Shown here: positions 1 to 64,000 of the stretch, one piece after another | Layout of the letters: each line of letters opens with the position of its first letter | Numbering within the stretch: the stretch's first letter is position 1 | Source: Brachyhypopomus gauderio | Taxonomy: Eukaryota > Chordata > Actinopteri > Gymnotiformes > Hypopomidae | Direction: 5' to 3' | DNA length: 64,000 bases | NCBI RefSeq assembly: GCF_052324685.1 | Contig: NW_027506880.1 | Coordinates: 1-64,000, forward strand | Translations under genes and position numbers: made by a program | The notes under the pieces: model-generated | Seen by the model: the letters and a program-made list of their open reading frames with translations, nothing else | What the model was told of the DNA's origin: nothing | Databases searched by the model: none

Positions 1-106
1 GAATGGCCGAGCGGTCTAAGGCGCCAGACTCAAGTTGATAAAACTTCCAAAAGTTGGGTTTTCTGGTCTCCCAAAGGAGGCGTGGGTTCAAATCCCACTT
101 CTGACA
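1..106 (+). tRNA. trnL-CAA: tRNA-Leu(CAA) copy 1, class B, 5' end cut by window
   Basis: The first four bases (GTCA) lie outside the window; the rest is an intact class B copy with a T5 terminator. A long spacer follows. Confidence 0.95.
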
Positions 107-110
107 AGTG

Positions 111-115
111 TTTTT
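111..115 (+). terminator. Pol III T5 terminator (type example, copy 1)
   Basis: TTTTT followed by CCATC, the form seen after class B and E copies. Confidence 0.85.
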
Positions 116-333
116 CCATCAACAAATGAATGTAGTTTTGCTGGAACTTTCAACACAAGAGCTCATTATATAGTGAGTAAATGAGAGAAAGAAAGAAACT
201 CCTGTGACATCATAATTGAACATACTTCAACAAAGTAATTTCAGGTTTATTGCTTTTCTTGAAATCTTCAGTTTTGACTGCCTAATCATTAATAAGTCTG
301 ATTTCTAACAAGCAAAAATACCACCAGTCAGAA

Positions 334-344
334 TGGCCGAGCGG
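334..344 (+). promoter_or_regulatory. Pol III A box (type example, copy 2)
   Basis: TGGCCGAGCGG at tRNA positions 8-19 fits the A-box consensus. The same block is at offset 7-17 of nearly every copy. Exceptions are C16G (656, 1223, 8532), A14C (4190), C11A (35487), C12T (58997, 61449) and G18C (eight copies). Confidence 0.92.
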
Positions 345-364
345 TCTAAGGCGCCAGACTCAAG

Positions 365-390
365 TTGATAAAACTTCCAAAAGTTGGGAT
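365..390 (+). other. 26-nt tRNA intron (type example, copy 2)
   Basis: The intron lies between G37 and T38. Its TTGGG (382-386 region, before GAT) can pair with exon CTCAA (32-36), counting one U-G wobble. That leaves a 3-nt bulge next to the CCAGA/TCTGG stem at the 3' splice site, the expected pre-tRNA form for the eukaryotic splicing endonuclease. AACTT and AAGTT inside the intron can form a competing hairpin with a CCAA loop. Confidence 0.9.
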
Positions 391-414
391 TTCTGGTCTC
401 CCAAAGGAGGCGTG

Positions 415-425
415 GGTTCAAATCC
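415..425 (+). promoter_or_regulatory. Pol III B box (type example, copy 2)
   Basis: GGTTCAAATCC at tRNA positions 52-62 is a good TFIIIC B box. It becomes AGTTCAAATCC in class C, GTTTCAAATCC in class D and GGTTGTAATCC in class E. Confidence 0.92.
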
Positions 426-436
426 CACTTCTGACA

Positions 437-655
437 AGTGTTTTCAATCAACAAATGAATCTAGTTTTGCTGGAACTTTCAACACAAGAGCTCATTATAT
501 AGTGAGTAAATGAGAGAAAGAAAGAAACTCCTGTGACATCATAATTGAACAAGCTTCAACAATGTAATTTCAGGTTTATTGCTTTTCTTGAAATCTTCAG
601 TTTTGACTGCCTAATCATTAATAAGTCTGATTTCTAACAAGCAAAAATACCACCA
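437..655 (+). other. Long spacer (type example)
   Basis: Holds the terminator, a near-palindrome ctcattatatagtgag, a GA-rich run (gagagaaagaaagaaac), TGTGACATCA (one base off a CRE core), then a T-rich stretch and the gene-proximal aagcaaaaataccacca. No ORF or second RNA gene is visible. Gene-proximal variants (ataccacca, cacgacca, gtaccagca, ataccacta, ataccaccat) track the class of the next gene. Confidence 0.85.
441..444 (+). terminator. Pol III T4 terminator (type example, copy 2)
   Basis: TTTT follows AGTG just past the gene. Most class A copies, and class C copies before short spacers, have T4; B, D, E and other C copies have T5. Confidence 0.85.
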
Positions 656-765
656 GTCAGAATGGCCGAGGGGTCTAAGGCGCCAGACTCAAGTTGATAA
701 AACTTCCAAAAGTTGGGATTTCTGGTCTCCCAAAGGAGGCGTGGGTTCAAATCCCACTTCTGACA
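656..765 (+). tRNA. trnL-CAA: tRNA-Leu(CAA) copy 3, class A with C16G
   Basis: D-loop C16 is G; the A box still fits its consensus. T4; short spacer follows. Confidence 0.94.
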
Positions 766-893
766 AGTGTTTTCAATCAACAAATGAATCTAGTTTTGAT
801 AGAACTACAAACACAATAGCTCATTATATAATGAGTAAATGAGAGAAATAAAGAAACTCTTGTGACATTATAAGTGAACAAGGTTCAACTCCA
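766..893 (+). other. Short spacer (type example)
   Basis: 128 bp. It matches the long spacer up to gaacaaggttcaac, then lacks about 92 bp and rejoins at tccagtcag. It carries its own marks: gatagaactacaaacacaatag, gaaataaag and TGACATTATAAG. It occurs 58 times; 54 are followed by class D. Confidence 0.9.
820..835. repeat. 16-bp perfect palindrome ctcattatataatgag (type example)
   Basis: Perfect inverted repeat around TATATA, 55-70 bp past the gene. It is perfect after short-unit genes and most class D genes, has one mismatch (tatatagtgag) after A, B and E, and has two altered bases (tacatagtgag) after class C. It could be a protein site or small cruciform; no function is shown. Confidence 0.8.
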
Positions 894-1003
894 GTCAGAA
901 TGGCCGAGCGGTCTAAGGCGCCAGACTCAAGTTGATGAAACTTCCAAAAGTAGGGGTTTCTGTTTTCCCAAAAGAGGCGTGGTTTCAAATCCCACTTCTG
1001 GCA
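894..1003 (+). tRNA. trnL-CAA: tRNA-Leu(CAA) copy 4, class D, degenerate (type example)
   Basis: Exon 1 is perfect, but exon 2 has five changes from class A: G43T breaks the 27-43 pair, C45T and a G-to-A weaken the variable arm, G53T breaks the 53-61 pair and hits the B box, and A71G makes a U-G pair. Three intron changes include TTGGG to TAGGG, which weakens anticodon-intron pairing. It is likely a pseudogene or weakly expressed copy, yet the class is kept 54 times and retains its T5 terminator. It sits after a short spacer. Confidence 0.8.
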
Positions 1004-1222
1004 AGTGTTTTTCCATCAACAAATGAATCTAGTTTTGCTGGAACATTCAACACAAGAGCTCATTATATAATGAGTAAATGAGAGAAAGAAAGAAACTCCT
1101 GTGACATCATAATTGAACATACTTGGACAATGTAATTTCAGGTTTATTGCTTTTCTTGAAATCTTCAGTTTTGACTGCCTAATCATTATAAGTCTGATTT
1201 CTAACAAGCAAAAACACGACCA

Positions 1223-1332
1223 GTCAGAATGGCCGAGGGGTCTAAGGCGCCAGACTCAAGTTGATAAAACTTCCAAAAGTTGGGTTTTCTGGTCTCCCAA
1301 AGGAGGCGTGAGTTCAAATCCCACTTCTGACA
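1223..1332 (+). tRNA. trnL-CAA: tRNA-Leu(CAA) copy 5, class C with C16G (class C type example)
   Basis: Class C has G52A, giving an A52-C62 mismatch in the T stem and a changed first B-box base; the rest of the cloverleaf pairs. The intron ends GGGTT. Expression may be reduced rather than lost. This copy also has C16G. T5; long spacer. Confidence 0.88.
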
Positions 1333-1552
1333 AGTGTTTTTCAATCAACAAATGATTCTAGTTTTGCTGGAACATTCAACACAAGAGCTCATTACATAGT
1401 GAGTAAATGAGAGAAAGAAAGAAACTCCTGTGACATCATAATTGAACATACTTGGACAATGTAATTTCAGGTTTATTGCTTTTCTTGAAATCTTCAGTTT
1501 TGACTGCCTAATCATTAATAAGTCTGATTTCTAACTAGCAAAAGTACCAGCA

Positions 1553-1662
1553 GTCAGAATGGCCGAGCGGTCTAAGGCGCCAGACTCAAGTTGATAAAAC
1601 TTCCAAAAGTTGGGTTTTCTGGTCTCCCAAAGGAGGCGTGGGTTCAAATCCCACTTCTGACA
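1553..1662 (+). tRNA. trnL-CAA: tRNA-Leu(CAA) copy 6, class B (type example)
   Basis: Mature sequence identical to class A; only the last intron bases differ (GGGTT), so the 3' splice bulge is UUU instead of AUU. It is preceded by the actagcaaaagtaccagca spacer that marks B copies following C. T5 with ccatc. Confidence 0.97.
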
Positions 1663-1882
1663 AGTGTTTTTCCATCAACAAATGAATGTAGTTTTGCTGG
1701 AACTTTCAACACAAGAGCTCATTATATAGTGAGTAAATGAGAGAAAGAAAGAAACTCCTGTGACATCATAATTGAACATACTTCAACAAAATAATTTCAG
1801 GTTTATTGCTTTTCTTGAAATCTTCAGTTTTGACTGCCTAATCATTAATAAGACTGATTTCTAACAAGCAAAAATACCACCA

Positions 1883-1992
1883 GTCAGAATGGCCGAGCGG
1901 TCTAAGGCGCCAGACTCAAGTTGATAAAACTTCCAAAAGTTGGGTTTTCTGGTCTCCCAAAGGAGGCGTGGGTTCTAATCCCACTTCTGACA
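1883..1992 (+). tRNA. trnL-CAA: tRNA-Leu(CAA) copy 7, class E intermediate (A57T)
   Basis: The T loop reads TTCTAAT: A57 is changed while C56 is still present. The aataagactg upstream spacer is that of class E, so this looks like a half-way state to class E. Confidence 0.88.
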
Positions 1993-2212
1993 AGTGTTTT
2001 TCCATCAACAAATGAATGTAGTTTTGCTGGAACTTTCAACACAAGAGCTCATTATATAGTGAGTAAATGAGAGAAAGAAAGAAACTCCTGTGACATCATA
2101 ATTGAACAAGCTTCAACAATGTAATTTCAGGTTTATTGCTTTTCTTGAAATCTTCAGTTTTGACTGCCTAATCATTAATAAGTCTGATTTCTAACAAGCA
2201 AAAATACCACCA

Positions 2213-2322
2213 GTCAGAATGGCCGAGCGGTCTAAGGCGCCAGACTCAAGTTGATAAAACTTCCAAAAGTTGGGATTTCTGGTCTCCCAAAGGAGGCGTG
2301 GGTTCAAATCCCACTTCTGACA
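2213..2322 (+). tRNA. trnL-CAA: tRNA-Leu(CAA) copy 8, class A
   Basis: Intact; T4; long spacer. Confidence 0.97.
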
Positions 2323-2541
2323 AGTGTTTTCAATCAACAAATGAATCTAGTTTTGCTGGAACTTTCAACACAAGAGCTCATTATATAGTGAGTAAATGAG
2401 AGAAAGAAAGAAACTCCTGTGACATCATAATTGAACAAGCTTCAACAATGTAATTTCAGGTTTATTGCTTTTCTTGAAATCTTCAGTTTTGACTGCCTAA
2501 TCATTAATAAGTCTGATTTCTAACAAGCAAAAATACCACCA

Positions 2542-2651
2542 GTCAGAATGGCCGAGCGGTCTAAGGCGCCAGACTCAAGTTGATAAAACTTCCAAAAGTT
2601 GTGTTTTCTGGTCTCCCAAAGGAGGCGTGAGTTCAAATCCCACTTCTGACA
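2542..2651 (+). tRNA. trnL-CAA: tRNA-Leu(CAA) copy 9, class C, intron variant
   Basis: G52A. The intron reads TTGTGTT, which replaces a G in the segment that pairs with the anticodon loop. Only copy with this change. Confidence 0.88.
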
Positions 2652-2871
2652 AGTGTTTTTCAATCAACAAATGATTCTAGTTTTGCTGGAACATTCAACA
2701 CAAGAGCTCATTACATAGTGAGTAAATGAGAGAAAGAAAGAAACTCCTGTGACATCATAATTGAACAAGCTTCAACAATGTAATTTCAGGTTTATTGCTT
2801 TTCTTGAAATCTTCAGTTTTGACTGCCTAATCATTAATAAGTCTGATTTCTAACAAGCAAAAATACCACCA

Positions 2872-2981
2872 GTCAGAATGGCCGAGCGGTCTAAGGCGCC
2901 AGACTCAAGTTGATAAAACTTCCAAAAGTTGGGATTTCTGGTCTCCCAAAGGAGGCGTGGGTTCAAATCCCACTTCTGACA
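2872..2981 (+). tRNA. trnL-CAA: tRNA-Leu(CAA) copy 10, class A
   Basis: Intact; T4; long spacer. Confidence 0.97.
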
Positions 2982-3200
2982 AGTGTTTTCAATCAACAAA
3001 TGAATCTAGTTTTGCTGGAACTTTCAACACAAGAGCTCATTATATAGTGAGTAAATGAGAGAAAGAAAGAAACTCCTGTGACATCATAATTGAACAAGCT
3101 TCAACAATGTAATTTCAGGTTTATTGCTTTTCTTGAAATCTTCAGTTTTGACTGCCTAATCATTAATAAGTCTGATTTCTAACAAGCAAAAATACCACCA

Positions 3201-3310
3201 GTCAGAATGGCCGAGCGGTCTAAGGCGCCAGACTCAAGTTGATAAAACTTCCAAAAGTTGGGTTTTCTGGTCTCCCAAAGGAGGCGTGAGTTCAAATCCC
3301 ACTTCTGACA
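3201..3310 (+). tRNA. trnL-CAA: tRNA-Leu(CAA) copy 11, class C
   Basis: G52A; T5; long spacer. Confidence 0.9.
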
Positions 3311-3530
3311 AGTGTTTTTCAATCAACAAATGATTCTAGTTTTGCTGGAACATTCAACACAAGAGCTCATTACATAGTGAGTAAATGAGAGAAAGAAAGA
3401 AACTCCTGTGACATCATAATTGAACATACTTGGACAATGTAATTTCAGGTTTATTGCTTTTCTTGAAATCTTCAGTTTTGACTGCCTAATCATTAATAAG
3501 TCTGATTTCTAACTAGCAAAAGTACCAGCA

Positions 3531-3640
3531 GTCAGAATGGCCGAGCGGTCTAAGGCGCCAGACTCAAGTTGATAAAACTTCCAAAAGTTGGGTTTTCTGG
3601 TCTCCCAAAGGAGGCGTGGGTTCAAATCCCACTTCTGACA
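3531..3640 (+). tRNA. trnL-CAA: tRNA-Leu(CAA) copy 12, class B
   Basis: Intact; T5; long spacer. Confidence 0.97.
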
Positions 3641-3860
3641 AGTGTTTTTCCATCAACAAATGAATGTAGTTTTGCTGGAACTTTCAACACAAGAGCTCAT
3701 TATATAGTGAGTAAATGAGAGAAAGAAAGAAACTCCTGTGACATCATAATTGAACATACTTCAACAAAGTAATTTCAGGTTTATTGCTTTTCTTGAAATC
3801 TTCAGTTTTGACTGCCTAATCATTAATAAGTCTGATTTCTAACAAGCAAAAATACCACCA

Positions 3861-3970
3861 GTCAGAATGGCCGAGCGGTCTAAGGCGCCAGACTCAAGTT
3901 GATAAAACTTCCAAAAGTTGGGATTTCTGGTCTCCCAAAGGAGGCGTGGGTTCAAATCCCACTTCTGACA
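3861..3970 (+). tRNA. trnL-CAA: tRNA-Leu(CAA) copy 13, class A
   Basis: Intact; T4; long spacer. Confidence 0.97.
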
Positions 3971-4189
3971 AGTGTTTTCAATCAACAAATGAATCTAGTT
4001 TTGCTGGAACTTTCAACACAAGAGCTCATTATATAGTGAGTAAATGAGAGAAAGAAAGAAACTCCTGTGACATCATAATTGAACAAGCTTCAACAATGTA
4101 ATTTCAGGTTTATTGCTTTTCTTGAAATCTTCAGTTTTGACTGCCTAATCATTAATAAGTCTGATTTCTAACAAGCAAAAATACCACCA

Positions 4190-4299
4190 GTCAGAATGGC
4201 CGCGCGGTCTAAGGCGCCAGACTCAAGTTGATAAAACTTCCAAAAGTTGGGTTTTCTGCTCTCCCAAAGGAGGCGTGAGTTCAAATCCCACTTCTGACA
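4190..4299 (+). tRNA. trnL-CAA: tRNA-Leu(CAA) copy 14, class C with A14C and G43C
   Basis: Invariant A14 (4203) is C, which loses the U8-A14 contact and an A-box base; G43 (4259) is C, which breaks the 27-43 pair; G52A is also present. Probably a pseudogene, and unique in the window. Confidence 0.78.
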
Positions 4300-4519
4300 A
4301 GTGTTTTTCAATCAACAAATGATTCTAGTTTTGCTGGAACATTCAACACAAGAGCTCATTACATAGTGAGTAAATGAGAGAAAGAAAGAAACTCCTGTGA
4401 CATCATAATTGAACATACTTGGACAATGTAATTTCAGGTTTATTGCTTTTCTTGAAATCTTCAGTTTTGACTGCCTAATCATTAATAAGTCTGATTTCTA
4501 ACTAGCAAAAGTACCAGCA

Positions 4520-4629
4520 GTCAGAATGGCCGAGCGGTCTAAGGCGCCAGACTCAAGTTGATAAAACTTCCAAAAGTTGGGTTTTCTGGTCTCCCAAAGG
4601 AGGCGTGGGTTCAAATCCCACTTCTGACA
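4520..4629 (+). tRNA. trnL-CAA: tRNA-Leu(CAA) copy 15, class B
   Basis: Intact; T5; long spacer. Confidence 0.97.
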
Positions 4630-4849
4630 AGTGTTTTTCCATCAACAAATGAATGTAGTTTTGCTGGAACTTTCAACACAAGAGCTCATTATATAGTGAG
4701 TAAATGAGAGAAAGAAAGAAACTCCTGTGACATCATAATTGAACATACTTCAACAAAGTAATTTCAGGTTTATTGCTTTTCTTGAAATCTTCAGTTTTGA
4801 CTGCCTAATCATTAATAAGACTGATTTCTAACAAGCAAAAATACCACCA

Positions 4850-4959
4850 GTCAGAATGGCCGAGCGGTCTAAGGCGCCAGACTCAAGTTGATAAAACTTC
4901 CAAAAGTTGGGTTTTCTGGTCTCCCAAAGGAGGCGTGGGTTCAAATCCCACTTCTGACA
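4850..4959 (+). tRNA. trnL-CAA: tRNA-Leu(CAA) copy 16, class B in class E context
   Basis: Intact B box, but preceded by the aataagactg spacer that later always precedes class E; it may represent the unmutated ancestor. Downstream it reads like class C (caatcaacaaatgattc). Confidence 0.97.
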
Positions 4960-5179
4960 AGTGTTTTTCAATCAACAAATGATTCTAGTTTTGCTGGAAC
5001 TTTCAACACAAGAGCTCATTATATAGTGAGTAAATGAGAGAAAGAAAGAAACTCCTGTGACATCATAATTGAACAAGCTTCAACAATGTAATTTCAGGTT
5101 TATTGCTTTTCTTGAAATCTTCAGTTTTGACTGCCTAATCATTAATAAGTCTGATTTCTAACAAGCAAAAATACCACCA

Positions 5180-5289
5180 GTCAGAATGGCCGAGCGGTCT
5201 AAGGCGCCAGACTCAAGTTGATAAAACTTCCAAAAGTTGGGATTTCTGGTCTCCCAAAGGAGGCGTGGGTTCAAATCCCACTTCTGACA
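5180..5289 (+). tRNA. trnL-CAA: tRNA-Leu(CAA) copy 17, class A
   Basis: Intact; T4; short spacer. Confidence 0.97.
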
Positions 5290-5417
5290 AGTGTTTTCAA
5301 TCAACAAATGAATCTAGTTTTGATAGAACTACAAACACAATAGCTCATTATATAATGAGTAAATGAGAGAAATAAAGAAACTCTTGTGACATTATAAGTG
5401 AACAAGGTTCAACTCCA

Positions 5418-5527
5418 GTCAGAATGGCCGAGCGGTCTAAGGCGCCAGACTCAAGTTGATGAAACTTCCAAAAGTAGGGGTTTCTGTTTTCCCAAAAGAG
5501 GCGTGGTTTCAAATCCCACTTCTGGCA
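5418..5527 (+). tRNA. trnL-CAA: tRNA-Leu(CAA) copy 18, class D
   Basis: Degenerate exon 2; T5; long spacer. Confidence 0.8.
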
Positions 5528-5747
5528 AGTGTTTTTCCATCAACAAATGAATCTAGTTTTGCTGGAACATTCAACACAAGAGCTCATTATATAATGAGTA
5601 AATGAGAGAAAGAAAGAAACTCCTGTGACATCATAATTGAACATACTTGGACAATGTAATTTCAGGTTTATTGCTTTTCTTGAAATCTTCAGTTTTGACT
5701 GCCTAATCATTAATAAGACTGATTTCTAACAAGCAAAAATACCACCA

Positions 5748-5857
5748 GTCAGAATGGCCGAGCGGTCTAAGGCGCCAGACTCAAGTTGATAAAACTTCCA
5801 AAAGTTGGGTTTTCTGGTCTCCCAAAGGAGGCGTGGGTTGTAATCCCACTTCTGACA
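5748..5857 (+). tRNA. trnL-CAA: tRNA-Leu(CAA) copy 19, class E (type example)
   Basis: The T loop reads TTGTAAT: C56G (5840) and A57T. C56 is the key TFIIIC contact of the B box and pairs with G19 in the folded tRNA; C56G is a classic inactivating change in yeast tRNA genes. All stems still pair and the intron is class B. Expected to be silent or very weak, though the class recurs 16 times. T5. Confidence 0.82.
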
Positions 5858-6077
5858 AGTGTTTTTCCATCAACAAATGAATGTAGTTTTGCTGGAACTT
5901 TCAACACAAGAGCTCATTATATAGTGAGTAAATGAGAGAAAGAAAGAAACTCCTGTGACATCATAATTGAACAAGCTTCAACAATGTAATTTCAGGTTTA
6001 TTGCTTTTCTTGAAATCTTCAGTTTTGACTGCCTAATCATTAATAAGTCTGATTTCTAACAAGCAAAAATACCACCA

Positions 6078-6187
6078 GTCAGAATGGCCGAGCGGTCTAA
6101 GGCGCCAGACTCAAGTTGATAAAACTTCCAAAAGTTGGGATTTCTGGTCTCCCAAAGGAGGCGTGGGTTCAAATCCCACTTCTGACA
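6078..6187 (+). tRNA. trnL-CAA: tRNA-Leu(CAA) copy 20, class A
   Basis: Intact; T5 and class C-like downstream bases; long spacer. Confidence 0.97.
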
Positions 6188-6407
6188 AGTGTTTTTCAAT
6201 CAACAAATGATTCTAGTTTTGCTGGAACTTTCAACACAAGAGCTCATTATATAGTGAGTAAATGAGAGAAAGAAAGAAACTCCTGTGACATCATAATTGA
6301 ACAAGCTTCAACAATGTAATTTCAGGTTTATTGCTTTTCTTGAAATCTTCAGTTTTGACTGCCTAATCATTAATAAGTCTGATTTCTAACAAGCAAAAAT
6401 ACCACCA

Positions 6408-6517
6408 GTCAGAATGGCCGAGCGGTCTAAGGCGCCAGACTCAAGTTGATAAAACTTCCAAAAGTTGGGATTTCTGGTCTCCCAAAGGAGGCGTGGGTTC
6501 AAATCCCACTTCTGACA
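6408..6517 (+). tRNA. trnL-CAA: tRNA-Leu(CAA) copy 21, class A
   Basis: Intact; T4; short spacer. Confidence 0.97.
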
Positions 6518-6645
6518 AGTGTTTTCAATCAACAAATGAATCTAGTTTTGATAGAACTACAAACACAATAGCTCATTATATAATGAGTAAATGAGAGAAA
6601 TAAAGAAACTCTTGTGACATTATAAGTGAACAAGGTTCAACTCCA

Positions 6646-6755
6646 GTCAGAATGGCCGAGCGGTCTAAGGCGCCAGACTCAAGTTGATGAAACTTCCAAA
6701 AGTAGGGGTTTCTGTTTTCCCAAAAGAGGCGTGGTTTCAAATCCCACTTCTGGCA
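6646..6755 (+). tRNA. trnL-CAA: tRNA-Leu(CAA) copy 22, class D
   Basis: Degenerate exon 2; the following spacer has attaaaag, a phrase-boundary mark. Confidence 0.8.
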
Positions 6756-6974
6756 AGTGTTTTTCCATCAACAAATGAATCTAGTTTTGCTGGAACATTC
6801 AACACAAGAGCTCATTATATAATGAGTAAATGAGAGAAAGAAAGAAACTCCTGTGACATCATAATTGAACATACTTGGACAATGTAATTTCAGGTTTATT
6901 GCTTTTCTTGAAATCTTCAGTTTTGACTGCCTAATCATTAAAAGTCTGATTTCTAACAAGCAAAAATACCACCA

Positions 6975-7084
6975 GTCAGAATGGCCGAGCGGTCTAAGGC
7001 GCCAGACTCAAGTTGATAAAACTTCCAAAAGTTGGGTTTTCTGGTCTCCCAAAGGAGGCGTGAGTTCAAATCCCACTTCTGACA
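6975..7084 (+). tRNA. trnL-CAA: tRNA-Leu(CAA) copy 23, class C, phrase head
   Basis: G52A; T5; long spacer. Confidence 0.9.
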
Positions 7085-7304
7085 AGTGTTTTTCAATCAA
7101 CAAATGATTCTAGTTTTGCTGGAACATTCAACACAAGAGCTCATTACATAGTGAGTAAATGAGAGAAAGAAAGAAACTCCTGTGACATCATAATTGAACA
7201 TACTTGGACAATGTAATTTCAGGTTTATTGCTTTTCTTGAAATCTTCAGTTTTGACTGCCTAATCATTAATAAGTCTGATTTCTAACTAGCAAAAGTACC
7301 AGCA

Positions 7305-7414
7305 GTCAGAATGGCCGAGCGGTCTAAGGCGCCAGACTCAAGTTGATAAAACTTCCAAAAGTTGGGTTTTCTGGTCTCCCAAAGGAGGCGTGGGTTCAAA
7401 TCCCACTTCTGACA
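7305..7414 (+). tRNA. trnL-CAA: tRNA-Leu(CAA) copy 24, class B
   Basis: Intact; T5; long spacer. Confidence 0.97.
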
Positions 7415-7634
7415 AGTGTTTTTCCATCAACAAATGAATGTAGTTTTGCTGGAACTTTCAACACAAGAGCTCATTATATAGTGAGTAAATGAGAGAAAGA
7501 AAGAAACTCCTGTGACATCATAATTGAACATACTTCAACAAAGTAATTTCAGGTTTATTGCTTTTCTTGAAAGCTTCAGTTTTGACTGCCTAATCATTAA
7601 TAAGACTTATTTCTAACAAGCAAAAATACCACCA

Positions 7635-7744
7635 GTCAGAATGGCCGAGCGGTCTAAGGCGCCAGACTCAAGTTGATAAAACTTCCAAAAGTTGGGTTTT
7701 CTGGTCTCCCAAAGGAGGCGTGAGTTCAAATCCCACTTCTGACA
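7635..7744 (+). tRNA. trnL-CAA: tRNA-Leu(CAA) copy 25, class C
   Basis: G52A; T4; short spacer. Confidence 0.9.
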
Positions 7745-7872
7745 AGTGTTTTCAATCAACAAATGAATCTAGTTTTGATAGAACTACAAACACAATAGCT
7801 CATTATATAATGAGTAAATGAGAGAAGTAAAGAAACTCTTGTGACATTATAAGTGAACAAGGTTCAACTCCA

Positions 7873-7982
7873 GTCAGAATGGCCGAGCGGTCTAAGGCGC
7901 CAGACTCAAGTTGATGAAACTTCCAAAAGTAGGGGTTTCTGTTTTCCCAAAAGAGGCGTGGTTTCAAATCCCACTTCTGGCA
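7873..7982 (+). tRNA. trnL-CAA: tRNA-Leu(CAA) copy 26, class D
   Basis: Degenerate exon 2; downstream spacer is of the class A kind (tatatagtgag). Confidence 0.8.
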
Positions 7983-8202
7983 AGTGTTTTTCCATCAACA
8001 AATGAATCTAGTTTTGCTGGAACTTTCAACACAAGAGCTCATTATATAGTGAGTAAATGAGAGAAAGAAAGAAACTCCTGTGACATCATAATTGAACAAG
8101 CTTCAACAATGTAATTTCAGGTTTATTGCTTTTCTTGAAATCTTCAGTTTTGACTGCCTAATCATTAATAAGTCTGATTTCTAACAAGCAAAAATACCAC
8201 CA

Positions 8203-8312
8203 GTCAGAATGGCCGAGCGGTCTAAGGCGCCAGACTCAAGTTGATAAAACTTCCAAAAGTTGGGATTTCTGGTCTCCCAAAGGAGGCGTGGGTTCAAATC
8301 CCACTTCTGACA
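8203..8312 (+). tRNA. trnL-CAA: tRNA-Leu(CAA) copy 27, class A
   Basis: Intact; T4. The spacer begins like a short one (gatagaactac) but then continues as a long one, a hybrid seen only here. Confidence 0.97.
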
Positions 8313-8531
8313 AGTGTTTTCAATCAACAAATGAATCTAGTTTTGATAGAACTACAAACACAATAGCTCATTATATAGTGAGTAAATGAGAGAAAGAAAG
8401 AAACTCCTGTGACATCATAATTGAACAAGCTTCAACAATGTAATTTCAGGTTTATTGCTTTTCTTGAAATCTTCAGTTTTGACTGCCTAATCATTAATAA
8501 GTCTGATTTCTAACAAGCAAAAATACCACCA

Positions 8532-8641
8532 GTCAGAATGGCCGAGGGGTCTAAGGCGCCAGACTCAAGTTGATAAAACTTCCAAAAGTTGGGATTTCTG
8601 GTCTCCCAAAGGAGGCGTGGGTTCAAATCCCACTTCTGACA
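8532..8641 (+). tRNA. trnL-CAA: tRNA-Leu(CAA) copy 28, class A with C16G
   Basis: Same C16G as copy 3, also before a short spacer and D. T4. Confidence 0.94.
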
Positions 8642-8769
8642 AGTGTTTTCAATCAACAAATGAATCTAGTTTTGATAGAACTACAAACACAATAGCTCAT
8701 TATATAATGAGTAAATGAGAGAAATAAAGAAACTCTTGTGACATTATAAGTGAACAAGGTTCAACTCCA

Positions 8770-8879
8770 GTCAGAATGGCCGAGCGGTCTAAGGCGCCAG
8801 ACTCAAGTTGATGAAACTTCCAAAAGTAGGGGTTTCTGTTTTCCCAAAAGAGGCGTGGTTTCAAATCCCACTTCTGGCA
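8770..8879 (+). tRNA. trnL-CAA: tRNA-Leu(CAA) copy 29, class D
   Basis: Degenerate exon 2; T5; long spacer. Confidence 0.8.
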
Positions 8880-9099
8880 AGTGTTTTTCCATCAACAAAT
8901 GAATCTAGTTTTGCTGGAACATTCAACACAAGAGCTCATTATATAATGAGTAAATGAGAGAAAGAAAGAAACTCCTGTGACATCATAATTGAACATACTT
9001 GGACAATGTAATTTCAGGTTTATTGCTTTTCTTGAAATCTTCAGTTTTGACTGCCTAATCATTAATAAGACTGATTTCTAACAAGCAAAAATACCACCA

Positions 9100-9209
9100 G
9101 TCAGAATGGCCGAGCGGTCTAAGGCGCCAGACTCAAGTTGATAAAACTTCCAAAAGTTGGGTTTTCTGGTCTCCCAAAGGAGGCGTGGGTTGTAATCCCA
9201 CTTCTGACA
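9100..9209 (+). tRNA. trnL-CAA: tRNA-Leu(CAA) copy 30, class E
   Basis: C56G, A57T; T5; long spacer. Confidence 0.8.
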
Positions 9210-9429
9210 AGTGTTTTTCCATCAACAAATGAATGTAGTTTTGCTGGAACTTTCAACACAAGAGCTCATTATATAGTGAGTAAATGAGAGAAAGAAAGAA
9301 ACTCCTGTGACATCATAATTGAACAAGCTTCAACAATGTAATTTCAGGTTTATTGCTTTTCTTGAAATCTTCAGTTTTGACTGCCTAATCATTAATAAGT
9401 CTGATTTCTAACAAGCAAAAATACCACCA

Positions 9430-9539
9430 TTCAGAATGGCCGAGCGGTCTAAGGCGCCAGACTCAAGTTGATAAAACTTCCAAAAGTTGGGATTTCTGGT
9501 CTCCCAAAGGAGGCGTGGGTTCAAATCCCACTTCTGACA
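9430..9539 (+). tRNA. trnL-CAA: tRNA-Leu(CAA) copy 31, class A with G1T (T1 type example)
   Basis: The first base is T (accat-TCAGAA), so the 1-72 pair becomes U-C. Internal promoter boxes are intact, so it should be transcribed, but the 5' end and RNase P processing may suffer. The short spacer carries aagtttcaac. Confidence 0.88.
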
Positions 9540-9667
9540 AGTGTTTTCAATCAACAAATGAATCTAGTTTTGATAGAACTACAAACACAATAGCTCATTA
9601 TATAATGAGTAAATGAGAGAAATAAAGAAACTCTTGTGACATTATAAGTGAACAAGTTTCAACTCCA

Positions 9668-9777
9668 GTCAGAATGGCCGAGCGGTCTAAGGCGCCAGAC
9701 TCAAGTTGATGAAACTTCCAAAAGTAGGGGTTTCTGTTTTCCCAAAAGAGGCGTGGTTTCAAATCCCACTTCTGGCA
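9668..9777 (+). tRNA. trnL-CAA: tRNA-Leu(CAA) copy 32, class D
   Basis: Degenerate exon 2; next spacer has attataag and cacgacca. Confidence 0.8.
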
Positions 9778-9996
9778 AGTGTTTTTCCATCAACAAATGA
9801 ATCTAGTTTTGCTGGAACATTCAACACAAGAGCTCATTATATAATGAGTAAATGAGAGAAAGAAAGAAACTCCTGTGACATCATAATTGAACATACTTGG
9901 ACAATGTAATTTCAGGTTTATTGCTTTTCTTGAAATCTTCAGTTTTGACTGCCTAATCATTATAAGTCTGATTTCTAACAAGCAAAAACACGACCA

Positions 9997-10106
9997 GTCA
10001 GAATGGCCGAGCGGTCTAAGGCGCCAGACTCAAGTTGATAAAACTTCCAAAAGTTGGGTTTTCTGGTCTCCCAAAGGAGGCGTGGGTTCAAATCCCACTT
10101 CTGACA
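9997..10106 (+). tRNA. trnL-CAA: tRNA-Leu(CAA) copy 33, class B, forerunner of G18C group
   Basis: Still has G18, but its spacer carries the attgtacat mark of the later G18C copies. That spacer lost one GAAA (near 10187), giving the only 326-bp unit. Confidence 0.97.
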
Positions 10107-10322
10107 AGTGTTTTTCCATCAACAAATGAATGTAGTTTTGCTGGAACTTTCAACACAAGAGCTCATTATATAGTGAGTAAATGAGAGAAAGAAACTCCTG
10201 TGACATCATAATTGTACATACTTCAACAAAGTAATTTCAGGTTTATTGCTTTTCTTGAAATCTTCAGTTTTGACTGCCTAATCATTAATAAGACTGATTT
10301 CTAACAAGCAAAAATACCACCA

Positions 10323-10432
10323 GTCAGAATGGCCGAGCGGTCTAAGGCGCCAGACTCAAGTTGATAAAACTTCCAAAAGTTGGGATTTCTGGTCTCCCAA
10401 AGGAGGCGTGAGTTCAAATCCCACTTCTGACA
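10323..10432 (+). tRNA. trnL-CAA: tRNA-Leu(CAA) copy 34, class C'
   Basis: G52A with the class A intron (GGGAT), a hybrid of A and C; T5. Confidence 0.9.
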
Positions 10433-10652
10433 AGTGTTTTTCAATCAACAAATGATTCTAGTTTTGCTGGAACTTTCAACACAAGAGCTCATTATATAGT
10501 GAGTAAATGAGAGAAAGAAAGAAACTCCTGTGACATCATAATTGAACAAGCTTCAACAATGTAATTTCAGGTTTATTGCTTTTCTTGAAATCTTCAGTTT
10601 TGACTGCCTAATCATTAATAAGTCTGATTTCTAACAAGCAAAAATACCACCA

Positions 10653-10762
10653 GTCAGAATGGCCGAGCGGTCTAAGGCGCCAGACTCAAGTTGATAAAAC
10701 TTCCAAAAGTTGGGATTTCTGGTCTCCCAAAGGAGGCGTGGGTTCAAATCCCACTTCTGACA
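10653..10762 (+). tRNA. trnL-CAA: tRNA-Leu(CAA) copy 35, class A
   Basis: Intact; T4; short spacer. Confidence 0.97.
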
Positions 10763-10890
10763 AGTGTTTTCAATCAACAAATGAATCTAGTTTTGATAGA
10801 ACTACAAACACAATAGCTCATTATATAATGAGTAAATGAGAGAAATAAAGAAACTCTTGTGACATTATAAGTGAACAAGGTTCAACTCCA

Positions 10891-11000
10891 GTCAGAATGG
10901 CCGAGCGGTCTAAGGCGCCAGACTCAAGTTGATGAAACTTCCAAAAGTAGGGGTTTCTGTTTTCCCAAAAGAGGCGTGGTTTCAAATCCCACTTCTGGCA
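10891..11000 (+). tRNA. trnL-CAA: tRNA-Leu(CAA) copy 36, class D
   Basis: Degenerate exon 2; long spacer. Confidence 0.8.
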
Positions 11001-11220
11001 AGTGTTTTTCCATCAACAAATGAATCTAGTTTTGCTGGAACATTCAACACAAGAGCTCATTATATAATGAGTAAATGAGAGAAAGAAAGAAACTCCTGTG
11101 ACATCATAATTGAACATACTTGGACAATGTAATTTCAGGTTTATTGCTTTTCTTGAAATCTTCAGTTTTGACTGCCTAATCATTAATAAGTCTGATTTCT
11201 AACAAGCAAAAATACCACCA

Positions 11221-11330
11221 GTCAGAATGGCCGAGCGGTCTAAGGCGCCAGACTCAAGTTGATAAAACTTCCAAAAGTTGGGATTTCTGGTCTCCCAAAG
11301 GAGGCGTGGGTTCAAATCCCACTTCTGACA
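11221..11330 (+). tRNA. trnL-CAA: tRNA-Leu(CAA) copy 37, class A
   Basis: Intact; T4; short spacer. Confidence 0.97.
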
Positions 11331-11458
11331 AGTGTTTTCAATCAACAAATGAATCTAGTTTTGATAGAACTACAAACACAATAGCTCATTATATAATGAG
11401 TAAATGAGAGAAATAAAGAAACTCTTGTGACATTATAAGTGAACAAGGTTCAACTCCA

Positions 11459-11568
11459 GTCAGAATGGCCGAGCGGTCTAAGGCGCCAGACTCAAGTTGA
11501 TGAAACTTCCAAAAGTAGGGGTTTCTGTTTTCCCAAAAGAGGCGTGGTTTCAAATCCCACTTCTGGCA
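11459..11568 (+). tRNA. trnL-CAA: tRNA-Leu(CAA) copy 38, class D
   Basis: Degenerate exon 2; ends phrase 1. Confidence 0.8.
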
Positions 11569-11787
11569 AGTGTTTTTCCATCAACAAATGAATCTAGTTT
11601 TGCTGGAACATTCAACACAAGAGCTCATTATATAATGAGTAAATGAGAGAAAGAAAGAAACTCCTGTGACATCATAATTGAACATACTTGGACAATGTAA
11701 TTTCAGGTTTATTGCTTTTCTTGAAATCTTCAGTTTTGACTGCCTAATCATTATAAGTCTGATTTCTAACAAGCAAAAACACGACCA

Positions 11788-11897
11788 GTCAGAATGGCCG
11801 AGCGGTCTAAGGCGCCAGACTCAAGTTGATAAAACTTCCAAAAGTTGGGTTTTCTGGTCTCCCAAAGGAGGCGTGAGTTCAAATCCCACTTCTGACA
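11788..11897 (+). tRNA. trnL-CAA: tRNA-Leu(CAA) copy 39, class C, phrase head
   Basis: G52A; T5; long spacer. Confidence 0.9.
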
Positions 11898-12117
11898 AGT
11901 GTTTTTCAATCAACAAATGATTCTAGTTTTGCTGGAACATTCAACACAAGAGCTCATTACATAGTGAGTAAATGAGAGAAAGAAAGAAACTCCTGTGACA
12001 TCATAATTGAACATACTTGGACAATGTAATTTCAGGTTTATTGCTTTTCTTGAAATCTTCAGTTTTGACTGCCTAATCATTAATAAGTCTGATTTCTAAC
12101 TAGCAAAAGTACCAGCA

Positions 12118-12227
12118 GTCAGAATGGCCGAGCGGTCTAAGGCGCCAGACTCAAGTTGATAAAACTTCCAAAAGTTGGGTTTTCTGGTCTCCCAAAGGAG
12201 GCGTGGGTTCAAATCCCACTTCTGACA
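12118..12227 (+). tRNA. trnL-CAA: tRNA-Leu(CAA) copy 40, class B
   Basis: Intact; T5; long spacer with agacttattt. Confidence 0.97.
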
Positions 12228-12447
12228 AGTGTTTTTCCATCAACAAATGAATGTAGTTTTGCTGGAACTTTCAACACAAGAGCTCATTATATAGTGAGTA
12301 AATGAGAGAAAGAAAGAAACTCCTGTGACATCATAATTGAACATACTTCAACAAAGTAATTTCAGGTTTATTGCTTTTCTTGAAATCTTCAGTTTTGACT
12401 GCCTAATCATTAATAAGACTTATTTCTAACAAGCAAAAATACCACCA

Positions 12448-12557
12448 GTCAGAATGGCCGAGCGGTCTAAGGCGCCAGACTCAAGTTGATAAAACTTCCA
12501 AAAGTTGGGTTTTCTGGTCTCCCAAAGGAGGCGTGAGTTCAAATCCCACTTCTGACA
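12448..12557 (+). tRNA. trnL-CAA: tRNA-Leu(CAA) copy 41, class C
   Basis: G52A; T4; short spacer. Confidence 0.9.
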
Positions 12558-12685
12558 AGTGTTTTCAATCAACAAATGAATCTAGTTTTGATAGAACTAC
12601 AAACACAATAGCTCATTATATAATGAGTAAATGAGAGAAATAAAGAAACTCTTGTGACATTATAAGTGAACAAGGTTCAACTCCA

Positions 12686-12795
12686 GTCAGAATGGCCGAG
12701 CGGTCTAAGGCGCCAGACTCAAGTTGATGAAACTTCCAAAAGTAGGGGTTTCTGTTTTCCCAAAAGAGGCGTGGTTTCAAATCCCACTTCTGGCA
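12686..12795 (+). tRNA. trnL-CAA: tRNA-Leu(CAA) copy 42, class D
   Basis: Degenerate exon 2; long spacer. Confidence 0.8.
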
Positions 12796-13015
12796 AGTGT
12801 TTTTCCATCAACAAATGAATCTAGTTTTGCTGGAACATTCAACACAAGAGCTCATTATATAATGAGTAAATGAGAGAAAGAAAGAAACTCCTGTGACATC
12901 ATAATTGAACATACTTGGACAATGTAATTTCAGGTTTATTGCTTTTCTTGAAATCTTCAGTTTTGACTGCCTAATCATTAATAAGACTGATTTCTAACAA
13001 GCAAAAATACCACCA

Positions 13016-13125
13016 GTCAGAATGGCCGAGCGGTCTAAGGCGCCAGACTCAAGTTGATAAAACTTCCAAAAGTTGGGTTTTCTGGTCTCCCAAAGGAGGC
13101 GTGGGTTGTAATCCCACTTCTGACA
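13016..13125 (+). tRNA. trnL-CAA: tRNA-Leu(CAA) copy 43, class E
   Basis: C56G, A57T; T5. Confidence 0.8.
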
Positions 13126-13345
13126 AGTGTTTTTCCATCAACAAATGAATGTAGTTTTGCTGGAACTTTCAACACAAGAGCTCATTATATAGTGAGTAAA
13201 TGAGAGAAAGAAAGAAACTCCTGTGACATCATAATTGAACAAGCTTCAACAATGTAATTTCAGGTTTATTGCTTTTCTTGAAATCTTCAGTTTTGACTGC
13301 CTAATCATTAATAAGTCTGATTTCTAACAAGCAAAAATACCACCA

Positions 13346-13455
13346 GTCAGAATGGCCGAGCGGTCTAAGGCGCCAGACTCAAGTTGATAAAACTTCCAAA
13401 AGTTGGGATTTCTGGTCTCCCAAAGGAGGCGTGGGTTCAAATCCCACTTCTGACA
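13346..13455 (+). tRNA. trnL-CAA: tRNA-Leu(CAA) copy 44, class A
   Basis: Intact; T4; long spacer. Confidence 0.97.
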
Positions 13456-13674
13456 AGTGTTTTCAATCAACAAATGAATCTAGTTTTGCTGGAACTTTCA
13501 ACACAAGAGCTCATTATATAGTGAGTAAATGAGAGAAAGAAAGAAACTCCTGTGACATCATAATTGAACAAGCTTCAACAATGTAATTTCAGGTTTATTG
13601 CTTTTCTTGAAATCTTCAGTTTTGACTGCCTAATCATTAATAAGTCTGATTTCTAACAAGCAAAAATACCACCA

Positions 13675-13784
13675 TTCAGAATGGCCGAGCGGTCTAAGGC
13701 GCCAGACTCAAGTTGATAAAACTTCCAAAATTTGGGATTTCTGGTCTCCCAAAGGAGGCGTGGGTTCAAATCCCACTTCTGACA
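13675..13784 (+). tRNA. trnL-CAA: tRNA-Leu(CAA) copy 45, class A with G1T
   Basis: Also has intron G-to-T (aaaattt), a T1 subclass shared with 16697 and 21843. Short spacer. Confidence 0.87.
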
Positions 13785-13912
13785 AGTGTTTTCAATCAAC
13801 AAATGAATCTAGTTTTGATAGAACTACAAACACAATAGCTCATTATATAATGAGTAAATGAGAGAAATAAAGAAACTCTTGTGACATTATAAGTGAACAA
13901 GGTTCAACTCCA

Positions 13913-14022
13913 GTCAGAATGGCCGAGCGGTCTAAGGCGCCAGACTCAAGTTGATGAAACTTCCAAAAGTAGGGGTTTCTGTTTTCCCAAAAGAGGCGTG
14001 GTTTCAAATCCCACTTCTGGCA
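13913..14022 (+). tRNA. trnL-CAA: tRNA-Leu(CAA) copy 46, class D
   Basis: Degenerate exon 2; long spacer. Confidence 0.8.
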
Positions 14023-14242
14023 AGTGTTTTTCCATCAACAAATGAATCTAGTTTTGCTGGAACATTCAACACAAGAGCTCATTATATAATGAGTAAATGA
14101 GAGAAAGAAAGAAACTCCTGTGACATCATAATTGAACATACTTGGACAATGTAATTTCAGGTTTATTGCTTTTCTTGAAATCTTCAGTTTTGACTGCCTA
14201 ATCATTAATAAGTCTGATTTCTAACAAGCAAAAATACCACCA

Positions 14243-14352
14243 GTCAGAATGGCCGAGCGGTCTAAGGCGCCAGACTCAAGTTGATAAAACTTCCAAAAGT
14301 TGGGATTTCTGGTCTCCCAAAGGAGGCGTGGGTTCAAATCCCACTTCTGACA
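14243..14352 (+). tRNA. trnL-CAA: tRNA-Leu(CAA) copy 47, class A
   Basis: Intact; T4; short spacer. Confidence 0.97.
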
Positions 14353-14480
14353 AGTGTTTTCAATCAACAAATGAATCTAGTTTTGATAGAACTACAAACA
14401 CAATAGCTCATTATATAATGAGTAAATGAGAGAAATAAAGAAACTCTTGTGACATTATAAGTGAACAAGGTTCAACTCCA

Positions 14481-14590
14481 GTCAGAATGGCCGAGCGGTC
14501 TAAGGCGCCAGACTCAAGTTGATGAAACTTCCAAAAGTAGGGGTTTCTGTTTTCCCAAAAGAGGCGTGGTTTCAAATCCCACTTCTGGCA
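14481..14590 (+). tRNA. trnL-CAA: tRNA-Leu(CAA) copy 48, class D
   Basis: Degenerate exon 2; ends phrase 2. Confidence 0.8.
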
Positions 14591-14809
14591 AGTGTTTTTC
14601 CATCAACAAATGAATCTAGTTTTGCTGGAACATTCAACACAAGAGCTCATTATATAATGAGTAAATGAGAGAAAGAAAGAAACTCCTGTGACATCATAAT
14701 TGAACATACTTGGACAATGTAATTTCAGGTTTATTGCTTTTCTTGAAATCTTCAGTTTTGACTGCCTAATCATTATAAGTCTGATTTCTAACAAGCAAAA
14801 CCACGACCA

Positions 14810-14919
14810 GTCAGAATGGCCGAGCGGTCTAAGGCGCCAGACTCAAGTTGATAAAACTTCCAAAAGTTGGGTTTTCTGGTCTCCCAAAGGAGGCGTGAGT
14901 TCAAATCCCACTTCTGACA
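14810..14919 (+). tRNA. trnL-CAA: tRNA-Leu(CAA) copy 49, class C, phrase head
   Basis: G52A; T5; long spacer. Confidence 0.9.
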
Positions 14920-15139
14920 AGTGTTTTTCAATCAACAAATGATTCTAGTTTTGCTGGAACATTCAACACAAGAGCTCATTACATAGTGAGTAAATGAGAG
15001 AAAGAAAGAAACTCCTGTGACATCATAATTGAACATACTTGGACAATGTAATTTCAGGTTTATTGCTTTTCTTGAAATCTTCAGTTTTGACTGCCTAATC
15101 ATTAATAAGTCTGATTTCTAACTAGCAAAAGTACCAGCA

Positions 15140-15249
15140 GTCAGAATGGCCGAGCGGTCTAAGGCGCCAGACTCAAGTTGATAAAACTTCCAAAAGTTGG
15201 GTTTTCTGGTCTCCCAAAGGAGGCGTGGGTTCAAATCCCACTTCTGACA
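15140..15249 (+). tRNA. trnL-CAA: tRNA-Leu(CAA) copy 50, class B
   Basis: Intact; T5; long spacer. Confidence 0.97.
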
Positions 15250-15469
15250 AGTGTTTTTCCATCAACAAATGAATGTAGTTTTGCTGGAACTTTCAACACA
15301 AGAGCTCATTATATAGTGAGTAAATGAGAGAAAGAAAGAAACTCCTGTGACATCATAATTGAACATACTTCAACAAAGTAATTTCAGGTTTATTGCTTTT
15401 CTTGAAATCTTCAGTTTTGACTGCCTAATCATTAATAAGACTTATTTCTAACAAGCAAAAATACCACCA

Positions 15470-15579
15470 GTCAGAATGGCCGAGCGGTCTAAGGCGCCAG
15501 ACTCAAGTTGATAAAACTTCCAAAAGTTGGGTTTTCTGGTCTCCCAAAGGAGGCGTGAGTTCAAATCCCACTTCTGACA
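15470..15579 (+). tRNA. trnL-CAA: tRNA-Leu(CAA) copy 51, class C
   Basis: G52A; T4; short spacer. Confidence 0.9.
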
Positions 15580-15707
15580 AGTGTTTTCAATCAACAAATG
15601 AATCTAGTTTTGATAGAACTACAAACACAATAGCTCATTATATAATGAGTAAATGAGAGAAATAAAGAAACTCTTGTGACATTATAAGTGAACAAGGTTC
15701 AACTCCA

Positions 15708-15817
15708 GTCAGAATGGCCGAGCGGTCTAAGGCGCCAGACTCAAGTTGATGAAACTTCCAAAAGTAGGGGTTTCTGTTTTCCCAAAAGAGGCGTGGTTTC
15801 AAATCCCACTTCTGGCA
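15708..15817 (+). tRNA. trnL-CAA: tRNA-Leu(CAA) copy 52, class D
   Basis: Degenerate exon 2; long spacer. Confidence 0.8.
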
Positions 15818-16037
15818 AGTGTTTTTCCATCAACAAATGAATCTAGTTTTGCTGGAACATTCAACACAAGAGCTCATTATATAATGAGTAAATGAGAGAA
15901 AGAAAGAAACTCCTGTGACATCATAATTGAACATACTTGGACAATGTAATTTCAGGTTTATTGCTTTTCTTGAAATCTTCAGTTTTGACTGCCTAATCAT
16001 TAATAAGACTGATTTCTAACAAGCAAAAATACCACCA

Positions 16038-16147
16038 GTCAGAATGGCCGAGCGGTCTAAGGCGCCAGACTCAAGTTGATAAAACTTCCAAAAGTTGGGT
16101 TTTCTGGTCTCCCAAAGGAGGCGTGGGTTGTAATCCCACTTCTGACA
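16038..16147 (+). tRNA. trnL-CAA: tRNA-Leu(CAA) copy 53, class E
   Basis: C56G, A57T; T5. Confidence 0.8.
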
Positions 16148-16367
16148 AGTGTTTTTCCATCAACAAATGAATGTAGTTTTGCTGGAACTTTCAACACAAG
16201 AGCTCATTATATAGTGAGTAAATGAGAGAAAGAAAGAAACTCCTGTGACATCATAATTGAACAAGCTTCAACAATGTAATTTCAGGTTTATTGCTTTTCT
16301 TGAAATCTTCAGTTTTGACTGCCTAATCATTAATAAGTCTGATTTCTAACAAGCAAAAATACCACCA

Positions 16368-16477
16368 GTCAGAATGGCCGAGCGGTCTAAGGCGCCAGAC
16401 TCAAGTTGATAAAACTTCCAAAAGTTGGGATTTCTGGTCTCCCAAAGGAGGCGTGGGTTCAAATCCCACTTCTGACA
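16368..16477 (+). tRNA. trnL-CAA: tRNA-Leu(CAA) copy 54, class A
   Basis: Intact; T4; long spacer. Confidence 0.97.
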
Positions 16478-16696
16478 AGTGTTTTCAATCAACAAATGAA
16501 TCTAGTTTTGCTGGAACTTTCAACACAAGAGCTCATTATATAGTGAGTAAATGAGAGAAAGAAAGAAACTCCTGTGACATCATAATTGAACAAGCTTCAA
16601 CAATGTAATTTCAGGTTTATTGCTTTTCTTGAAATCTTCAGTTTTGACTGCCTAATCATTAATAAGTCTGATTTCTAACAAGCAAAAATACCACCA

Positions 16697-16806
16697 TTCA
16701 GAATGGCCGAGCGGTCTAAGGCGCCAGACTCAAGTTGATAAAACTTCCAAAATTTGGGATTTCTGGTCTCCCAAAGGAGGCGTGGGTTCAAATCCCACTT
16801 CTGACA
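16697..16806 (+). tRNA. trnL-CAA: tRNA-Leu(CAA) copy 55, class A with G1T
   Basis: Intron aaaattt subclass; short spacer. Confidence 0.87.
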
Positions 16807-16934
16807 AGTGTTTTCAATCAACAAATGAATCTAGTTTTGATAGAACTACAAACACAATAGCTCATTATATAATGAGTAAATGAGAGAAATAAAGAAACTC
16901 TTGTGACATTATAAGTGAACAAGGTTCAACTCCA

Positions 16935-17044
16935 GTCAGAATGGCCGAGCGGTCTAAGGCGCCAGACTCAAGTTGATGAAACTTCCAAAAGTAGGGGTTT
17001 CTGTTTTCCCAAAAGAGGCGTGGTTTCAAATCCCACTTCTGGCA
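16935..17044 (+). tRNA. trnL-CAA: tRNA-Leu(CAA) copy 56, class D
   Basis: Degenerate exon 2; long spacer. Confidence 0.8.
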
Positions 17045-17264
17045 AGTGTTTTTCCATCAACAAATGAATCTAGTTTTGCTGGAACATTCAACACAAGAGC
17101 TCATTATATAATGAGTAAATGAGAGAAAGAAAGAAACTCCTGTGACATCATAATTGAACATACTTGGACAATGTAATTTCAGGTTTATTGCTTTTCTTGA
17201 AATCTTCAGTTTTGACTGCCTAATCATTAATAAGTCTGATTTCTAACAAGCAAAAATACCACCA

Positions 17265-17374
17265 GTCAGAATGGCCGAGCGGTCTAAGGCGCCAGACTCA
17301 AGTTGATAAAACTTCCAAAAGTTGGGATTTCTGGTCTCCCAAAGGAGGCGTGGGTTCAAATCCCACTTCTGACA
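17265..17374 (+). tRNA. trnL-CAA: tRNA-Leu(CAA) copy 57, class A
   Basis: Intact; T4; short spacer. Confidence 0.97.
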
Positions 17375-17502
17375 AGTGTTTTCAATCAACAAATGAATCT
17401 AGTTTTGATAGAACTACAAACACAATAGCTCATTATATAATGAGTAAATGAGAGAAATAAAGAAACTCTTGTGACATTATAAGTGAACAAGGTTCAACTC
17501 CA

Positions 17503-17612
17503 GTCAGAATGGCCGAGCGGTCTAAGGCGCCAGACTCAAGTTGATGAAACTTCCAAAAGTAGGGGTTTCTGTTTTCCCAAAAGAGGCGTGGTTTCAAATC
17601 CCACTTCTGGCA
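17503..17612 (+). tRNA. trnL-CAA: tRNA-Leu(CAA) copy 58, class D
   Basis: Degenerate exon 2; ends phrase 3. Confidence 0.8.
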
Positions 17613-17831
17613 AGTGTTTTTCCATCAACAAATGAATCTAGTTTTGCTGGAACATTCAACACAAGAGCTCATTATATAATGAGTAAATGAGAGAAAGAAA
17701 GAAACTCCTGTGACATCATAATTGAACATACTTGGACAATGTAATTTCAGGTTTATTGCTTTTCTTGAAATCTTCAGTTTTGACTGCCTAATCATTATAA
17801 GTCTGATTTCTAACAAGCAAAACCACGACCA

Positions 17832-17941
17832 GTCAGAATGGCCGAGCGGTCTAAGGCGCCAGACTCAAGTTGATAAAACTTCCAAAAGTTGGGTTTTCTG
17901 GTCTCCCAAAGGAGGCGTGAGTTCAAATCCCACTTCTGACA
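17832..17941 (+). tRNA. trnL-CAA: tRNA-Leu(CAA) copy 59, class C, phrase head
   Basis: G52A; T5; long spacer. Confidence 0.9.
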
Positions 17942-18161
17942 AGTGTTTTTCAATCAACAAATGATTCTAGTTTTGCTGGAACATTCAACACAAGAGCTCA
18001 TTACATAGTGAGTAAATGAGAGAAAGAAAGAAACTCCTGTGACATCATAATTGAACATACTTGGACAATGTAATTTCAGGTTTATTGCTTTTCTTGAAAT
18101 CTTCAGTTTTGACTGCCTAATCATTAATAAGTCTGATTTCTAACTAGCAAAAGTACCAGCA

Positions 18162-18271
18162 GTCAGAATGGCCGAGCGGTCTAAGGCGCCAGACTCAAGT
18201 TGATAAAACTTCCAAAAGTTGGGTTTTCTGGTCTCCCAAAGGAGGCGTGGGTTCAAATCCCACTTCTGACA
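18162..18271 (+). tRNA. trnL-CAA: tRNA-Leu(CAA) copy 60, class B
   Basis: Intact; T5; long spacer. Confidence 0.97.
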
Positions 18272-18491
18272 AGTGTTTTTCCATCAACAAATGAATGTAG
18301 TTTTGCTGGAACTTTCAACACAAGAGCTCATTATATAGTGAGTAAATGAGAGAAAGAAAGAAACTCCTGTGACATCATAATTGAACATACTTCAACAAAG
18401 TAATTTCAGGTTTATTGCTTTTCTTGAAATCTTCAGTTTTGACTGCCTAATCATTAATAAGACTTATTTCTAACAAGCAAAAATACCACCA

Positions 18492-18601
18492 GTCAGAATG
18501 GCCGAGCGGTCTAAGGCGCCAGACTCAAGTTGATAAAACTTCCAAAAGTTGGGTTTTCTGGTCTCCCAAAGGAGGCGTGAGTTCAAATCCCACTTCTGAC
18601 A
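18492..18601 (+). tRNA. trnL-CAA: tRNA-Leu(CAA) copy 61, class C
   Basis: G52A; T4; short spacer. Confidence 0.9.
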
Positions 18602-18729
18602 AGTGTTTTCAATCAACAAATGAATCTAGTTTTGATAGAACTACAAACACAATAGCTCATTATATAATGAGTAAATGAGAGAAATAAAGAAACTCTTGTG
18701 ACATTATAAGTGAACAAGGTTCAACTCCA

Positions 18730-18839
18730 GTCAGAATGGCCGAGCGGTCTAAGGCGCCAGACTCAAGTTGATGAAACTTCCAAAAGTAGGGGTTTCTGTT
18801 TTCCCAAAAGAGGCGTGGTTTCAAATCCCACTTCTGGCA
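18730..18839 (+). tRNA. trnL-CAA: tRNA-Leu(CAA) copy 62, class D
   Basis: Degenerate exon 2; ends phrase 4. Confidence 0.8.
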
Positions 18840-19058
18840 AGTGTTTTTCCATCAACAAATGAATCTAGTTTTGCTGGAACATTCAACACAAGAGCTCATT
18901 ATATAATGAGTAAATGAGAGAAAGAAAGAAACTCCTGTGACATCATAATTGAACATACTTGGACAATGTAATTTCAGGTTTATTGCTTTTCTTGAAATCT
19001 TCAGTTTTGACTGCCTAATCATTATAAGTCTGATTTCTAACAAGCAAAACCACGACCA

Positions 19059-19169
19059 GTCAGAATGGCCGAGCGGTCTAAGGCGCCAGACTCAAGTTGA
19101 TAAAACTTCCAAAAGTTGGGTTTTTCTGGTCTCCCAAAGGAGGCGTGAGTTCAAATCCCACTTCTGACA
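19059..19169 (+). tRNA. trnL-CAA: tRNA-Leu(CAA) copy 63, class C, 111 bp, phrase head
   Basis: G52A plus one extra T at the intron-exon 2 T run, giving a 27-nt intron or a shifted 3' splice bulge. The only 111-bp copy. Confidence 0.87.
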
Positions 19170-19389
19170 AGTGTTTTTCAATCAACAAATGATTCTAGTT
19201 TTGCTGGAACATTCAACACAAGAGCTCATTACATAGTGAGTAAATGAGAGAAAGAAAGAAACTCCTGTGACATCATAATTGAACATACTTGGACAATGTA
19301 ATTTCAGGTTTATTGCTTTTCTTGAAATCTTCAGTTTTGACTGCCTAATCATTAATAAGTCTGATTTCTAACTAGCAAAAGTACCAGCA

Positions 19390-19499
19390 GTCAGAATGGC
19401 CGAGCGGTCTAAGGCGCCAGACTCAAGTTGATAAAACTTCCAAAAGTTGGGTTTTCTGGTCTCCCAAAGGAGGCGTGGGTTCAAATCCCACTTCTGACA
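19390..19499 (+). tRNA. trnL-CAA: tRNA-Leu(CAA) copy 64, class B
   Basis: Intact; T5; long spacer. Confidence 0.97.
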
Positions 19500-19719
19500 A
19501 GTGTTTTTCCATCAACAAATGAATGTAGTTTTGCTGGAACTTTCAACACAAGAGCTCATTATATAGTGAGTAAATGAGAGAAAGAAAGAAACTCCTGTGA
19601 CATCATAATTGAACATACTTCAACAAAGTAATTTCAGGTTTATTGCTTTTCTTGAAATCTTCAGTTTTGACTGCCTAATCATTAATAAGACTTATTTCTA
19701 ACAAGCAAAAATACCACCA

Positions 19720-19829
19720 GTCAGAATGGCCGAGCGGTCTAAGGCGCCAGACTCAAGTTGATAAAACTTCCAAAAGTTGGGTTTTCTGGTCTCCCAAAGG
19801 AGGCGTGAGTTCAAATCCCACTTCTGACA
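19720..19829 (+). tRNA. trnL-CAA: tRNA-Leu(CAA) copy 65, class C
   Basis: G52A; T4; short spacer. Confidence 0.9.
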
Positions 19830-19957
19830 AGTGTTTTCAATCAACAAATGAATCTAGTTTTGATAGAACTACAAACACAATAGCTCATTATATAATGAGT
19901 AAATGAGAGAAATAAAGAAACTCTTGTGACATTATAAGTGAACAAGGTTCAACTCCA

Positions 19958-20066
19958 GTCAGAATGGCCGAGCGGTCTAAGGCGCCAGACTCAAGTTGAT
20001 GAACTTCCAAAAGTAGGGGTTTCTGTTTTCCCAAAAGAGGCGTGGTTTCAAATCCCACTTCTGGCA
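19958..20066 (+). tRNA. trnL-CAA: tRNA-Leu(CAA) copy 66, class D' (first of six)
   Basis: Class D with one A lost in the intron (gatgaactt), so 109 bp. The downstream spacer is class A-like (aactttc, tatatagtgag), a mark shared by all six D' copies. Confidence 0.78.
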
Positions 20067-20286
20067 AGTGTTTTTCCATCAACAAATGAATCTAGTTTTG
20101 CTGGAACTTTCAACACAAGAGCTCATTATATAGTGAGTAAATGAGAGAAAGAAAGAAACTCCTGTGACATCATAATTGAACAAGCTTCAACAATGTAATT
20201 TCAGGTTTATTGCTTTTCTTGAAATCTTCAGTTTTGACTGCCTAATCATTAATAAGTCTGATTTCTAACAAGCAAAAATACCACCA

Positions 20287-20396
20287 GTCAGAATGGCCGA
20301 GCGGTCTAAGGCGCCAGACTCAAGTTGATAAAACTTCCAAAAGTTGGGATTTCTGGTCTCCCAAAGGAGGCGTGGGTTCAAATCCCACTTCTGACA
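20287..20396 (+). tRNA. trnL-CAA: tRNA-Leu(CAA) copy 67, class A
   Basis: Intact; T4; long spacer ending ataccacta. Confidence 0.97.
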
Positions 20397-20615
20397 AGTG
20401 TTTTCAATCAACAAATGAATCTAGTTTTGCTGGAACTTTCAACACAAGAGCTCATTATATAGTGAGTAAATGAGAGAAAGAAAGAAACTCCTGTGACATC
20501 ATAATTGAACAAGCTTCAACAATGTAATTTCAGGTTTATTGCTTTTCTTGAAATCTTCAGTTTTGACTGCCTAATCATTAATAAGTCTGATTTCTAACAA
20601 GCAAAAATACCACTA

Positions 20616-20725
20616 GTCAGAATGGCCGAGCGGTCTAAGGCGCCAGACTCAAGTTGATAAAACTTCCAAAAGTTGGGATTTCTGGTCTCCCAAAGGAGGC
20701 GTGGGTTCAAATCCCACTTCTGACA
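20616..20725 (+). tRNA. trnL-CAA: tRNA-Leu(CAA) copy 68, class A
   Basis: Intact; T4; short spacer. Confidence 0.97.
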
Positions 20726-20853
20726 AGTGTTTTCAATCAACAAATGAATCTAGTTTTGATAGAACTACAAACACAATAGCTCATTATATAATGAGTAAAT
20801 GAGAGAAATAAAGAAACTCTTGTGACATTATAAGTGAACAAGGTTCAACTCCA

Positions 20854-20963
20854 GTCAGAATGGCCGAGCGGTCTAAGGCGCCAGACTCAAGTTGATGAAA
20901 CTTCCAAAAGTAGGGGTTTCTGTTTTCCCAAAAGAGGCGTGGTTTCAAATCCCACTTCTGGCA
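20854..20963 (+). tRNA. trnL-CAA: tRNA-Leu(CAA) copy 69, class D
   Basis: Degenerate exon 2; long spacer. Confidence 0.8.
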
Positions 20964-21183
20964 AGTGTTTTTCCATCAACAAATGAATCTAGTTTTGCTG
21001 GAACATTCAACACAAGAGCTCATTATATAATGAGTAAATGAGAGAAAGAAAGAAACTCCTGTGACATCATAATTGAACATACTTGGACAATGTAATTTCA
21101 GGTTTATTGCTTTTCTTGAAATCTTCAGTTTTGACTGCCTAATCATTAATAAGACTGATTTCTAACAAGCAAAAATACCACCA

Positions 21184-21293
21184 GTCAGAATGGCCGAGCG
21201 GTCTAAGGCGCCAGACTCAAGTTGATAAAACTTCCAAAAGTTGGGTTTTCTGGTCTCCCAAAGGAGGCGTGGGTTGTAATCCCACTTCTGACA
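21184..21293 (+). tRNA. trnL-CAA: tRNA-Leu(CAA) copy 70, class E
   Basis: C56G, A57T; T5. Confidence 0.8.
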
Positions 21294-21513
21294 AGTGTTT
21301 TTCCATCAACAAATGAATGTAGTTTTGCTGGAACTTTCAACACAAGAGCTCATTATATAGTGAGTAAATGAGAGAAAGAAAGAAACTCCTGTGACATCAT
21401 AATTGAACAAGCTTCAACAATGTAATTTCAGGTTTATTGCTTTTCTTGAAATCTTCAGTTTTGACTGCCTAATCATTAATAAGTCTGATTTCTAACAAGC
21501 AAAAATACCACCA

Positions 21514-21623
21514 GTCAGAATGGCCGAGCGGTCTAAGGCGCCAGACTCAAGTTGATAAAACTTCCAAAAGTTGGGATTTCTGGTCTCCCAAAGGAGGCGT
21601 GGGTTCAAATCCCACTTCTGACA
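21514..21623 (+). tRNA. trnL-CAA: tRNA-Leu(CAA) copy 71, class A
   Basis: Intact; T4; long spacer. Confidence 0.97.
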
Positions 21624-21842
21624 AGTGTTTTCAATCAACAAATGAATCTAGTTTTGCTGGAACTTTCAACACAAGAGCTCATTATATAGTGAGTAAATGA
21701 GAGAAAGAAAGAAACTCCTGTGACATCATAATTGAACAAGCTTCAACAATGTAATTTCAGGTTTATTGCTTTTCTTGAAATCTTCAGTTTTGACTGCCTA
21801 ATCATTAATAAGTCTGATTTCTAACAAGCAAAAATACCACCA

Positions 21843-21952
21843 TTCAGAATGGCCGAGCGGTCTAAGGCGCCAGACTCAAGTTGATAAAACTTCCAAAATT
21901 TGGGATTTCTGGTCTCCCAAAGGAGGCGTGGGTTCAAATCCCACTTCTGACA
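21843..21952 (+). tRNA. trnL-CAA: tRNA-Leu(CAA) copy 72, class A with G1T
   Basis: Intron aaaattt subclass; short spacer. Confidence 0.87.
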
Positions 21953-22080
21953 AGTGTTTTCAATCAACAAATGAATCTAGTTTTGATAGAACTACAAACA
22001 CAATAGCTCATTATATAATGAGTAAATGAGAGAAATAAAGAAACTCTTGTGACATTATAAGTGAACAAGGTTCAACTCCA

Positions 22081-22190
22081 GTCAGAATGGCCGAGCGGTC
22101 TAAGGCGCCAGACTCAAGTTGATGAAACTTCCAAAAGTAGGGGTTTCTGTTTTCCCAAAAGAGGCGTGGTTTCAAATCCCACTTCTGGCA
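22081..22190 (+). tRNA. trnL-CAA: tRNA-Leu(CAA) copy 73, class D
   Basis: Degenerate exon 2; long spacer. Confidence 0.8.
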
Positions 22191-22410
22191 AGTGTTTTTC
22201 CATCAACAAATGAATCTAGTTTTGCTGGAACATTCAACACAAGAGCTCATTATATAATGAGTAAATGAGAGAAAGAAAGAAACTCCTGTGACATCATAAT
22301 TGAACATACTTGGACAATGTAATTTCAGGTTTATTGCTTTTCTTGAAATCTTCAGTTTTGACTGCCTAATCATTAATAAGTCTGATTTCTAACAAGCAAA
22401 AATACCACCA

Positions 22411-22520
22411 GTCAGAATGGCCGAGCGGTCTAAGGCGCCAGACTCAAGTTGATAAAACTTCCAAAAGTTGGGATTTCTGGTCTCCCAAAGGAGGCGTGGG
22501 TTCAAATCCCACTTCTGACA
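22411..22520 (+). tRNA. trnL-CAA: tRNA-Leu(CAA) copy 74, class A
   Basis: Intact; T4; short spacer. Confidence 0.97.
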
Positions 22521-22648
22521 AGTGTTTTCAATCAACAAATGAATCTAGTTTTGATAGAACTACAAACACAATAGCTCATTATATAATGAGTAAATGAGAG
22601 AAATAAAGAAACTCTTGTGACATTATAAGTGAACAAGGTTCAACTCCA

Positions 22649-22758
22649 GTCAGAATGGCCGAGCGGTCTAAGGCGCCAGACTCAAGTTGATGAAACTTCC
22701 AAAAGTAGGGGTTTCTGTTTTCCCAAAAGAGGCGTGGTTTCAAATCCCACTTCTGGCA
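22649..22758 (+). tRNA. trnL-CAA: tRNA-Leu(CAA) copy 75, class D
   Basis: Degenerate exon 2; ends phrase 5. Confidence 0.8.
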
Positions 22759-22977
22759 AGTGTTTTTCCATCAACAAATGAATCTAGTTTTGCTGGAACA
22801 TTCAACACAAGAGCTCATTATATAATGAGTAAATGAGAGAAAGAAAGAAACTCCTGTGACATCATAATTGAACATACTTGGACAATGTAATTTCAGGTTT
22901 ATTGCTTTTCTTGAAATCTTCAGTTTTGACTGCCTAATCATTATAAGTCTGATTTCTAACAAGCAAAACCACGACCA

Positions 22978-23087
22978 GTCAGAATGGCCGAGCGGTCTAA
23001 GGCGCCAGACTCAAGTTGATAAAACTTCCAAAAGTTGGGTTTTCTGGTCTCCCAAAGGAGGCGTGAGTTCAAATCCCACTTCTGACA
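22978..23087 (+). tRNA. trnL-CAA: tRNA-Leu(CAA) copy 76, class C, phrase head
   Basis: G52A; T5; long spacer. Confidence 0.9.
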
Positions 23088-23307
23088 AGTGTTTTTCAAT
23101 CAACAAATGATTCTAGTTTTGCTGGAACATTCAACACAAGAGCTCATTACATAGTGAGTAAATGAGAGAAAGAAAGAAACTCCTGTGACATCATAATTGA
23201 ACATACTTGGACAATGTAATTTCAGGTTTATTGCTTTTCTTGAAATCTTCAGTTTTGACTGCCTAATCATTAATAAGTCTGATTTCTAACTAGCAAAAGT
23301 ACCAGCA

Positions 23308-23417
23308 GTCAGAATGGCCGAGCGGTCTAAGGCGCCAGACTCAAGTTGATAAAACTTCCAAAAGTTGGGTTTTCTGGTCTCCCAAAGGAGGCGTGGGTTC
23401 AAATCCCACTTCTGACA
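23308..23417 (+). tRNA. trnL-CAA: tRNA-Leu(CAA) copy 77, class B
   Basis: Intact; T5; long spacer. Confidence 0.97.
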
Positions 23418-23637
23418 AGTGTTTTTCCATCAACAAATGAATGTAGTTTTGCTGGAACTTTCAACACAAGAGCTCATTATATAGTGAGTAAATGAGAGAA
23501 AGAAAGAAACTCCTGTGACATCATAATTGAACATACTTCAACAAAGTAATTTCAGGTTTATTGCTTTTCTTGAAATCTTCAGTTTTGACTGCCTAATCAT
23601 TAATAAGACTTATTTCTAACAAGCAAAAATACCACCA

Positions 23638-23747
23638 GTCAGAATGGCCGAGCGGTCTAAGGCGCCAGACTCAAGTTGATAAAACTTCCAAAAGTTGGGT
23701 TTTCTGGTCTCCCAAAGGAGGCGTGAGTTCAAATCCCACTTCTGACA
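23638..23747 (+). tRNA. trnL-CAA: tRNA-Leu(CAA) copy 78, class C
   Basis: G52A; T4; short spacer. Confidence 0.9.
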
Positions 23748-23875
23748 AGTGTTTTCAATCAACAAATGAATCTAGTTTTGATAGAACTACAAACACAATA
23801 GCTCATTATATAATGAGTAAATGAGAGAAATAAAGAAACTCTTGTGACATTATAAGTGAACAAGGTTCAACTCCA

Positions 23876-23984
23876 GTCAGAATGGCCGAGCGGTCTAAGG
23901 CGCCAGACTCAAGTTGATGAACTTCCAAAAGTAGGGGTTTCTGTTTTCCCAAAAGAGGCGTGGTTTCAAATCCCACTTCTGGCA
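23876..23984 (+). tRNA. trnL-CAA: tRNA-Leu(CAA) copy 79, class D'
   Basis: 109 bp; same intron deletion as copy 66. Confidence 0.78.
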
Positions 23985-24204
23985 AGTGTTTTTCCATCAA
24001 CAAATGAATCTAGTTTTGCTGGAACTTTCAACACAAGAGCTCATTATATAGTGAGTAAATGAGAGAAAGAAAGAAACTCCTGTGACATCATAATTGAACA
24101 AGCTTCAACAATGTAATTTCAGGTTTATTGCTTTTCTTGAAATCTTCAGTTTTGACTGCCTAATCATTAATAAGTCTGATTTCTAACAAGCAAAAATACC
24201 ACCA

Positions 24205-24314
24205 GTCAGAATGGCCGAGCGGTCTAAGGCGCCAGACTCAAGTTGATAAAACTTCCAAAAGTTGGGATTTCTGGTCTCCCAAAGGAGGCGTGGGTTCAAA
24301 TCCCACTTCTGACA
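24205..24314 (+). tRNA. trnL-CAA: tRNA-Leu(CAA) copy 80, class A
   Basis: Intact; T4; long spacer. Confidence 0.97.
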
Positions 24315-24533
24315 AGTGTTTTCAATCAACAAATGAATCTAGTTTTGCTGGAACTTTCAACACAAGAGCTCATTATATAGTGAGTAAATGAGAGAAAGAA
24401 AGAAACTCCTGTGACATCATAATTGAACAAGCTTCAACAATGTAATTTCAGGTTTATTGCTTTTCTTGAAATCTTCAGTTTTGACTGCCTAATCATTAAT
24501 AAGTCTGATTTCTAACAAGCAAAAATACCACTA

Positions 24534-24643
24534 GTCAGAATGGCCGAGCGGTCTAAGGCGCCAGACTCAAGTTGATAAAACTTCCAAAAGTTGGGATTTC
24601 TGGTCTCCCAAAGGAGGCGTGGGTTCAAATCCCACTTCTGACA
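24534..24643 (+). tRNA. trnL-CAA: tRNA-Leu(CAA) copy 81, class A
   Basis: Intact; T4; short spacer. Confidence 0.97.
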
Positions 24644-24771
24644 AGTGTTTTCAATCAACAAATGAATCTAGTTTTGATAGAACTACAAACACAATAGCTC
24701 ATTATATAATGAGTAAATGAGAGAAATAAAGAAACTCTTGTGACATTATAAGTGAACAAGGTTCAACTCCA

Positions 24772-24881
24772 GTCAGAATGGCCGAGCGGTCTAAGGCGCC
24801 AGACTCAAGTTGATGAAACTTCCAAAAGTAGGGGTTTCTGTTTTCCCAAAAGAGGCGTGGTTTCAAATCCCACTTCTGGCA
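24772..24881 (+). tRNA. trnL-CAA: tRNA-Leu(CAA) copy 82, class D
   Basis: Degenerate exon 2; long spacer. Confidence 0.8.
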
Positions 24882-25101
24882 AGTGTTTTTCCATCAACAA
24901 ATGAATCTAGTTTTGCTGGAACATTCAACACAAGAGCTCATTATATAATGAGTAAATGAGAGAAAGAAAGAAACTCCTGTGACATCATAATTGAACATAC
25001 TTGGACAATGTAATTTCAGGTTTATTGCTTTTCTTGAAATCTTCAGTTTTGACTGCCTAATCATTAATAAGACTGATTTCTAACAAGCAAAAATACCACC
25101 A

Positions 25102-25211
25102 GTCAGAATGGCCGAGCGGTCTAAGGCGCCAGACTCAAGTTGATAAAACTTCCAAAAGTTGGGTTTTCTGGTCTCCCAAAGGAGGCGTGGGTTGTAATCC
25201 CACTTCTGACA
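25102..25211 (+). tRNA. trnL-CAA: tRNA-Leu(CAA) copy 83, class E
   Basis: C56G, A57T; T5. Confidence 0.8.
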
Positions 25212-25431
25212 AGTGTTTTTCCATCAACAAATGAATGTAGTTTTGCTGGAACTTTCAACACAAGAGCTCATTATATAGTGAGTAAATGAGAGAAAGAAAG
25301 AAACTCCTGTGACATCATAATTGAACAAGCTTCAACAATGTAATTTCAGGTTTATTGCTTTTCTTGAAATCTTCAGTTTTGACTGCCTAATCATTAATAA
25401 GTCTGATTTCTAACAAGCAAAAATACCACCA

Positions 25432-25541
25432 GTCAGAATGGCCGAGCGGTCTAAGGCGCCAGACTCAAGTTGATAAAACTTCCAAAAGTTGGGATTTCTG
25501 GTCTCCCAAAGGAGGCGTGGGTTCAAATCCCACTTCTGACA
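25432..25541 (+). tRNA. trnL-CAA: tRNA-Leu(CAA) copy 84, class A
   Basis: Intact; T5, class C-like downstream. Confidence 0.97.
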
Positions 25542-25761
25542 AGTGTTTTTCAATCAACAAATGATTCTAGTTTTGCTGGAACTTTCAACACAAGAGCTCA
25601 TTATATAGTGAGTAAATGAGAGAAAGAAAGAAACTCCTGTGACATCATAATTGAACAAGCTTCAACAATGTAATTTCAGGTTTATTGCTTTTCTTGAAAT
25701 CTTCAGTTTTGACTGCCTAATCATTAATAAGTCTGATTTCTAACAAGCAAAAATACCACTA

Positions 25762-25871
25762 GTCAGAATGGCCGAGCGGTCTAAGGCGCCAGACTCAAGT
25801 TGATAAAACTTCCAAAAGTTGGGATTTCTGGTCTCCCAAAGGAGGCGTGGGTTCAAATCCCACTTCTGACA
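25762..25871 (+). tRNA. trnL-CAA: tRNA-Leu(CAA) copy 85, class A
   Basis: Intact; T4; short spacer. Confidence 0.97.
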
Positions 25872-25999
25872 AGTGTTTTCAATCAACAAATGAATCTAGT
25901 TTTGATAGAACTACAAACACAATAGCTCATTATATAATGAGTAAATGAGAGAAATAAAGAAACTCTTGTGACATTATAAGTGAACAAGGTTCAACTCCA

Positions 26000-26109
26000 G
26001 TCAGAATGGCCGAGCGGTCTAAGGCGCCAGACTCAAGTTGATGAAACTTCCAAAAGTAGGGGTTTCTGTTTTCCCAAAAGAGGCGTGGTTTCAAATCCCA
26101 CTTCTGGCA
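26000..26109 (+). tRNA. trnL-CAA: tRNA-Leu(CAA) copy 86, class D
   Basis: Degenerate exon 2; long spacer. Confidence 0.8.
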
Positions 26110-26329
26110 AGTGTTTTTCCATCAACAAATGAATCTAGTTTTGCTGGAACATTCAACACAAGAGCTCATTATATAATGAGTAAATGAGAGAAAGAAAGAA
26201 ACTCCTGTGACATCATAATTGAACATACTTGGACAATGTAATTTCAGGTTTATTGCTTTTCTTGAAATCTTCAGTTTTGACTGCCTAATCATTAATAAGA
26301 CTGATTTCTAACAAGCAAAAATACCACCA

Positions 26330-26439
26330 GTCAGAATGGCCGAGCGGTCTAAGGCGCCAGACTCAAGTTGATAAAACTTCCAAAAGTTGGGTTTTCTGGT
26401 CTCCCAAAGGAGGCGTGGGTTGTAATCCCACTTCTGACA
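26330..26439 (+). tRNA. trnL-CAA: tRNA-Leu(CAA) copy 87, class E
   Basis: C56G, A57T; T5. Confidence 0.8.
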
Positions 26440-26659
26440 AGTGTTTTTCCATCAACAAATGAATGTAGTTTTGCTGGAACTTTCAACACAAGAGCTCATT
26501 ATATAGTGAGTAAATGAGAGAAAGAAAGAAACTCCTGTGACATCATAATTGAACAAGCTTCAACAATGTAATTTCAGGTTTATTGCTTTTCTTGAAATCT
26601 TCAGTTTTGACTGCCTAATCATTAATAAGTCTGATTTCTAACAAGCAAAAATACCACCA

Positions 26660-26769
26660 GTCAGAATGGCCGAGCGGTCTAAGGCGCCAGACTCAAGTTG
26701 ATAAAACTTCCAAAAGTTGGGATTTCTGGTCTCCCAAAGGAGGCGTGGGTTCAAATCCCACTTCTGACA
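26660..26769 (+). tRNA. trnL-CAA: tRNA-Leu(CAA) copy 88, class A
   Basis: Intact; T5, class C-like downstream. Confidence 0.97.
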
Positions 26770-26989
26770 AGTGTTTTTCAATCAACAAATGATTCTAGTT
26801 TTGCTGGAACTTTCAACACAAGAGCTCATTATATAGTGAGTAAATGAGAGAAAGAAAGAAACTCCTGTGACATCATAATTGAACAAGCTTCAACAATGTA
26901 ATTTCAGGTTTATTGCTTTTCTTGAAATCTTCAGTTTTGACTGCCTAATCATTAATAAGTCTGATTTCTAACAAGCAAAAATACCACTA

Positions 26990-27099
26990 GTCAGAATGGC
27001 CGAGCGGTCTAAGGCGCCAGACTCAAGTTGATAAAACTTCCAAAAGTTGGGATTTCTGGTCTCCCAAAGGAGGCGTGGGTTCAAATCCCACTTCTGACA
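26990..27099 (+). tRNA. trnL-CAA: tRNA-Leu(CAA) copy 89, class A
   Basis: Intact; T4; short spacer. Confidence 0.97.
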
Positions 27100-27227
27100 A
27101 GTGTTTTCAATCAACAAATGAATCTAGTTTTGATAGAACTACAAACACAATAGCTCATTATATAATGAGTAAATGAGAGAAATAAAGAAACTCTTGTGAC
27201 ATTATAAGTGAACAAGGTTCAACTCCA

Positions 27228-27337
27228 GTCAGAATGGCCGAGCGGTCTAAGGCGCCAGACTCAAGTTGATGAAACTTCCAAAAGTAGGGGTTTCTGTTTT
27301 CCCAAAAGAGGCGTGGTTTCAAATCCCACTTCTGGCA
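27228..27337 (+). tRNA. trnL-CAA: tRNA-Leu(CAA) copy 90, class D
   Basis: Degenerate exon 2; attaaaag boundary spacer follows. Confidence 0.8.
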
Positions 27338-27556
27338 AGTGTTTTTCCATCAACAAATGAATCTAGTTTTGCTGGAACATTCAACACAAGAGCTCATTAT
27401 ATAATGAGTAAATGAGAGAAAGAAAGAAACTCCTGTGACATCATAATTGAACATACTTGGACAATGTAATTTCAGGTTTATTGCTTTTCTTGAAATCTTC
27501 AGTTTTGACTGCCTAATCATTAAAAGTCTGATTTCTAACAAGCAAAAATACCACCA

Positions 27557-27666
27557 GTCAGAATGGCCGAGCGGTCTAAGGCGCCAGACTCAAGTTGATA
27601 AAACTTCCAAAAGTTGGGTTTTCTGGTCTCCCAAAGGAGGCGTGAGTTCAAATCCCACTTCTGACA
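27557..27666 (+). tRNA. trnL-CAA: tRNA-Leu(CAA) copy 91, class C, phrase head
   Basis: G52A; T5; long spacer. Confidence 0.9.
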
Positions 27667-27886
27667 AGTGTTTTTCAATCAACAAATGATTCTAGTTTTG
27701 CTGGAACATTCAACACAAGAGCTCATTACATAGTGAGTAAATGAGAGAAAGAAAGAAACTCCTGTGACATCATAATTGAACATACTTGGACAATGTAATT
27801 TCAGGTTTATTGCTTTTCTTGAAATCTTCAGTTTTGACTGCCTAATCATTAATAAGTCTGATTTCTAACTAGCAAAAGTACCAGCA

Positions 27887-27996
27887 GTCAGAATGGCCGA
27901 GCGGTCTAAGGCGCCAGACTCAAGTTGATAAAACTTCCAAAAGTTGGGTTTTCTGGTCTCCCAAAGGAGGCGTGGGTTCAAATCCCACTTCTGACA
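27887..27996 (+). tRNA. trnL-CAA: tRNA-Leu(CAA) copy 92, class B
   Basis: Intact; T5; long spacer. Confidence 0.97.
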
Positions 27997-28216
27997 AGTG
28001 TTTTTCCATCAACAAATGAATGTAGTTTTGCTGGAACTTTCAACACAAGAGCTCATTATATAGTGAGTAAATGAGAGAAAGAAAGAAACTCCTGTGACAT
28101 CATAATTGAACATACTTCAACAAAGTAATTTCAGGTTTATTGCTTTTCTTGAAATCTTCAGTTTTGACTGCCTAATCATTAATAAGACTTATTTCTAACA
28201 AGCAAAAATACCACCA

Positions 28217-28326
28217 GTCAGAATGGCCGAGCGGTCTAAGGCGCCAGACTCAAGTTGATAAAACTTCCAAAAGTTGGGTTTTCTGGTCTCCCAAAGGAGG
28301 CGTGAGTTCAAATCCCACTTCTGACA
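28217..28326 (+). tRNA. trnL-CAA: tRNA-Leu(CAA) copy 93, class C
   Basis: G52A; T4; short spacer. Confidence 0.9.
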
Positions 28327-28454
28327 AGTGTTTTCAATCAACAAATGAATCTAGTTTTGATAGAACTACAAACACAATAGCTCATTATATAATGAGTAAA
28401 TGAGAGAAATAAAGAAACTCTTGTGACATTATAAGTGAACAAGGTTCAACTCCA

Positions 28455-28564
28455 GTCAGAATGGCCGAGCGGTCTAAGGCGCCAGACTCAAGTTGATAAA
28501 ACTTCCAAAAGTTGGGATTTCTGGTCTCCCAAAGGAGGCGTGGGTTCAAATCCCACTTCTGACA
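28455..28564 (+). tRNA. trnL-CAA: tRNA-Leu(CAA) copy 94, class A in class D position
   Basis: Follows a short spacer, where D is the rule (54 of 58), yet is a fully intact class A gene; a restored slot by conversion or crossover. Confidence 0.97.
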
Positions 28565-28783
28565 AGTGTTTTCAATCAACAAATGAATCTAGTTTTGCTG
28601 GAACTTTCAACACAAGAGCTCATTATATAGTGAGTAAATGAGAGAAAGAAAGAAACTCCTGTGACATCATAATTGAACAAGCTTCAACAATGTAATTTCA
28701 GGTTTATTGCTTTTCTTGAAATCTTCAGTTTTGACTGCCTAATCATTAATAAGTCTGATTTCTAACAAGCAAAAATACCACTA

Positions 28784-28893
28784 GTCAGAATGGCCGAGCG
28801 GTCTAAGGCGCCAGACTCAAGTTGATAAAACTTCCAAAAGTTGGGATTTCTGGTCTCCCAAAGGAGGCGTGGGTTCAAATCCCACTTCTGACA
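28784..28893 (+). tRNA. trnL-CAA: tRNA-Leu(CAA) copy 95, class A
   Basis: Intact; T4; short spacer. Confidence 0.97.
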
Positions 28894-29021
28894 AGTGTTT
28901 TCAATCAACAAATGAATCTAGTTTTGATAGAACTACAAACACAATAGCTCATTATATAATGAGTAAATGAGAGAAATAAAGAAACTCTTGTGACATTATA
29001 AGTGAACAAGGTTCAACTCCA

Positions 29022-29131
29022 GTCAGAATGGCCGAGCGGTCTAAGGCGCCAGACTCAAGTTGATAAAACTTCCAAAAGTTGGGATTTCTGGTCTCCCAAA
29101 GGAGGCGTGGGTTCAAATCCCACTTCTGACA
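29022..29131 (+). tRNA. trnL-CAA: tRNA-Leu(CAA) copy 96, class A in class D position
   Basis: Duplicate of copy 94 in the 567-bp repeat. Confidence 0.97.
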
Positions 29132-29350
29132 AGTGTTTTCAATCAACAAATGAATCTAGTTTTGCTGGAACTTTCAACACAAGAGCTCATTATATAGTGA
29201 GTAAATGAGAGAAAGAAAGAAACTCCTGTGACATCATAATTGAACAAGCTTCAACAATGTAATTTCAGGTTTATTGCTTTTCTTGAAATCTTCAGTTTTG
29301 ACTGCCTAATCATTAATAAGTCTGATTTCTAACAAGCAAAAATACCACTA

Positions 29351-29460
29351 GTCAGAATGGCCGAGCGGTCTAAGGCGCCAGACTCAAGTTGATAAAACTT
29401 CCAAAAGTTGGGATTTCTGGTCTCCCAAAGGAGGCGTGGGTTCAAATCCCACTTCTGACA
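29351..29460 (+). tRNA. trnL-CAA: tRNA-Leu(CAA) copy 97, class A
   Basis: Intact; T4; short spacer with gagaagtaaag. Confidence 0.97.
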
Positions 29461-29588
29461 AGTGTTTTCAATCAACAAATGAATCTAGTTTTGATAGAAC
29501 TACAAACACAATAGCTCATTATATAATGAGTAAATGAGAGAAGTAAAGAAACTCTTGTGACATTATAAGTGAACAAGGTTCAACTCCA

Positions 29589-29698
29589 GTCAGAATGGCC
29601 GAGCGGTCTAAGGCGCCAGACTCAAGTTGATGAAACTTCCAAAAGTAGGGGTTTCTGTTTTCCCAAAAGAGGCGTGGTTTCAAATCCCACTTCTGGCA
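29589..29698 (+). tRNA. trnL-CAA: tRNA-Leu(CAA) copy 98, class D
   Basis: Degenerate exon 2; long spacer. Confidence 0.8.
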
Positions 29699-29918
29699 AG
29701 TGTTTTTCCATCAACAAATGAATCTAGTTTTGCTGGAACATTCAACACAAGAGCTCATTATATAATGAGTAAATGAGAGAAAGAAAGAAACTCCTGTGAC
29801 ATCATAATTGAACATACTTGGACAATGTAATTTCAGGTTTATTGCTTTTCTTGAAATCTTCAGTTTTGACTGCCTAATCATTAATAAGACTGATTTCTAA
29901 CAAGCAAAAATACCACCA

Positions 29919-30028
29919 GTCAGAATGGCCGAGCGGTCTAAGGCGCCAGACTCAAGTTGATAAAACTTCCAAAAGTTGGGTTTTCTGGTCTCCCAAAGGA
30001 GGCGTGGGTTGTAATCCCACTTCTGACA
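29919..30028 (+). tRNA. trnL-CAA: tRNA-Leu(CAA) copy 99, class E
   Basis: C56G, A57T; T5. Confidence 0.8.
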
Positions 30029-30248
30029 AGTGTTTTTCCATCAACAAATGAATGTAGTTTTGCTGGAACTTTCAACACAAGAGCTCATTATATAGTGAGT
30101 AAATGAGAGAAAGAAAGAAACTCCTGTGACATCATAATTGAACAAGCTTCAACAATGTAATTTCAGGTTTATTGCTTTTCTTGAAATCTTCAGTTTTGAC
30201 TGCCTAATCATTAATAAGTCTGATTTCTAACAAGCAAAAATACCACCA

Positions 30249-30358
30249 GTCAGAATGGCCGAGCGGTCTAAGGCGCCAGACTCAAGTTGATAAAACTTCC
30301 AAAAGTTGGGATTTCTGGTCTCCCAAAGGAGGCGTGGGTTCAAATCCCACTTCTGACA
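30249..30358 (+). tRNA. trnL-CAA: tRNA-Leu(CAA) copy 100, class A
   Basis: Intact; first copy of the left 12,744-bp repeat. Confidence 0.97.
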
Positions 30359-30577
30359 AGTGTTTTCAATCAACAAATGAATCTAGTTTTGCTGGAACTT
30401 TCAACACAAGAGCTCATTATATAGTGAGTAAATGAGAGAAAGAAAGAAACTCCTGTGACATCATAATTGAACAAGCTTCAACAATGTAATTTCAGGTTTA
30501 TTGCTTTTCTTGAAATCTTCAGTTTTGACTGCCTAATCATTAATAAGTCTGATTTCTAACAAGCAAAAATACCACCA

Positions 30578-30687
30578 TTCAGAATGGCCGAGCGGTCTAA
30601 GGCGCCAGACTCAAGTTGATAAAACTTCCAAAAGTTGGGATTTCTGGTCTCCCAAAGGAGGCGTGGGTTCAAATCCCACTTCTGACA
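30578..30687 (+). tRNA. trnL-CAA: tRNA-Leu(CAA) copy 101, class A with G1T
   Basis: Normal intron (aaaagtt); short spacer with aagtttcaac. Confidence 0.88.
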
Positions 30688-30815
30688 AGTGTTTTCAATC
30701 AACAAATGAATCTAGTTTTGATAGAACTACAAACACAATAGCTCATTATATAATGAGTAAATGAGAGAAATAAAGAAACTCTTGTGACATTATAAGTGAA
30801 CAAGTTTCAACTCCA

Positions 30816-30925
30816 GTCAGAATGGCCGAGCGGTCTAAGGCGCCAGACTCAAGTTGATGAAACTTCCAAAAGTAGGGGTTTCTGTTTTCCCAAAAGAGGC
30901 GTGGTTTCAAATCCCACTTCTGGCA
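30816..30925 (+). tRNA. trnL-CAA: tRNA-Leu(CAA) copy 102, class D
   Basis: Degenerate exon 2; long spacer. Confidence 0.8.
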
Positions 30926-31144
30926 AGTGTTTTTCCATCAACAAATGAATCTAGTTTTGCTGGAACATTCAACACAAGAGCTCATTATATAATGAGTAAA
31001 TGAGAGAAAGAAAGAAACTCCTGTGACATCATAATTGAACATACTTGGACAATGTAATTTCAGGTTTATTGCTTTTCTTGAAATCTTCAGTTTTGACTGC
31101 CTAATCATTATAAGTCTGATTTCTAACAAGCAAAAACACGACCA

Positions 31145-31254
31145 ATCAGAATGGCCGAGCCGTCTAAGGCGCCAGACTCAAGTTGATAAAACTTCCAAAA
31201 GTTGGGTTTTCTGGTCTCCCAAAGGAGGCGTGGGTTCAAATCCCACTTCTGACA
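31145..31254 (+). tRNA. trnL-CAA: tRNA-Leu(CAA) copy 103, class B with G1A and G18C (G18C type example)
   Basis: G18 (31161) is C, so the A-box GG is broken and the G18-U55 elbow contact is lost; G1 is A, giving an A-C first pair. Likely defective in both promoter strength and fold. Spacer attgtacat. Confidence 0.8.
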
Positions 31255-31474
31255 AGTGTTTTTCCATCAACAAATGAATGTAGTTTTGCTGGAACTTTCA
31301 ACACAAGAGCTCATTATATAGTGAGTAAATGAGAGAAAGAAAGAAACTCCTGTGACATCATAATTGTACATACTTCAACAAAGTAATTTCAGGTTTATTG
31401 CTTTTCTTGAAATCTTCAGTTTTGACTGCCTAATCATTAATAAGACTGATTTCTAACAAGCAAAAATACCACCA

Positions 31475-31584
31475 GTCAGAATGGCCGAGCGGTCTAAGGC
31501 GCCAGACTCAAGTTGATAAAACTTCCAAAAGTTGGGATTTCTGGTCTCCCAAAGGAGGCGTGAGTTCAAATCCCACTTCTGACA
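31475..31584 (+). tRNA. trnL-CAA: tRNA-Leu(CAA) copy 104, class C'
   Basis: G52A with class A intron; T5. Confidence 0.9.
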
Positions 31585-31804
31585 AGTGTTTTTCAATCAA
31601 CAAATGATTCTAGTTTTGCTGGAACTTTCAACACAAGAGCTCATTATATAGTGAGTAAATGAGAGAAAGAAAGAAACTCCTGTGACATCATAATTGAACA
31701 AGCTTCAACAATGTAATTTCAGGTTTATTGCTTTTCTTGAAATCTTCAGTTTTGACTGCCTAATCATTAATAAGTCTGATTTCTAACAAGCAAAAATACC
31801 ACCA

Positions 31805-31914
31805 GTCAGAATGGCCGAGCGGTCTAAGGCGCCAGACTCAAGTTGATAAAACTTCCAAAAGTTGGGATTTCTGGTCTCCCAAAGGAGGCGTGGGTTCAAA
31901 TCCCACTTCTGACA
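31805..31914 (+). tRNA. trnL-CAA: tRNA-Leu(CAA) copy 105, class A
   Basis: Intact; T4; short spacer. Confidence 0.97.
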
Positions 31915-32042
31915 AGTGTTTTCAATCAACAAATGAATCTAGTTTTGATAGAACTACAAACACAATAGCTCATTATATAATGAGTAAATGAGAGAAATAA
32001 AGAAACTCTTGTGACATTATAAGTGAACAAGGTTCAACTCCA

Positions 32043-32152
32043 GTCAGAATGGCCGAGCGGTCTAAGGCGCCAGACTCAAGTTGATGAAACTTCCAAAAGT
32101 AGGGGTTTCTGTTTTCCCAAAAGAGGCGTGGTTTCAAATCCCACTTCTGGCA
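32043..32152 (+). tRNA. trnL-CAA: tRNA-Leu(CAA) copy 106, class D
   Basis: Degenerate exon 2; ends phrase 7. Confidence 0.8.
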
Positions 32153-32371
32153 AGTGTTTTTCCATCAACAAATGAATCTAGTTTTGCTGGAACATTCAAC
32201 ACAAGAGCTCATTATATAATGAGTAAATGAGAGAAAGAAAGAAACTCCTGTGACATCATAATTGAACATACTTGGACAATGTAATTTCAGGTTTATTGCT
32301 TTTCTTGAAATCTTCAGTTTTGACTGCCTAATCATTATAAGTCTGATTTCTAACAAGCAAAAACACGACCA

Positions 32372-32481
32372 GTCAGAATGGCCGAGCGGTCTAAGGCACC
32401 AGACTCAAGTTGATAAAACTTCCAAAAGTTGGGTTTTCTGGTCTCCCAAAGGAGGCGTGAGTTCAAATCCCACTTCTGACA
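32372..32481 (+). tRNA. trnL-CAA: tRNA-Leu(CAA) copy 107, class C with G26A, phrase head
   Basis: G26 (32398) is A and G52A is present. G26A is shared with six later copies and dates them as one lineage. Confidence 0.89.
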
Positions 32482-32701
32482 AGTGTTTTTCAATCAACAA
32501 ATGATTCTAGTTTTGCTGGAACATTCAACACAAGAGCTCATTACATAGTGAGTAAATGAGAGAAAGAAAGAAACTCCTGTGACATCATAATTGAACATAC
32601 TTGGACAATGTAATTTCAGGTTTATTGCTTTTCTTGAAATCTTCAGTTTTGACTGCCTAATCATTAATAAGTCTGATTTCTAACTAGCAAAAGTACCAGC
32701 A

Positions 32702-32811
32702 GTCAGAATGGCCGAGCGGTCTAAGGCGCCAGACTCAAGTTGATAAAACTTCCAAAAGTTGGGTTTTCTGGTCTCCCAAAGGAGGCGTGGGTTCAAATCC
32801 CACTTCTGACA
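32702..32811 (+). tRNA. trnL-CAA: tRNA-Leu(CAA) copy 108, class B
   Basis: Intact; T5; long spacer. Confidence 0.97.
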
Positions 32812-33031
32812 AGTGTTTTTCCATCAACAAATGAATGTAGTTTTGCTGGAACTTTCAACACAAGAGCTCATTATATAGTGAGTAAATGAGAGAAAGAAAG
32901 AAACTCCTGTGACATCATAATTGAACATACTTCAACAAAGTAATTTCAGGTTTATTGCTTTTCTTGAAATCTTCAGTTTTGACTGCCTAATCATTAATAA
33001 GACTTATTTCTAACAAGCAAAAATACCACCA

Positions 33032-33141
33032 GTCAGAATGGCCGAGCGGTCTAAGGCGCCAGACTCAAGTTGATAAAACTTCCAAAAGTTGGGTTTTCTG
33101 GTCTCCCAAAGGAGGCGTGAGTTCAAATCCCACTTCTGACA
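33032..33141 (+). tRNA. trnL-CAA: tRNA-Leu(CAA) copy 109, class C
   Basis: G52A; T4; short spacer. Confidence 0.9.
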
Positions 33142-33269
33142 AGTGTTTTCAATCAACAAATGAATCTAGTTTTGATAGAACTACAAACACAATAGCTCAT
33201 TATATAATGAGTAAATGAGAGAAATAAAGAAACTCTTGTGACATTATAAGTGAACAAGGTTCAACTCCA

Positions 33270-33379
33270 GTCAGAATGGCCGAGCGGTCTAAGGCGCCAG
33301 ACTCAAGTTGATGAAACTTCCAAAAGTAGGGGTTTCTGTTTTCCCAAAAGAGGCGTGGTTTCAAATCCCACTTCTGGCA
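33270..33379 (+). tRNA. trnL-CAA: tRNA-Leu(CAA) copy 110, class D
   Basis: Degenerate exon 2; long spacer. Confidence 0.8.
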
Positions 33380-33599
33380 AGTGTTTTTCCATCAACAAAT
33401 GAATCTAGTTTTGCTGGAACATTCAACACAAGAGCTCATTATATAATGAGTAAATGAGAGAAAGAAAGAAACTCCTGTGACATCATAATTGAACATACTT
33501 GGACAATGTAATTTCAGGTTTATTGCTTTTCTTGAAATCTTCAGTTTTGACTGCCTAATCATTAATAAGACTGATTTCTAACAAGCAAAAATACCACCA

Positions 33600-33709
33600 G
33601 TCAGAATGGCCGAGCGGTCTAAGGCGCCAGACTCAAGTTGATAAAACTTCCAAAAGTTGGGTTTTCTGGTCTCCCAAAGGAGGCGTGGGTTGTAATCCCA
33701 CTTCTGACA
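33600..33709 (+). tRNA. trnL-CAA: tRNA-Leu(CAA) copy 111, class E
   Basis: C56G, A57T; T5. Confidence 0.8.
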
Positions 33710-33929
33710 AGTGTTTTTCCATCAACAAATGAATGTAGTTTTGCTGGAACTTTCAACACAAGAGCTCATTATATAGTGAGTAAATGAGAGAAAGAAAGAA
33801 ACTCCTGTGACATCATAATTGAACAAGCTTCAACAATGTAATTTCAGGTTTATTGCTTTTCTTGAAATCTTCAGTTTTGACTGCCTAATCATTAATAAGT
33901 CTGATTTCTAACAAGCAAAAATACCACCA

Positions 33930-34039
33930 GTCAGAATGGCCGAGCGGTCTAAGGCGCCAGACTCAAGTTGATAAAACTTCCAAAAGTTGGGATTTCTGGT
34001 CTCCCAAAGGAGGCGTGGGTTCAAATCCCACTTCTGACA
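33930..34039 (+). tRNA. trnL-CAA: tRNA-Leu(CAA) copy 112, class A
   Basis: Intact; T5, class C-like downstream. Confidence 0.97.
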
Positions 34040-34259
34040 AGTGTTTTTCAATCAACAAATGATTCTAGTTTTGCTGGAACTTTCAACACAAGAGCTCATT
34101 ATATAGTGAGTAAATGAGAGAAAGAAAGAAACTCCTGTGACATCATAATTGAACAAGCTTCAACAATGTAATTTCAGGTTTATTGCTTTTCTTGAAATCT
34201 TCAGTTTTGACTGCCTAATCATTAATAAGTCTGATTTCTAACAAGCAAAAATACCACCA

Positions 34260-34369
34260 GTCAGAATGGCCGAGCGGTCTAAGGCGCCAGACTCAAGTTG
34301 ATAAAACTTCCAAAAGTTGGGATTTCTGGTCTCCCAAAGGAGGCGTGGGTTCAAATCCCACTTCTGACA
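34260..34369 (+). tRNA. trnL-CAA: tRNA-Leu(CAA) copy 113, class A
   Basis: Intact; T4; short spacer. Confidence 0.97.
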
Positions 34370-34497
34370 AGTGTTTTCAATCAACAAATGAATCTAGTTT
34401 TGATAGAACTACAAACACAATAGCTCATTATATAATGAGTAAATGAGAGAAATAAAGAAACTCTTGTGACATTATAAGTGAACAAGGTTCAACTCCA

Positions 34498-34607
34498 GTC
34501 AGAATGGCCGAGCGGTCTAAGGCGCCAGACTCAAGTTGATGAAACTTCCAAAAGTAGGGGTTTCTGTTTTCCCAAAAGAGGCGTGGTTTCAAATCCCACT
34601 TCTGGCA
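34498..34607 (+). tRNA. trnL-CAA: tRNA-Leu(CAA) copy 114, class D
   Basis: Degenerate exon 2; attaaaag boundary spacer follows. Confidence 0.8.
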
Positions 34608-34826
34608 AGTGTTTTTCCATCAACAAATGAATCTAGTTTTGCTGGAACATTCAACACAAGAGCTCATTATATAATGAGTAAATGAGAGAAAGAAAGAAAC
34701 TCCTGTGACATCATAATTGAACATACTTGGACAATGTAATTTCAGGTTTATTGCTTTTCTTGAAATCTTCAGTTTTGACTGCCTAATCATTAAAAGTCTG
34801 ATTTCTAACAAGCAAAAATACCACCA

Positions 34827-34936
34827 GTCAGAATGGCCGAGCGGTCTAAGGCGCCAGACTCAAGTTGATAAAACTTCCAAAAGTTGGGTTTTCTGGTCTC
34901 CCAAAGGAGGCGTGAGTTCAAATCCCACTTCTGACA
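34827..34936 (+). tRNA. trnL-CAA: tRNA-Leu(CAA) copy 115, class C, phrase head
   Basis: G52A; T5; long spacer. Confidence 0.9.
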
Positions 34937-35156
34937 AGTGTTTTTCAATCAACAAATGATTCTAGTTTTGCTGGAACATTCAACACAAGAGCTCATTACA
35001 TAGTGAGTAAATGAGAGAAAGAAAGAAACTCCTGTGACATCATAATTGAACATACTTGGACAATGTAATTTCAGGTTTATTGCTTTTCTTGAAATCTTCA
35101 GTTTTGACTGCCTAATCATTAATAAGTCTGATTTCTAACTAGCAAAAGTACCAGCA

Positions 35157-35266
35157 GTCAGAATGGCCGAGCGGTCTAAGGCGCCAGACTCAAGTTGATA
35201 AAACTTCCAAAAGTTGGGTTTTCTGGTCTCCCAAAGGAGGCGTGGGTTCAAATCCCACTTCTGACA
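35157..35266 (+). tRNA. trnL-CAA: tRNA-Leu(CAA) copy 116, class B
   Basis: Intact; T5; long spacer. Confidence 0.97.
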
Positions 35267-35486
35267 AGTGTTTTTCCATCAACAAATGAATGTAGTTTTG
35301 CTGGAACTTTCAACACAAGAGCTCATTATATAGTGAGTAAATGAGAGAAAGAAAGAAACTCCTGTGACATCATAATTGAACATACTTCAACAAAGTAATT
35401 TCAGGTTTATTGCTTTTCTTGAAATCTTCAGTTTTGACTGCCTAATCATTAATAAGACTTATTTCTAACAAGCAAAAATACCACCA

Positions 35487-35596
35487 GTCAGAATGGACGA
35501 GCGGTCTAAGGCGCCAGACTCAAGTTGATAAAACTTCCAAAAGTTGGGTTTTCTGGTCTCCCAAAGGAGGCGTGAGTTCAAATCCCACTTCTGACA
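35487..35596 (+). tRNA. trnL-CAA: tRNA-Leu(CAA) copy 117, class C with C11A
   Basis: C11A breaks the 11-24 D-stem pair and an A-box base; G52A too. Absent from its duplicate at 48231. Short spacer. Confidence 0.83.
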
Positions 35597-35724
35597 AGTG
35601 TTTTCAATCAACAAATGAATCTAGTTTTGATAGAACTACAAACACAATAGCTCATTATATAATGAGTAAATGAGAGAAATAAAGAAACTCTTGTGACATT
35701 ATAAGTGAACAAGGTTCAACTCCA

Positions 35725-35834
35725 GTCAGAATGGCCGAGCGGTCTAAGGCGCCAGACTCAAGTTGATAAAACTTCCAAAAGTTGGGATTTCTGGTCTCCC
35801 AAAGGAGGCGTGGGTTCAAATCCCACTTCTGACA
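35725..35834 (+). tRNA. trnL-CAA: tRNA-Leu(CAA) copy 118, class A in class D position
   Basis: Intact after a short spacer, like copies 94 and 96. Confidence 0.97.
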
Positions 35835-36053
35835 AGTGTTTTCAATCAACAAATGAATCTAGTTTTGCTGGAACTTTCAACACAAGAGCTCATTATATAG
35901 TGAGTAAATGAGAGAAAGAAAGAAACTCCTGTGACATCATAATTGAACAAGCTTCAACAATGTAATTTCAGGTTTATTGCTTTTCTTGAAATCTTCAGTT
36001 TTGACTGCCTAATCATTAATAAGTCTGATTTCTAACAAGCAAAAATACCACTA

Positions 36054-36163
36054 GTCAGAATGGCCGAGCGGTCTAAGGCGCCAGACTCAAGTTGATAAAA
36101 CTTCCAAAAGTTGGGATTTCTGGTCTCCCAAAGGAGGCGTGGGTTCAAATCCCACTTCTGACA
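36054..36163 (+). tRNA. trnL-CAA: tRNA-Leu(CAA) copy 119, class A
   Basis: Intact; short spacer with gagaagtaaag. Confidence 0.97.
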
Positions 36164-36291
36164 AGTGTTTTCAATCAACAAATGAATCTAGTTTTGATAG
36201 AACTACAAACACAATAGCTCATTATATAATGAGTAAATGAGAGAAGTAAAGAAACTCTTGTGACATTATAAGTGAACAAGGTTCAACTCCA

Positions 36292-36401
36292 GTCAGAATG
36301 GCCGAGCGGTCTAAGGCGCCAGACTCAAGTTGATGAAACTTCCAAAAGTAGGGGTTTCTGTTTTCCCAAAAGAGGCGTGGTTTCAAATCCCACTTCTGGC
36401 A
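36292..36401 (+). tRNA. trnL-CAA: tRNA-Leu(CAA) copy 120, class D
   Basis: Degenerate exon 2; long spacer. Confidence 0.8.
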
Positions 36402-36621
36402 AGTGTTTTTCCATCAACAAATGAATCTAGTTTTGCTGGAACATTCAACACAAGAGCTCATTATATAATGAGTAAATGAGAGAAAGAAAGAAACTCCTGT
36501 GACATCATAATTGAACATACTTGGACAATGTAATTTCAGGTTTATTGCTTTTCTTGAAATCTTCAGTTTTGACTGCCTAATCATTAATAAGACTGATTTC
36601 TAACAAGCAAAAATACCACCA

Positions 36622-36731
36622 GTCAGAATGGCCGAGCGGTCTAAGGCGCCAGACTCAAGTTGATAAAACTTCCAAAAGTTGGGTTTTCTGGTCTCCCAAA
36701 GGAGGCGTGGGTTGTAATCCCACTTCTGACA
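36622..36731 (+). tRNA. trnL-CAA: tRNA-Leu(CAA) copy 121, class E
   Basis: C56G, A57T; T5. Confidence 0.8.
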
Positions 36732-36951
36732 AGTGTTTTTCCATCAACAAATGAATGTAGTTTTGCTGGAACTTTCAACACAAGAGCTCATTATATAGTG
36801 AGTAAATGAGAGAAAGAAAGAAACTCCTGTGACATCATAATTGAACAAGCTTCAACAATGTAATTTCAGGTTTATTGCTTTTCTTGAAATCTTCAGTTTT
36901 GACTGCCTAATCATTAATAAGTCTGATTTCTAACAAGCAAAAATACCACCA

Positions 36952-37061
36952 GTCAGAATGGCCGAGCGGTCTAAGGCGCCAGACTCAAGTTGATAAAACT
37001 TCCAAAAGTTGGGATTTCTGGTCTCCCAAAGGAGGCGTGGGTTCAAATCCCACTTCTGACA
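36952..37061 (+). tRNA. trnL-CAA: tRNA-Leu(CAA) copy 122, class A
   Basis: Intact; T4; long spacer. Confidence 0.97.
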
Positions 37062-37280
37062 AGTGTTTTCAATCAACAAATGAATCTAGTTTTGCTGGAA
37101 CTTTCAACACAAGAGCTCATTATATAGTGAGTAAATGAGAGAAAGAAAGAAACTCCTGTGACATCATAATTGAACAAGCTTCAACAATGTAATTTCAGGT
37201 TTATTGCTTTTCTTGAAATCTTCAGTTTTGACTGCCTAATCATTAATAAGTCTGATTTCTAACAAGCAAAAATACCACCA

Positions 37281-37390
37281 TTCAGAATGGCCGAGCGGTC
37301 TAAGGCGCCAGACTCAAGTTGATAAAACTTCCAAAAGTTGGGATTTCTGGTCTCCCAAAGGAGGCGTGGGTTCAAATCCCACTTCTGACA
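37281..37390 (+). tRNA. trnL-CAA: tRNA-Leu(CAA) copy 123, class A with G1T
   Basis: Short spacer with aagtttcaac. Confidence 0.88.
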
Positions 37391-37518
37391 AGTGTTTTCA
37401 ATCAACAAATGAATCTAGTTTTGATAGAACTACAAACACAATAGCTCATTATATAATGAGTAAATGAGAGAAATAAAGAAACTCTTGTGACATTATAAGT
37501 GAACAAGTTTCAACTCCA

Positions 37519-37628
37519 GTCAGAATGGCCGAGCGGTCTAAGGCGCCAGACTCAAGTTGATGAAACTTCCAAAAGTAGGGGTTTCTGTTTTCCCAAAAGA
37601 GGCGTGGTTTCAAATCCCACTTCTGGCA
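37519..37628 (+). tRNA. trnL-CAA: tRNA-Leu(CAA) copy 124, class D
   Basis: Degenerate exon 2; long spacer. Confidence 0.8.
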
Positions 37629-37847
37629 AGTGTTTTTCCATCAACAAATGAATCTAGTTTTGCTGGAACATTCAACACAAGAGCTCATTATATAATGAGT
37701 AAATGAGAGAAAGAAAGAAACTCCTGTGACATCATAATTGAACATACTTGGACAATGTAATTTCAGGTTTATTGCTTTTCTTGAAATCTTCAGTTTTGAC
37801 TGCCTAATCATTATAAGTCTGATTTCTAACAAGCAAAAACACGACCA

Positions 37848-37957
37848 GTCAGAATGGCCGAGCCGTCTAAGGCGCCAGACTCAAGTTGATAAAACTTCCA
37901 AAAGTTGGGTTTTCTGGTCTCCCAAAGGAGGCGTGGGTTCAAATCCCACTTCTGACA
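37848..37957 (+). tRNA. trnL-CAA: tRNA-Leu(CAA) copy 125, class B with G18C
   Basis: G1 normal; spacer attgtacat. Confidence 0.82.
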
Positions 37958-38177
37958 AGTGTTTTTCCATCAACAAATGAATGTAGTTTTGCTGGAACTT
38001 TCAACACAAGAGCTCATTATATAGTGAGTAAATGAGAGAAAGAAAGAAACTCCTGTGACATCATAATTGTACATACTTCAACAAAGTAATTTCAGGTTTA
38101 TTGCTTTTCTTGAAATCTTCAGTTTTGACTGCCTAATCATTAATAAGACTGATTTCTAACAAGCAAAAATACCACCA

Positions 38178-38287
38178 GTCAGAATGGCCGAGCGGTCTAA
38201 GGCGCCAGACTCAAGTTGATAAAACTTCCAAAAGTTGGGATTTCTGGTCTCCCAAAGGAGGCGTGAGTTCAAATCCCACTTCTGACA
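38178..38287 (+). tRNA. trnL-CAA: tRNA-Leu(CAA) copy 126, class C'
   Basis: G52A with class A intron; T5. Confidence 0.9.
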
Positions 38288-38507
38288 AGTGTTTTTCAAT
38301 CAACAAATGATTCTAGTTTTGCTGGAACTTTCAACACAAGAGCTCATTATATAGTGAGTAAATGAGAGAAAGAAAGAAACTCCTGTGACATCATAATTGA
38401 ACAAGCTTCAACAATGTAATTTCAGGTTTATTGCTTTTCTTGAAATCTTCAGTTTTGACTGCCTAATCATTAATAAGTCTGATTTCTAACAAGCAAAAAT
38501 ACCACCA

Positions 38508-38617
38508 GTCAGAATGGCCGAGCGGTCTAAGGCGCCAGACTCAAGTTGATAAAACTTCCAAAAGTTGGGATTTCTGGTCTCCCAAAGGAGGCGTGGGTTC
38601 AAATCCCACTTCTGACA
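38508..38617 (+). tRNA. trnL-CAA: tRNA-Leu(CAA) copy 127, class A
   Basis: Intact; T4; short spacer. Confidence 0.97.
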
Positions 38618-38745
38618 AGTGTTTTCAATCAACAAATGAATCTAGTTTTGATAGAACTACAAACACAATAGCTCATTATATAATGAGTAAATGAGAGAAA
38701 TAAAGAAACTCTTGTGACATTATAAGTGAACAAGGTTCAACTCCA

Positions 38746-38855
38746 GTCAGAATGGCCGAGCGGTCTAAGGCGCCAGACTCAAGTTGATGAAACTTCCAAA
38801 AGTAGGGGTTTCTGTTTTCCCAAAAGAGGCGTGGTTTCAAATCCCACTTCTGGCA
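38746..38855 (+). tRNA. trnL-CAA: tRNA-Leu(CAA) copy 128, class D
   Basis: Degenerate exon 2; long spacer. Confidence 0.8.
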
Positions 38856-39075
38856 AGTGTTTTTCCATCAACAAATGAATCTAGTTTTGCTGGAACATTC
38901 AACACAAGAGCTCATTATATAATGAGTAAATGAGAGAAAGAAAGAAACTCCTGTGACATCATAATTGAACATACTTGGACAATGTAATTTCAGGTTTATT
39001 GCTTTTCTTGAAATCTTCAGTTTTGACTGCCTAATCATTAATAAGTCTGATTTCTAACAAGCAAAAATACCACCA

Positions 39076-39185
39076 GTCAGAATGGCCGAGCGGTCTAAGG
39101 CGCCAGACTCAAGTTGATAAAACTTCCAAAAGTTGGGATTTCTGGTCTCCCAAAGGAGGCGTGGGTTCAAATCCCACTTCTGACA
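39076..39185 (+). tRNA. trnL-CAA: tRNA-Leu(CAA) copy 129, class A
   Basis: Intact; T4; short spacer. Confidence 0.97.
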
Positions 39186-39313
39186 AGTGTTTTCAATCAA
39201 CAAATGAATCTAGTTTTGATAGAACTACAAACACAATAGCTCATTATATAATGAGTAAATGAGAGAAATAAAGAAACTCTTGTGACATTATAAGTGAACA
39301 AGGTTCAACTCCA

Positions 39314-39423
39314 GTCAGAATGGCCGAGCGGTCTAAGGCGCCAGACTCAAGTTGATGAAACTTCCAAAAGTAGGGGTTTCTGTTTTCCCAAAAGAGGCGT
39401 GGTTTCAAATCCCACTTCTGGCA
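39314..39423 (+). tRNA. trnL-CAA: tRNA-Leu(CAA) copy 130, class D
   Basis: Degenerate exon 2; ends phrase 9. Confidence 0.8.
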
Positions 39424-39642
39424 AGTGTTTTTCCATCAACAAATGAATCTAGTTTTGCTGGAACATTCAACACAAGAGCTCATTATATAATGAGTAAATG
39501 AGAGAAAGAAAGAAACTCCTGTGACATCATAATTGAACATACTTGGACAATGTAATTTCAGGTTTATTGCTTTTCTTGAAATCTTCAGTTTTGACTGCCT
39601 AATCATTATAAGTCTGATTTCTAACAAGCAAAAACACGACCA

Positions 39643-39752
39643 GTCAGAATGGCCGAGCGGTCTAAGGCACCAGACTCAAGTTGATAAAACTTCCAAAAGT
39701 TGGGTTTTCTGGTCTCCCAAAGGAGGCGTGAGTTCAAATCCCACTTCTGACA
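39643..39752 (+). tRNA. trnL-CAA: tRNA-Leu(CAA) copy 131, class C with G26A, phrase head
   Basis: G26A, G52A; T5. Confidence 0.89.
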
Positions 39753-39972
39753 AGTGTTTTTCAATCAACAAATGATTCTAGTTTTGCTGGAACATTCAAC
39801 ACAAGAGCTCATTACATAGTGAGTAAATGAGAGAAAGAAAGAAACTCCTGTGACATCATAATTGAACATACTTGGACAATGTAATTTCAGGTTTATTGCT
39901 TTTCTTGAAATCTTCAGTTTTGACTGCCTAATCATTAATAAGTCTGATTTCTAACTAGCAAAAGTACCAGCA

Positions 39973-40082
39973 GTCAGAATGGCCGAGCGGTCTAAGGCGC
40001 CAGACTCAAGTTGATAAAACTTCCAAAAGTTGGGTTTTCTGGTCTCCCAAAGGAGGCGTGGGTTCAAATCCCACTTCTGACA
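39973..40082 (+). tRNA. trnL-CAA: tRNA-Leu(CAA) copy 132, class B
   Basis: Intact; spacer ends aaaacaccacca. Confidence 0.97.
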
Positions 40083-40302
40083 AGTGTTTTTCCATCAACA
40101 AATGAATGTAGTTTTGCTGGAACTTTCAACACAAGAGCTCATTATATAGTGAGTAAATGAGAGAAAGAAAGAAACTCCTGTGACATCATAATTGAACATA
40201 CTTCAACAAAGTAATTTCAGGTTTATTGCTTTTCTTGAAATCTTCAGTTTTGACTGCCTAATCATTAATAAGACTTATTTCTAACAAGCAAAAACACCAC
40301 CA

Positions 40303-40412
40303 GTCAGAATGGCCGAGCGGTCTAAGGCGCCAGACTCAAGTTGATAAAACTTCCAAAAGTTGGGTTTTCTGGTCTCCCAAAGGAGGCGTGAGTTCAAATC
40401 CCACTTCTGACA
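40303..40412 (+). tRNA. trnL-CAA: tRNA-Leu(CAA) copy 133, class C
   Basis: G52A; T4; short spacer. Confidence 0.9.
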
Positions 40413-40540
40413 AGTGTTTTCAATCAACAAATGAATCTAGTTTTGATAGAACTACAAACACAATAGCTCATTATATAATGAGTAAATGAGAGAAATAAAG
40501 AAACTCTTGTGACATTATAAGTGAACAAGGTTCAACTCCA

Positions 40541-40649
40541 GTCAGAATGGCCGAGCGGTCTAAGGCGCCAGACTCAAGTTGATGAACTTCCAAAAGTAGG
40601 GGTTTCTGTTTTCCCAAAAGAGGCGTGGTTTCAAATCCCACTTCTGGCA
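40541..40649 (+). tRNA. trnL-CAA: tRNA-Leu(CAA) copy 134, class D'
   Basis: 109 bp, intron deletion. Confidence 0.78.
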
Positions 40650-40869
40650 AGTGTTTTTCCATCAACAAATGAATCTAGTTTTGCTGGAACTTTCAACACA
40701 AGAGCTCATTATATAGTGAGTAAATGAGAGAAAGAAAGAAACTCCTGTGACATCATAATTGAACAAGCTTCAACAATGTAATTTCAGGTTTATTGCTTTT
40801 CTTGAAATCTTCAGTTTTGACTGCCTAATCATTAATAAGTCTGATTTCTAACAAGCAAAAATACCACCA

Positions 40870-40979
40870 GTCAGAATGGCCGAGCGGTCTAAGGCGCCAG
40901 ACTCAAGTTGATAAAACTTCCAAAAGTTGGGATTTCGGGTCTCCCAAAGGAGGCGTGGGTTCAAATCCCACTTCTGACA
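40870..40979 (+). tRNA. trnL-CAA: tRNA-Leu(CAA) copy 135, class A with T41G
   Basis: T41 (40937) is G, so anticodon-stem pair 29-41 is A-G. Promoter boxes are intact, so a misfolded tRNA could be made. Short spacer with gagaagtaaag. Confidence 0.9.
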
Positions 40980-41107
40980 AGTGTTTTCAATCAACAAATG
41001 AATCTAGTTTTGATAGAACTACAAACACAATAGCTCATTATATAATGAGTAAATGAGAGAAGTAAAGAAACTCTTGTGACATTATAAGTGAACAAGGTTC
41101 AACTCCA

Positions 41108-41217
41108 GTCAGAATGGCCGAGCGGTCTAAGGCGCCAGACTCAAGTTGATGAAACTTCCAAAAGTAGGGGTTTCTGTTTTCCCAAAAGAGGCGTGGTTTC
41201 AAATCCCACTTCTGGCA
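41108..41217 (+). tRNA. trnL-CAA: tRNA-Leu(CAA) copy 136, class D
   Basis: Degenerate exon 2; long spacer. Confidence 0.8.
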
Positions 41218-41437
41218 AGTGTTTTTCCATCAACAAATGAATCTAGTTTTGCTGGAACATTCAACACAAGAGCTCATTATATAATGAGTAAATGAGAGAA
41301 AGAAAGAAACTCCTGTGACATCATAATTGAACATACTTGGACAATGTAATTTCAGGTTTATTGCTTTTCTTGAAATCTTCAGTTTTGACTGCCTAATCAT
41401 TAATAAGACTGATTTCTAACAAGCAAAAATACCACCA

Positions 41438-41547
41438 GTCAGAATGGCCGAGCGGTCTAAGGCGCCAGACTCAAGTTGATAAAACTTCCAAAAGTTGGGT
41501 TTTCTGGTCTCCCAAAGGAGGCGTGGGTTGTAATCCCACTTCTGACA
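41438..41547 (+). tRNA. trnL-CAA: tRNA-Leu(CAA) copy 137, class E
   Basis: C56G, A57T; T5. Confidence 0.8.
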
Positions 41548-41767
41548 AGTGTTTTTCCATCAACAAATGAATGTAGTTTTGCTGGAACTTTCAACACAAG
41601 AGCTCATTATATAGTGAGTAAATGAGAGAAAGAAAGAAACTCCTGTGACATCATAATTGAACAAGCTTCAACAATGTAATTTCAGGTTTATTGCTTTTCT
41701 TGAAATCTTCAGTTTTGACTGCCTAATCATTAATAAGTCTGATTTCTAACAAGCAAAAATACCACCA

Positions 41768-41877
41768 GTCAGAATGGCCGAGCGGTCTAAGGCGCCAGAC
41801 TCAAGTTGATAAAACTTCCAAAAGTTGGGATTTCTGGTCTCCCAAAGGAGGCGTGGGTTCAAATCCCACTTCTGACA
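41768..41877 (+). tRNA. trnL-CAA: tRNA-Leu(CAA) copy 138, class A
   Basis: Intact; T4; long spacer. Confidence 0.97.
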
Positions 41878-42096
41878 AGTGTTTTCAATCAACAAATGAA
41901 TCTAGTTTTGCTGGAACTTTCAACACAAGAGCTCATTATATAGTGAGTAAATGAGAGAAAGAAAGAAACTCCTGTGACATCATAATTGAACAAGCTTCAA
42001 CAATGTAATTTCAGGTTTATTGCTTTTCTTGAAATCTTCAGTTTTGACTGCCTAATCATTAATAAGTCTGATTTCTAACAAGCAAAAATACCACCA

Positions 42097-42206
42097 TTCA
42101 GAATGGCCGAGCGGTCTAAGGCGCCAGACTCAAGTTGATAAAACTTCCAAAAGTTGGGATTTCTGGTCTCCCAAAGGAGGCGTGGGTTCAAATCCCACTT
42201 CTGACA
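42097..42206 (+). tRNA. trnL-CAA: tRNA-Leu(CAA) copy 139, class A with G1T
   Basis: Short spacer with aagtttcaac. Confidence 0.88.
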
Positions 42207-42334
42207 AGTGTTTTCAATCAACAAATGAATCTAGTTTTGATAGAACTACAAACACAATAGCTCATTATATAATGAGTAAATGAGAGAAATAAAGAAACTC
42301 TTGTGACATTATAAGTGAACAAGTTTCAACTCCA

Positions 42335-42444
42335 GTCAGAATGGCCGAGCGGTCTAAGGCGCCAGACTCAAGTTGATGAAACTTCCAAAAGTAGGGGTTT
42401 CTGTTTTCCCAAAAGAGGCGTGGTTTCAAATCCCACTTCTGGCA
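42335..42444 (+). tRNA. trnL-CAA: tRNA-Leu(CAA) copy 140, class D
   Basis: Degenerate exon 2; long spacer. Confidence 0.8.
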
Positions 42445-42663
42445 AGTGTTTTTCCATCAACAAATGAATCTAGTTTTGCTGGAACATTCAACACAAGAGC
42501 TCATTATATAATGAGTAAATGAGAGAAAGAAAGAAACTCCTGTGACATCATAATTGAACATACTTGGACAATGTAATTTCAGGTTTATTGCTTTTCTTGA
42601 AATCTTCAGTTTTGACTGCCTAATCATTATAAGTCTGATTTCTAACAAGCAAAAACACGACCA

Positions 42664-42773
42664 GTCAGAATGGCCGAGCCGTCTAAGGCGCCAGACTCAA
42701 GTTGATAAAACTTCCAAAAGTTGGGTTTTCTGGTCTCCCAAAGGAGGCGTGGGTTCAAATCCCACTTCTGACA
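42664..42773 (+). tRNA. trnL-CAA: tRNA-Leu(CAA) copy 141, class B with G18C
   Basis: Its spacer contains the 12,744-bp duplication junction. Confidence 0.82.
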
Positions 42774-42992
42774 AGTGTTTTTCCATCAACAAATGAATGT
42801 AGTTTTGCTGGAACTTTCAACACAAGAGCTCATTATATAGTGAGTAAATGAGAGAAAGAAAGAAACTCCTGTGACATCATAATTGTACATACTTCAACAA
42901 AGTAATTTCAGGTTTATTGCTTTTCTTGAAATCTTCAGTTTTGACTGCCTAATCATTATAAGTCTGATTTCTAACAAGCAAAAATACCACCA

Positions 42993-43102
42993 GTCAGAAT
43001 GGCCGAGCGGTCTAAGGCGCCAGACTCAAGTTGATAAAACTTCCAAAAGTTGGGATTTCTGGTCTCCCAAAGGAGGCGTGGGTTCAAATCCCACTTCTGA
43101 CA
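42993..43102 (+). tRNA. trnL-CAA: tRNA-Leu(CAA) copy 142, class A after junction
   Basis: Intact; stands where C' is expected after a G18C copy, because the duplication restarts here. Confidence 0.97.
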
Positions 43103-43321
43103 AGTGTTTTCAATCAACAAATGAATCTAGTTTTGCTGGAACTTTCAACACAAGAGCTCATTATATAGTGAGTAAATGAGAGAAAGAAAGAAACTCCTGT
43201 GACATCATAATTGAACAAGCTTCAACAATGTAATTTCAGGTTTATTGCTTTTCTTGAAATCTTCAGTTTTGACTGCCTAATCATTAATAAGTCTGATTTC
43301 TAACAAGCAAAAATACCACCA

Positions 43322-43431
43322 TTCAGAATGGCCGAGCGGTCTAAGGCGCCAGACTCAAGTTGATAAAACTTCCAAAAGTTGGGATTTCTGGTCTCCCAAA
43401 GGAGGCGTGGGTTCAAATCCCACTTCTGACA
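43322..43431 (+). tRNA. trnL-CAA: tRNA-Leu(CAA) copy 143, class A with G1T
   Basis: Counterpart of copy 101. Confidence 0.88.
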
Positions 43432-43559
43432 AGTGTTTTCAATCAACAAATGAATCTAGTTTTGATAGAACTACAAACACAATAGCTCATTATATAATGA
43501 GTAAATGAGAGAAATAAAGAAACTCTTGTGACATTATAAGTGAACAAGTTTCAACTCCA

Positions 43560-43669
43560 GTCAGAATGGCCGAGCGGTCTAAGGCGCCAGACTCAAGTTG
43601 ATGAAACTTCCAAAAGTAGGGGTTTCTGTTTTCCCAAAAGAGGCGTGGTTTCAAATCCCACTTCTGGCA
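43560..43669 (+). tRNA. trnL-CAA: tRNA-Leu(CAA) copy 144, class D
   Basis: Degenerate exon 2; long spacer. Confidence 0.8.
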
Positions 43670-43888
43670 AGTGTTTTTCCATCAACAAATGAATCTAGTT
43701 TTGCTGGAACATTCAACACAAGAGCTCATTATATAATGAGTAAATGAGAGAAAGAAAGAAACTCCTGTGACATCATAATTGAACATACTTGGACAATGTA
43801 ATTTCAGGTTTATTGCTTTTCTTGAAATCTTCAGTTTTGACTGCCTAATCATTATAAGTCTGATTTCTAACAAGCAAAAACACGACCA

Positions 43889-43998
43889 ATCAGAATGGCC
43901 GAGCCGTCTAAGGCGCCAGACTCAAGTTGATAAAACTTCCAAAAGTTGGGTTTTCTGGTCTCCCAAAGGAGGCGTGGGTTCAAATCCCACTTCTGACA
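43889..43998 (+). tRNA. trnL-CAA: tRNA-Leu(CAA) copy 145, class B with G1A and G18C
   Basis: Same double change as copy 103; a key marker of the duplication. Confidence 0.8.
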
Positions 43999-44218
43999 AG
44001 TGTTTTTCCATCAACAAATGAATGTAGTTTTGCTGGAACTTTCAACACAAGAGCTCATTATATAGTGAGTAAATGAGAGAAAGAAAGAAACTCCTGTGAC
44101 ATCATAATTGTACATACTTCAACAAAGTAATTTCAGGTTTATTGCTTTTCTTGAAATCTTCAGTTTTGACTGCCTAATCATTAATAAGACTGATTTCTAA
44201 CAAGCAAAAATACCACCA

Positions 44219-44328
44219 GTCAGAATGGCCGAGCGGTCTAAGGCGCCAGACTCAAGTTGATAAAACTTCCAAAAGTTGGGATTTCTGGTCTCCCAAAGGA
44301 GGCGTGAGTTCAAATCCCACTTCTGACA
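44219..44328 (+). tRNA. trnL-CAA: tRNA-Leu(CAA) copy 146, class C'
   Basis: G52A with class A intron; T5. Confidence 0.9.
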
Positions 44329-44548
44329 AGTGTTTTTCAATCAACAAATGATTCTAGTTTTGCTGGAACTTTCAACACAAGAGCTCATTATATAGTGAGT
44401 AAATGAGAGAAAGAAAGAAACTCCTGTGACATCATAATTGAACAAGCTTCAACAATGTAATTTCAGGTTTATTGCTTTTCTTGAAATCTTCAGTTTTGAC
44501 TGCCTAATCATTAATAAGTCTGATTTCTAACAAGCAAAAATACCACCA

Positions 44549-44658
44549 GTCAGAATGGCCGAGCGGTCTAAGGCGCCAGACTCAAGTTGATAAAACTTCC
44601 AAAAGTTGGGATTTCTGGTCTCCCAAAGGAGGCGTGGGTTCAAATCCCACTTCTGACA
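44549..44658 (+). tRNA. trnL-CAA: tRNA-Leu(CAA) copy 147, class A
   Basis: Intact; T4; short spacer. Confidence 0.97.
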
Positions 44659-44786
44659 AGTGTTTTCAATCAACAAATGAATCTAGTTTTGATAGAACTA
44701 CAAACACAATAGCTCATTATATAATGAGTAAATGAGAGAAATAAAGAAACTCTTGTGACATTATAAGTGAACAAGGTTCAACTCCA

Positions 44787-44896
44787 GTCAGAATGGCCGA
44801 GCGGTCTAAGGCGCCAGACTCAAGTTGATGAAACTTCCAAAAGTAGGGGTTTCTGTTTTCCCAAAAGAGGCGTGGTTTCAAATCCCACTTCTGGCA
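44787..44896 (+). tRNA. trnL-CAA: tRNA-Leu(CAA) copy 148, class D
   Basis: Degenerate exon 2; ends phrase 10. Confidence 0.8.
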
Positions 44897-45115
44897 AGTG
44901 TTTTTCCATCAACAAATGAATCTAGTTTTGCTGGAACATTCAACACAAGAGCTCATTATATAATGAGTAAATGAGAGAAAGAAAGAAACTCCTGTGACAT
45001 CATAATTGAACATACTTGGACAATGTAATTTCAGGTTTATTGCTTTTCTTGAAATCTTCAGTTTTGACTGCCTAATCATTATAAGTCTGATTTCTAACAA
45101 GCAAAAACACGACCA

Positions 45116-45225
45116 GTCAGAATGGCCGAGCGGTCTAAGGCACCAGACTCAAGTTGATAAAACTTCCAAAAGTTGGGTTTTCTGGTCTCCCAAAGGAGGC
45201 GTGAGTTCAAATCCCACTTCTGACA
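45116..45225 (+). tRNA. trnL-CAA: tRNA-Leu(CAA) copy 149, class C with G26A, phrase head
   Basis: G26A, G52A; T5. Confidence 0.89.
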
Positions 45226-45445
45226 AGTGTTTTTCAATCAACAAATGATTCTAGTTTTGCTGGAACATTCAACACAAGAGCTCATTACATAGTGAGTAAA
45301 TGAGAGAAAGAAAGAAACTCCTGTGACATCATAATTGAACATACTTGGACAATGTAATTTCAGGTTTATTGCTTTTCTTGAAATCTTCAGTTTTGACTGC
45401 CTAATCATTAATAAGTCTGATTTCTAACTAGCAAAAGTACCAGCA

Positions 45446-45555
45446 GTCAGAATGGCCGAGCGGTCTAAGGCGCCAGACTCAAGTTGATAAAACTTCCAAA
45501 AGTTGGGTTTTCTGGTCTCCCAAAGGAGGCGTGGGTTCAAATCCCACTTCTGACA
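45446..45555 (+). tRNA. trnL-CAA: tRNA-Leu(CAA) copy 150, class B
   Basis: Intact; T5; long spacer. Confidence 0.97.
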
Positions 45556-45775
45556 AGTGTTTTTCCATCAACAAATGAATGTAGTTTTGCTGGAACTTTC
45601 AACACAAGAGCTCATTATATAGTGAGTAAATGAGAGAAAGAAAGAAACTCCTGTGACATCATAATTGAACATACTTCAACAAAGTAATTTCAGGTTTATT
45701 GCTTTTCTTGAAATCTTCAGTTTTGACTGCCTAATCATTAATAAGACTTATTTCTAACAAGCAAAAATACCACCA

Positions 45776-45885
45776 GTCAGAATGGCCGAGCGGTCTAAGG
45801 CGCCAGACTCAAGTTGATAAAACTTCCAAAAGTTGGGTTTTCTGGTCTCCCAAAGGAGGCGTGAGTTCAAATCCCACTTCTGACA
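45776..45885 (+). tRNA. trnL-CAA: tRNA-Leu(CAA) copy 151, class C
   Basis: G52A; T4; short spacer. Confidence 0.9.
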
Positions 45886-46013
45886 AGTGTTTTCAATCAA
45901 CAAATGAATCTAGTTTTGATAGAACTACAAACACAATAGCTCATTATATAATGAGTAAATGAGAGAAATAAAGAAACTCTTGTGACATTATAAGTGAACA
46001 AGGTTCAACTCCA

Positions 46014-46123
46014 GTCAGAATGGCCGAGCGGTCTAAGGCGCCAGACTCAAGTTGATGAAACTTCCAAAAGTAGGGGTTTCTGTTTTCCCAAAAGAGGCGT
46101 GGTTTCAAATCCCACTTCTGGCA
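46014..46123 (+). tRNA. trnL-CAA: tRNA-Leu(CAA) copy 152, class D
   Basis: Degenerate exon 2; long spacer. Confidence 0.8.
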
Positions 46124-46343
46124 AGTGTTTTTCCATCAACAAATGAATCTAGTTTTGCTGGAACATTCAACACAAGAGCTCATTATATAATGAGTAAATG
46201 AGAGAAAGAAAGAAACTCCTGTGACATCATAATTGAACATACTTGGACAATGTAATTTCAGGTTTATTGCTTTTCTTGAAATCTTCAGTTTTGACTGCCT
46301 AATCATTAATAAGACTGATTTCTAACAAGCAAAAATACCACCA

Positions 46344-46453
46344 GTCAGAATGGCCGAGCGGTCTAAGGCGCCAGACTCAAGTTGATAAAACTTCCAAAAG
46401 TTGGGTTTTCTGGTCTCCCAAAGGAGGCGTGGGTTGTAATCCCACTTCTGACA
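46344..46453 (+). tRNA. trnL-CAA: tRNA-Leu(CAA) copy 153, class E
   Basis: C56G, A57T; T5. Confidence 0.8.
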
Positions 46454-46673
46454 AGTGTTTTTCCATCAACAAATGAATGTAGTTTTGCTGGAACTTTCAA
46501 CACAAGAGCTCATTATATAGTGAGTAAATGAGAGAAAGAAAGAAACTCCTGTGACATCATAATTGAACAAGCTTCAACAATGTAATTTCAGGTTTATTGC
46601 TTTTCTTGAAATCTTCAGTTTTGACTGCCTAATCATTAATAAGTCTGATTTCTAACAAGCAAAAATACCACCA

Positions 46674-46783
46674 GTCAGAATGGCCGAGCGGTCTAAGGCG
46701 CCAGACTCAAGTTGATAAAACTTCCAAAAGTTGGGATTTCTGGTCTCCCAAAGGAGGCGTGGGTTCAAATCCCACTTCTGACA
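46674..46783 (+). tRNA. trnL-CAA: tRNA-Leu(CAA) copy 154, class A
   Basis: Intact; T5, class C-like downstream. Confidence 0.97.
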
Positions 46784-47003
46784 AGTGTTTTTCAATCAAC
46801 AAATGATTCTAGTTTTGCTGGAACTTTCAACACAAGAGCTCATTATATAGTGAGTAAATGAGAGAAAGAAAGAAACTCCTGTGACATCATAATTGAACAA
46901 GCTTCAACAATGTAATTTCAGGTTTATTGCTTTTCTTGAAATCTTCAGTTTTGACTGCCTAATCATTAATAAGTCTGATTTCTAACAAGCAAAAATACCA
47001 CCA

Positions 47004-47113
47004 GTCAGAATGGCCGAGCGGTCTAAGGCGCCAGACTCAAGTTGATAAAACTTCCAAAAGTTGGGATTTCTGGTCTCCCAAAGGAGGCGTGGGTTCAAAT
47101 CCCACTTCTGACA
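47004..47113 (+). tRNA. trnL-CAA: tRNA-Leu(CAA) copy 155, class A
   Basis: Intact; T4; short spacer. Confidence 0.97.
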
Positions 47114-47241
47114 AGTGTTTTCAATCAACAAATGAATCTAGTTTTGATAGAACTACAAACACAATAGCTCATTATATAATGAGTAAATGAGAGAAATAAA
47201 GAAACTCTTGTGACATTATAAGTGAACAAGGTTCAACTCCA

Positions 47242-47351
47242 GTCAGAATGGCCGAGCGGTCTAAGGCGCCAGACTCAAGTTGATGAAACTTCCAAAAGTA
47301 GGGGTTTCTGTTTTCCCAAAAGAGGCGTGGTTTCAAATCCCACTTCTGGCA
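47242..47351 (+). tRNA. trnL-CAA: tRNA-Leu(CAA) copy 156, class D
   Basis: Degenerate exon 2; attaaaag boundary spacer follows. Confidence 0.8.
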
Positions 47352-47570
47352 AGTGTTTTTCCATCAACAAATGAATCTAGTTTTGCTGGAACATTCAACA
47401 CAAGAGCTCATTATATAATGAGTAAATGAGAGAAAGAAAGAAACTCCTGTGACATCATAATTGAACATACTTGGACAATGTAATTTCAGGTTTATTGCTT
47501 TTCTTGAAATCTTCAGTTTTGACTGCCTAATCATTAAAAGTCTGATTTCTAACAAGCAAAAATACCACCA

Positions 47571-47680
47571 GTCAGAATGGCCGAGCGGTCTAAGGCGCCA
47601 GACTCAAGTTGATAAAACTTCCAAAAGTTGGGTTTTCTGGTCTCCCAAAGGAGGCGTGAGTTCAAATCCCACTTCTGACA
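47571..47680 (+). tRNA. trnL-CAA: tRNA-Leu(CAA) copy 157, class C, phrase head
   Basis: G52A; T5; long spacer. Confidence 0.9.
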
Positions 47681-47900
47681 AGTGTTTTTCAATCAACAAA
47701 TGATTCTAGTTTTGCTGGAACATTCAACACAAGAGCTCATTACATAGTGAGTAAATGAGAGAAAGAAAGAAACTCCTGTGACATCATAATTGAACATACT
47801 TGGACAATGTAATTTCAGGTTTATTGCTTTTCTTGAAATCTTCAGTTTTGACTGCCTAATCATTAATAAGTCTGATTTCTAACTAGCAAAAGTACCAGCA

Positions 47901-48010
47901 GTCAGAATGGCCGAGCGGTCTAAGGCGCCAGACTCAAGTTGATAAAACTTCCAAAAGTTGGGTTTTCTGGTCTCCCAAAGGAGGCGTGGGTTCAAATCCC
48001 ACTTCTGACA
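47901..48010 (+). tRNA. trnL-CAA: tRNA-Leu(CAA) copy 158, class B
   Basis: Intact; T5; long spacer. Confidence 0.97.
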
Positions 48011-48230
48011 AGTGTTTTTCCATCAACAAATGAATGTAGTTTTGCTGGAACTTTCAACACAAGAGCTCATTATATAGTGAGTAAATGAGAGAAAGAAAGA
48101 AACTCCTGTGACATCATAATTGAACATACTTCAACAAAGTAATTTCAGGTTTATTGCTTTTCTTGAAATCTTCAGTTTTGACTGCCTAATCATTAATAAG
48201 ACTTATTTCTAACAAGCAAAAATACCACCA

Positions 48231-48340
48231 GTCAGAATGGCCGAGCGGTCTAAGGCGCCAGACTCAAGTTGATAAAACTTCCAAAAGTTGGGTTTTCTGG
48301 TCTCCCAAAGGAGGCGTGAGTTCAAATCCCACTTCTGACA
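48231..48340 (+). tRNA. trnL-CAA: tRNA-Leu(CAA) copy 159, class C
   Basis: G52A; normal C11, unlike its counterpart at 35487; short spacer. Confidence 0.9.
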
Positions 48341-48468
48341 AGTGTTTTCAATCAACAAATGAATCTAGTTTTGATAGAACTACAAACACAATAGCTCATT
48401 ATATAATGAGTAAATGAGAGAAATAAAGAAACTCTTGTGACATTATAAGTGAACAAGGTTCAACTCCA

Positions 48469-48578
48469 GTCAGAATGGCCGAGCGGTCTAAGGCGCCAGA
48501 CTCAAGTTGATAAAACTTCCAAAAGTTGGGATTTCTGGTCTCCCAAAGGAGGCGTGGGTTCAAATCCCACTTCTGACA
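48469..48578 (+). tRNA. trnL-CAA: tRNA-Leu(CAA) copy 160, class A in class D position
   Basis: Intact after a short spacer; counterpart of copy 118. Confidence 0.97.
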
Positions 48579-48797
48579 AGTGTTTTCAATCAACAAATGA
48601 ATCTAGTTTTGCTGGAACTTTCAACACAAGAGCTCATTATATAGTGAGTAAATGAGAGAAAGAAAGAAACTCCTGTGACATCATAATTGAACAAGCTTCA
48701 ACAATGTAATTTCAGGTTTATTGCTTTTCTTGAAATCTTCAGTTTTGACTGCCTAATCATTAATAAGTCTGATTTCTAACAAGCAAAAATACCACTA

Positions 48798-48907
48798 GTC
48801 AGAATGGCCGAGCGGTCTAAGGCGCCAGACTCAAGTTGATAAAACTTCCAAAAGTTGGGATTTCTGGTCTCCCAAAGGAGGCGTGGGTTCAAATCCCACT
48901 TCTGACA
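48798..48907 (+). tRNA. trnL-CAA: tRNA-Leu(CAA) copy 161, class A
   Basis: Intact; short spacer with gagaagtaaag. Confidence 0.97.
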
Positions 48908-49035
48908 AGTGTTTTCAATCAACAAATGAATCTAGTTTTGATAGAACTACAAACACAATAGCTCATTATATAATGAGTAAATGAGAGAAGTAAAGAAACT
49001 CTTGTGACATTATAAGTGAACAAGGTTCAACTCCA

Positions 49036-49145
49036 GTCAGAATGGCCGAGCGGTCTAAGGCGCCAGACTCAAGTTGATGAAACTTCCAAAAGTAGGGGTT
49101 TCTGTTTTCCCAAAAGAGGCGTGGTTTCAAATCCCACTTCTGGCA
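49036..49145 (+). tRNA. trnL-CAA: tRNA-Leu(CAA) copy 162, class D
   Basis: Degenerate exon 2; long spacer. Confidence 0.8.
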
Positions 49146-49365
49146 AGTGTTTTTCCATCAACAAATGAATCTAGTTTTGCTGGAACATTCAACACAAGAG
49201 CTCATTATATAATGAGTAAATGAGAGAAAGAAAGAAACTCCTGTGACATCATAATTGAACATACTTGGACAATGTAATTTCAGGTTTATTGCTTTTCTTG
49301 AAATCTTCAGTTTTGACTGCCTAATCATTAATAAGACTGATTTCTAACAAGCAAAAATACCACCA

Positions 49366-49475
49366 GTCAGAATGGCCGAGCGGTCTAAGGCGCCAGACTC
49401 AAGTTGATAAAACTTCCAAAAGTTGGGTTTTCTGGTCTCCCAAAGGAGGCGTGGGTTGTAATCCCACTTCTGACA
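49366..49475 (+). tRNA. trnL-CAA: tRNA-Leu(CAA) copy 163, class E
   Basis: C56G, A57T; T5. Confidence 0.8.
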
Positions 49476-49695
49476 AGTGTTTTTCCATCAACAAATGAAT
49501 GTAGTTTTGCTGGAACTTTCAACACAAGAGCTCATTATATAGTGAGTAAATGAGAGAAAGAAAGAAACTCCTGTGACATCATAATTGAACAAGCTTCAAC
49601 AATGTAATTTCAGGTTTATTGCTTTTCTTGAAATCTTCAGTTTTGACTGCCTAATCATTAATAAGTCTGATTTCTAACAAGCAAAAATACCACCA

Positions 49696-49805
49696 GTCAG
49701 AATGGCCGAGCGGTCTAAGGCGCCAGACTCAAGTTGATAAAACTTCCAAAAGTTGGGATTTCTGGTCTCCCAAAGGAGGCGTGGGTTCAAATCCCACTTC
49801 TGACA
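49696..49805 (+). tRNA. trnL-CAA: tRNA-Leu(CAA) copy 164, class A
   Basis: Intact; T4; long spacer. Confidence 0.97.
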
Positions 49806-50024
49806 AGTGTTTTCAATCAACAAATGAATCTAGTTTTGCTGGAACTTTCAACACAAGAGCTCATTATATAGTGAGTAAATGAGAGAAAGAAAGAAACTCC
49901 TGTGACATCATAATTGAACAAGCTTCAACAATGTAATTTCAGGTTTATTGCTTTTCTTGAAATCTTCAGTTTTGACTGCCTAATCATTAATAAGTCTGAT
50001 TTCTAACAAGCAAAAATACCACCA

Positions 50025-50134
50025 TTCAGAATGGCCGAGCGGTCTAAGGCGCCAGACTCAAGTTGATAAAACTTCCAAAAGTTGGGATTTCTGGTCTCCC
50101 AAAGGAGGCGTGGGTTCAAATCCCACTTCTGACA
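50025..50134 (+). tRNA. trnL-CAA: tRNA-Leu(CAA) copy 165, class A with G1T
   Basis: Short spacer with aagtttcaac. Confidence 0.88.
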
Positions 50135-50262
50135 AGTGTTTTCAATCAACAAATGAATCTAGTTTTGATAGAACTACAAACACAATAGCTCATTATATAA
50201 TGAGTAAATGAGAGAAATAAAGAAACTCTTGTGACATTATAAGTGAACAAGTTTCAACTCCA

Positions 50263-50372
50263 GTCAGAATGGCCGAGCGGTCTAAGGCGCCAGACTCAAG
50301 TTGATGAAACTTCCAAAAGTAGGGGTTTCTGTTTTCCCAAAAGAGGCGTGGTTTCAAATCCCACTTCTGGCA
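50263..50372 (+). tRNA. trnL-CAA: tRNA-Leu(CAA) copy 166, class D
   Basis: Degenerate exon 2; long spacer. Confidence 0.8.
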
Positions 50373-50591
50373 AGTGTTTTTCCATCAACAAATGAATCTA
50401 GTTTTGCTGGAACATTCAACACAAGAGCTCATTATATAATGAGTAAATGAGAGAAAGAAAGAAACTCCTGTGACATCATAATTGAACATACTTGGACAAT
50501 GTAATTTCAGGTTTATTGCTTTTCTTGAAATCTTCAGTTTTGACTGCCTAATCATTATAAGTCTGATTTCTAACAAGCAAAAACACGACCA

Positions 50592-50701
50592 GTCAGAATG
50601 GCCGAGCCGTCTAAGGCGCCAGACTCAAGTTGATAAAACTTCCAAAAGTTGGGTTTTCTGGTCTCCCAAAGGAGGCGTGGGTTCAAATCCCACTTCTGAC
50701 A
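50592..50701 (+). tRNA. trnL-CAA: tRNA-Leu(CAA) copy 167, class B with G18C
   Basis: Spacer attgtacat; counterpart of copy 125. Confidence 0.82.
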
Positions 50702-50921
50702 AGTGTTTTTCCATCAACAAATGAATGTAGTTTTGCTGGAACTTTCAACACAAGAGCTCATTATATAGTGAGTAAATGAGAGAAAGAAAGAAACTCCTGT
50801 GACATCATAATTGTACATACTTCAACAAAGTAATTTCAGGTTTATTGCTTTTCTTGAAATCTTCAGTTTTGACTGCCTAATCATTAATAAGACTGATTTC
50901 TAACAAGCAAAAATACCACCA

Positions 50922-51031
50922 GTCAGAATGGCCGAGCGGTCTAAGGCGCCAGACTCAAGTTGATAAAACTTCCAAAAGTTGGGATTTCTGGTCTCCCAAA
51001 GGAGGCGTGAGTTCAAATCCCACTTCTGACA
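50922..51031 (+). tRNA. trnL-CAA: tRNA-Leu(CAA) copy 168, class C'
   Basis: G52A with class A intron; T5. Confidence 0.9.
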
Positions 51032-51251
51032 AGTGTTTTTCAATCAACAAATGATTCTAGTTTTGCTGGAACTTTCAACACAAGAGCTCATTATATAGTG
51101 AGTAAATGAGAGAAAGAAAGAAACTCCTGTGACATCATAATTGAACAAGCTTCAACAATGTAATTTCAGGTTTATTGCTTTTCTTGAAATCTTCAGTTTT
51201 GACTGCCTAATCATTAATAAGTCTGATTTCTAACAAGCAAAAATACCACCA

Positions 51252-51361
51252 GTCAGAATGGCCGAGCGGTCTAAGGCGCCAGACTCAAGTTGATAAAACT
51301 TCCAAAAGTTGGGATTTCTGGTCTCCCAAAGGAGGCGTGGGTTCAAATCCCACTTCTGACA
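51252..51361 (+). tRNA. trnL-CAA: tRNA-Leu(CAA) copy 169, class A
   Basis: Intact; T4; short spacer. Confidence 0.97.
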
Positions 51362-51489
51362 AGTGTTTTCAATCAACAAATGAATCTAGTTTTGATAGAA
51401 CTACAAACACAATAGCTCATTATATAATGAGTAAATGAGAGAAATAAAGAAACTCTTGTGACATTATAAGTGAACAAGGTTCAACTCCA

Positions 51490-51599
51490 GTCAGAATGGC
51501 CGAGCGGTCTAAGGCGCCAGACTCAAGTTGATGAAACTTCCAAAAGTAGGGGTTTCTGTTTTCCCAAAAGAGGCGTGGTTTCAAATCCCACTTCTGGCA
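51490..51599 (+). tRNA. trnL-CAA: tRNA-Leu(CAA) copy 170, class D
   Basis: Degenerate exon 2; long spacer. Confidence 0.8.
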
Positions 51600-51819
51600 A
51601 GTGTTTTTCCATCAACAAATGAATCTAGTTTTGCTGGAACATTCAACACAAGAGCTCATTATATAATGAGTAAATGAGAGAAAGAAAGAAACTCCTGTGA
51701 CATCATAATTGAACATACTTGGACAATGTAATTTCAGGTTTATTGCTTTTCTTGAAATCTTCAGTTTTGACTGCCTAATCATTAATAAGTCTGATTTCTA
51801 ACAAGCAAAAATACCACCA

Positions 51820-51929
51820 GTCAGAATGGCCGAGCGGTCTAAGGCGCCAGACTCAAGTTGATAAAACTTCCAAAAGTTGGGATTTCTGGTCTCCCAAAGG
51901 AGGCGTGGGTTCAAATCCCACTTCTGACA
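51820..51929 (+). tRNA. trnL-CAA: tRNA-Leu(CAA) copy 171, class A
   Basis: Intact; T4; short spacer. Confidence 0.97.
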
Positions 51930-52057
51930 AGTGTTTTCAATCAACAAATGAATCTAGTTTTGATAGAACTACAAACACAATAGCTCATTATATAATGAGT
52001 AAATGAGAGAAATAAAGAAACTCTTGTGACATTATAAGTGAACAAGGTTCAACTCCA

Positions 52058-52167
52058 GTCAGAATGGCCGAGCGGTCTAAGGCGCCAGACTCAAGTTGAT
52101 GAAACTTCCAAAAGTAGGGGTTTCTGTTTTCCCAAAAGAGGCGTGGTTTCAAATCCCACTTCTGGCA
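52058..52167 (+). tRNA. trnL-CAA: tRNA-Leu(CAA) copy 172, class D
   Basis: Degenerate exon 2; ends phrase 12. Confidence 0.8.
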
Positions 52168-52386
52168 AGTGTTTTTCCATCAACAAATGAATCTAGTTTT
52201 GCTGGAACATTCAACACAAGAGCTCATTATATAATGAGTAAATGAGAGAAAGAAAGAAACTCCTGTGACATCATAATTGAACATACTTGGACAATGTAAT
52301 TTCAGGTTTATTGCTTTTCTTGAAATCTTCAGTTTTGACTGCCTAATCATTATAAGTCTGATTTCTAACAAGCAAAAACACGACCA

Positions 52387-52496
52387 GTCAGAATGGCCGA
52401 GCGGTCTAAGGCACCAGACTCAAGTTGATAAAACTTCCAAAAGTTGGGTTTTCTGGTCTCCCAAAGGAGGCGTGAGTTCAAATCCCACTTCTGACA
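52387..52496 (+). tRNA. trnL-CAA: tRNA-Leu(CAA) copy 173, class C with G26A, phrase head
   Basis: G26A, G52A; T5. Confidence 0.89.
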
Positions 52497-52716
52497 AGTG
52501 TTTTTCAATCAACAAATGATTCTAGTTTTGCTGGAACATTCAACACAAGAGCTCATTACATAGTGAGTAAATGAGAGAAAGAAAGAAACTCCTGTGACAT
52601 CATAATTGAACATACTTGGACAATGTAATTTCAGGTTTATTGCTTTTCTTGAAATCTTCAGTTTTGACTGCCTAATCATTAATAAGTCTGATTTCTAACT
52701 AGCAAAAGTACCAGCA

Positions 52717-52826
52717 GTCAGAATGGCCGAGCGGTCTAAGGCGCCAGACTCAAGTTGATAAAACTTCCAAAAGTTGGGTTTTCTGGTCTCCCAAAGGAGG
52801 CGTGGGTTCAAATCCCACTTCTGACA
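52717..52826 (+). tRNA. trnL-CAA: tRNA-Leu(CAA) copy 174, class B
   Basis: Intact; spacer ends aaaacaccacca, as at copy 132. Confidence 0.97.
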
Positions 52827-53046
52827 AGTGTTTTTCCATCAACAAATGAATGTAGTTTTGCTGGAACTTTCAACACAAGAGCTCATTATATAGTGAGTAA
52901 ATGAGAGAAAGAAAGAAACTCCTGTGACATCATAATTGAACATACTTCAACAAAGTAATTTCAGGTTTATTGCTTTTCTTGAAATCTTCAGTTTTGACTG
53001 CCTAATCATTAATAAGACTTATTTCTAACAAGCAAAAACACCACCA

Positions 53047-53156
53047 GTCAGAATGGCCGAGCGGTCTAAGGCGCCAGACTCAAGTTGATAAAACTTCCAA
53101 AAGTTGGGTTTTCTGGTCTCCCAAAGGAGGCGTGAGTTCAAATCCCACTTCTGACA
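53047..53156 (+). tRNA. trnL-CAA: tRNA-Leu(CAA) copy 175, class C
   Basis: G52A; T4; short spacer. Confidence 0.9.
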
Positions 53157-53284
53157 AGTGTTTTCAATCAACAAATGAATCTAGTTTTGATAGAACTACA
53201 AACACAATAGCTCATTATATAATGAGTAAATGAGAGAAATAAAGAAACTCTTGTGACATTATAAGTGAACAAGGTTCAACTCCA

Positions 53285-53393
53285 GTCAGAATGGCCGAGC
53301 GGTCTAAGGCGCCAGACTCAAGTTGATGAACTTCCAAAAGTAGGGGTTTCTGTTTTCCCAAAAGAGGCGTGGTTTCAAATCCCACTTCTGGCA
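53285..53393 (+). tRNA. trnL-CAA: tRNA-Leu(CAA) copy 176, class D'
   Basis: 109 bp, intron deletion. Confidence 0.78.
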
Positions 53394-53613
53394 AGTGTTT
53401 TTCCATCAACAAATGAATCTAGTTTTGCTGGAACTTTCAACACAAGAGCTCATTATATAGTGAGTAAATGAGAGAAAGAAAGAAACTCCTGTGACATCAT
53501 AATTGAACAAGCTTCAACAATGTAATTTCAGGTTTATTGCTTTTCTTGAAATCTTCAGTTTTGACTGCCTAATCATTAATAAGTCTGATTTCTAACAAGC
53601 AAAAATACCACCA

Positions 53614-53723
53614 GTCAGAATGGCCGAGCGGTCTAAGGCGCCAGACTCAAGTTGATAAAACTTCCAAAAGTTGGGATTTCGGGTCTCCCAAAGGAGGCGT
53701 GGGTTCAAATCCCACTTCTGACA
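53614..53723 (+). tRNA. trnL-CAA: tRNA-Leu(CAA) copy 177, class A with T41G
   Basis: Anticodon-stem A29-G41 mismatch; short spacer. Confidence 0.9.
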
Positions 53724-53851
53724 AGTGTTTTCAATCAACAAATGAATCTAGTTTTGATAGAACTACAAACACAATAGCTCATTATATAATGAGTAAATGA
53801 GAGAAGTAAAGAAACTCTTGTGACATTATAAGTGAACAAGGTTCAACTCCA

Positions 53852-53961
53852 GTCAGAATGGCCGAGCGGTCTAAGGCGCCAGACTCAAGTTGATGAAACT
53901 TCCAAAAGTAGGGGTTTCTGTTTTCCCAAAAGAGGCGTGGTTTCAAATCCCACTTCTGGCA
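53852..53961 (+). tRNA. trnL-CAA: tRNA-Leu(CAA) copy 178, class D
   Basis: Degenerate exon 2; long spacer. Confidence 0.8.
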
Positions 53962-54181
53962 AGTGTTTTTCCATCAACAAATGAATCTAGTTTTGCTGGA
54001 ACATTCAACACAAGAGCTCATTATATAATGAGTAAATGAGAGAAAGAAAGAAACTCCTGTGACATCATAATTGAACATACTTGGACAATGTAATTTCAGG
54101 TTTATTGCTTTTCTTGAAATCTTCAGTTTTGACTGCCTAATCATTAATAAGACTGATTTCTAACAAGCAAAAATACCACCA

Positions 54182-54291
54182 GTCAGAATGGCCGAGCGGT
54201 CTAAGGCGCCAGACTCAAGTTGATAAAACTTCCAAAAGTTGGGTTTTCTGGTCTCCCAAAGGAGGCGTGGGTTGTAATCCCACTTCTGACA
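54182..54291 (+). tRNA. trnL-CAA: tRNA-Leu(CAA) copy 179, class E
   Basis: C56G, A57T; T5. Confidence 0.8.
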
Positions 54292-54511
54292 AGTGTTTTT
54301 CCATCAACAAATGAATGTAGTTTTGCTGGAACTTTCAACACAAGAGCTCATTATATAGTGAGTAAATGAGAGAAAGAAAGAAACTCCTGTGACATCATAA
54401 TTGAACAAGCTTCAACAATGTAATTTCAGGTTTATTGCTTTTCTTGAAATCTTCAGTTTTGACTGCCTAATCATTAATAAGTCTGATTTCTAACAAGCAA
54501 AAATACCACCA

Positions 54512-54621
54512 GTCAGAATGGCCGAGCGGTCTAAGGCGCCAGACTCAAGTTGATAAAACTTCCAAAAGTTGGGATTTCTGGTCTCCCAAAGGAGGCGTGG
54601 GTTCAAATCCCACTTCTGACA
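54512..54621 (+). tRNA. trnL-CAA: tRNA-Leu(CAA) copy 180, class A
   Basis: Intact; T4; long spacer. Confidence 0.97.
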
Positions 54622-54840
54622 AGTGTTTTCAATCAACAAATGAATCTAGTTTTGCTGGAACTTTCAACACAAGAGCTCATTATATAGTGAGTAAATGAGA
54701 GAAAGAAAGAAACTCCTGTGACATCATAATTGAACAAGCTTCAACAATGTAATTTCAGGTTTATTGCTTTTCTTGAAATCTTCAGTTTTGACTGCCTAAT
54801 CATTAATAAGTCTGATTTCTAACAAGCAAAAATACCACCA

Positions 54841-54950
54841 TTCAGAATGGCCGAGCGGTCTAAGGCGCCAGACTCAAGTTGATAAAACTTCCAAAAGTTG
54901 GGATTTCTGGTCTCCCAAAGGAGGCGTGGGTTCAAATCCCACTTCTGACA
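54841..54950 (+). tRNA. trnL-CAA: tRNA-Leu(CAA) copy 181, class A with G1T
   Basis: Short spacer with aagtttcaac. Confidence 0.88.
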
Positions 54951-55078
54951 AGTGTTTTCAATCAACAAATGAATCTAGTTTTGATAGAACTACAAACACA
55001 ATAGCTCATTATATAATGAGTAAATGAGAGAAATAAAGAAACTCTTGTGACATTATAAGTGAACAAGTTTCAACTCCA

Positions 55079-55188
55079 GTCAGAATGGCCGAGCGGTCTA
55101 AGGCGCCAGACTCAAGTTGATGAAACTTCCAAAAGTAGGGGTTTCTGTTTTCCCAAAAGAGGCGTGGTTTCAAATCCCACTTCTGGCA
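55079..55188 (+). tRNA. trnL-CAA: tRNA-Leu(CAA) copy 182, class D
   Basis: Degenerate exon 2; long spacer. Confidence 0.8.
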
Positions 55189-55407
55189 AGTGTTTTTCCA
55201 TCAACAAATGAATCTAGTTTTGCTGGAACATTCAACACAAGAGCTCATTATATAATGAGTAAATGAGAGAAAGAAAGAAACTCCTGTGACATCATAATTG
55301 AACATACTTGGACAATGTAATTTCAGGTTTATTGCTTTTCTTGAAATCTTCAGTTTTGACTGCCTAATCATTATAAGTCTGATTTCTAACAAGCAAAAAC
55401 ACGACCA

Positions 55408-55517
55408 GTCAGAATGGCCGAGCCGTCTAAGGCGCCAGACTCAAGTTGATAAAACTTCCAAAAGTTGGGTTTTCTGGTCTCCCAAAGGAGGCGTGGGTTC
55501 AAATCCCACTTCTGACA
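55408..55517 (+). tRNA. trnL-CAA: tRNA-Leu(CAA) copy 183, class B with G18C
   Basis: Last copy of the right 12,744-bp repeat; the spacer switches from attgtacat to attataag/cacgacca. Confidence 0.82.
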
Positions 55518-55736
55518 AGTGTTTTTCCATCAACAAATGAATGTAGTTTTGCTGGAACTTTCAACACAAGAGCTCATTATATAGTGAGTAAATGAGAGAA
55601 AGAAAGAAACTCCTGTGACATCATAATTGTACATACTTCAACAAAGTAATTTCAGGTTTATTGCTTTTCTTGAAATCTTCAGTTTTGACTGCCTAATCAT
55701 TATAAGTCTGATTTCTAACAAGCAAAAACACGACCA

Positions 55737-55846
55737 GTCAGAATGGCCGAGCGGTCTAAGGCACCAGACTCAAGTTGATAAAACTTCCAAAAGTTGGGAT
55801 TTCTGGTCTCCCAAAGGAGGCGTGGGTTCAAATCCCACTTCTGACA
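55737..55846 (+). tRNA. trnL-CAA: tRNA-Leu(CAA) copy 184, recombinant class A with G26A
   Basis: The 5' half and upstream spacer match the G26A class C heads; intron, exon 2 and short spacer (aagtttcaac) match a T1-type class A copy. The crossover therefore lies between base 26 and the intron end. Confidence 0.94.
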
Positions 55847-55974
55847 AGTGTTTTCAATCAACAAATGAATCTAGTTTTGATAGAACTACAAACACAATAG
55901 CTCATTATATAATGAGTAAATGAGAGAAATAAAGAAACTCTTGTGACATTATAAGTGAACAAGTTTCAACTCCA

Positions 55975-56084
55975 GTCAGAATGGCCGAGCGGTCTAAGGC
56001 GCCAGACTCAAGTTGATGAAACTTCCAAAAGTAGGGGTTTCTGTTTTCCCAAAAGAGGCGTGGTTTCAAATCCCACTTCTGGCA
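55975..56084 (+). tRNA. trnL-CAA: tRNA-Leu(CAA) copy 185, class D
   Basis: Degenerate exon 2; long spacer. Confidence 0.8.
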
Positions 56085-56304
56085 AGTGTTTTTCCATCAA
56101 CAAATGAATCTAGTTTTGCTGGAACATTCAACACAAGAGCTCATTATATAATGAGTAAATGAGAGAAAGAAAGAAACTCCTGTGACATCATAATTGAACA
56201 TACTTGGACAATGTAATTTCAGGTTTATTGCTTTTCTTGAAATCTTCAGTTTTGACTGCCTAATCATTAATAAGTCTGATTTCTAACAAGCAAAAATACC
56301 ACCA

Positions 56305-56414
56305 GTCAGAATGGCCGAGCGGTCTAAGGCGCCAGACTCAAGTTGATAAAACTTCCAAAAGTTGGGATTTCTGGTCTCCCAAAGGAGGCGTGGGTTCAAA
56401 TCCCACTTCTGACA
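56305..56414 (+). tRNA. trnL-CAA: tRNA-Leu(CAA) copy 186, class A
   Basis: Intact; T4; short spacer. Confidence 0.97.
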
Positions 56415-56542
56415 AGTGTTTTCAATCAACAAATGAATCTAGTTTTGATAGAACTACAAACACAATAGCTCATTATATAATGAGTAAATGAGAGAAATAA
56501 AGAAACTCTTGTGACATTATAAGTGAACAAGGTTCAACTCCA

Positions 56543-56652
56543 GTCAGAATGGCCGAGCGGTCTAAGGCGCCAGACTCAAGTTGATGAAACTTCCAAAAGT
56601 AGGGGTTTCTGTTTTCCCAAAAGAGGCGTGGTTTCAAATCCCACTTCTGGCA
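56543..56652 (+). tRNA. trnL-CAA: tRNA-Leu(CAA) copy 187, class D
   Basis: Degenerate exon 2; ends phrase 13. Confidence 0.8.
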
Positions 56653-56871
56653 AGTGTTTTTCCATCAACAAATGAATCTAGTTTTGCTGGAACATTCAAC
56701 ACAAGAGCTCATTATATAATGAGTAAATGAGAGAAAGAAAGAAACTCCTGTGACATCATAATTGAACATACTTGGACAATGTAATTTCAGGTTTATTGCT
56801 TTTCTTGAAATCTTCAGTTTTGACTGCCTAATCATTATAAGTCTGATTTCTAACAAGCAAAAACACGACCA

Positions 56872-56981
56872 GTCAGAATGGCCGAGCGGTCTAAGGCACC
56901 AGACTCAAGTTGATAAAACTTCCAAAAGTTGGGTTTTCTGGTCTCCCAAAGGAGGCGTGAGTTCAAATCCCACTTCTGACA
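56872..56981 (+). tRNA. trnL-CAA: tRNA-Leu(CAA) copy 188, class C with G26A, phrase head
   Basis: G26A, G52A; T5. Confidence 0.89.
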
Positions 56982-57201
56982 AGTGTTTTTCAATCAACAA
57001 ATGATTCTAGTTTTGCTGGAACATTCAACACAAGAGCTCATTACATAGTGAGTAAATGAGAGAAAGAAAGAAACTCCTGTGACATCATAATTGAACATAC
57101 TTGGACAATGTAATTTCAGGTTTATTGCTTTTCTTGAAATCTTCAGTTTTGACTGCCTAATCATTAATAAGTCTGATTTCTAACTAGCAAAAGTACCAGC
57201 A

Positions 57202-57311
57202 GTCAGAATGGCCGAGCGGTCTAAGGCGCCAGACTCAAGTTGATAAAACTTCCAAAAGTTGGGTTTTCTGGTCTCCCAAAGGAGGCGTGGGTTCAAATCC
57301 CACTTCTGACA
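57202..57311 (+). tRNA. trnL-CAA: tRNA-Leu(CAA) copy 189, class B
   Basis: Intact; T5; long spacer. Confidence 0.97.
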
Positions 57312-57531
57312 AGTGTTTTTCCATCAACAAATGAATGTAGTTTTGCTGGAACTTTCAACACAAGAGCTCATTATATAGTGAGTAAATGAGAGAAAGAAAG
57401 AAACTCCTGTGACATCATAATTGAACATACTTCAACAAAGTAATTTCAGGTTTATTGCTTTTCTTGAAATCTTCAGTTTTGACTGCCTAATCATTAATAA
57501 GACTTATTTCTAACAAGCAAAAACACCACCA

Positions 57532-57641
57532 GTCAGAATGGCCGAGCGGTCTAAGGCGCCAGACTCAAGTTGATAAAACTTCCAAAAGTTGGGTTTTCTG
57601 GTCTCCCAAAGGAGGCGTGAGTTCAAATCCCACTTCTGACA
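57532..57641 (+). tRNA. trnL-CAA: tRNA-Leu(CAA) copy 190, class C
   Basis: G52A; T4; short spacer. Confidence 0.9.
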
Positions 57642-57769
57642 AGTGTTTTCAATCAACAAATGAATCTAGTTTTGATAGAACTACAAACACAATAGCTCAT
57701 TATATAATGAGTAAATGAGAGAAATAAAGAAACTCTTGTGACATTATAAGTGAACAAGGTTCAACTCCA

Positions 57770-57878
57770 GTCAGAATGGCCGAGCGGTCTAAGGCGCCAG
57801 ACTCAAGTTGATGAACTTCCAAAAGTAGGGGTTTCTGTTTTCCCAAAAGAGGCGTGGTTTCAAATCCCACTTCTGGCA
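57770..57878 (+). tRNA. trnL-CAA: tRNA-Leu(CAA) copy 191, class D'
   Basis: 109 bp, intron deletion. Confidence 0.78.
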
Positions 57879-58098
57879 AGTGTTTTTCCATCAACAAATG
57901 AATCTAGTTTTGCTGGAACTTTCAACACAAGAGCTCATTATATAGTGAGTAAATGAGAGAAAGAAAGAAACTCCTGTGACATCATAATTGAACAAGCTTC
58001 AACAATGTAATTTCAGGTTTATTGCTTTTCTTGAAATCTTCAGTTTTGACTGCCTAATCATTAATAAGTCTGATTTCTAACAAGCAAAAATACCACCA

Positions 58099-58208
58099 GT
58101 CAGAATGGCCGAGCGGTCTAAGGCGCCAGACTCAAGTTGATAAAACTTCCAAAAGTTGGGATTTCGGGTCTCCCAAAGGAGGCGTGGGTTCAAATCCCAC
58201 TTCTGACA
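58099..58208 (+). tRNA. trnL-CAA: tRNA-Leu(CAA) copy 192, class A with T41G
   Basis: A29-G41 mismatch; short spacer. Confidence 0.9.
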
Positions 58209-58336
58209 AGTGTTTTCAATCAACAAATGAATCTAGTTTTGATAGAACTACAAACACAATAGCTCATTATATAATGAGTAAATGAGAGAAGTAAAGAAAC
58301 TCTTGTGACATTATAAGTGAACAAGGTTCAACTCCA

Positions 58337-58446
58337 GTCAGAATGGCCGAGCGGTCTAAGGCGCCAGACTCAAGTTGATGAAACTTCCAAAAGTAGGGGT
58401 TTCTGTTTTCCCAAAAGAGGCGTGGTTTCAAATCCCACTTCTGGCA
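58337..58446 (+). tRNA. trnL-CAA: tRNA-Leu(CAA) copy 193, class D
   Basis: Degenerate exon 2; long spacer. Confidence 0.8.
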
Positions 58447-58666
58447 AGTGTTTTTCCATCAACAAATGAATCTAGTTTTGCTGGAACATTCAACACAAGA
58501 GCTCATTATATAATGAGTAAATGAGAGAAAGAAAGAAACTCCTGTGACATCATAATTGAACATACTTGGACAATGTAATTTCAGGTTTATTGCTTTTCTT
58601 GAAATCTTCAGTTTTGACTGCCTAATCATTAATAAGACTGATTTCTAACAAGCAAAAATACCACCA

Positions 58667-58776
58667 GTCAGAATGGCCGAGCGGTCTAAGGCGCCAGACT
58701 CAAGTTGATAAAACTTCCAAAAGTTGGGTTTTCTGGTCTCCCAAAGGAGGCGTGGGTTGTAATCCCACTTCTGACA
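58667..58776 (+). tRNA. trnL-CAA: tRNA-Leu(CAA) copy 194, class E
   Basis: C56G, A57T; T5. Confidence 0.8.
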
Positions 58777-58996
58777 AGTGTTTTTCCATCAACAAATGAA
58801 TGTAGTTTTGCTGGAACTTTCAACACAAGAGCTCATTATATAGTGAGTAAATGAGAGAAAGAAAGAAACTCCTGTGACATCATAATTGAACAAGCTTCAA
58901 CAATGTAATTTCAGGTTTATTGCTTTTCTTGAAATCTTCAGTTTTGACTGCCTAATCATTAATAAGTCTGATTTCTAACAAGCAAAAATACCACCA

Positions 58997-59106
58997 GTCA
59001 GAATGGCTGAGCGGTCTAAGGCGCCAGACTCAAGTTGATAAAACTTCCAAAAGTTGGGATTTCTGGTCTCCCAAAGGAGGCGTGGGTTCAAATCCCACTT
59101 CTGACA
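58997..59106 (+). tRNA. trnL-CAA: tRNA-Leu(CAA) copy 195, class A with C12T
   Basis: C12T turns a D-stem pair into U-G; probably tolerated. T4. Confidence 0.94.
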
Positions 59107-59325
59107 AGTGTTTTCAATCAACAAATGAATCTAGTTTTGCTGGAACTTTCAACACAAGAGCTCATTATATAGTGAGTAAATGAGAGAAAGAAAGAAACTC
59201 CTGTGACATCATAATTGAACAAGCTTCAACAATGTAATTTCAGGTTTATTGCTTTTCTTGAAATCTTCAGTTTTGACTGCCTAATCATTAATAAGTCTGA
59301 TTTCTAACAAGCAAAAATACCACCA

Positions 59326-59435
59326 TTCAGAATGGCCGAGCGGTCTAAGGCGCCAGACTCAAGTTGATAAAACTTCCAAAAGTTGGGATTTCTGGTCTCC
59401 CAAAGGAGGCGTGGGTTCAAATCCCACTTCTGACA
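59326..59435 (+). tRNA. trnL-CAA: tRNA-Leu(CAA) copy 196, class A with G1T
   Basis: Short spacer with aagtttcaac. Confidence 0.88.
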
Positions 59436-59563
59436 AGTGTTTTCAATCAACAAATGAATCTAGTTTTGATAGAACTACAAACACAATAGCTCATTATATA
59501 ATGAGTAAATGAGAGAAATAAAGAAACTCTTGTGACATTATAAGTGAACAAGTTTCAACTCCA

Positions 59564-59673
59564 GTCAGAATGGCCGAGCGGTCTAAGGCGCCAGACTCAA
59601 GTTGATGAAACTTCCAAAAGTAGGGGTTTCTGTTTTCCCAAAAGAGGCGTGGTTTCAAATCCCACTTCTGGCA
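59564..59673 (+). tRNA. trnL-CAA: tRNA-Leu(CAA) copy 197, class D
   Basis: Degenerate exon 2; long spacer. Confidence 0.8.
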
Positions 59674-59892
59674 AGTGTTTTTCCATCAACAAATGAATCT
59701 AGTTTTGCTGGAACATTCAACACAAGAGCTCATTATATAATGAGTAAATGAGAGAAAGAAAGAAACTCCTGTGACATCATAATTGAACATACTTGGACAA
59801 TGTAATTTCAGGTTTATTGCTTTTCTTGAAATCTTCAGTTTTGACTGCCTAATCATTATAAGTCTGATTTCTAACAAGCAAAAACACGACCA

Positions 59893-60002
59893 GTCAGAAT
59901 GGCCGAGCCGTCTAAGGCGCCAGACTCAAGTTGATAAAACTTCCAAAAGTTGGGTTTTCTGGTCTCCCAAAGGAGGCGTGGGTTCAAATCCCACTTCTGA
60001 CA
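59893..60002 (+). tRNA. trnL-CAA: tRNA-Leu(CAA) copy 198, class B with G18C
   Basis: Followed by the same recombinant spacer type as copy 183. Confidence 0.82.
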
Positions 60003-60221
60003 AGTGTTTTTCCATCAACAAATGAATGTAGTTTTGCTGGAACTTTCAACACAAGAGCTCATTATATAGTGAGTAAATGAGAGAAAGAAAGAAACTCCTG
60101 TGACATCATAATTGTACATACTTCAACAAAGTAATTTCAGGTTTATTGCTTTTCTTGAAATCTTCAGTTTTGACTGCCTAATCATTATAAGTCTGATTTC
60201 TAACAAGCAAAAACACGACCA

Positions 60222-60331
60222 GTCAGAATGGCCGAGCGGTCTAAGGCACCAGACTCAAGTTGATAAAACTTCCAAAAGTTGGGATTTCTGGTCTCCCAAA
60301 GGAGGCGTGAGTTCAAATCCCACTTCTGACA
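60222..60331 (+). tRNA. trnL-CAA: tRNA-Leu(CAA) copy 199, recombinant class C' with G26A
   Basis: Upstream spacer and 5' half as in copy 184, class A intron, but G52A and a class C downstream spacer. It looks like a second crossover product built on copy 184. Confidence 0.89.
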
Positions 60332-60551
60332 AGTGTTTTTCAATCAACAAATGATTCTAGTTTTGCTGGAACATTCAACACAAGAGCTCATTACATAGTG
60401 AGTAAATGAGAGAAAGAAAGAAACTCCTGTGACATCATAATTGAACATACTTGGACAATGTAATTTCAGGTTTATTGCTTTTCTTGAAATCTTCAGTTTT
60501 GACTGCCTAATCATTAATAAGTCTGATTTCTAACTAGCAAAAGTACCAGCA

Positions 60552-60661
60552 GTCAGAATGGCCGAGCGGTCTAAGGCGCCAGACTCAAGTTGATAAAACT
60601 TCCAAAAGTTGGGTTTTCTGGTCTCCCAAAGGAGGCGTGGGTTCAAATCCCACTTCTGACA
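60552..60661 (+). tRNA. trnL-CAA: tRNA-Leu(CAA) copy 200, class B
   Basis: Intact; T5; long spacer. Confidence 0.97.
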
Positions 60662-60881
60662 AGTGTTTTTCCATCAACAAATGAATGTAGTTTTGCTGGA
60701 ACTTTCAACACAAGAGCTCATTATATAGTGAGTAAATGAGAGAAAGAAAGAAACTCCTGTGACATCATAATTGAACATACTTCAACAAAGTAATTTCAGG
60801 TTTATTGCTTTTCTTGAAATCTTCAGTTTTGACTGCCTAATCATTAATAAGACTTATTTCTAACAAGCAAAAATACCACCA

Positions 60882-60991
60882 GTCAGAATGGCCGAGCGGT
60901 CTAAGGCGCCAGACTCAAGTTGATAAAACTTCCAAAAGTTGGGTTTTCTGGTCTCCCAAAGGAGGCGTGAGTTCAAATCCCACTTCTGACA
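60882..60991 (+). tRNA. trnL-CAA: tRNA-Leu(CAA) copy 201, class C
   Basis: G52A; unique T6 terminator; short spacer. Confidence 0.9.
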
Positions 60992-60993
60992 AG

Positions 60994-60999
60994 TTTTTT
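60994..60999 (+). terminator. Pol III T6 terminator (unique)
   Basis: A G-to-T change joins the usual T to the T4 run and gives the only T6 seen. It follows the class C copy at 60882. Confidence 0.8.
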
Positions 61000-61119
61000 C
61001 AATCAACAAATGAATCTAGTTTTGATAGAACTACAAACACAATAGCTCATTATATAATGAGTAAATGAGAGAAATAAAGAAACTCTTGTGACATTATAAG
61101 TGAACAAGGTTCAACTCCA

Positions 61120-61228
61120 GTCAGAATGGCCGAGCGGTCTAAGGCGCCAGACTCAAGTTGATGAACTTCCAAAAGTAGGGGTTTCTGTTTTCCCAAAAGA
61201 GGCGTGGTTTCAAATCCCACTTCTGGCA
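61120..61228 (+). tRNA. trnL-CAA: tRNA-Leu(CAA) copy 202, class D'
   Basis: 109 bp, intron deletion. Confidence 0.78.
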
Positions 61229-61448
61229 AGTGTTTTTCCATCAACAAATGAATCTAGTTTTGCTGGAACTTTCAACACAAGAGCTCATTATATAGTGAGT
61301 AAATGAGAGAAAGAAAGAAACTCCTGTGACATCATAATTGAACAAGCTTCAACAATGTAATTTCAGGTTTATTGCTTTTCTTGAAATCTTCAGTTTTGAC
61401 TGCCTAATCATTAATAAGTCTGATTTCTAACAAGCAAAAATACCACCA

Positions 61449-61558
61449 GTCAGAATGGCTGAGCGGTCTAAGGCGCCAGACTCAAGTTGATAAAACTTCC
61501 AAAAGTTGGGATTTCGGGTCTCCCAAAGGAGGCGTGGGTTCAAATCCCACTTCTGACA
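61449..61558 (+). tRNA. trnL-CAA: tRNA-Leu(CAA) copy 203, class A with C12T and T41G
   Basis: Combines the C12T of copy 195 with the T41G lineage, suggesting a short conversion tract or recurrence. Short spacer. Confidence 0.9.
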
Positions 61559-61686
61559 AGTGTTTTCAATCAACAAATGAATCTAGTTTTGATAGAACTA
61601 CAAACACAATAGCTCATTATATAATGAGTAAATGAGAGAAGTAAAGAAACTCTTGTGACATTATAAGTGAACAAGGTTCAACTCCA

Positions 61687-61796
61687 GTCAGAATGGCCGA
61701 GCGGTCTAAGGCGCCAGACTCAAGTTGATGAAACTTCCAAAAGTAGGGGTTTCTGTTTTCCCAAAAGAGGCGTGGTTTCAAATCCCACTTCTGGCA
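61687..61796 (+). tRNA. trnL-CAA: tRNA-Leu(CAA) copy 204, class D
   Basis: Degenerate exon 2; long spacer. Confidence 0.8.
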
Positions 61797-62016
61797 AGTG
61801 TTTTTCCATCAACAAATGAATCTAGTTTTGCTGGAACATTCAACACAAGAGCTCATTATATAATGAGTAAATGAGAGAAAGAAAGAAACTCCTGTGACAT
61901 CATAATTGAACATACTTGGACAATGTAATTTCAGGTTTATTGCTTTTCTTGAAATCTTCAGTTTTGACTGCCTAATCATTAATAAGACTGATTTCTAACA
62001 AGCAAAAATACCACCA

Positions 62017-62126
62017 GTCAGAATGGCCGAGCGGTCTAAGGCGCCAGACTCAAGTTGATAAAACTTCCAAAAGTTGGGTTTTCTGGTCTCCCAAAGGAGG
62101 CGTGGGTTGTAATCCCACTTCTGACA
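62017..62126 (+). tRNA. trnL-CAA: tRNA-Leu(CAA) copy 205, class E
   Basis: C56G, A57T; T5. Confidence 0.8.
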
Positions 62127-62346
62127 AGTGTTTTTCCATCAACAAATGAATGTAGTTTTGCTGGAACTTTCAACACAAGAGCTCATTATATAGTGAGTAA
62201 ATGAGAGAAAGAAAGAAACTCCTGTGACATCATAATTGAACAAGCTTCAACAATGTAATTTCAGGTTTATTGCTTTTCTTGAAATCTTCAGTTTTGACTG
62301 CCTAATCATTAATAAGTCTGATTTCTAACAAGCAAAAATACCACCA

Positions 62347-62456
62347 GTCAGAATGGCCGAGCGGTCTAAGGCGCCAGACTCAAGTTGATAAAACTTCCAA
62401 AAGTTGGGATTTCTGGTCTCCCAAAGGAGGCGTGGGTTCAAATCCCACTTCTGACA
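62347..62456 (+). tRNA. trnL-CAA: tRNA-Leu(CAA) copy 206, class A
   Basis: Intact; T4; long spacer. Confidence 0.97.
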
Positions 62457-62675
62457 AGTGTTTTCAATCAACAAATGAATCTAGTTTTGCTGGAACTTTC
62501 AACACAAGAGCTCATTATATAGTGAGTAAATGAGAGAAAGAAAGAAACTCCTGTGACATCATAATTGAACAAGCTTCAACAATGTAATTTCAGGTTTATT
62601 GCTTTTCTTGAAATCTTCAGTTTTGACTGCCTAATCATTAATAAGTCTGATTTCTAACAAGCAAAAATACCACCA

Positions 62676-62785
62676 TTCAGAATGGCCGAGCGGTCTAAGG
62701 CGCCAGACTCAAGTTGATAAAACTTCCAAAAGTTGGGATTTCTGGTCTCCCAAAGGAGGCGTGGGTTCAAATCCCACTTCTGACA
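62676..62785 (+). tRNA. trnL-CAA: tRNA-Leu(CAA) copy 207, class A with G1T
   Basis: Short spacer with aagtttcaac. Confidence 0.88.
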
Positions 62786-62913
62786 AGTGTTTTCAATCAA
62801 CAAATGAATCTAGTTTTGATAGAACTACAAACACAATAGCTCATTATATAATGAGTAAATGAGAGAAATAAAGAAACTCTTGTGACATTATAAGTGAACA
62901 AGTTTCAACTCCA

Positions 62914-63023
62914 GTCAGAATGGCCGAGCGGTCTAAGGCGCCAGACTCAAGTTGATGAAACTTCCAAAAGTAGGGGTTTCTGTTTTCCCAAAAGAGGCGT
63001 GGTTTCAAATCCCACTTCTGGCA
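62914..63023 (+). tRNA. trnL-CAA: tRNA-Leu(CAA) copy 208, class D
   Basis: Degenerate exon 2; long spacer. Confidence 0.8.
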
Positions 63024-63242
63024 AGTGTTTTTCCATCAACAAATGAATCTAGTTTTGCTGGAACATTCAACACAAGAGCTCATTATATAATGAGTAAATG
63101 AGAGAAAGAAAGAAACTCCTGTGACATCATAATTGAACATACTTGGACAATGTAATTTCAGGTTTATTGCTTTTCTTGAAATCTTCAGTTTTGACTGCCT
63201 AATCATTATAAGTCTGATTTCTAACAAGCAAAAACACGACCA

Positions 63243-63352
63243 GTCAGAATGGCCGAGCCGTCTAAGGCGCCAGACTCAAGTTGATAAAACTTCCAAAAGT
63301 TGGGTTTTCTGGTCTCCCAAAGGAGGCGTGGGTTCAAATCCCACTTCTGACA
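63243..63352 (+). tRNA. trnL-CAA: tRNA-Leu(CAA) copy 209, class B with G18C
   Basis: Spacer attgtacat, ending in the ordinary ataccacca form. Confidence 0.82.
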
Positions 63353-63572
63353 AGTGTTTTTCCATCAACAAATGAATGTAGTTTTGCTGGAACTTTCAAC
63401 ACAAGAGCTCATTATATAGTGAGTAAATGAGAGAAAGAAAGAAACTCCTGTGACATCATAATTGTACATACTTCAACAAAGTAATTTCAGGTTTATTGCT
63501 TTTCTTGAAATCTTCAGTTTTGACTGCCTAATCATTAATAAGACTGATTTCTAACAAGCAAAAATACCACCA

Positions 63573-63682
63573 GTCAGAATGGCCGAGCGGTCTAAGGCGC
63601 CAGACTCAAGTTGATAAAACTTCCAAAAGTTGGGATTTCTGGTCTCCCAAAGGAGGCGTGAGTTCAAATCCCACTTCTGACA
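63573..63682 (+). tRNA. trnL-CAA: tRNA-Leu(CAA) copy 210, class C'
   Basis: G52A with class A intron; T5. Confidence 0.9.
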
Positions 63683-63902
63683 AGTGTTTTTCAATCAACA
63701 AATGATTCTAGTTTTGCTGGAACTTTCAACACAAGAGCTCATTATATAGTGAGTAAATGAGAGAAAGAAAGAAACTCCTGTGACATCATAATTGAACAAG
63801 CTTCAACAATGTAATTTCAGGTTTATTGCTTTTCTTGAAATCTTCAGTTTTGACTGCCTAATCATTAATAAGTCTGATTTCTAACAAGCAAAAATACCAC
63901 CA

Positions 63903-64000
63903 GTCAGAATGGCCGAGCGGTCTAAGGCGCCAGACTCAAGTTGATAAAACTTCCAAAAGTTGGGATTTCTGGTCTCCCAAAGGAGGCGTGGGTTCAAATC
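63903..64000 (+). tRNA. trnL-CAA: tRNA-Leu(CAA) copy 211, class A, 3' end cut by window
   Basis: The last 12 bases lie outside the window; everything up to T-loop base 60 and the next base is class A. Confidence 0.94.

What the first reader, a model, noticed from the sequence alone, without database searches (positions are those of the whole stretch)
1..64000. A 64-kb satellite whose monomer is an intron-bearing tRNA-Leu(CAA) gene
211 same-strand copies of one isoacceptor with nothing else between them. Tandem tRNA clusters are known in some eukaryotes (Xenopus, zebrafish, Entamoeba), but those I recall mix several tRNAs or use larger units. A single intron-containing species at one gene per roughly 300 bp, with satellite-like order, is unusual.
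Basis: partly seen in the sequence, partly recalled or inferred. Interest (0 to 1): 0.85.

Follow-up and report, generated by a model that had tools for sequence, protein, structure and literature searches.

The report
Tandem tRNA-Leu(CAA) satellite, mostly broken copies
A 64-kb stretch of DNA from an unidentified genome consists of 211 head-to-tail copies of one intron-bearing leucine tRNA gene, of which about a third or fewer look able to make a working tRNA; it is a striking but not unprecedented kind of gene satellite.

Summary
The window is a wall-to-wall tandem array: 209 complete and 2 end-cut copies (211) of one intron-containing tRNA-Leu(CAA) gene, all on +. Units are 326-331 bp (151 of 209) or 238 bp (58 of 209), mean 304 bp. 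There are 47 distinct monomers in seven classes, with large repeated blocks; one 12,744-bp block is tandemly doubled with 2 differences.

The copies are not equivalent genes. By stem pairs and conserved residues, 74 of 209 are intact; 54 of those also lack an internal TTTT, a possible Pol III stop. The other 135 carry lesions; 54 share a doubly broken 3' half. Classes A and B differ at 15 of 128 spacer sites but 0 of 84 exon sites, yet most other class pairs show no such contrast. Mosaic monomers show recombination. Spacers nearly lack CpG.

Best reading: a functional gene amplified by unequal exchange and conversion, now mostly passenger copies. Tandem tRNA satellites are in print for maize, Nippostrongylus, Phytophthora and Hydractinia, so this is a new member of a known kind. 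Species, array ends, expression and assembly correctness remain unknown.

The parts
1..64000 (+). Tandem array of intron-bearing tRNA-Leu(CAA) units: 209 complete + 2 cut copies, array continues beyond both ends
1..106 (+). First copy, cut at its 5' end by the window edge
327..436 (+). Example of an intact copy (class A): exon 1 327-364, intron 365-390, exon 2 391-436; all tested stems and conserved residues kept, no internal TTTT
334..344 (+). A-box-like internal promoter sequence of that copy (TGGCCGAGCGG); consensus recalled
   Evidence: sequence
415..425 (+). B-box-like internal promoter sequence of that copy (GGTTCAAATCC), present unchanged in 98 of 209 copies; consensus recalled
   Evidence: sequence; count
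441..444 (+). Pol III terminator-like T run; a run of 4 or more T starts 5 bases after the gene in 208 of 209 complete copies and 3 bases after it in the other one
656..893 (+). Example of a 238-bp monomer (class B): spacer shorter by about 92 bp; 58 of 209 units
894..1222 (+). Example of class C monomer: gene with unpaired 27:43 and 53:61 and an internal TTTT at gene position 70; classes C + E are 54 of 209
1223..1552 (+). Example of class D monomer (A52 facing C62 in the T stem)
7873..8202 (+). First of 7 class E monomers: class C gene joined to class A spacer, one switch between unit positions 136 and 152 (shown on the class E consensus)
8203..8531 (+). Class F monomer (one copy): class B gene and proximal spacer joined to class A distal spacer, one switch between unit positions 163 and 177
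30214..42957 (+). 12,744-bp block, first copy
42958..55701 (+). 12,744-bp block, second copy, directly adjacent; 2 mismatches in a 12,774-bp comparison
63903..64000 (+). Last copy, cut at its 3' end by the window edge

Best explanation
This is a tRNA-gene satellite. A once-functional tRNA-Leu(CAA) gene with its own short flanks (internal promoter, 26-nt intron, T-run terminator) was amplified head to tail. SHOWN from sequence: unit structure, isotype by anticodon, monomer classes, crossover-type mosaics (E, F), a large block duplication as assembled, near-identical exons in two class pairs with diverged spacers (A/B, B/D), and lesions in most copies. INFERRED: (1) amplification and homogenisation by unequal crossing-over and gene conversion; (2) a degenerate 3' half (class C) entered by conversion and was then spread as a passenger of multi-monomer block amplification; (3) DNA methylation of the spacer in the germ line; (4) only the intact subset (54, at most about 74, of 209 copies here) can yield usable tRNA, and much of the array is probably silent or stage-restricted, by analogy with what is discussed in print for the repetitive tRNA regions of zebrafish chromosome 4.
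For: Array and isotype. Classes and order: 47 distinct monomers, 21 seen once; neighbour pairs AB 46, BC 47, BE 7, BA 4 of 208. Recombination: F switches B to A once, E switches C to A once; exact repeats of at least 1.5 kb cover 83% of the window, and a 12,744-bp block is tandemly doubled. Past constraint: A vs B 0 of 84 exon sites and 15 of 128 spacer sites differ (Fisher p = 5e-4); B vs D 1 of 84 and 21 of 128 (p = 1.5e-4) (2 of 10 class pairs, uncorrected). Decay: 135 of 209 copies with lesions; class C gene differs from A at 8 sites, all between gene positions 44 and 108. Transcription-ready anatomy: T run just after the gene in 209 of 209. The commonest intact form folds better than shuffles (z -2.76), the commonest class C form does not (z 0.17). 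CpG: commonest class A spacer 0 observed, 5.5 expected, TpG and CpA 1.4-1.5 times expected.
Against: No expression, chromatin or methylation data. Across all monomers, exon columns vary about as often as spacer columns (exon 1 7 of 38, exon 2 9 of 46; spacer 18 of 105, 8 of 65, 10 of 40 and, next to the gene, 1 of 10), so constraint on the present array is not visible in that measure. Of ten class pairs, seven show no significant exon-spacer contrast, and A vs E shows the reverse of constraint (5 of 84 exon against 1 of 220 spacer sites, p = 0.007). Exon identity between A and B could also come from conversion confined to the gene. The class D consensus switches between A-like and C-like sites more than once, so it is not a single-crossover mosaic. 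CpG counts of the copies are not independent: they amount to one ancestral spacer.
Confidence: 0.72

Rival explanations
1. A dosage battery: the array is kept large by selection because eggs or early embryos need much tRNA-Leu(CAA); the broken copies are tolerated load.
For: Zebrafish isodecoders present in eggs and early embryos lie in highly repetitive regions, those that rise later are scattered genes, and Leu-CAA is one of the tRNAs that switches isodecoder (PMC11417395, passages). 74 of 209 copies intact; exons preserved between spacer-diverged classes A/B and B/D.
Against: 135 of 209 copies have lesions. Another zebrafish study found no correlation of gene copy number with tRNA level and notes that 60% of predicted genes lie on largely heterochromatic chromosome 4 (PMC11574265, passage). 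The species of the window is unknown.
Confidence: 0.15
2. A chromatin or structural element: the copies act as TFIIIC-binding sites, boundary or heterochromatin repeats, and making tRNA is incidental.
For: The human 1q23.3 tRNA repeat is proposed as a boundary element (PMC4041453, abstract and passages). 98 of 209 copies keep the B-box sequence GGTTCAAATCC, more than the 74 with intact tRNA structure.
Against: The human unit is 7.3 kb, GC-rich and CpG-rich and binds CTCF; this spacer is 31% GC and almost without CpG. 111 of 209 copies have a changed B box, so B boxes are not preserved either.
Confidence: 0.08
3. Partly an assembly product: a real, shorter array inflated by assembly errors or by joining two haplotypes. 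This can be true together with any of the other readings, so the odds do not sum to one.
For: A 12,744-bp block is exactly adjacent to a copy with 2 differences in 12,774 bp; exact repeats of 7.5, 5.3 and 4.2 kb occur.
Against: 47 distinct monomers, 21 of them seen once, and varied block order are not what simple inflation gives; recent block duplication is normal for satellites (recalled).
Confidence: 0.15

Closest known systems
Maize tRNA satellite (tRNASAT_ZM), 91.95-kb array on chr4L, PMC10335936 (passages)
   Same: A satellite array named after its tRNA content, of similar length scale
   Different: Plant; the passages that I saw do not give isotype, unit length or intron
Nippostrongylus brasiliensis long tandem repeats of tRNA-Trp (close to 150 copies of ~200 bp) and tRNA-Ser (90 copies), PMC5765664 (passages)
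   Same: Single isotype, one gene per short unit, species-specific spacer, about 100-200 copies
   Different: Nematode; other isotypes; classes and lesions not described in the passages that I saw
Phytophthora infestans tandem tRNA arrays, e.g. 271 tRNA-Cys(GCA) with 513-nt unit, PMC9584435 (passages)
   Same: Single-isotype array of more than 200 copies; unequal crossing-over proposed
   Different: Monomeric arrays on one chromosome there are described as nearly identical repeats; here seven classes and many lesions
Hydractinia ncRNA tandem arrays, PMC11067881 (passages)
   Same: Animal; evenly spaced arrays of tens to hundreds of similar ncRNA copies, tRNAs included
   Different: Arrays for tRNAs of all 20 amino acids; [quoted passage not shown]
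Zebrafish tRNA clusters, chromosome 4 above all, PMC11417395, PMC11574265, PMC2888827 (passages)
   Same: Very many clustered, mostly same-strand tRNA copies in repetitive DNA
   Different: Zebrafish neighbours are described as mostly heterogeneous pairs; here a single isoacceptor. I could not test whether the window is from a fish
Plant tRNA clusters: tRNA-Ile 28-copy tandem repeat in maize, tRNA-Pro and Tyr-Ser clusters in Arabidopsis (PMC11700998, passages); clusters of 2-110 genes in 50 plants (PMC12652284, passages)
   Same: Tandem same-isotype tRNA genes
   Different: Smaller; no satellite-like class structure described in the passages that I saw
Human 1q23.3 tRNA VNTR, PMC4041453 (abstract and passages)
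   Same: tRNA-containing tandem repeat including a tRNA-Leu gene
   Different: 7.3-kb GC-rich unit with five tRNA genes on both strands

Membership tests
Eukaryotic tRNA-Leu(CAA) gene | Covariance-model score above the tRNA cut-off | tested here: met
   210 matches at or above gathering score, the 150 rows seen all RF00005 with cut-off 29 bits, best 51.5; class C and E copies about 35-36.6
Eukaryotic tRNA-Leu(CAA) gene | CAA anticodon, intron after position 37, long variable arm, A73 | tested here: met
   No anticodon change in 209 of 209; ARAGORN caa with 26-nt intron in printed rows; variable arm and final A in the sequences. Leu identity beyond the anticodon rests on recall
Eukaryotic tRNA-Leu(CAA) gene | Intact stems and conserved residues in every copy | tested here: not met
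   74 of 209 intact, 135 of 209 not
Eukaryotic tRNA-Leu(CAA) gene | Transcribed, spliced and charged | not testable with these tools
   No RNA data
Satellite DNA | Long head-to-tail array of similar units | tested here: met
   209 contiguous units
Satellite DNA | Signs of recombination within the array, higher-order blocks | tested here: met
   Mosaic monomers, block repeats
Zebrafish-type maternal tRNA cluster | Expression in egg and early embryo, vertebrate host | not testable with these tools
   Host genome not held
tRNA-derived SINE | Dispersed copies with target-site duplications and A-rich or LINE-like tail (recalled) | tested here: inconclusive
   Inside the window the units are strictly contiguous, unlike a SINE; copies elsewhere in the genome could not be looked for

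The most novel reading that the evidence does not exclude
The array is a stage-specific source of both tRNA-Leu(CAA) and truncated 5' transcripts: 54 class C/E copies and 78 others carry an internal TTTT that could stop Pol III at the end of the intron or in the variable arm, so broken copies, spread with intact ones in the same blocks, would make abundant 5' tRNA-half-like RNAs with the intron attached.
Probability: 0.06. Interest if true: 0.6.

Novelty: new member of a known kind. Interest (0 to 1): 0.35.

Why it matters
It is a clear natural example of a gene family turning into satellite DNA: intact genes, a decayed gene form, mosaics and block duplications lie in one array, so conversion, constraint and decay can be measured against each other. 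It also warns that counting tRNA hits overstates usable genes: here about two thirds of complete copies (135 of 209) fail simple structural checks although Rfam reports 210 matches above the cut-off for the 211 copies.

Tried and rejected
Host identification failed: no genome is held for the window. Exact patterns from gene and spacer had 0 matches in viral contigs and 0 in prokaryote genome contigs. A 17-base gene pattern hit 3 viral contigs; the bases around the hits do not look like the gene and ARAGORN found no tRNA in them with or without introns, so I take them for chance. No collection of eukaryote genomes was at hand, so absence of relatives means nothing here.

Rejected: chance (209 contiguous units); mixed-isotype cluster (209 of 209 anticodons CAA); equal constraint on all copies today. 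Set aside, not excluded: a link to a SINE elsewhere in the genome. A TATAAG 25 bases before the gene that follows every class B unit (58 of 58, and 0 of 151 other units) was noted, its effect not tested.

Literature: 10 searches of open-licence PMC papers only; in their listings and the passages that I opened I found no report of a Leu-CAA satellite, which is no proof of absence. Of the 13 papers opened I saw passages around search terms (for some the abstract), none in full. PMC8450103, PMC9526063 and PMC7919458 gave nothing that changes the reading. The Xenopus 3.18-kb tRNA repeat is from recall; Entamoeba arrays from listing lines.

Full report
What is there. The window contains nothing but a tandem array. 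Matching both gene ends gives 210 starts and 210 ends on + and none on -; with one copy cut at each edge this is 209 complete and 2 partial copies. The 209 full units are 330 (94), 238 (58), 329 (55), 326 (1) and 331 (1) bp long, mean 304.2. Rfam reports 210 matches above its cut-offs (150 rows printed, all tRNA on +; 60 not printed); re-scans of 1-6500 and 54000-64000 list only tRNA (20 and 32 rows). ARAGORN finds none without introns, 125 or 154 with introns and 230 when overlaps are allowed, which includes predictions spanning two copies; the rows that I printed are all tRNA-Leu (caa). The anticodon is CAA in 209 of 209 complete copies.

Anatomy of one unit. Gene of 110 bp: exon 1 of 38, intron of 26, exon 2 of 46. 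A run of four or more T begins 5 bases after the gene in 208 of 209 copies and 3 bases after it in the other one. Internal A- and B-box-like sequences are present (consensus recalled); the B-box sequence GGTTCAAATCC is unchanged in 98 of 209. In the predicted fold of the intact form the intron pairs with the anticodon region, an arrangement known from tRNA introns (recalled); class C changes that intron segment from GTTGGG to GTAGGG. The spacer is about 219-220 bp, or 128 bp in the 238-bp class B.

Classes and order. There are 47 distinct monomers, 21 seen once. Linking those within 4 edits gives seven classes: A 77, B 58, C 47, D 18, E 7, F 1, G 1; other thresholds give 2 to 11 groups. A B unit is followed by C 47, E 7 and A 4 times of 58. 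Exact repeats of at least 1.5 kb cover 83% of the window; the longest is 7,487 bp. At an offset of 12,744 bp a 12,774-bp stretch has 2 mismatches, so block 30214-42957 is followed directly by its copy. This can be a recent block duplication or an assembly error; I cannot tell which.

How many copies could work. I checked acceptor (7 pairs), D (3), anticodon (5) and T (5) stem pairs and residues 8, 14, 18, 19, 54-58 plus the anticodon in the 209 complete copies. 74 pass; 135 fail. The failing groups: 54 copies (the class C and E genes) with 27:43 and 53:61 unpaired; 40 with A52 facing C62 (two of them with further lesions); 16 with T-loop TTG and T57; 14 with a lost 1:72 pair (two of them also with C18); 6 with C18 only; 4 with 29:41 unpaired; 1 with T57 only. 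An internal TTTT, which could stop vertebrate Pol III (recalled), is present in 132 of 209; 54 copies are both intact and free of it: 26 class A, 27 class B, 1 class F. Folding of three variants: intact z -2.76, class C z 0.17, the commonest class D gene z -1.34. Rfam scores fall from about 51 to about 35-36.6 bits in the class C gene form but stay above the cut-off. The check ignores the variable arm and other tertiary contacts, and charging cannot be predicted from it.

Constraint and decay. Between class consensus sequences, A and B differ at 15 of 128 spacer sites and 0 of 84 exon sites (p = 5e-4); B and D at 21 of 128 and 1 of 84 (p = 1.5e-4). So in these pairs exons stayed the same while spacers diverged by 12-16%, through selection or conversion. 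The other eight of ten pairs do not show this: A-C p = 0.32, A-D 0.12, B-C 0.07, B-E 0.33, C-D 0.20, C-E 0.19, D-E 0.58, and A-E shows the reverse (5 of 84 exon against 1 of 220 spacer sites, p = 0.007); p values are uncorrected. Across all monomers exon columns vary about as often as spacer columns. The simplest reading is constraint before or early in the expansion and relaxation later. The class C gene differs from A at 8 sites (3 in the intron, 5 in exon 2), all in gene positions 44-108 with none in 1-43. In the class E consensus this gene form sits in front of a class A spacer with one switch between positions 136 and 152; class F switches once from B to A between 163 and 177; class D is a less simple mixture of A-like and C-like sites. 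These are what unequal crossing-over or conversion can leave.

Composition. The commonest class A spacer has 0 CpG against 5.5 expected (shuffle p = 0.001) with TpG and CpA 1.4-1.5 times expected; the commonest class C spacer has 1 against 5.6 (p = 0.011) and class B 0 against 2.7 (p = 0.045); 194 of 209 genes hold four CpG. This fits a genome that methylates CpG in the germ line, such as a vertebrate, but the copies are not independent, so it is one observation on one ancestral spacer. The host is not identified.

Place among known things. Passages in print describe a 91.95-kb tRNA satellite in maize (PMC10335936), close to 150 copies of a ~200-bp tRNA-Trp unit and 90 tRNA-Ser copies in Nippostrongylus brasiliensis (PMC5765664), 271 tRNA-Cys(GCA) with a 513-nt unit in Phytophthora infestans (PMC9584435), and ncRNA arrays of tens to hundreds of copies, tRNAs included, in Hydractinia (PMC11067881); the last authors call tandem tRNA arrays unusual outside Entamoeba, with one mammalian case (PMC4041453). 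Plants have smaller tandem clusters (PMC11700998; PMC12652284). Zebrafish tRNAs of eggs and early embryos come from repetitive regions, and Leu-CAA is among those that switch isodecoder (PMC11417395); a second study finds no correlation of copy number with tRNA level (PMC11574265). I saw passages, not whole papers. The window is thus a new member of a known kind, with an unusually clear record of decay inside the array.

Verdict. Observation confirmed; reading as 211 genes only partly supported; rarity overstated. Main gaps: species, array ends, read support, expression.

Noticed in passing
30214-55701: A 12,744-bp block is followed directly by a copy with 2 differences; it should be checked against reads for false duplication.
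   Followed up: partly
e.g. 894-1003: Class C gene changes cluster in gene positions 44-108 with none in 1-43, as if a diverged 3' half had been pasted in.
   Followed up: partly
e.g. 869-874 (before the gene at 894): The shortened class B spacer puts a TATAAG 25 bases before the following gene in 58 of 58 class B units and in 0 of 151 others; that gene is the broken class C or E in 54 of 58. Whether this affects transcription is unknown.
   Followed up: partly
1-64000: Spacers contain almost no CpG while 194 of 209 genes hold four, as expected for methylated DNA around a conserved gene.
   Followed up: yes
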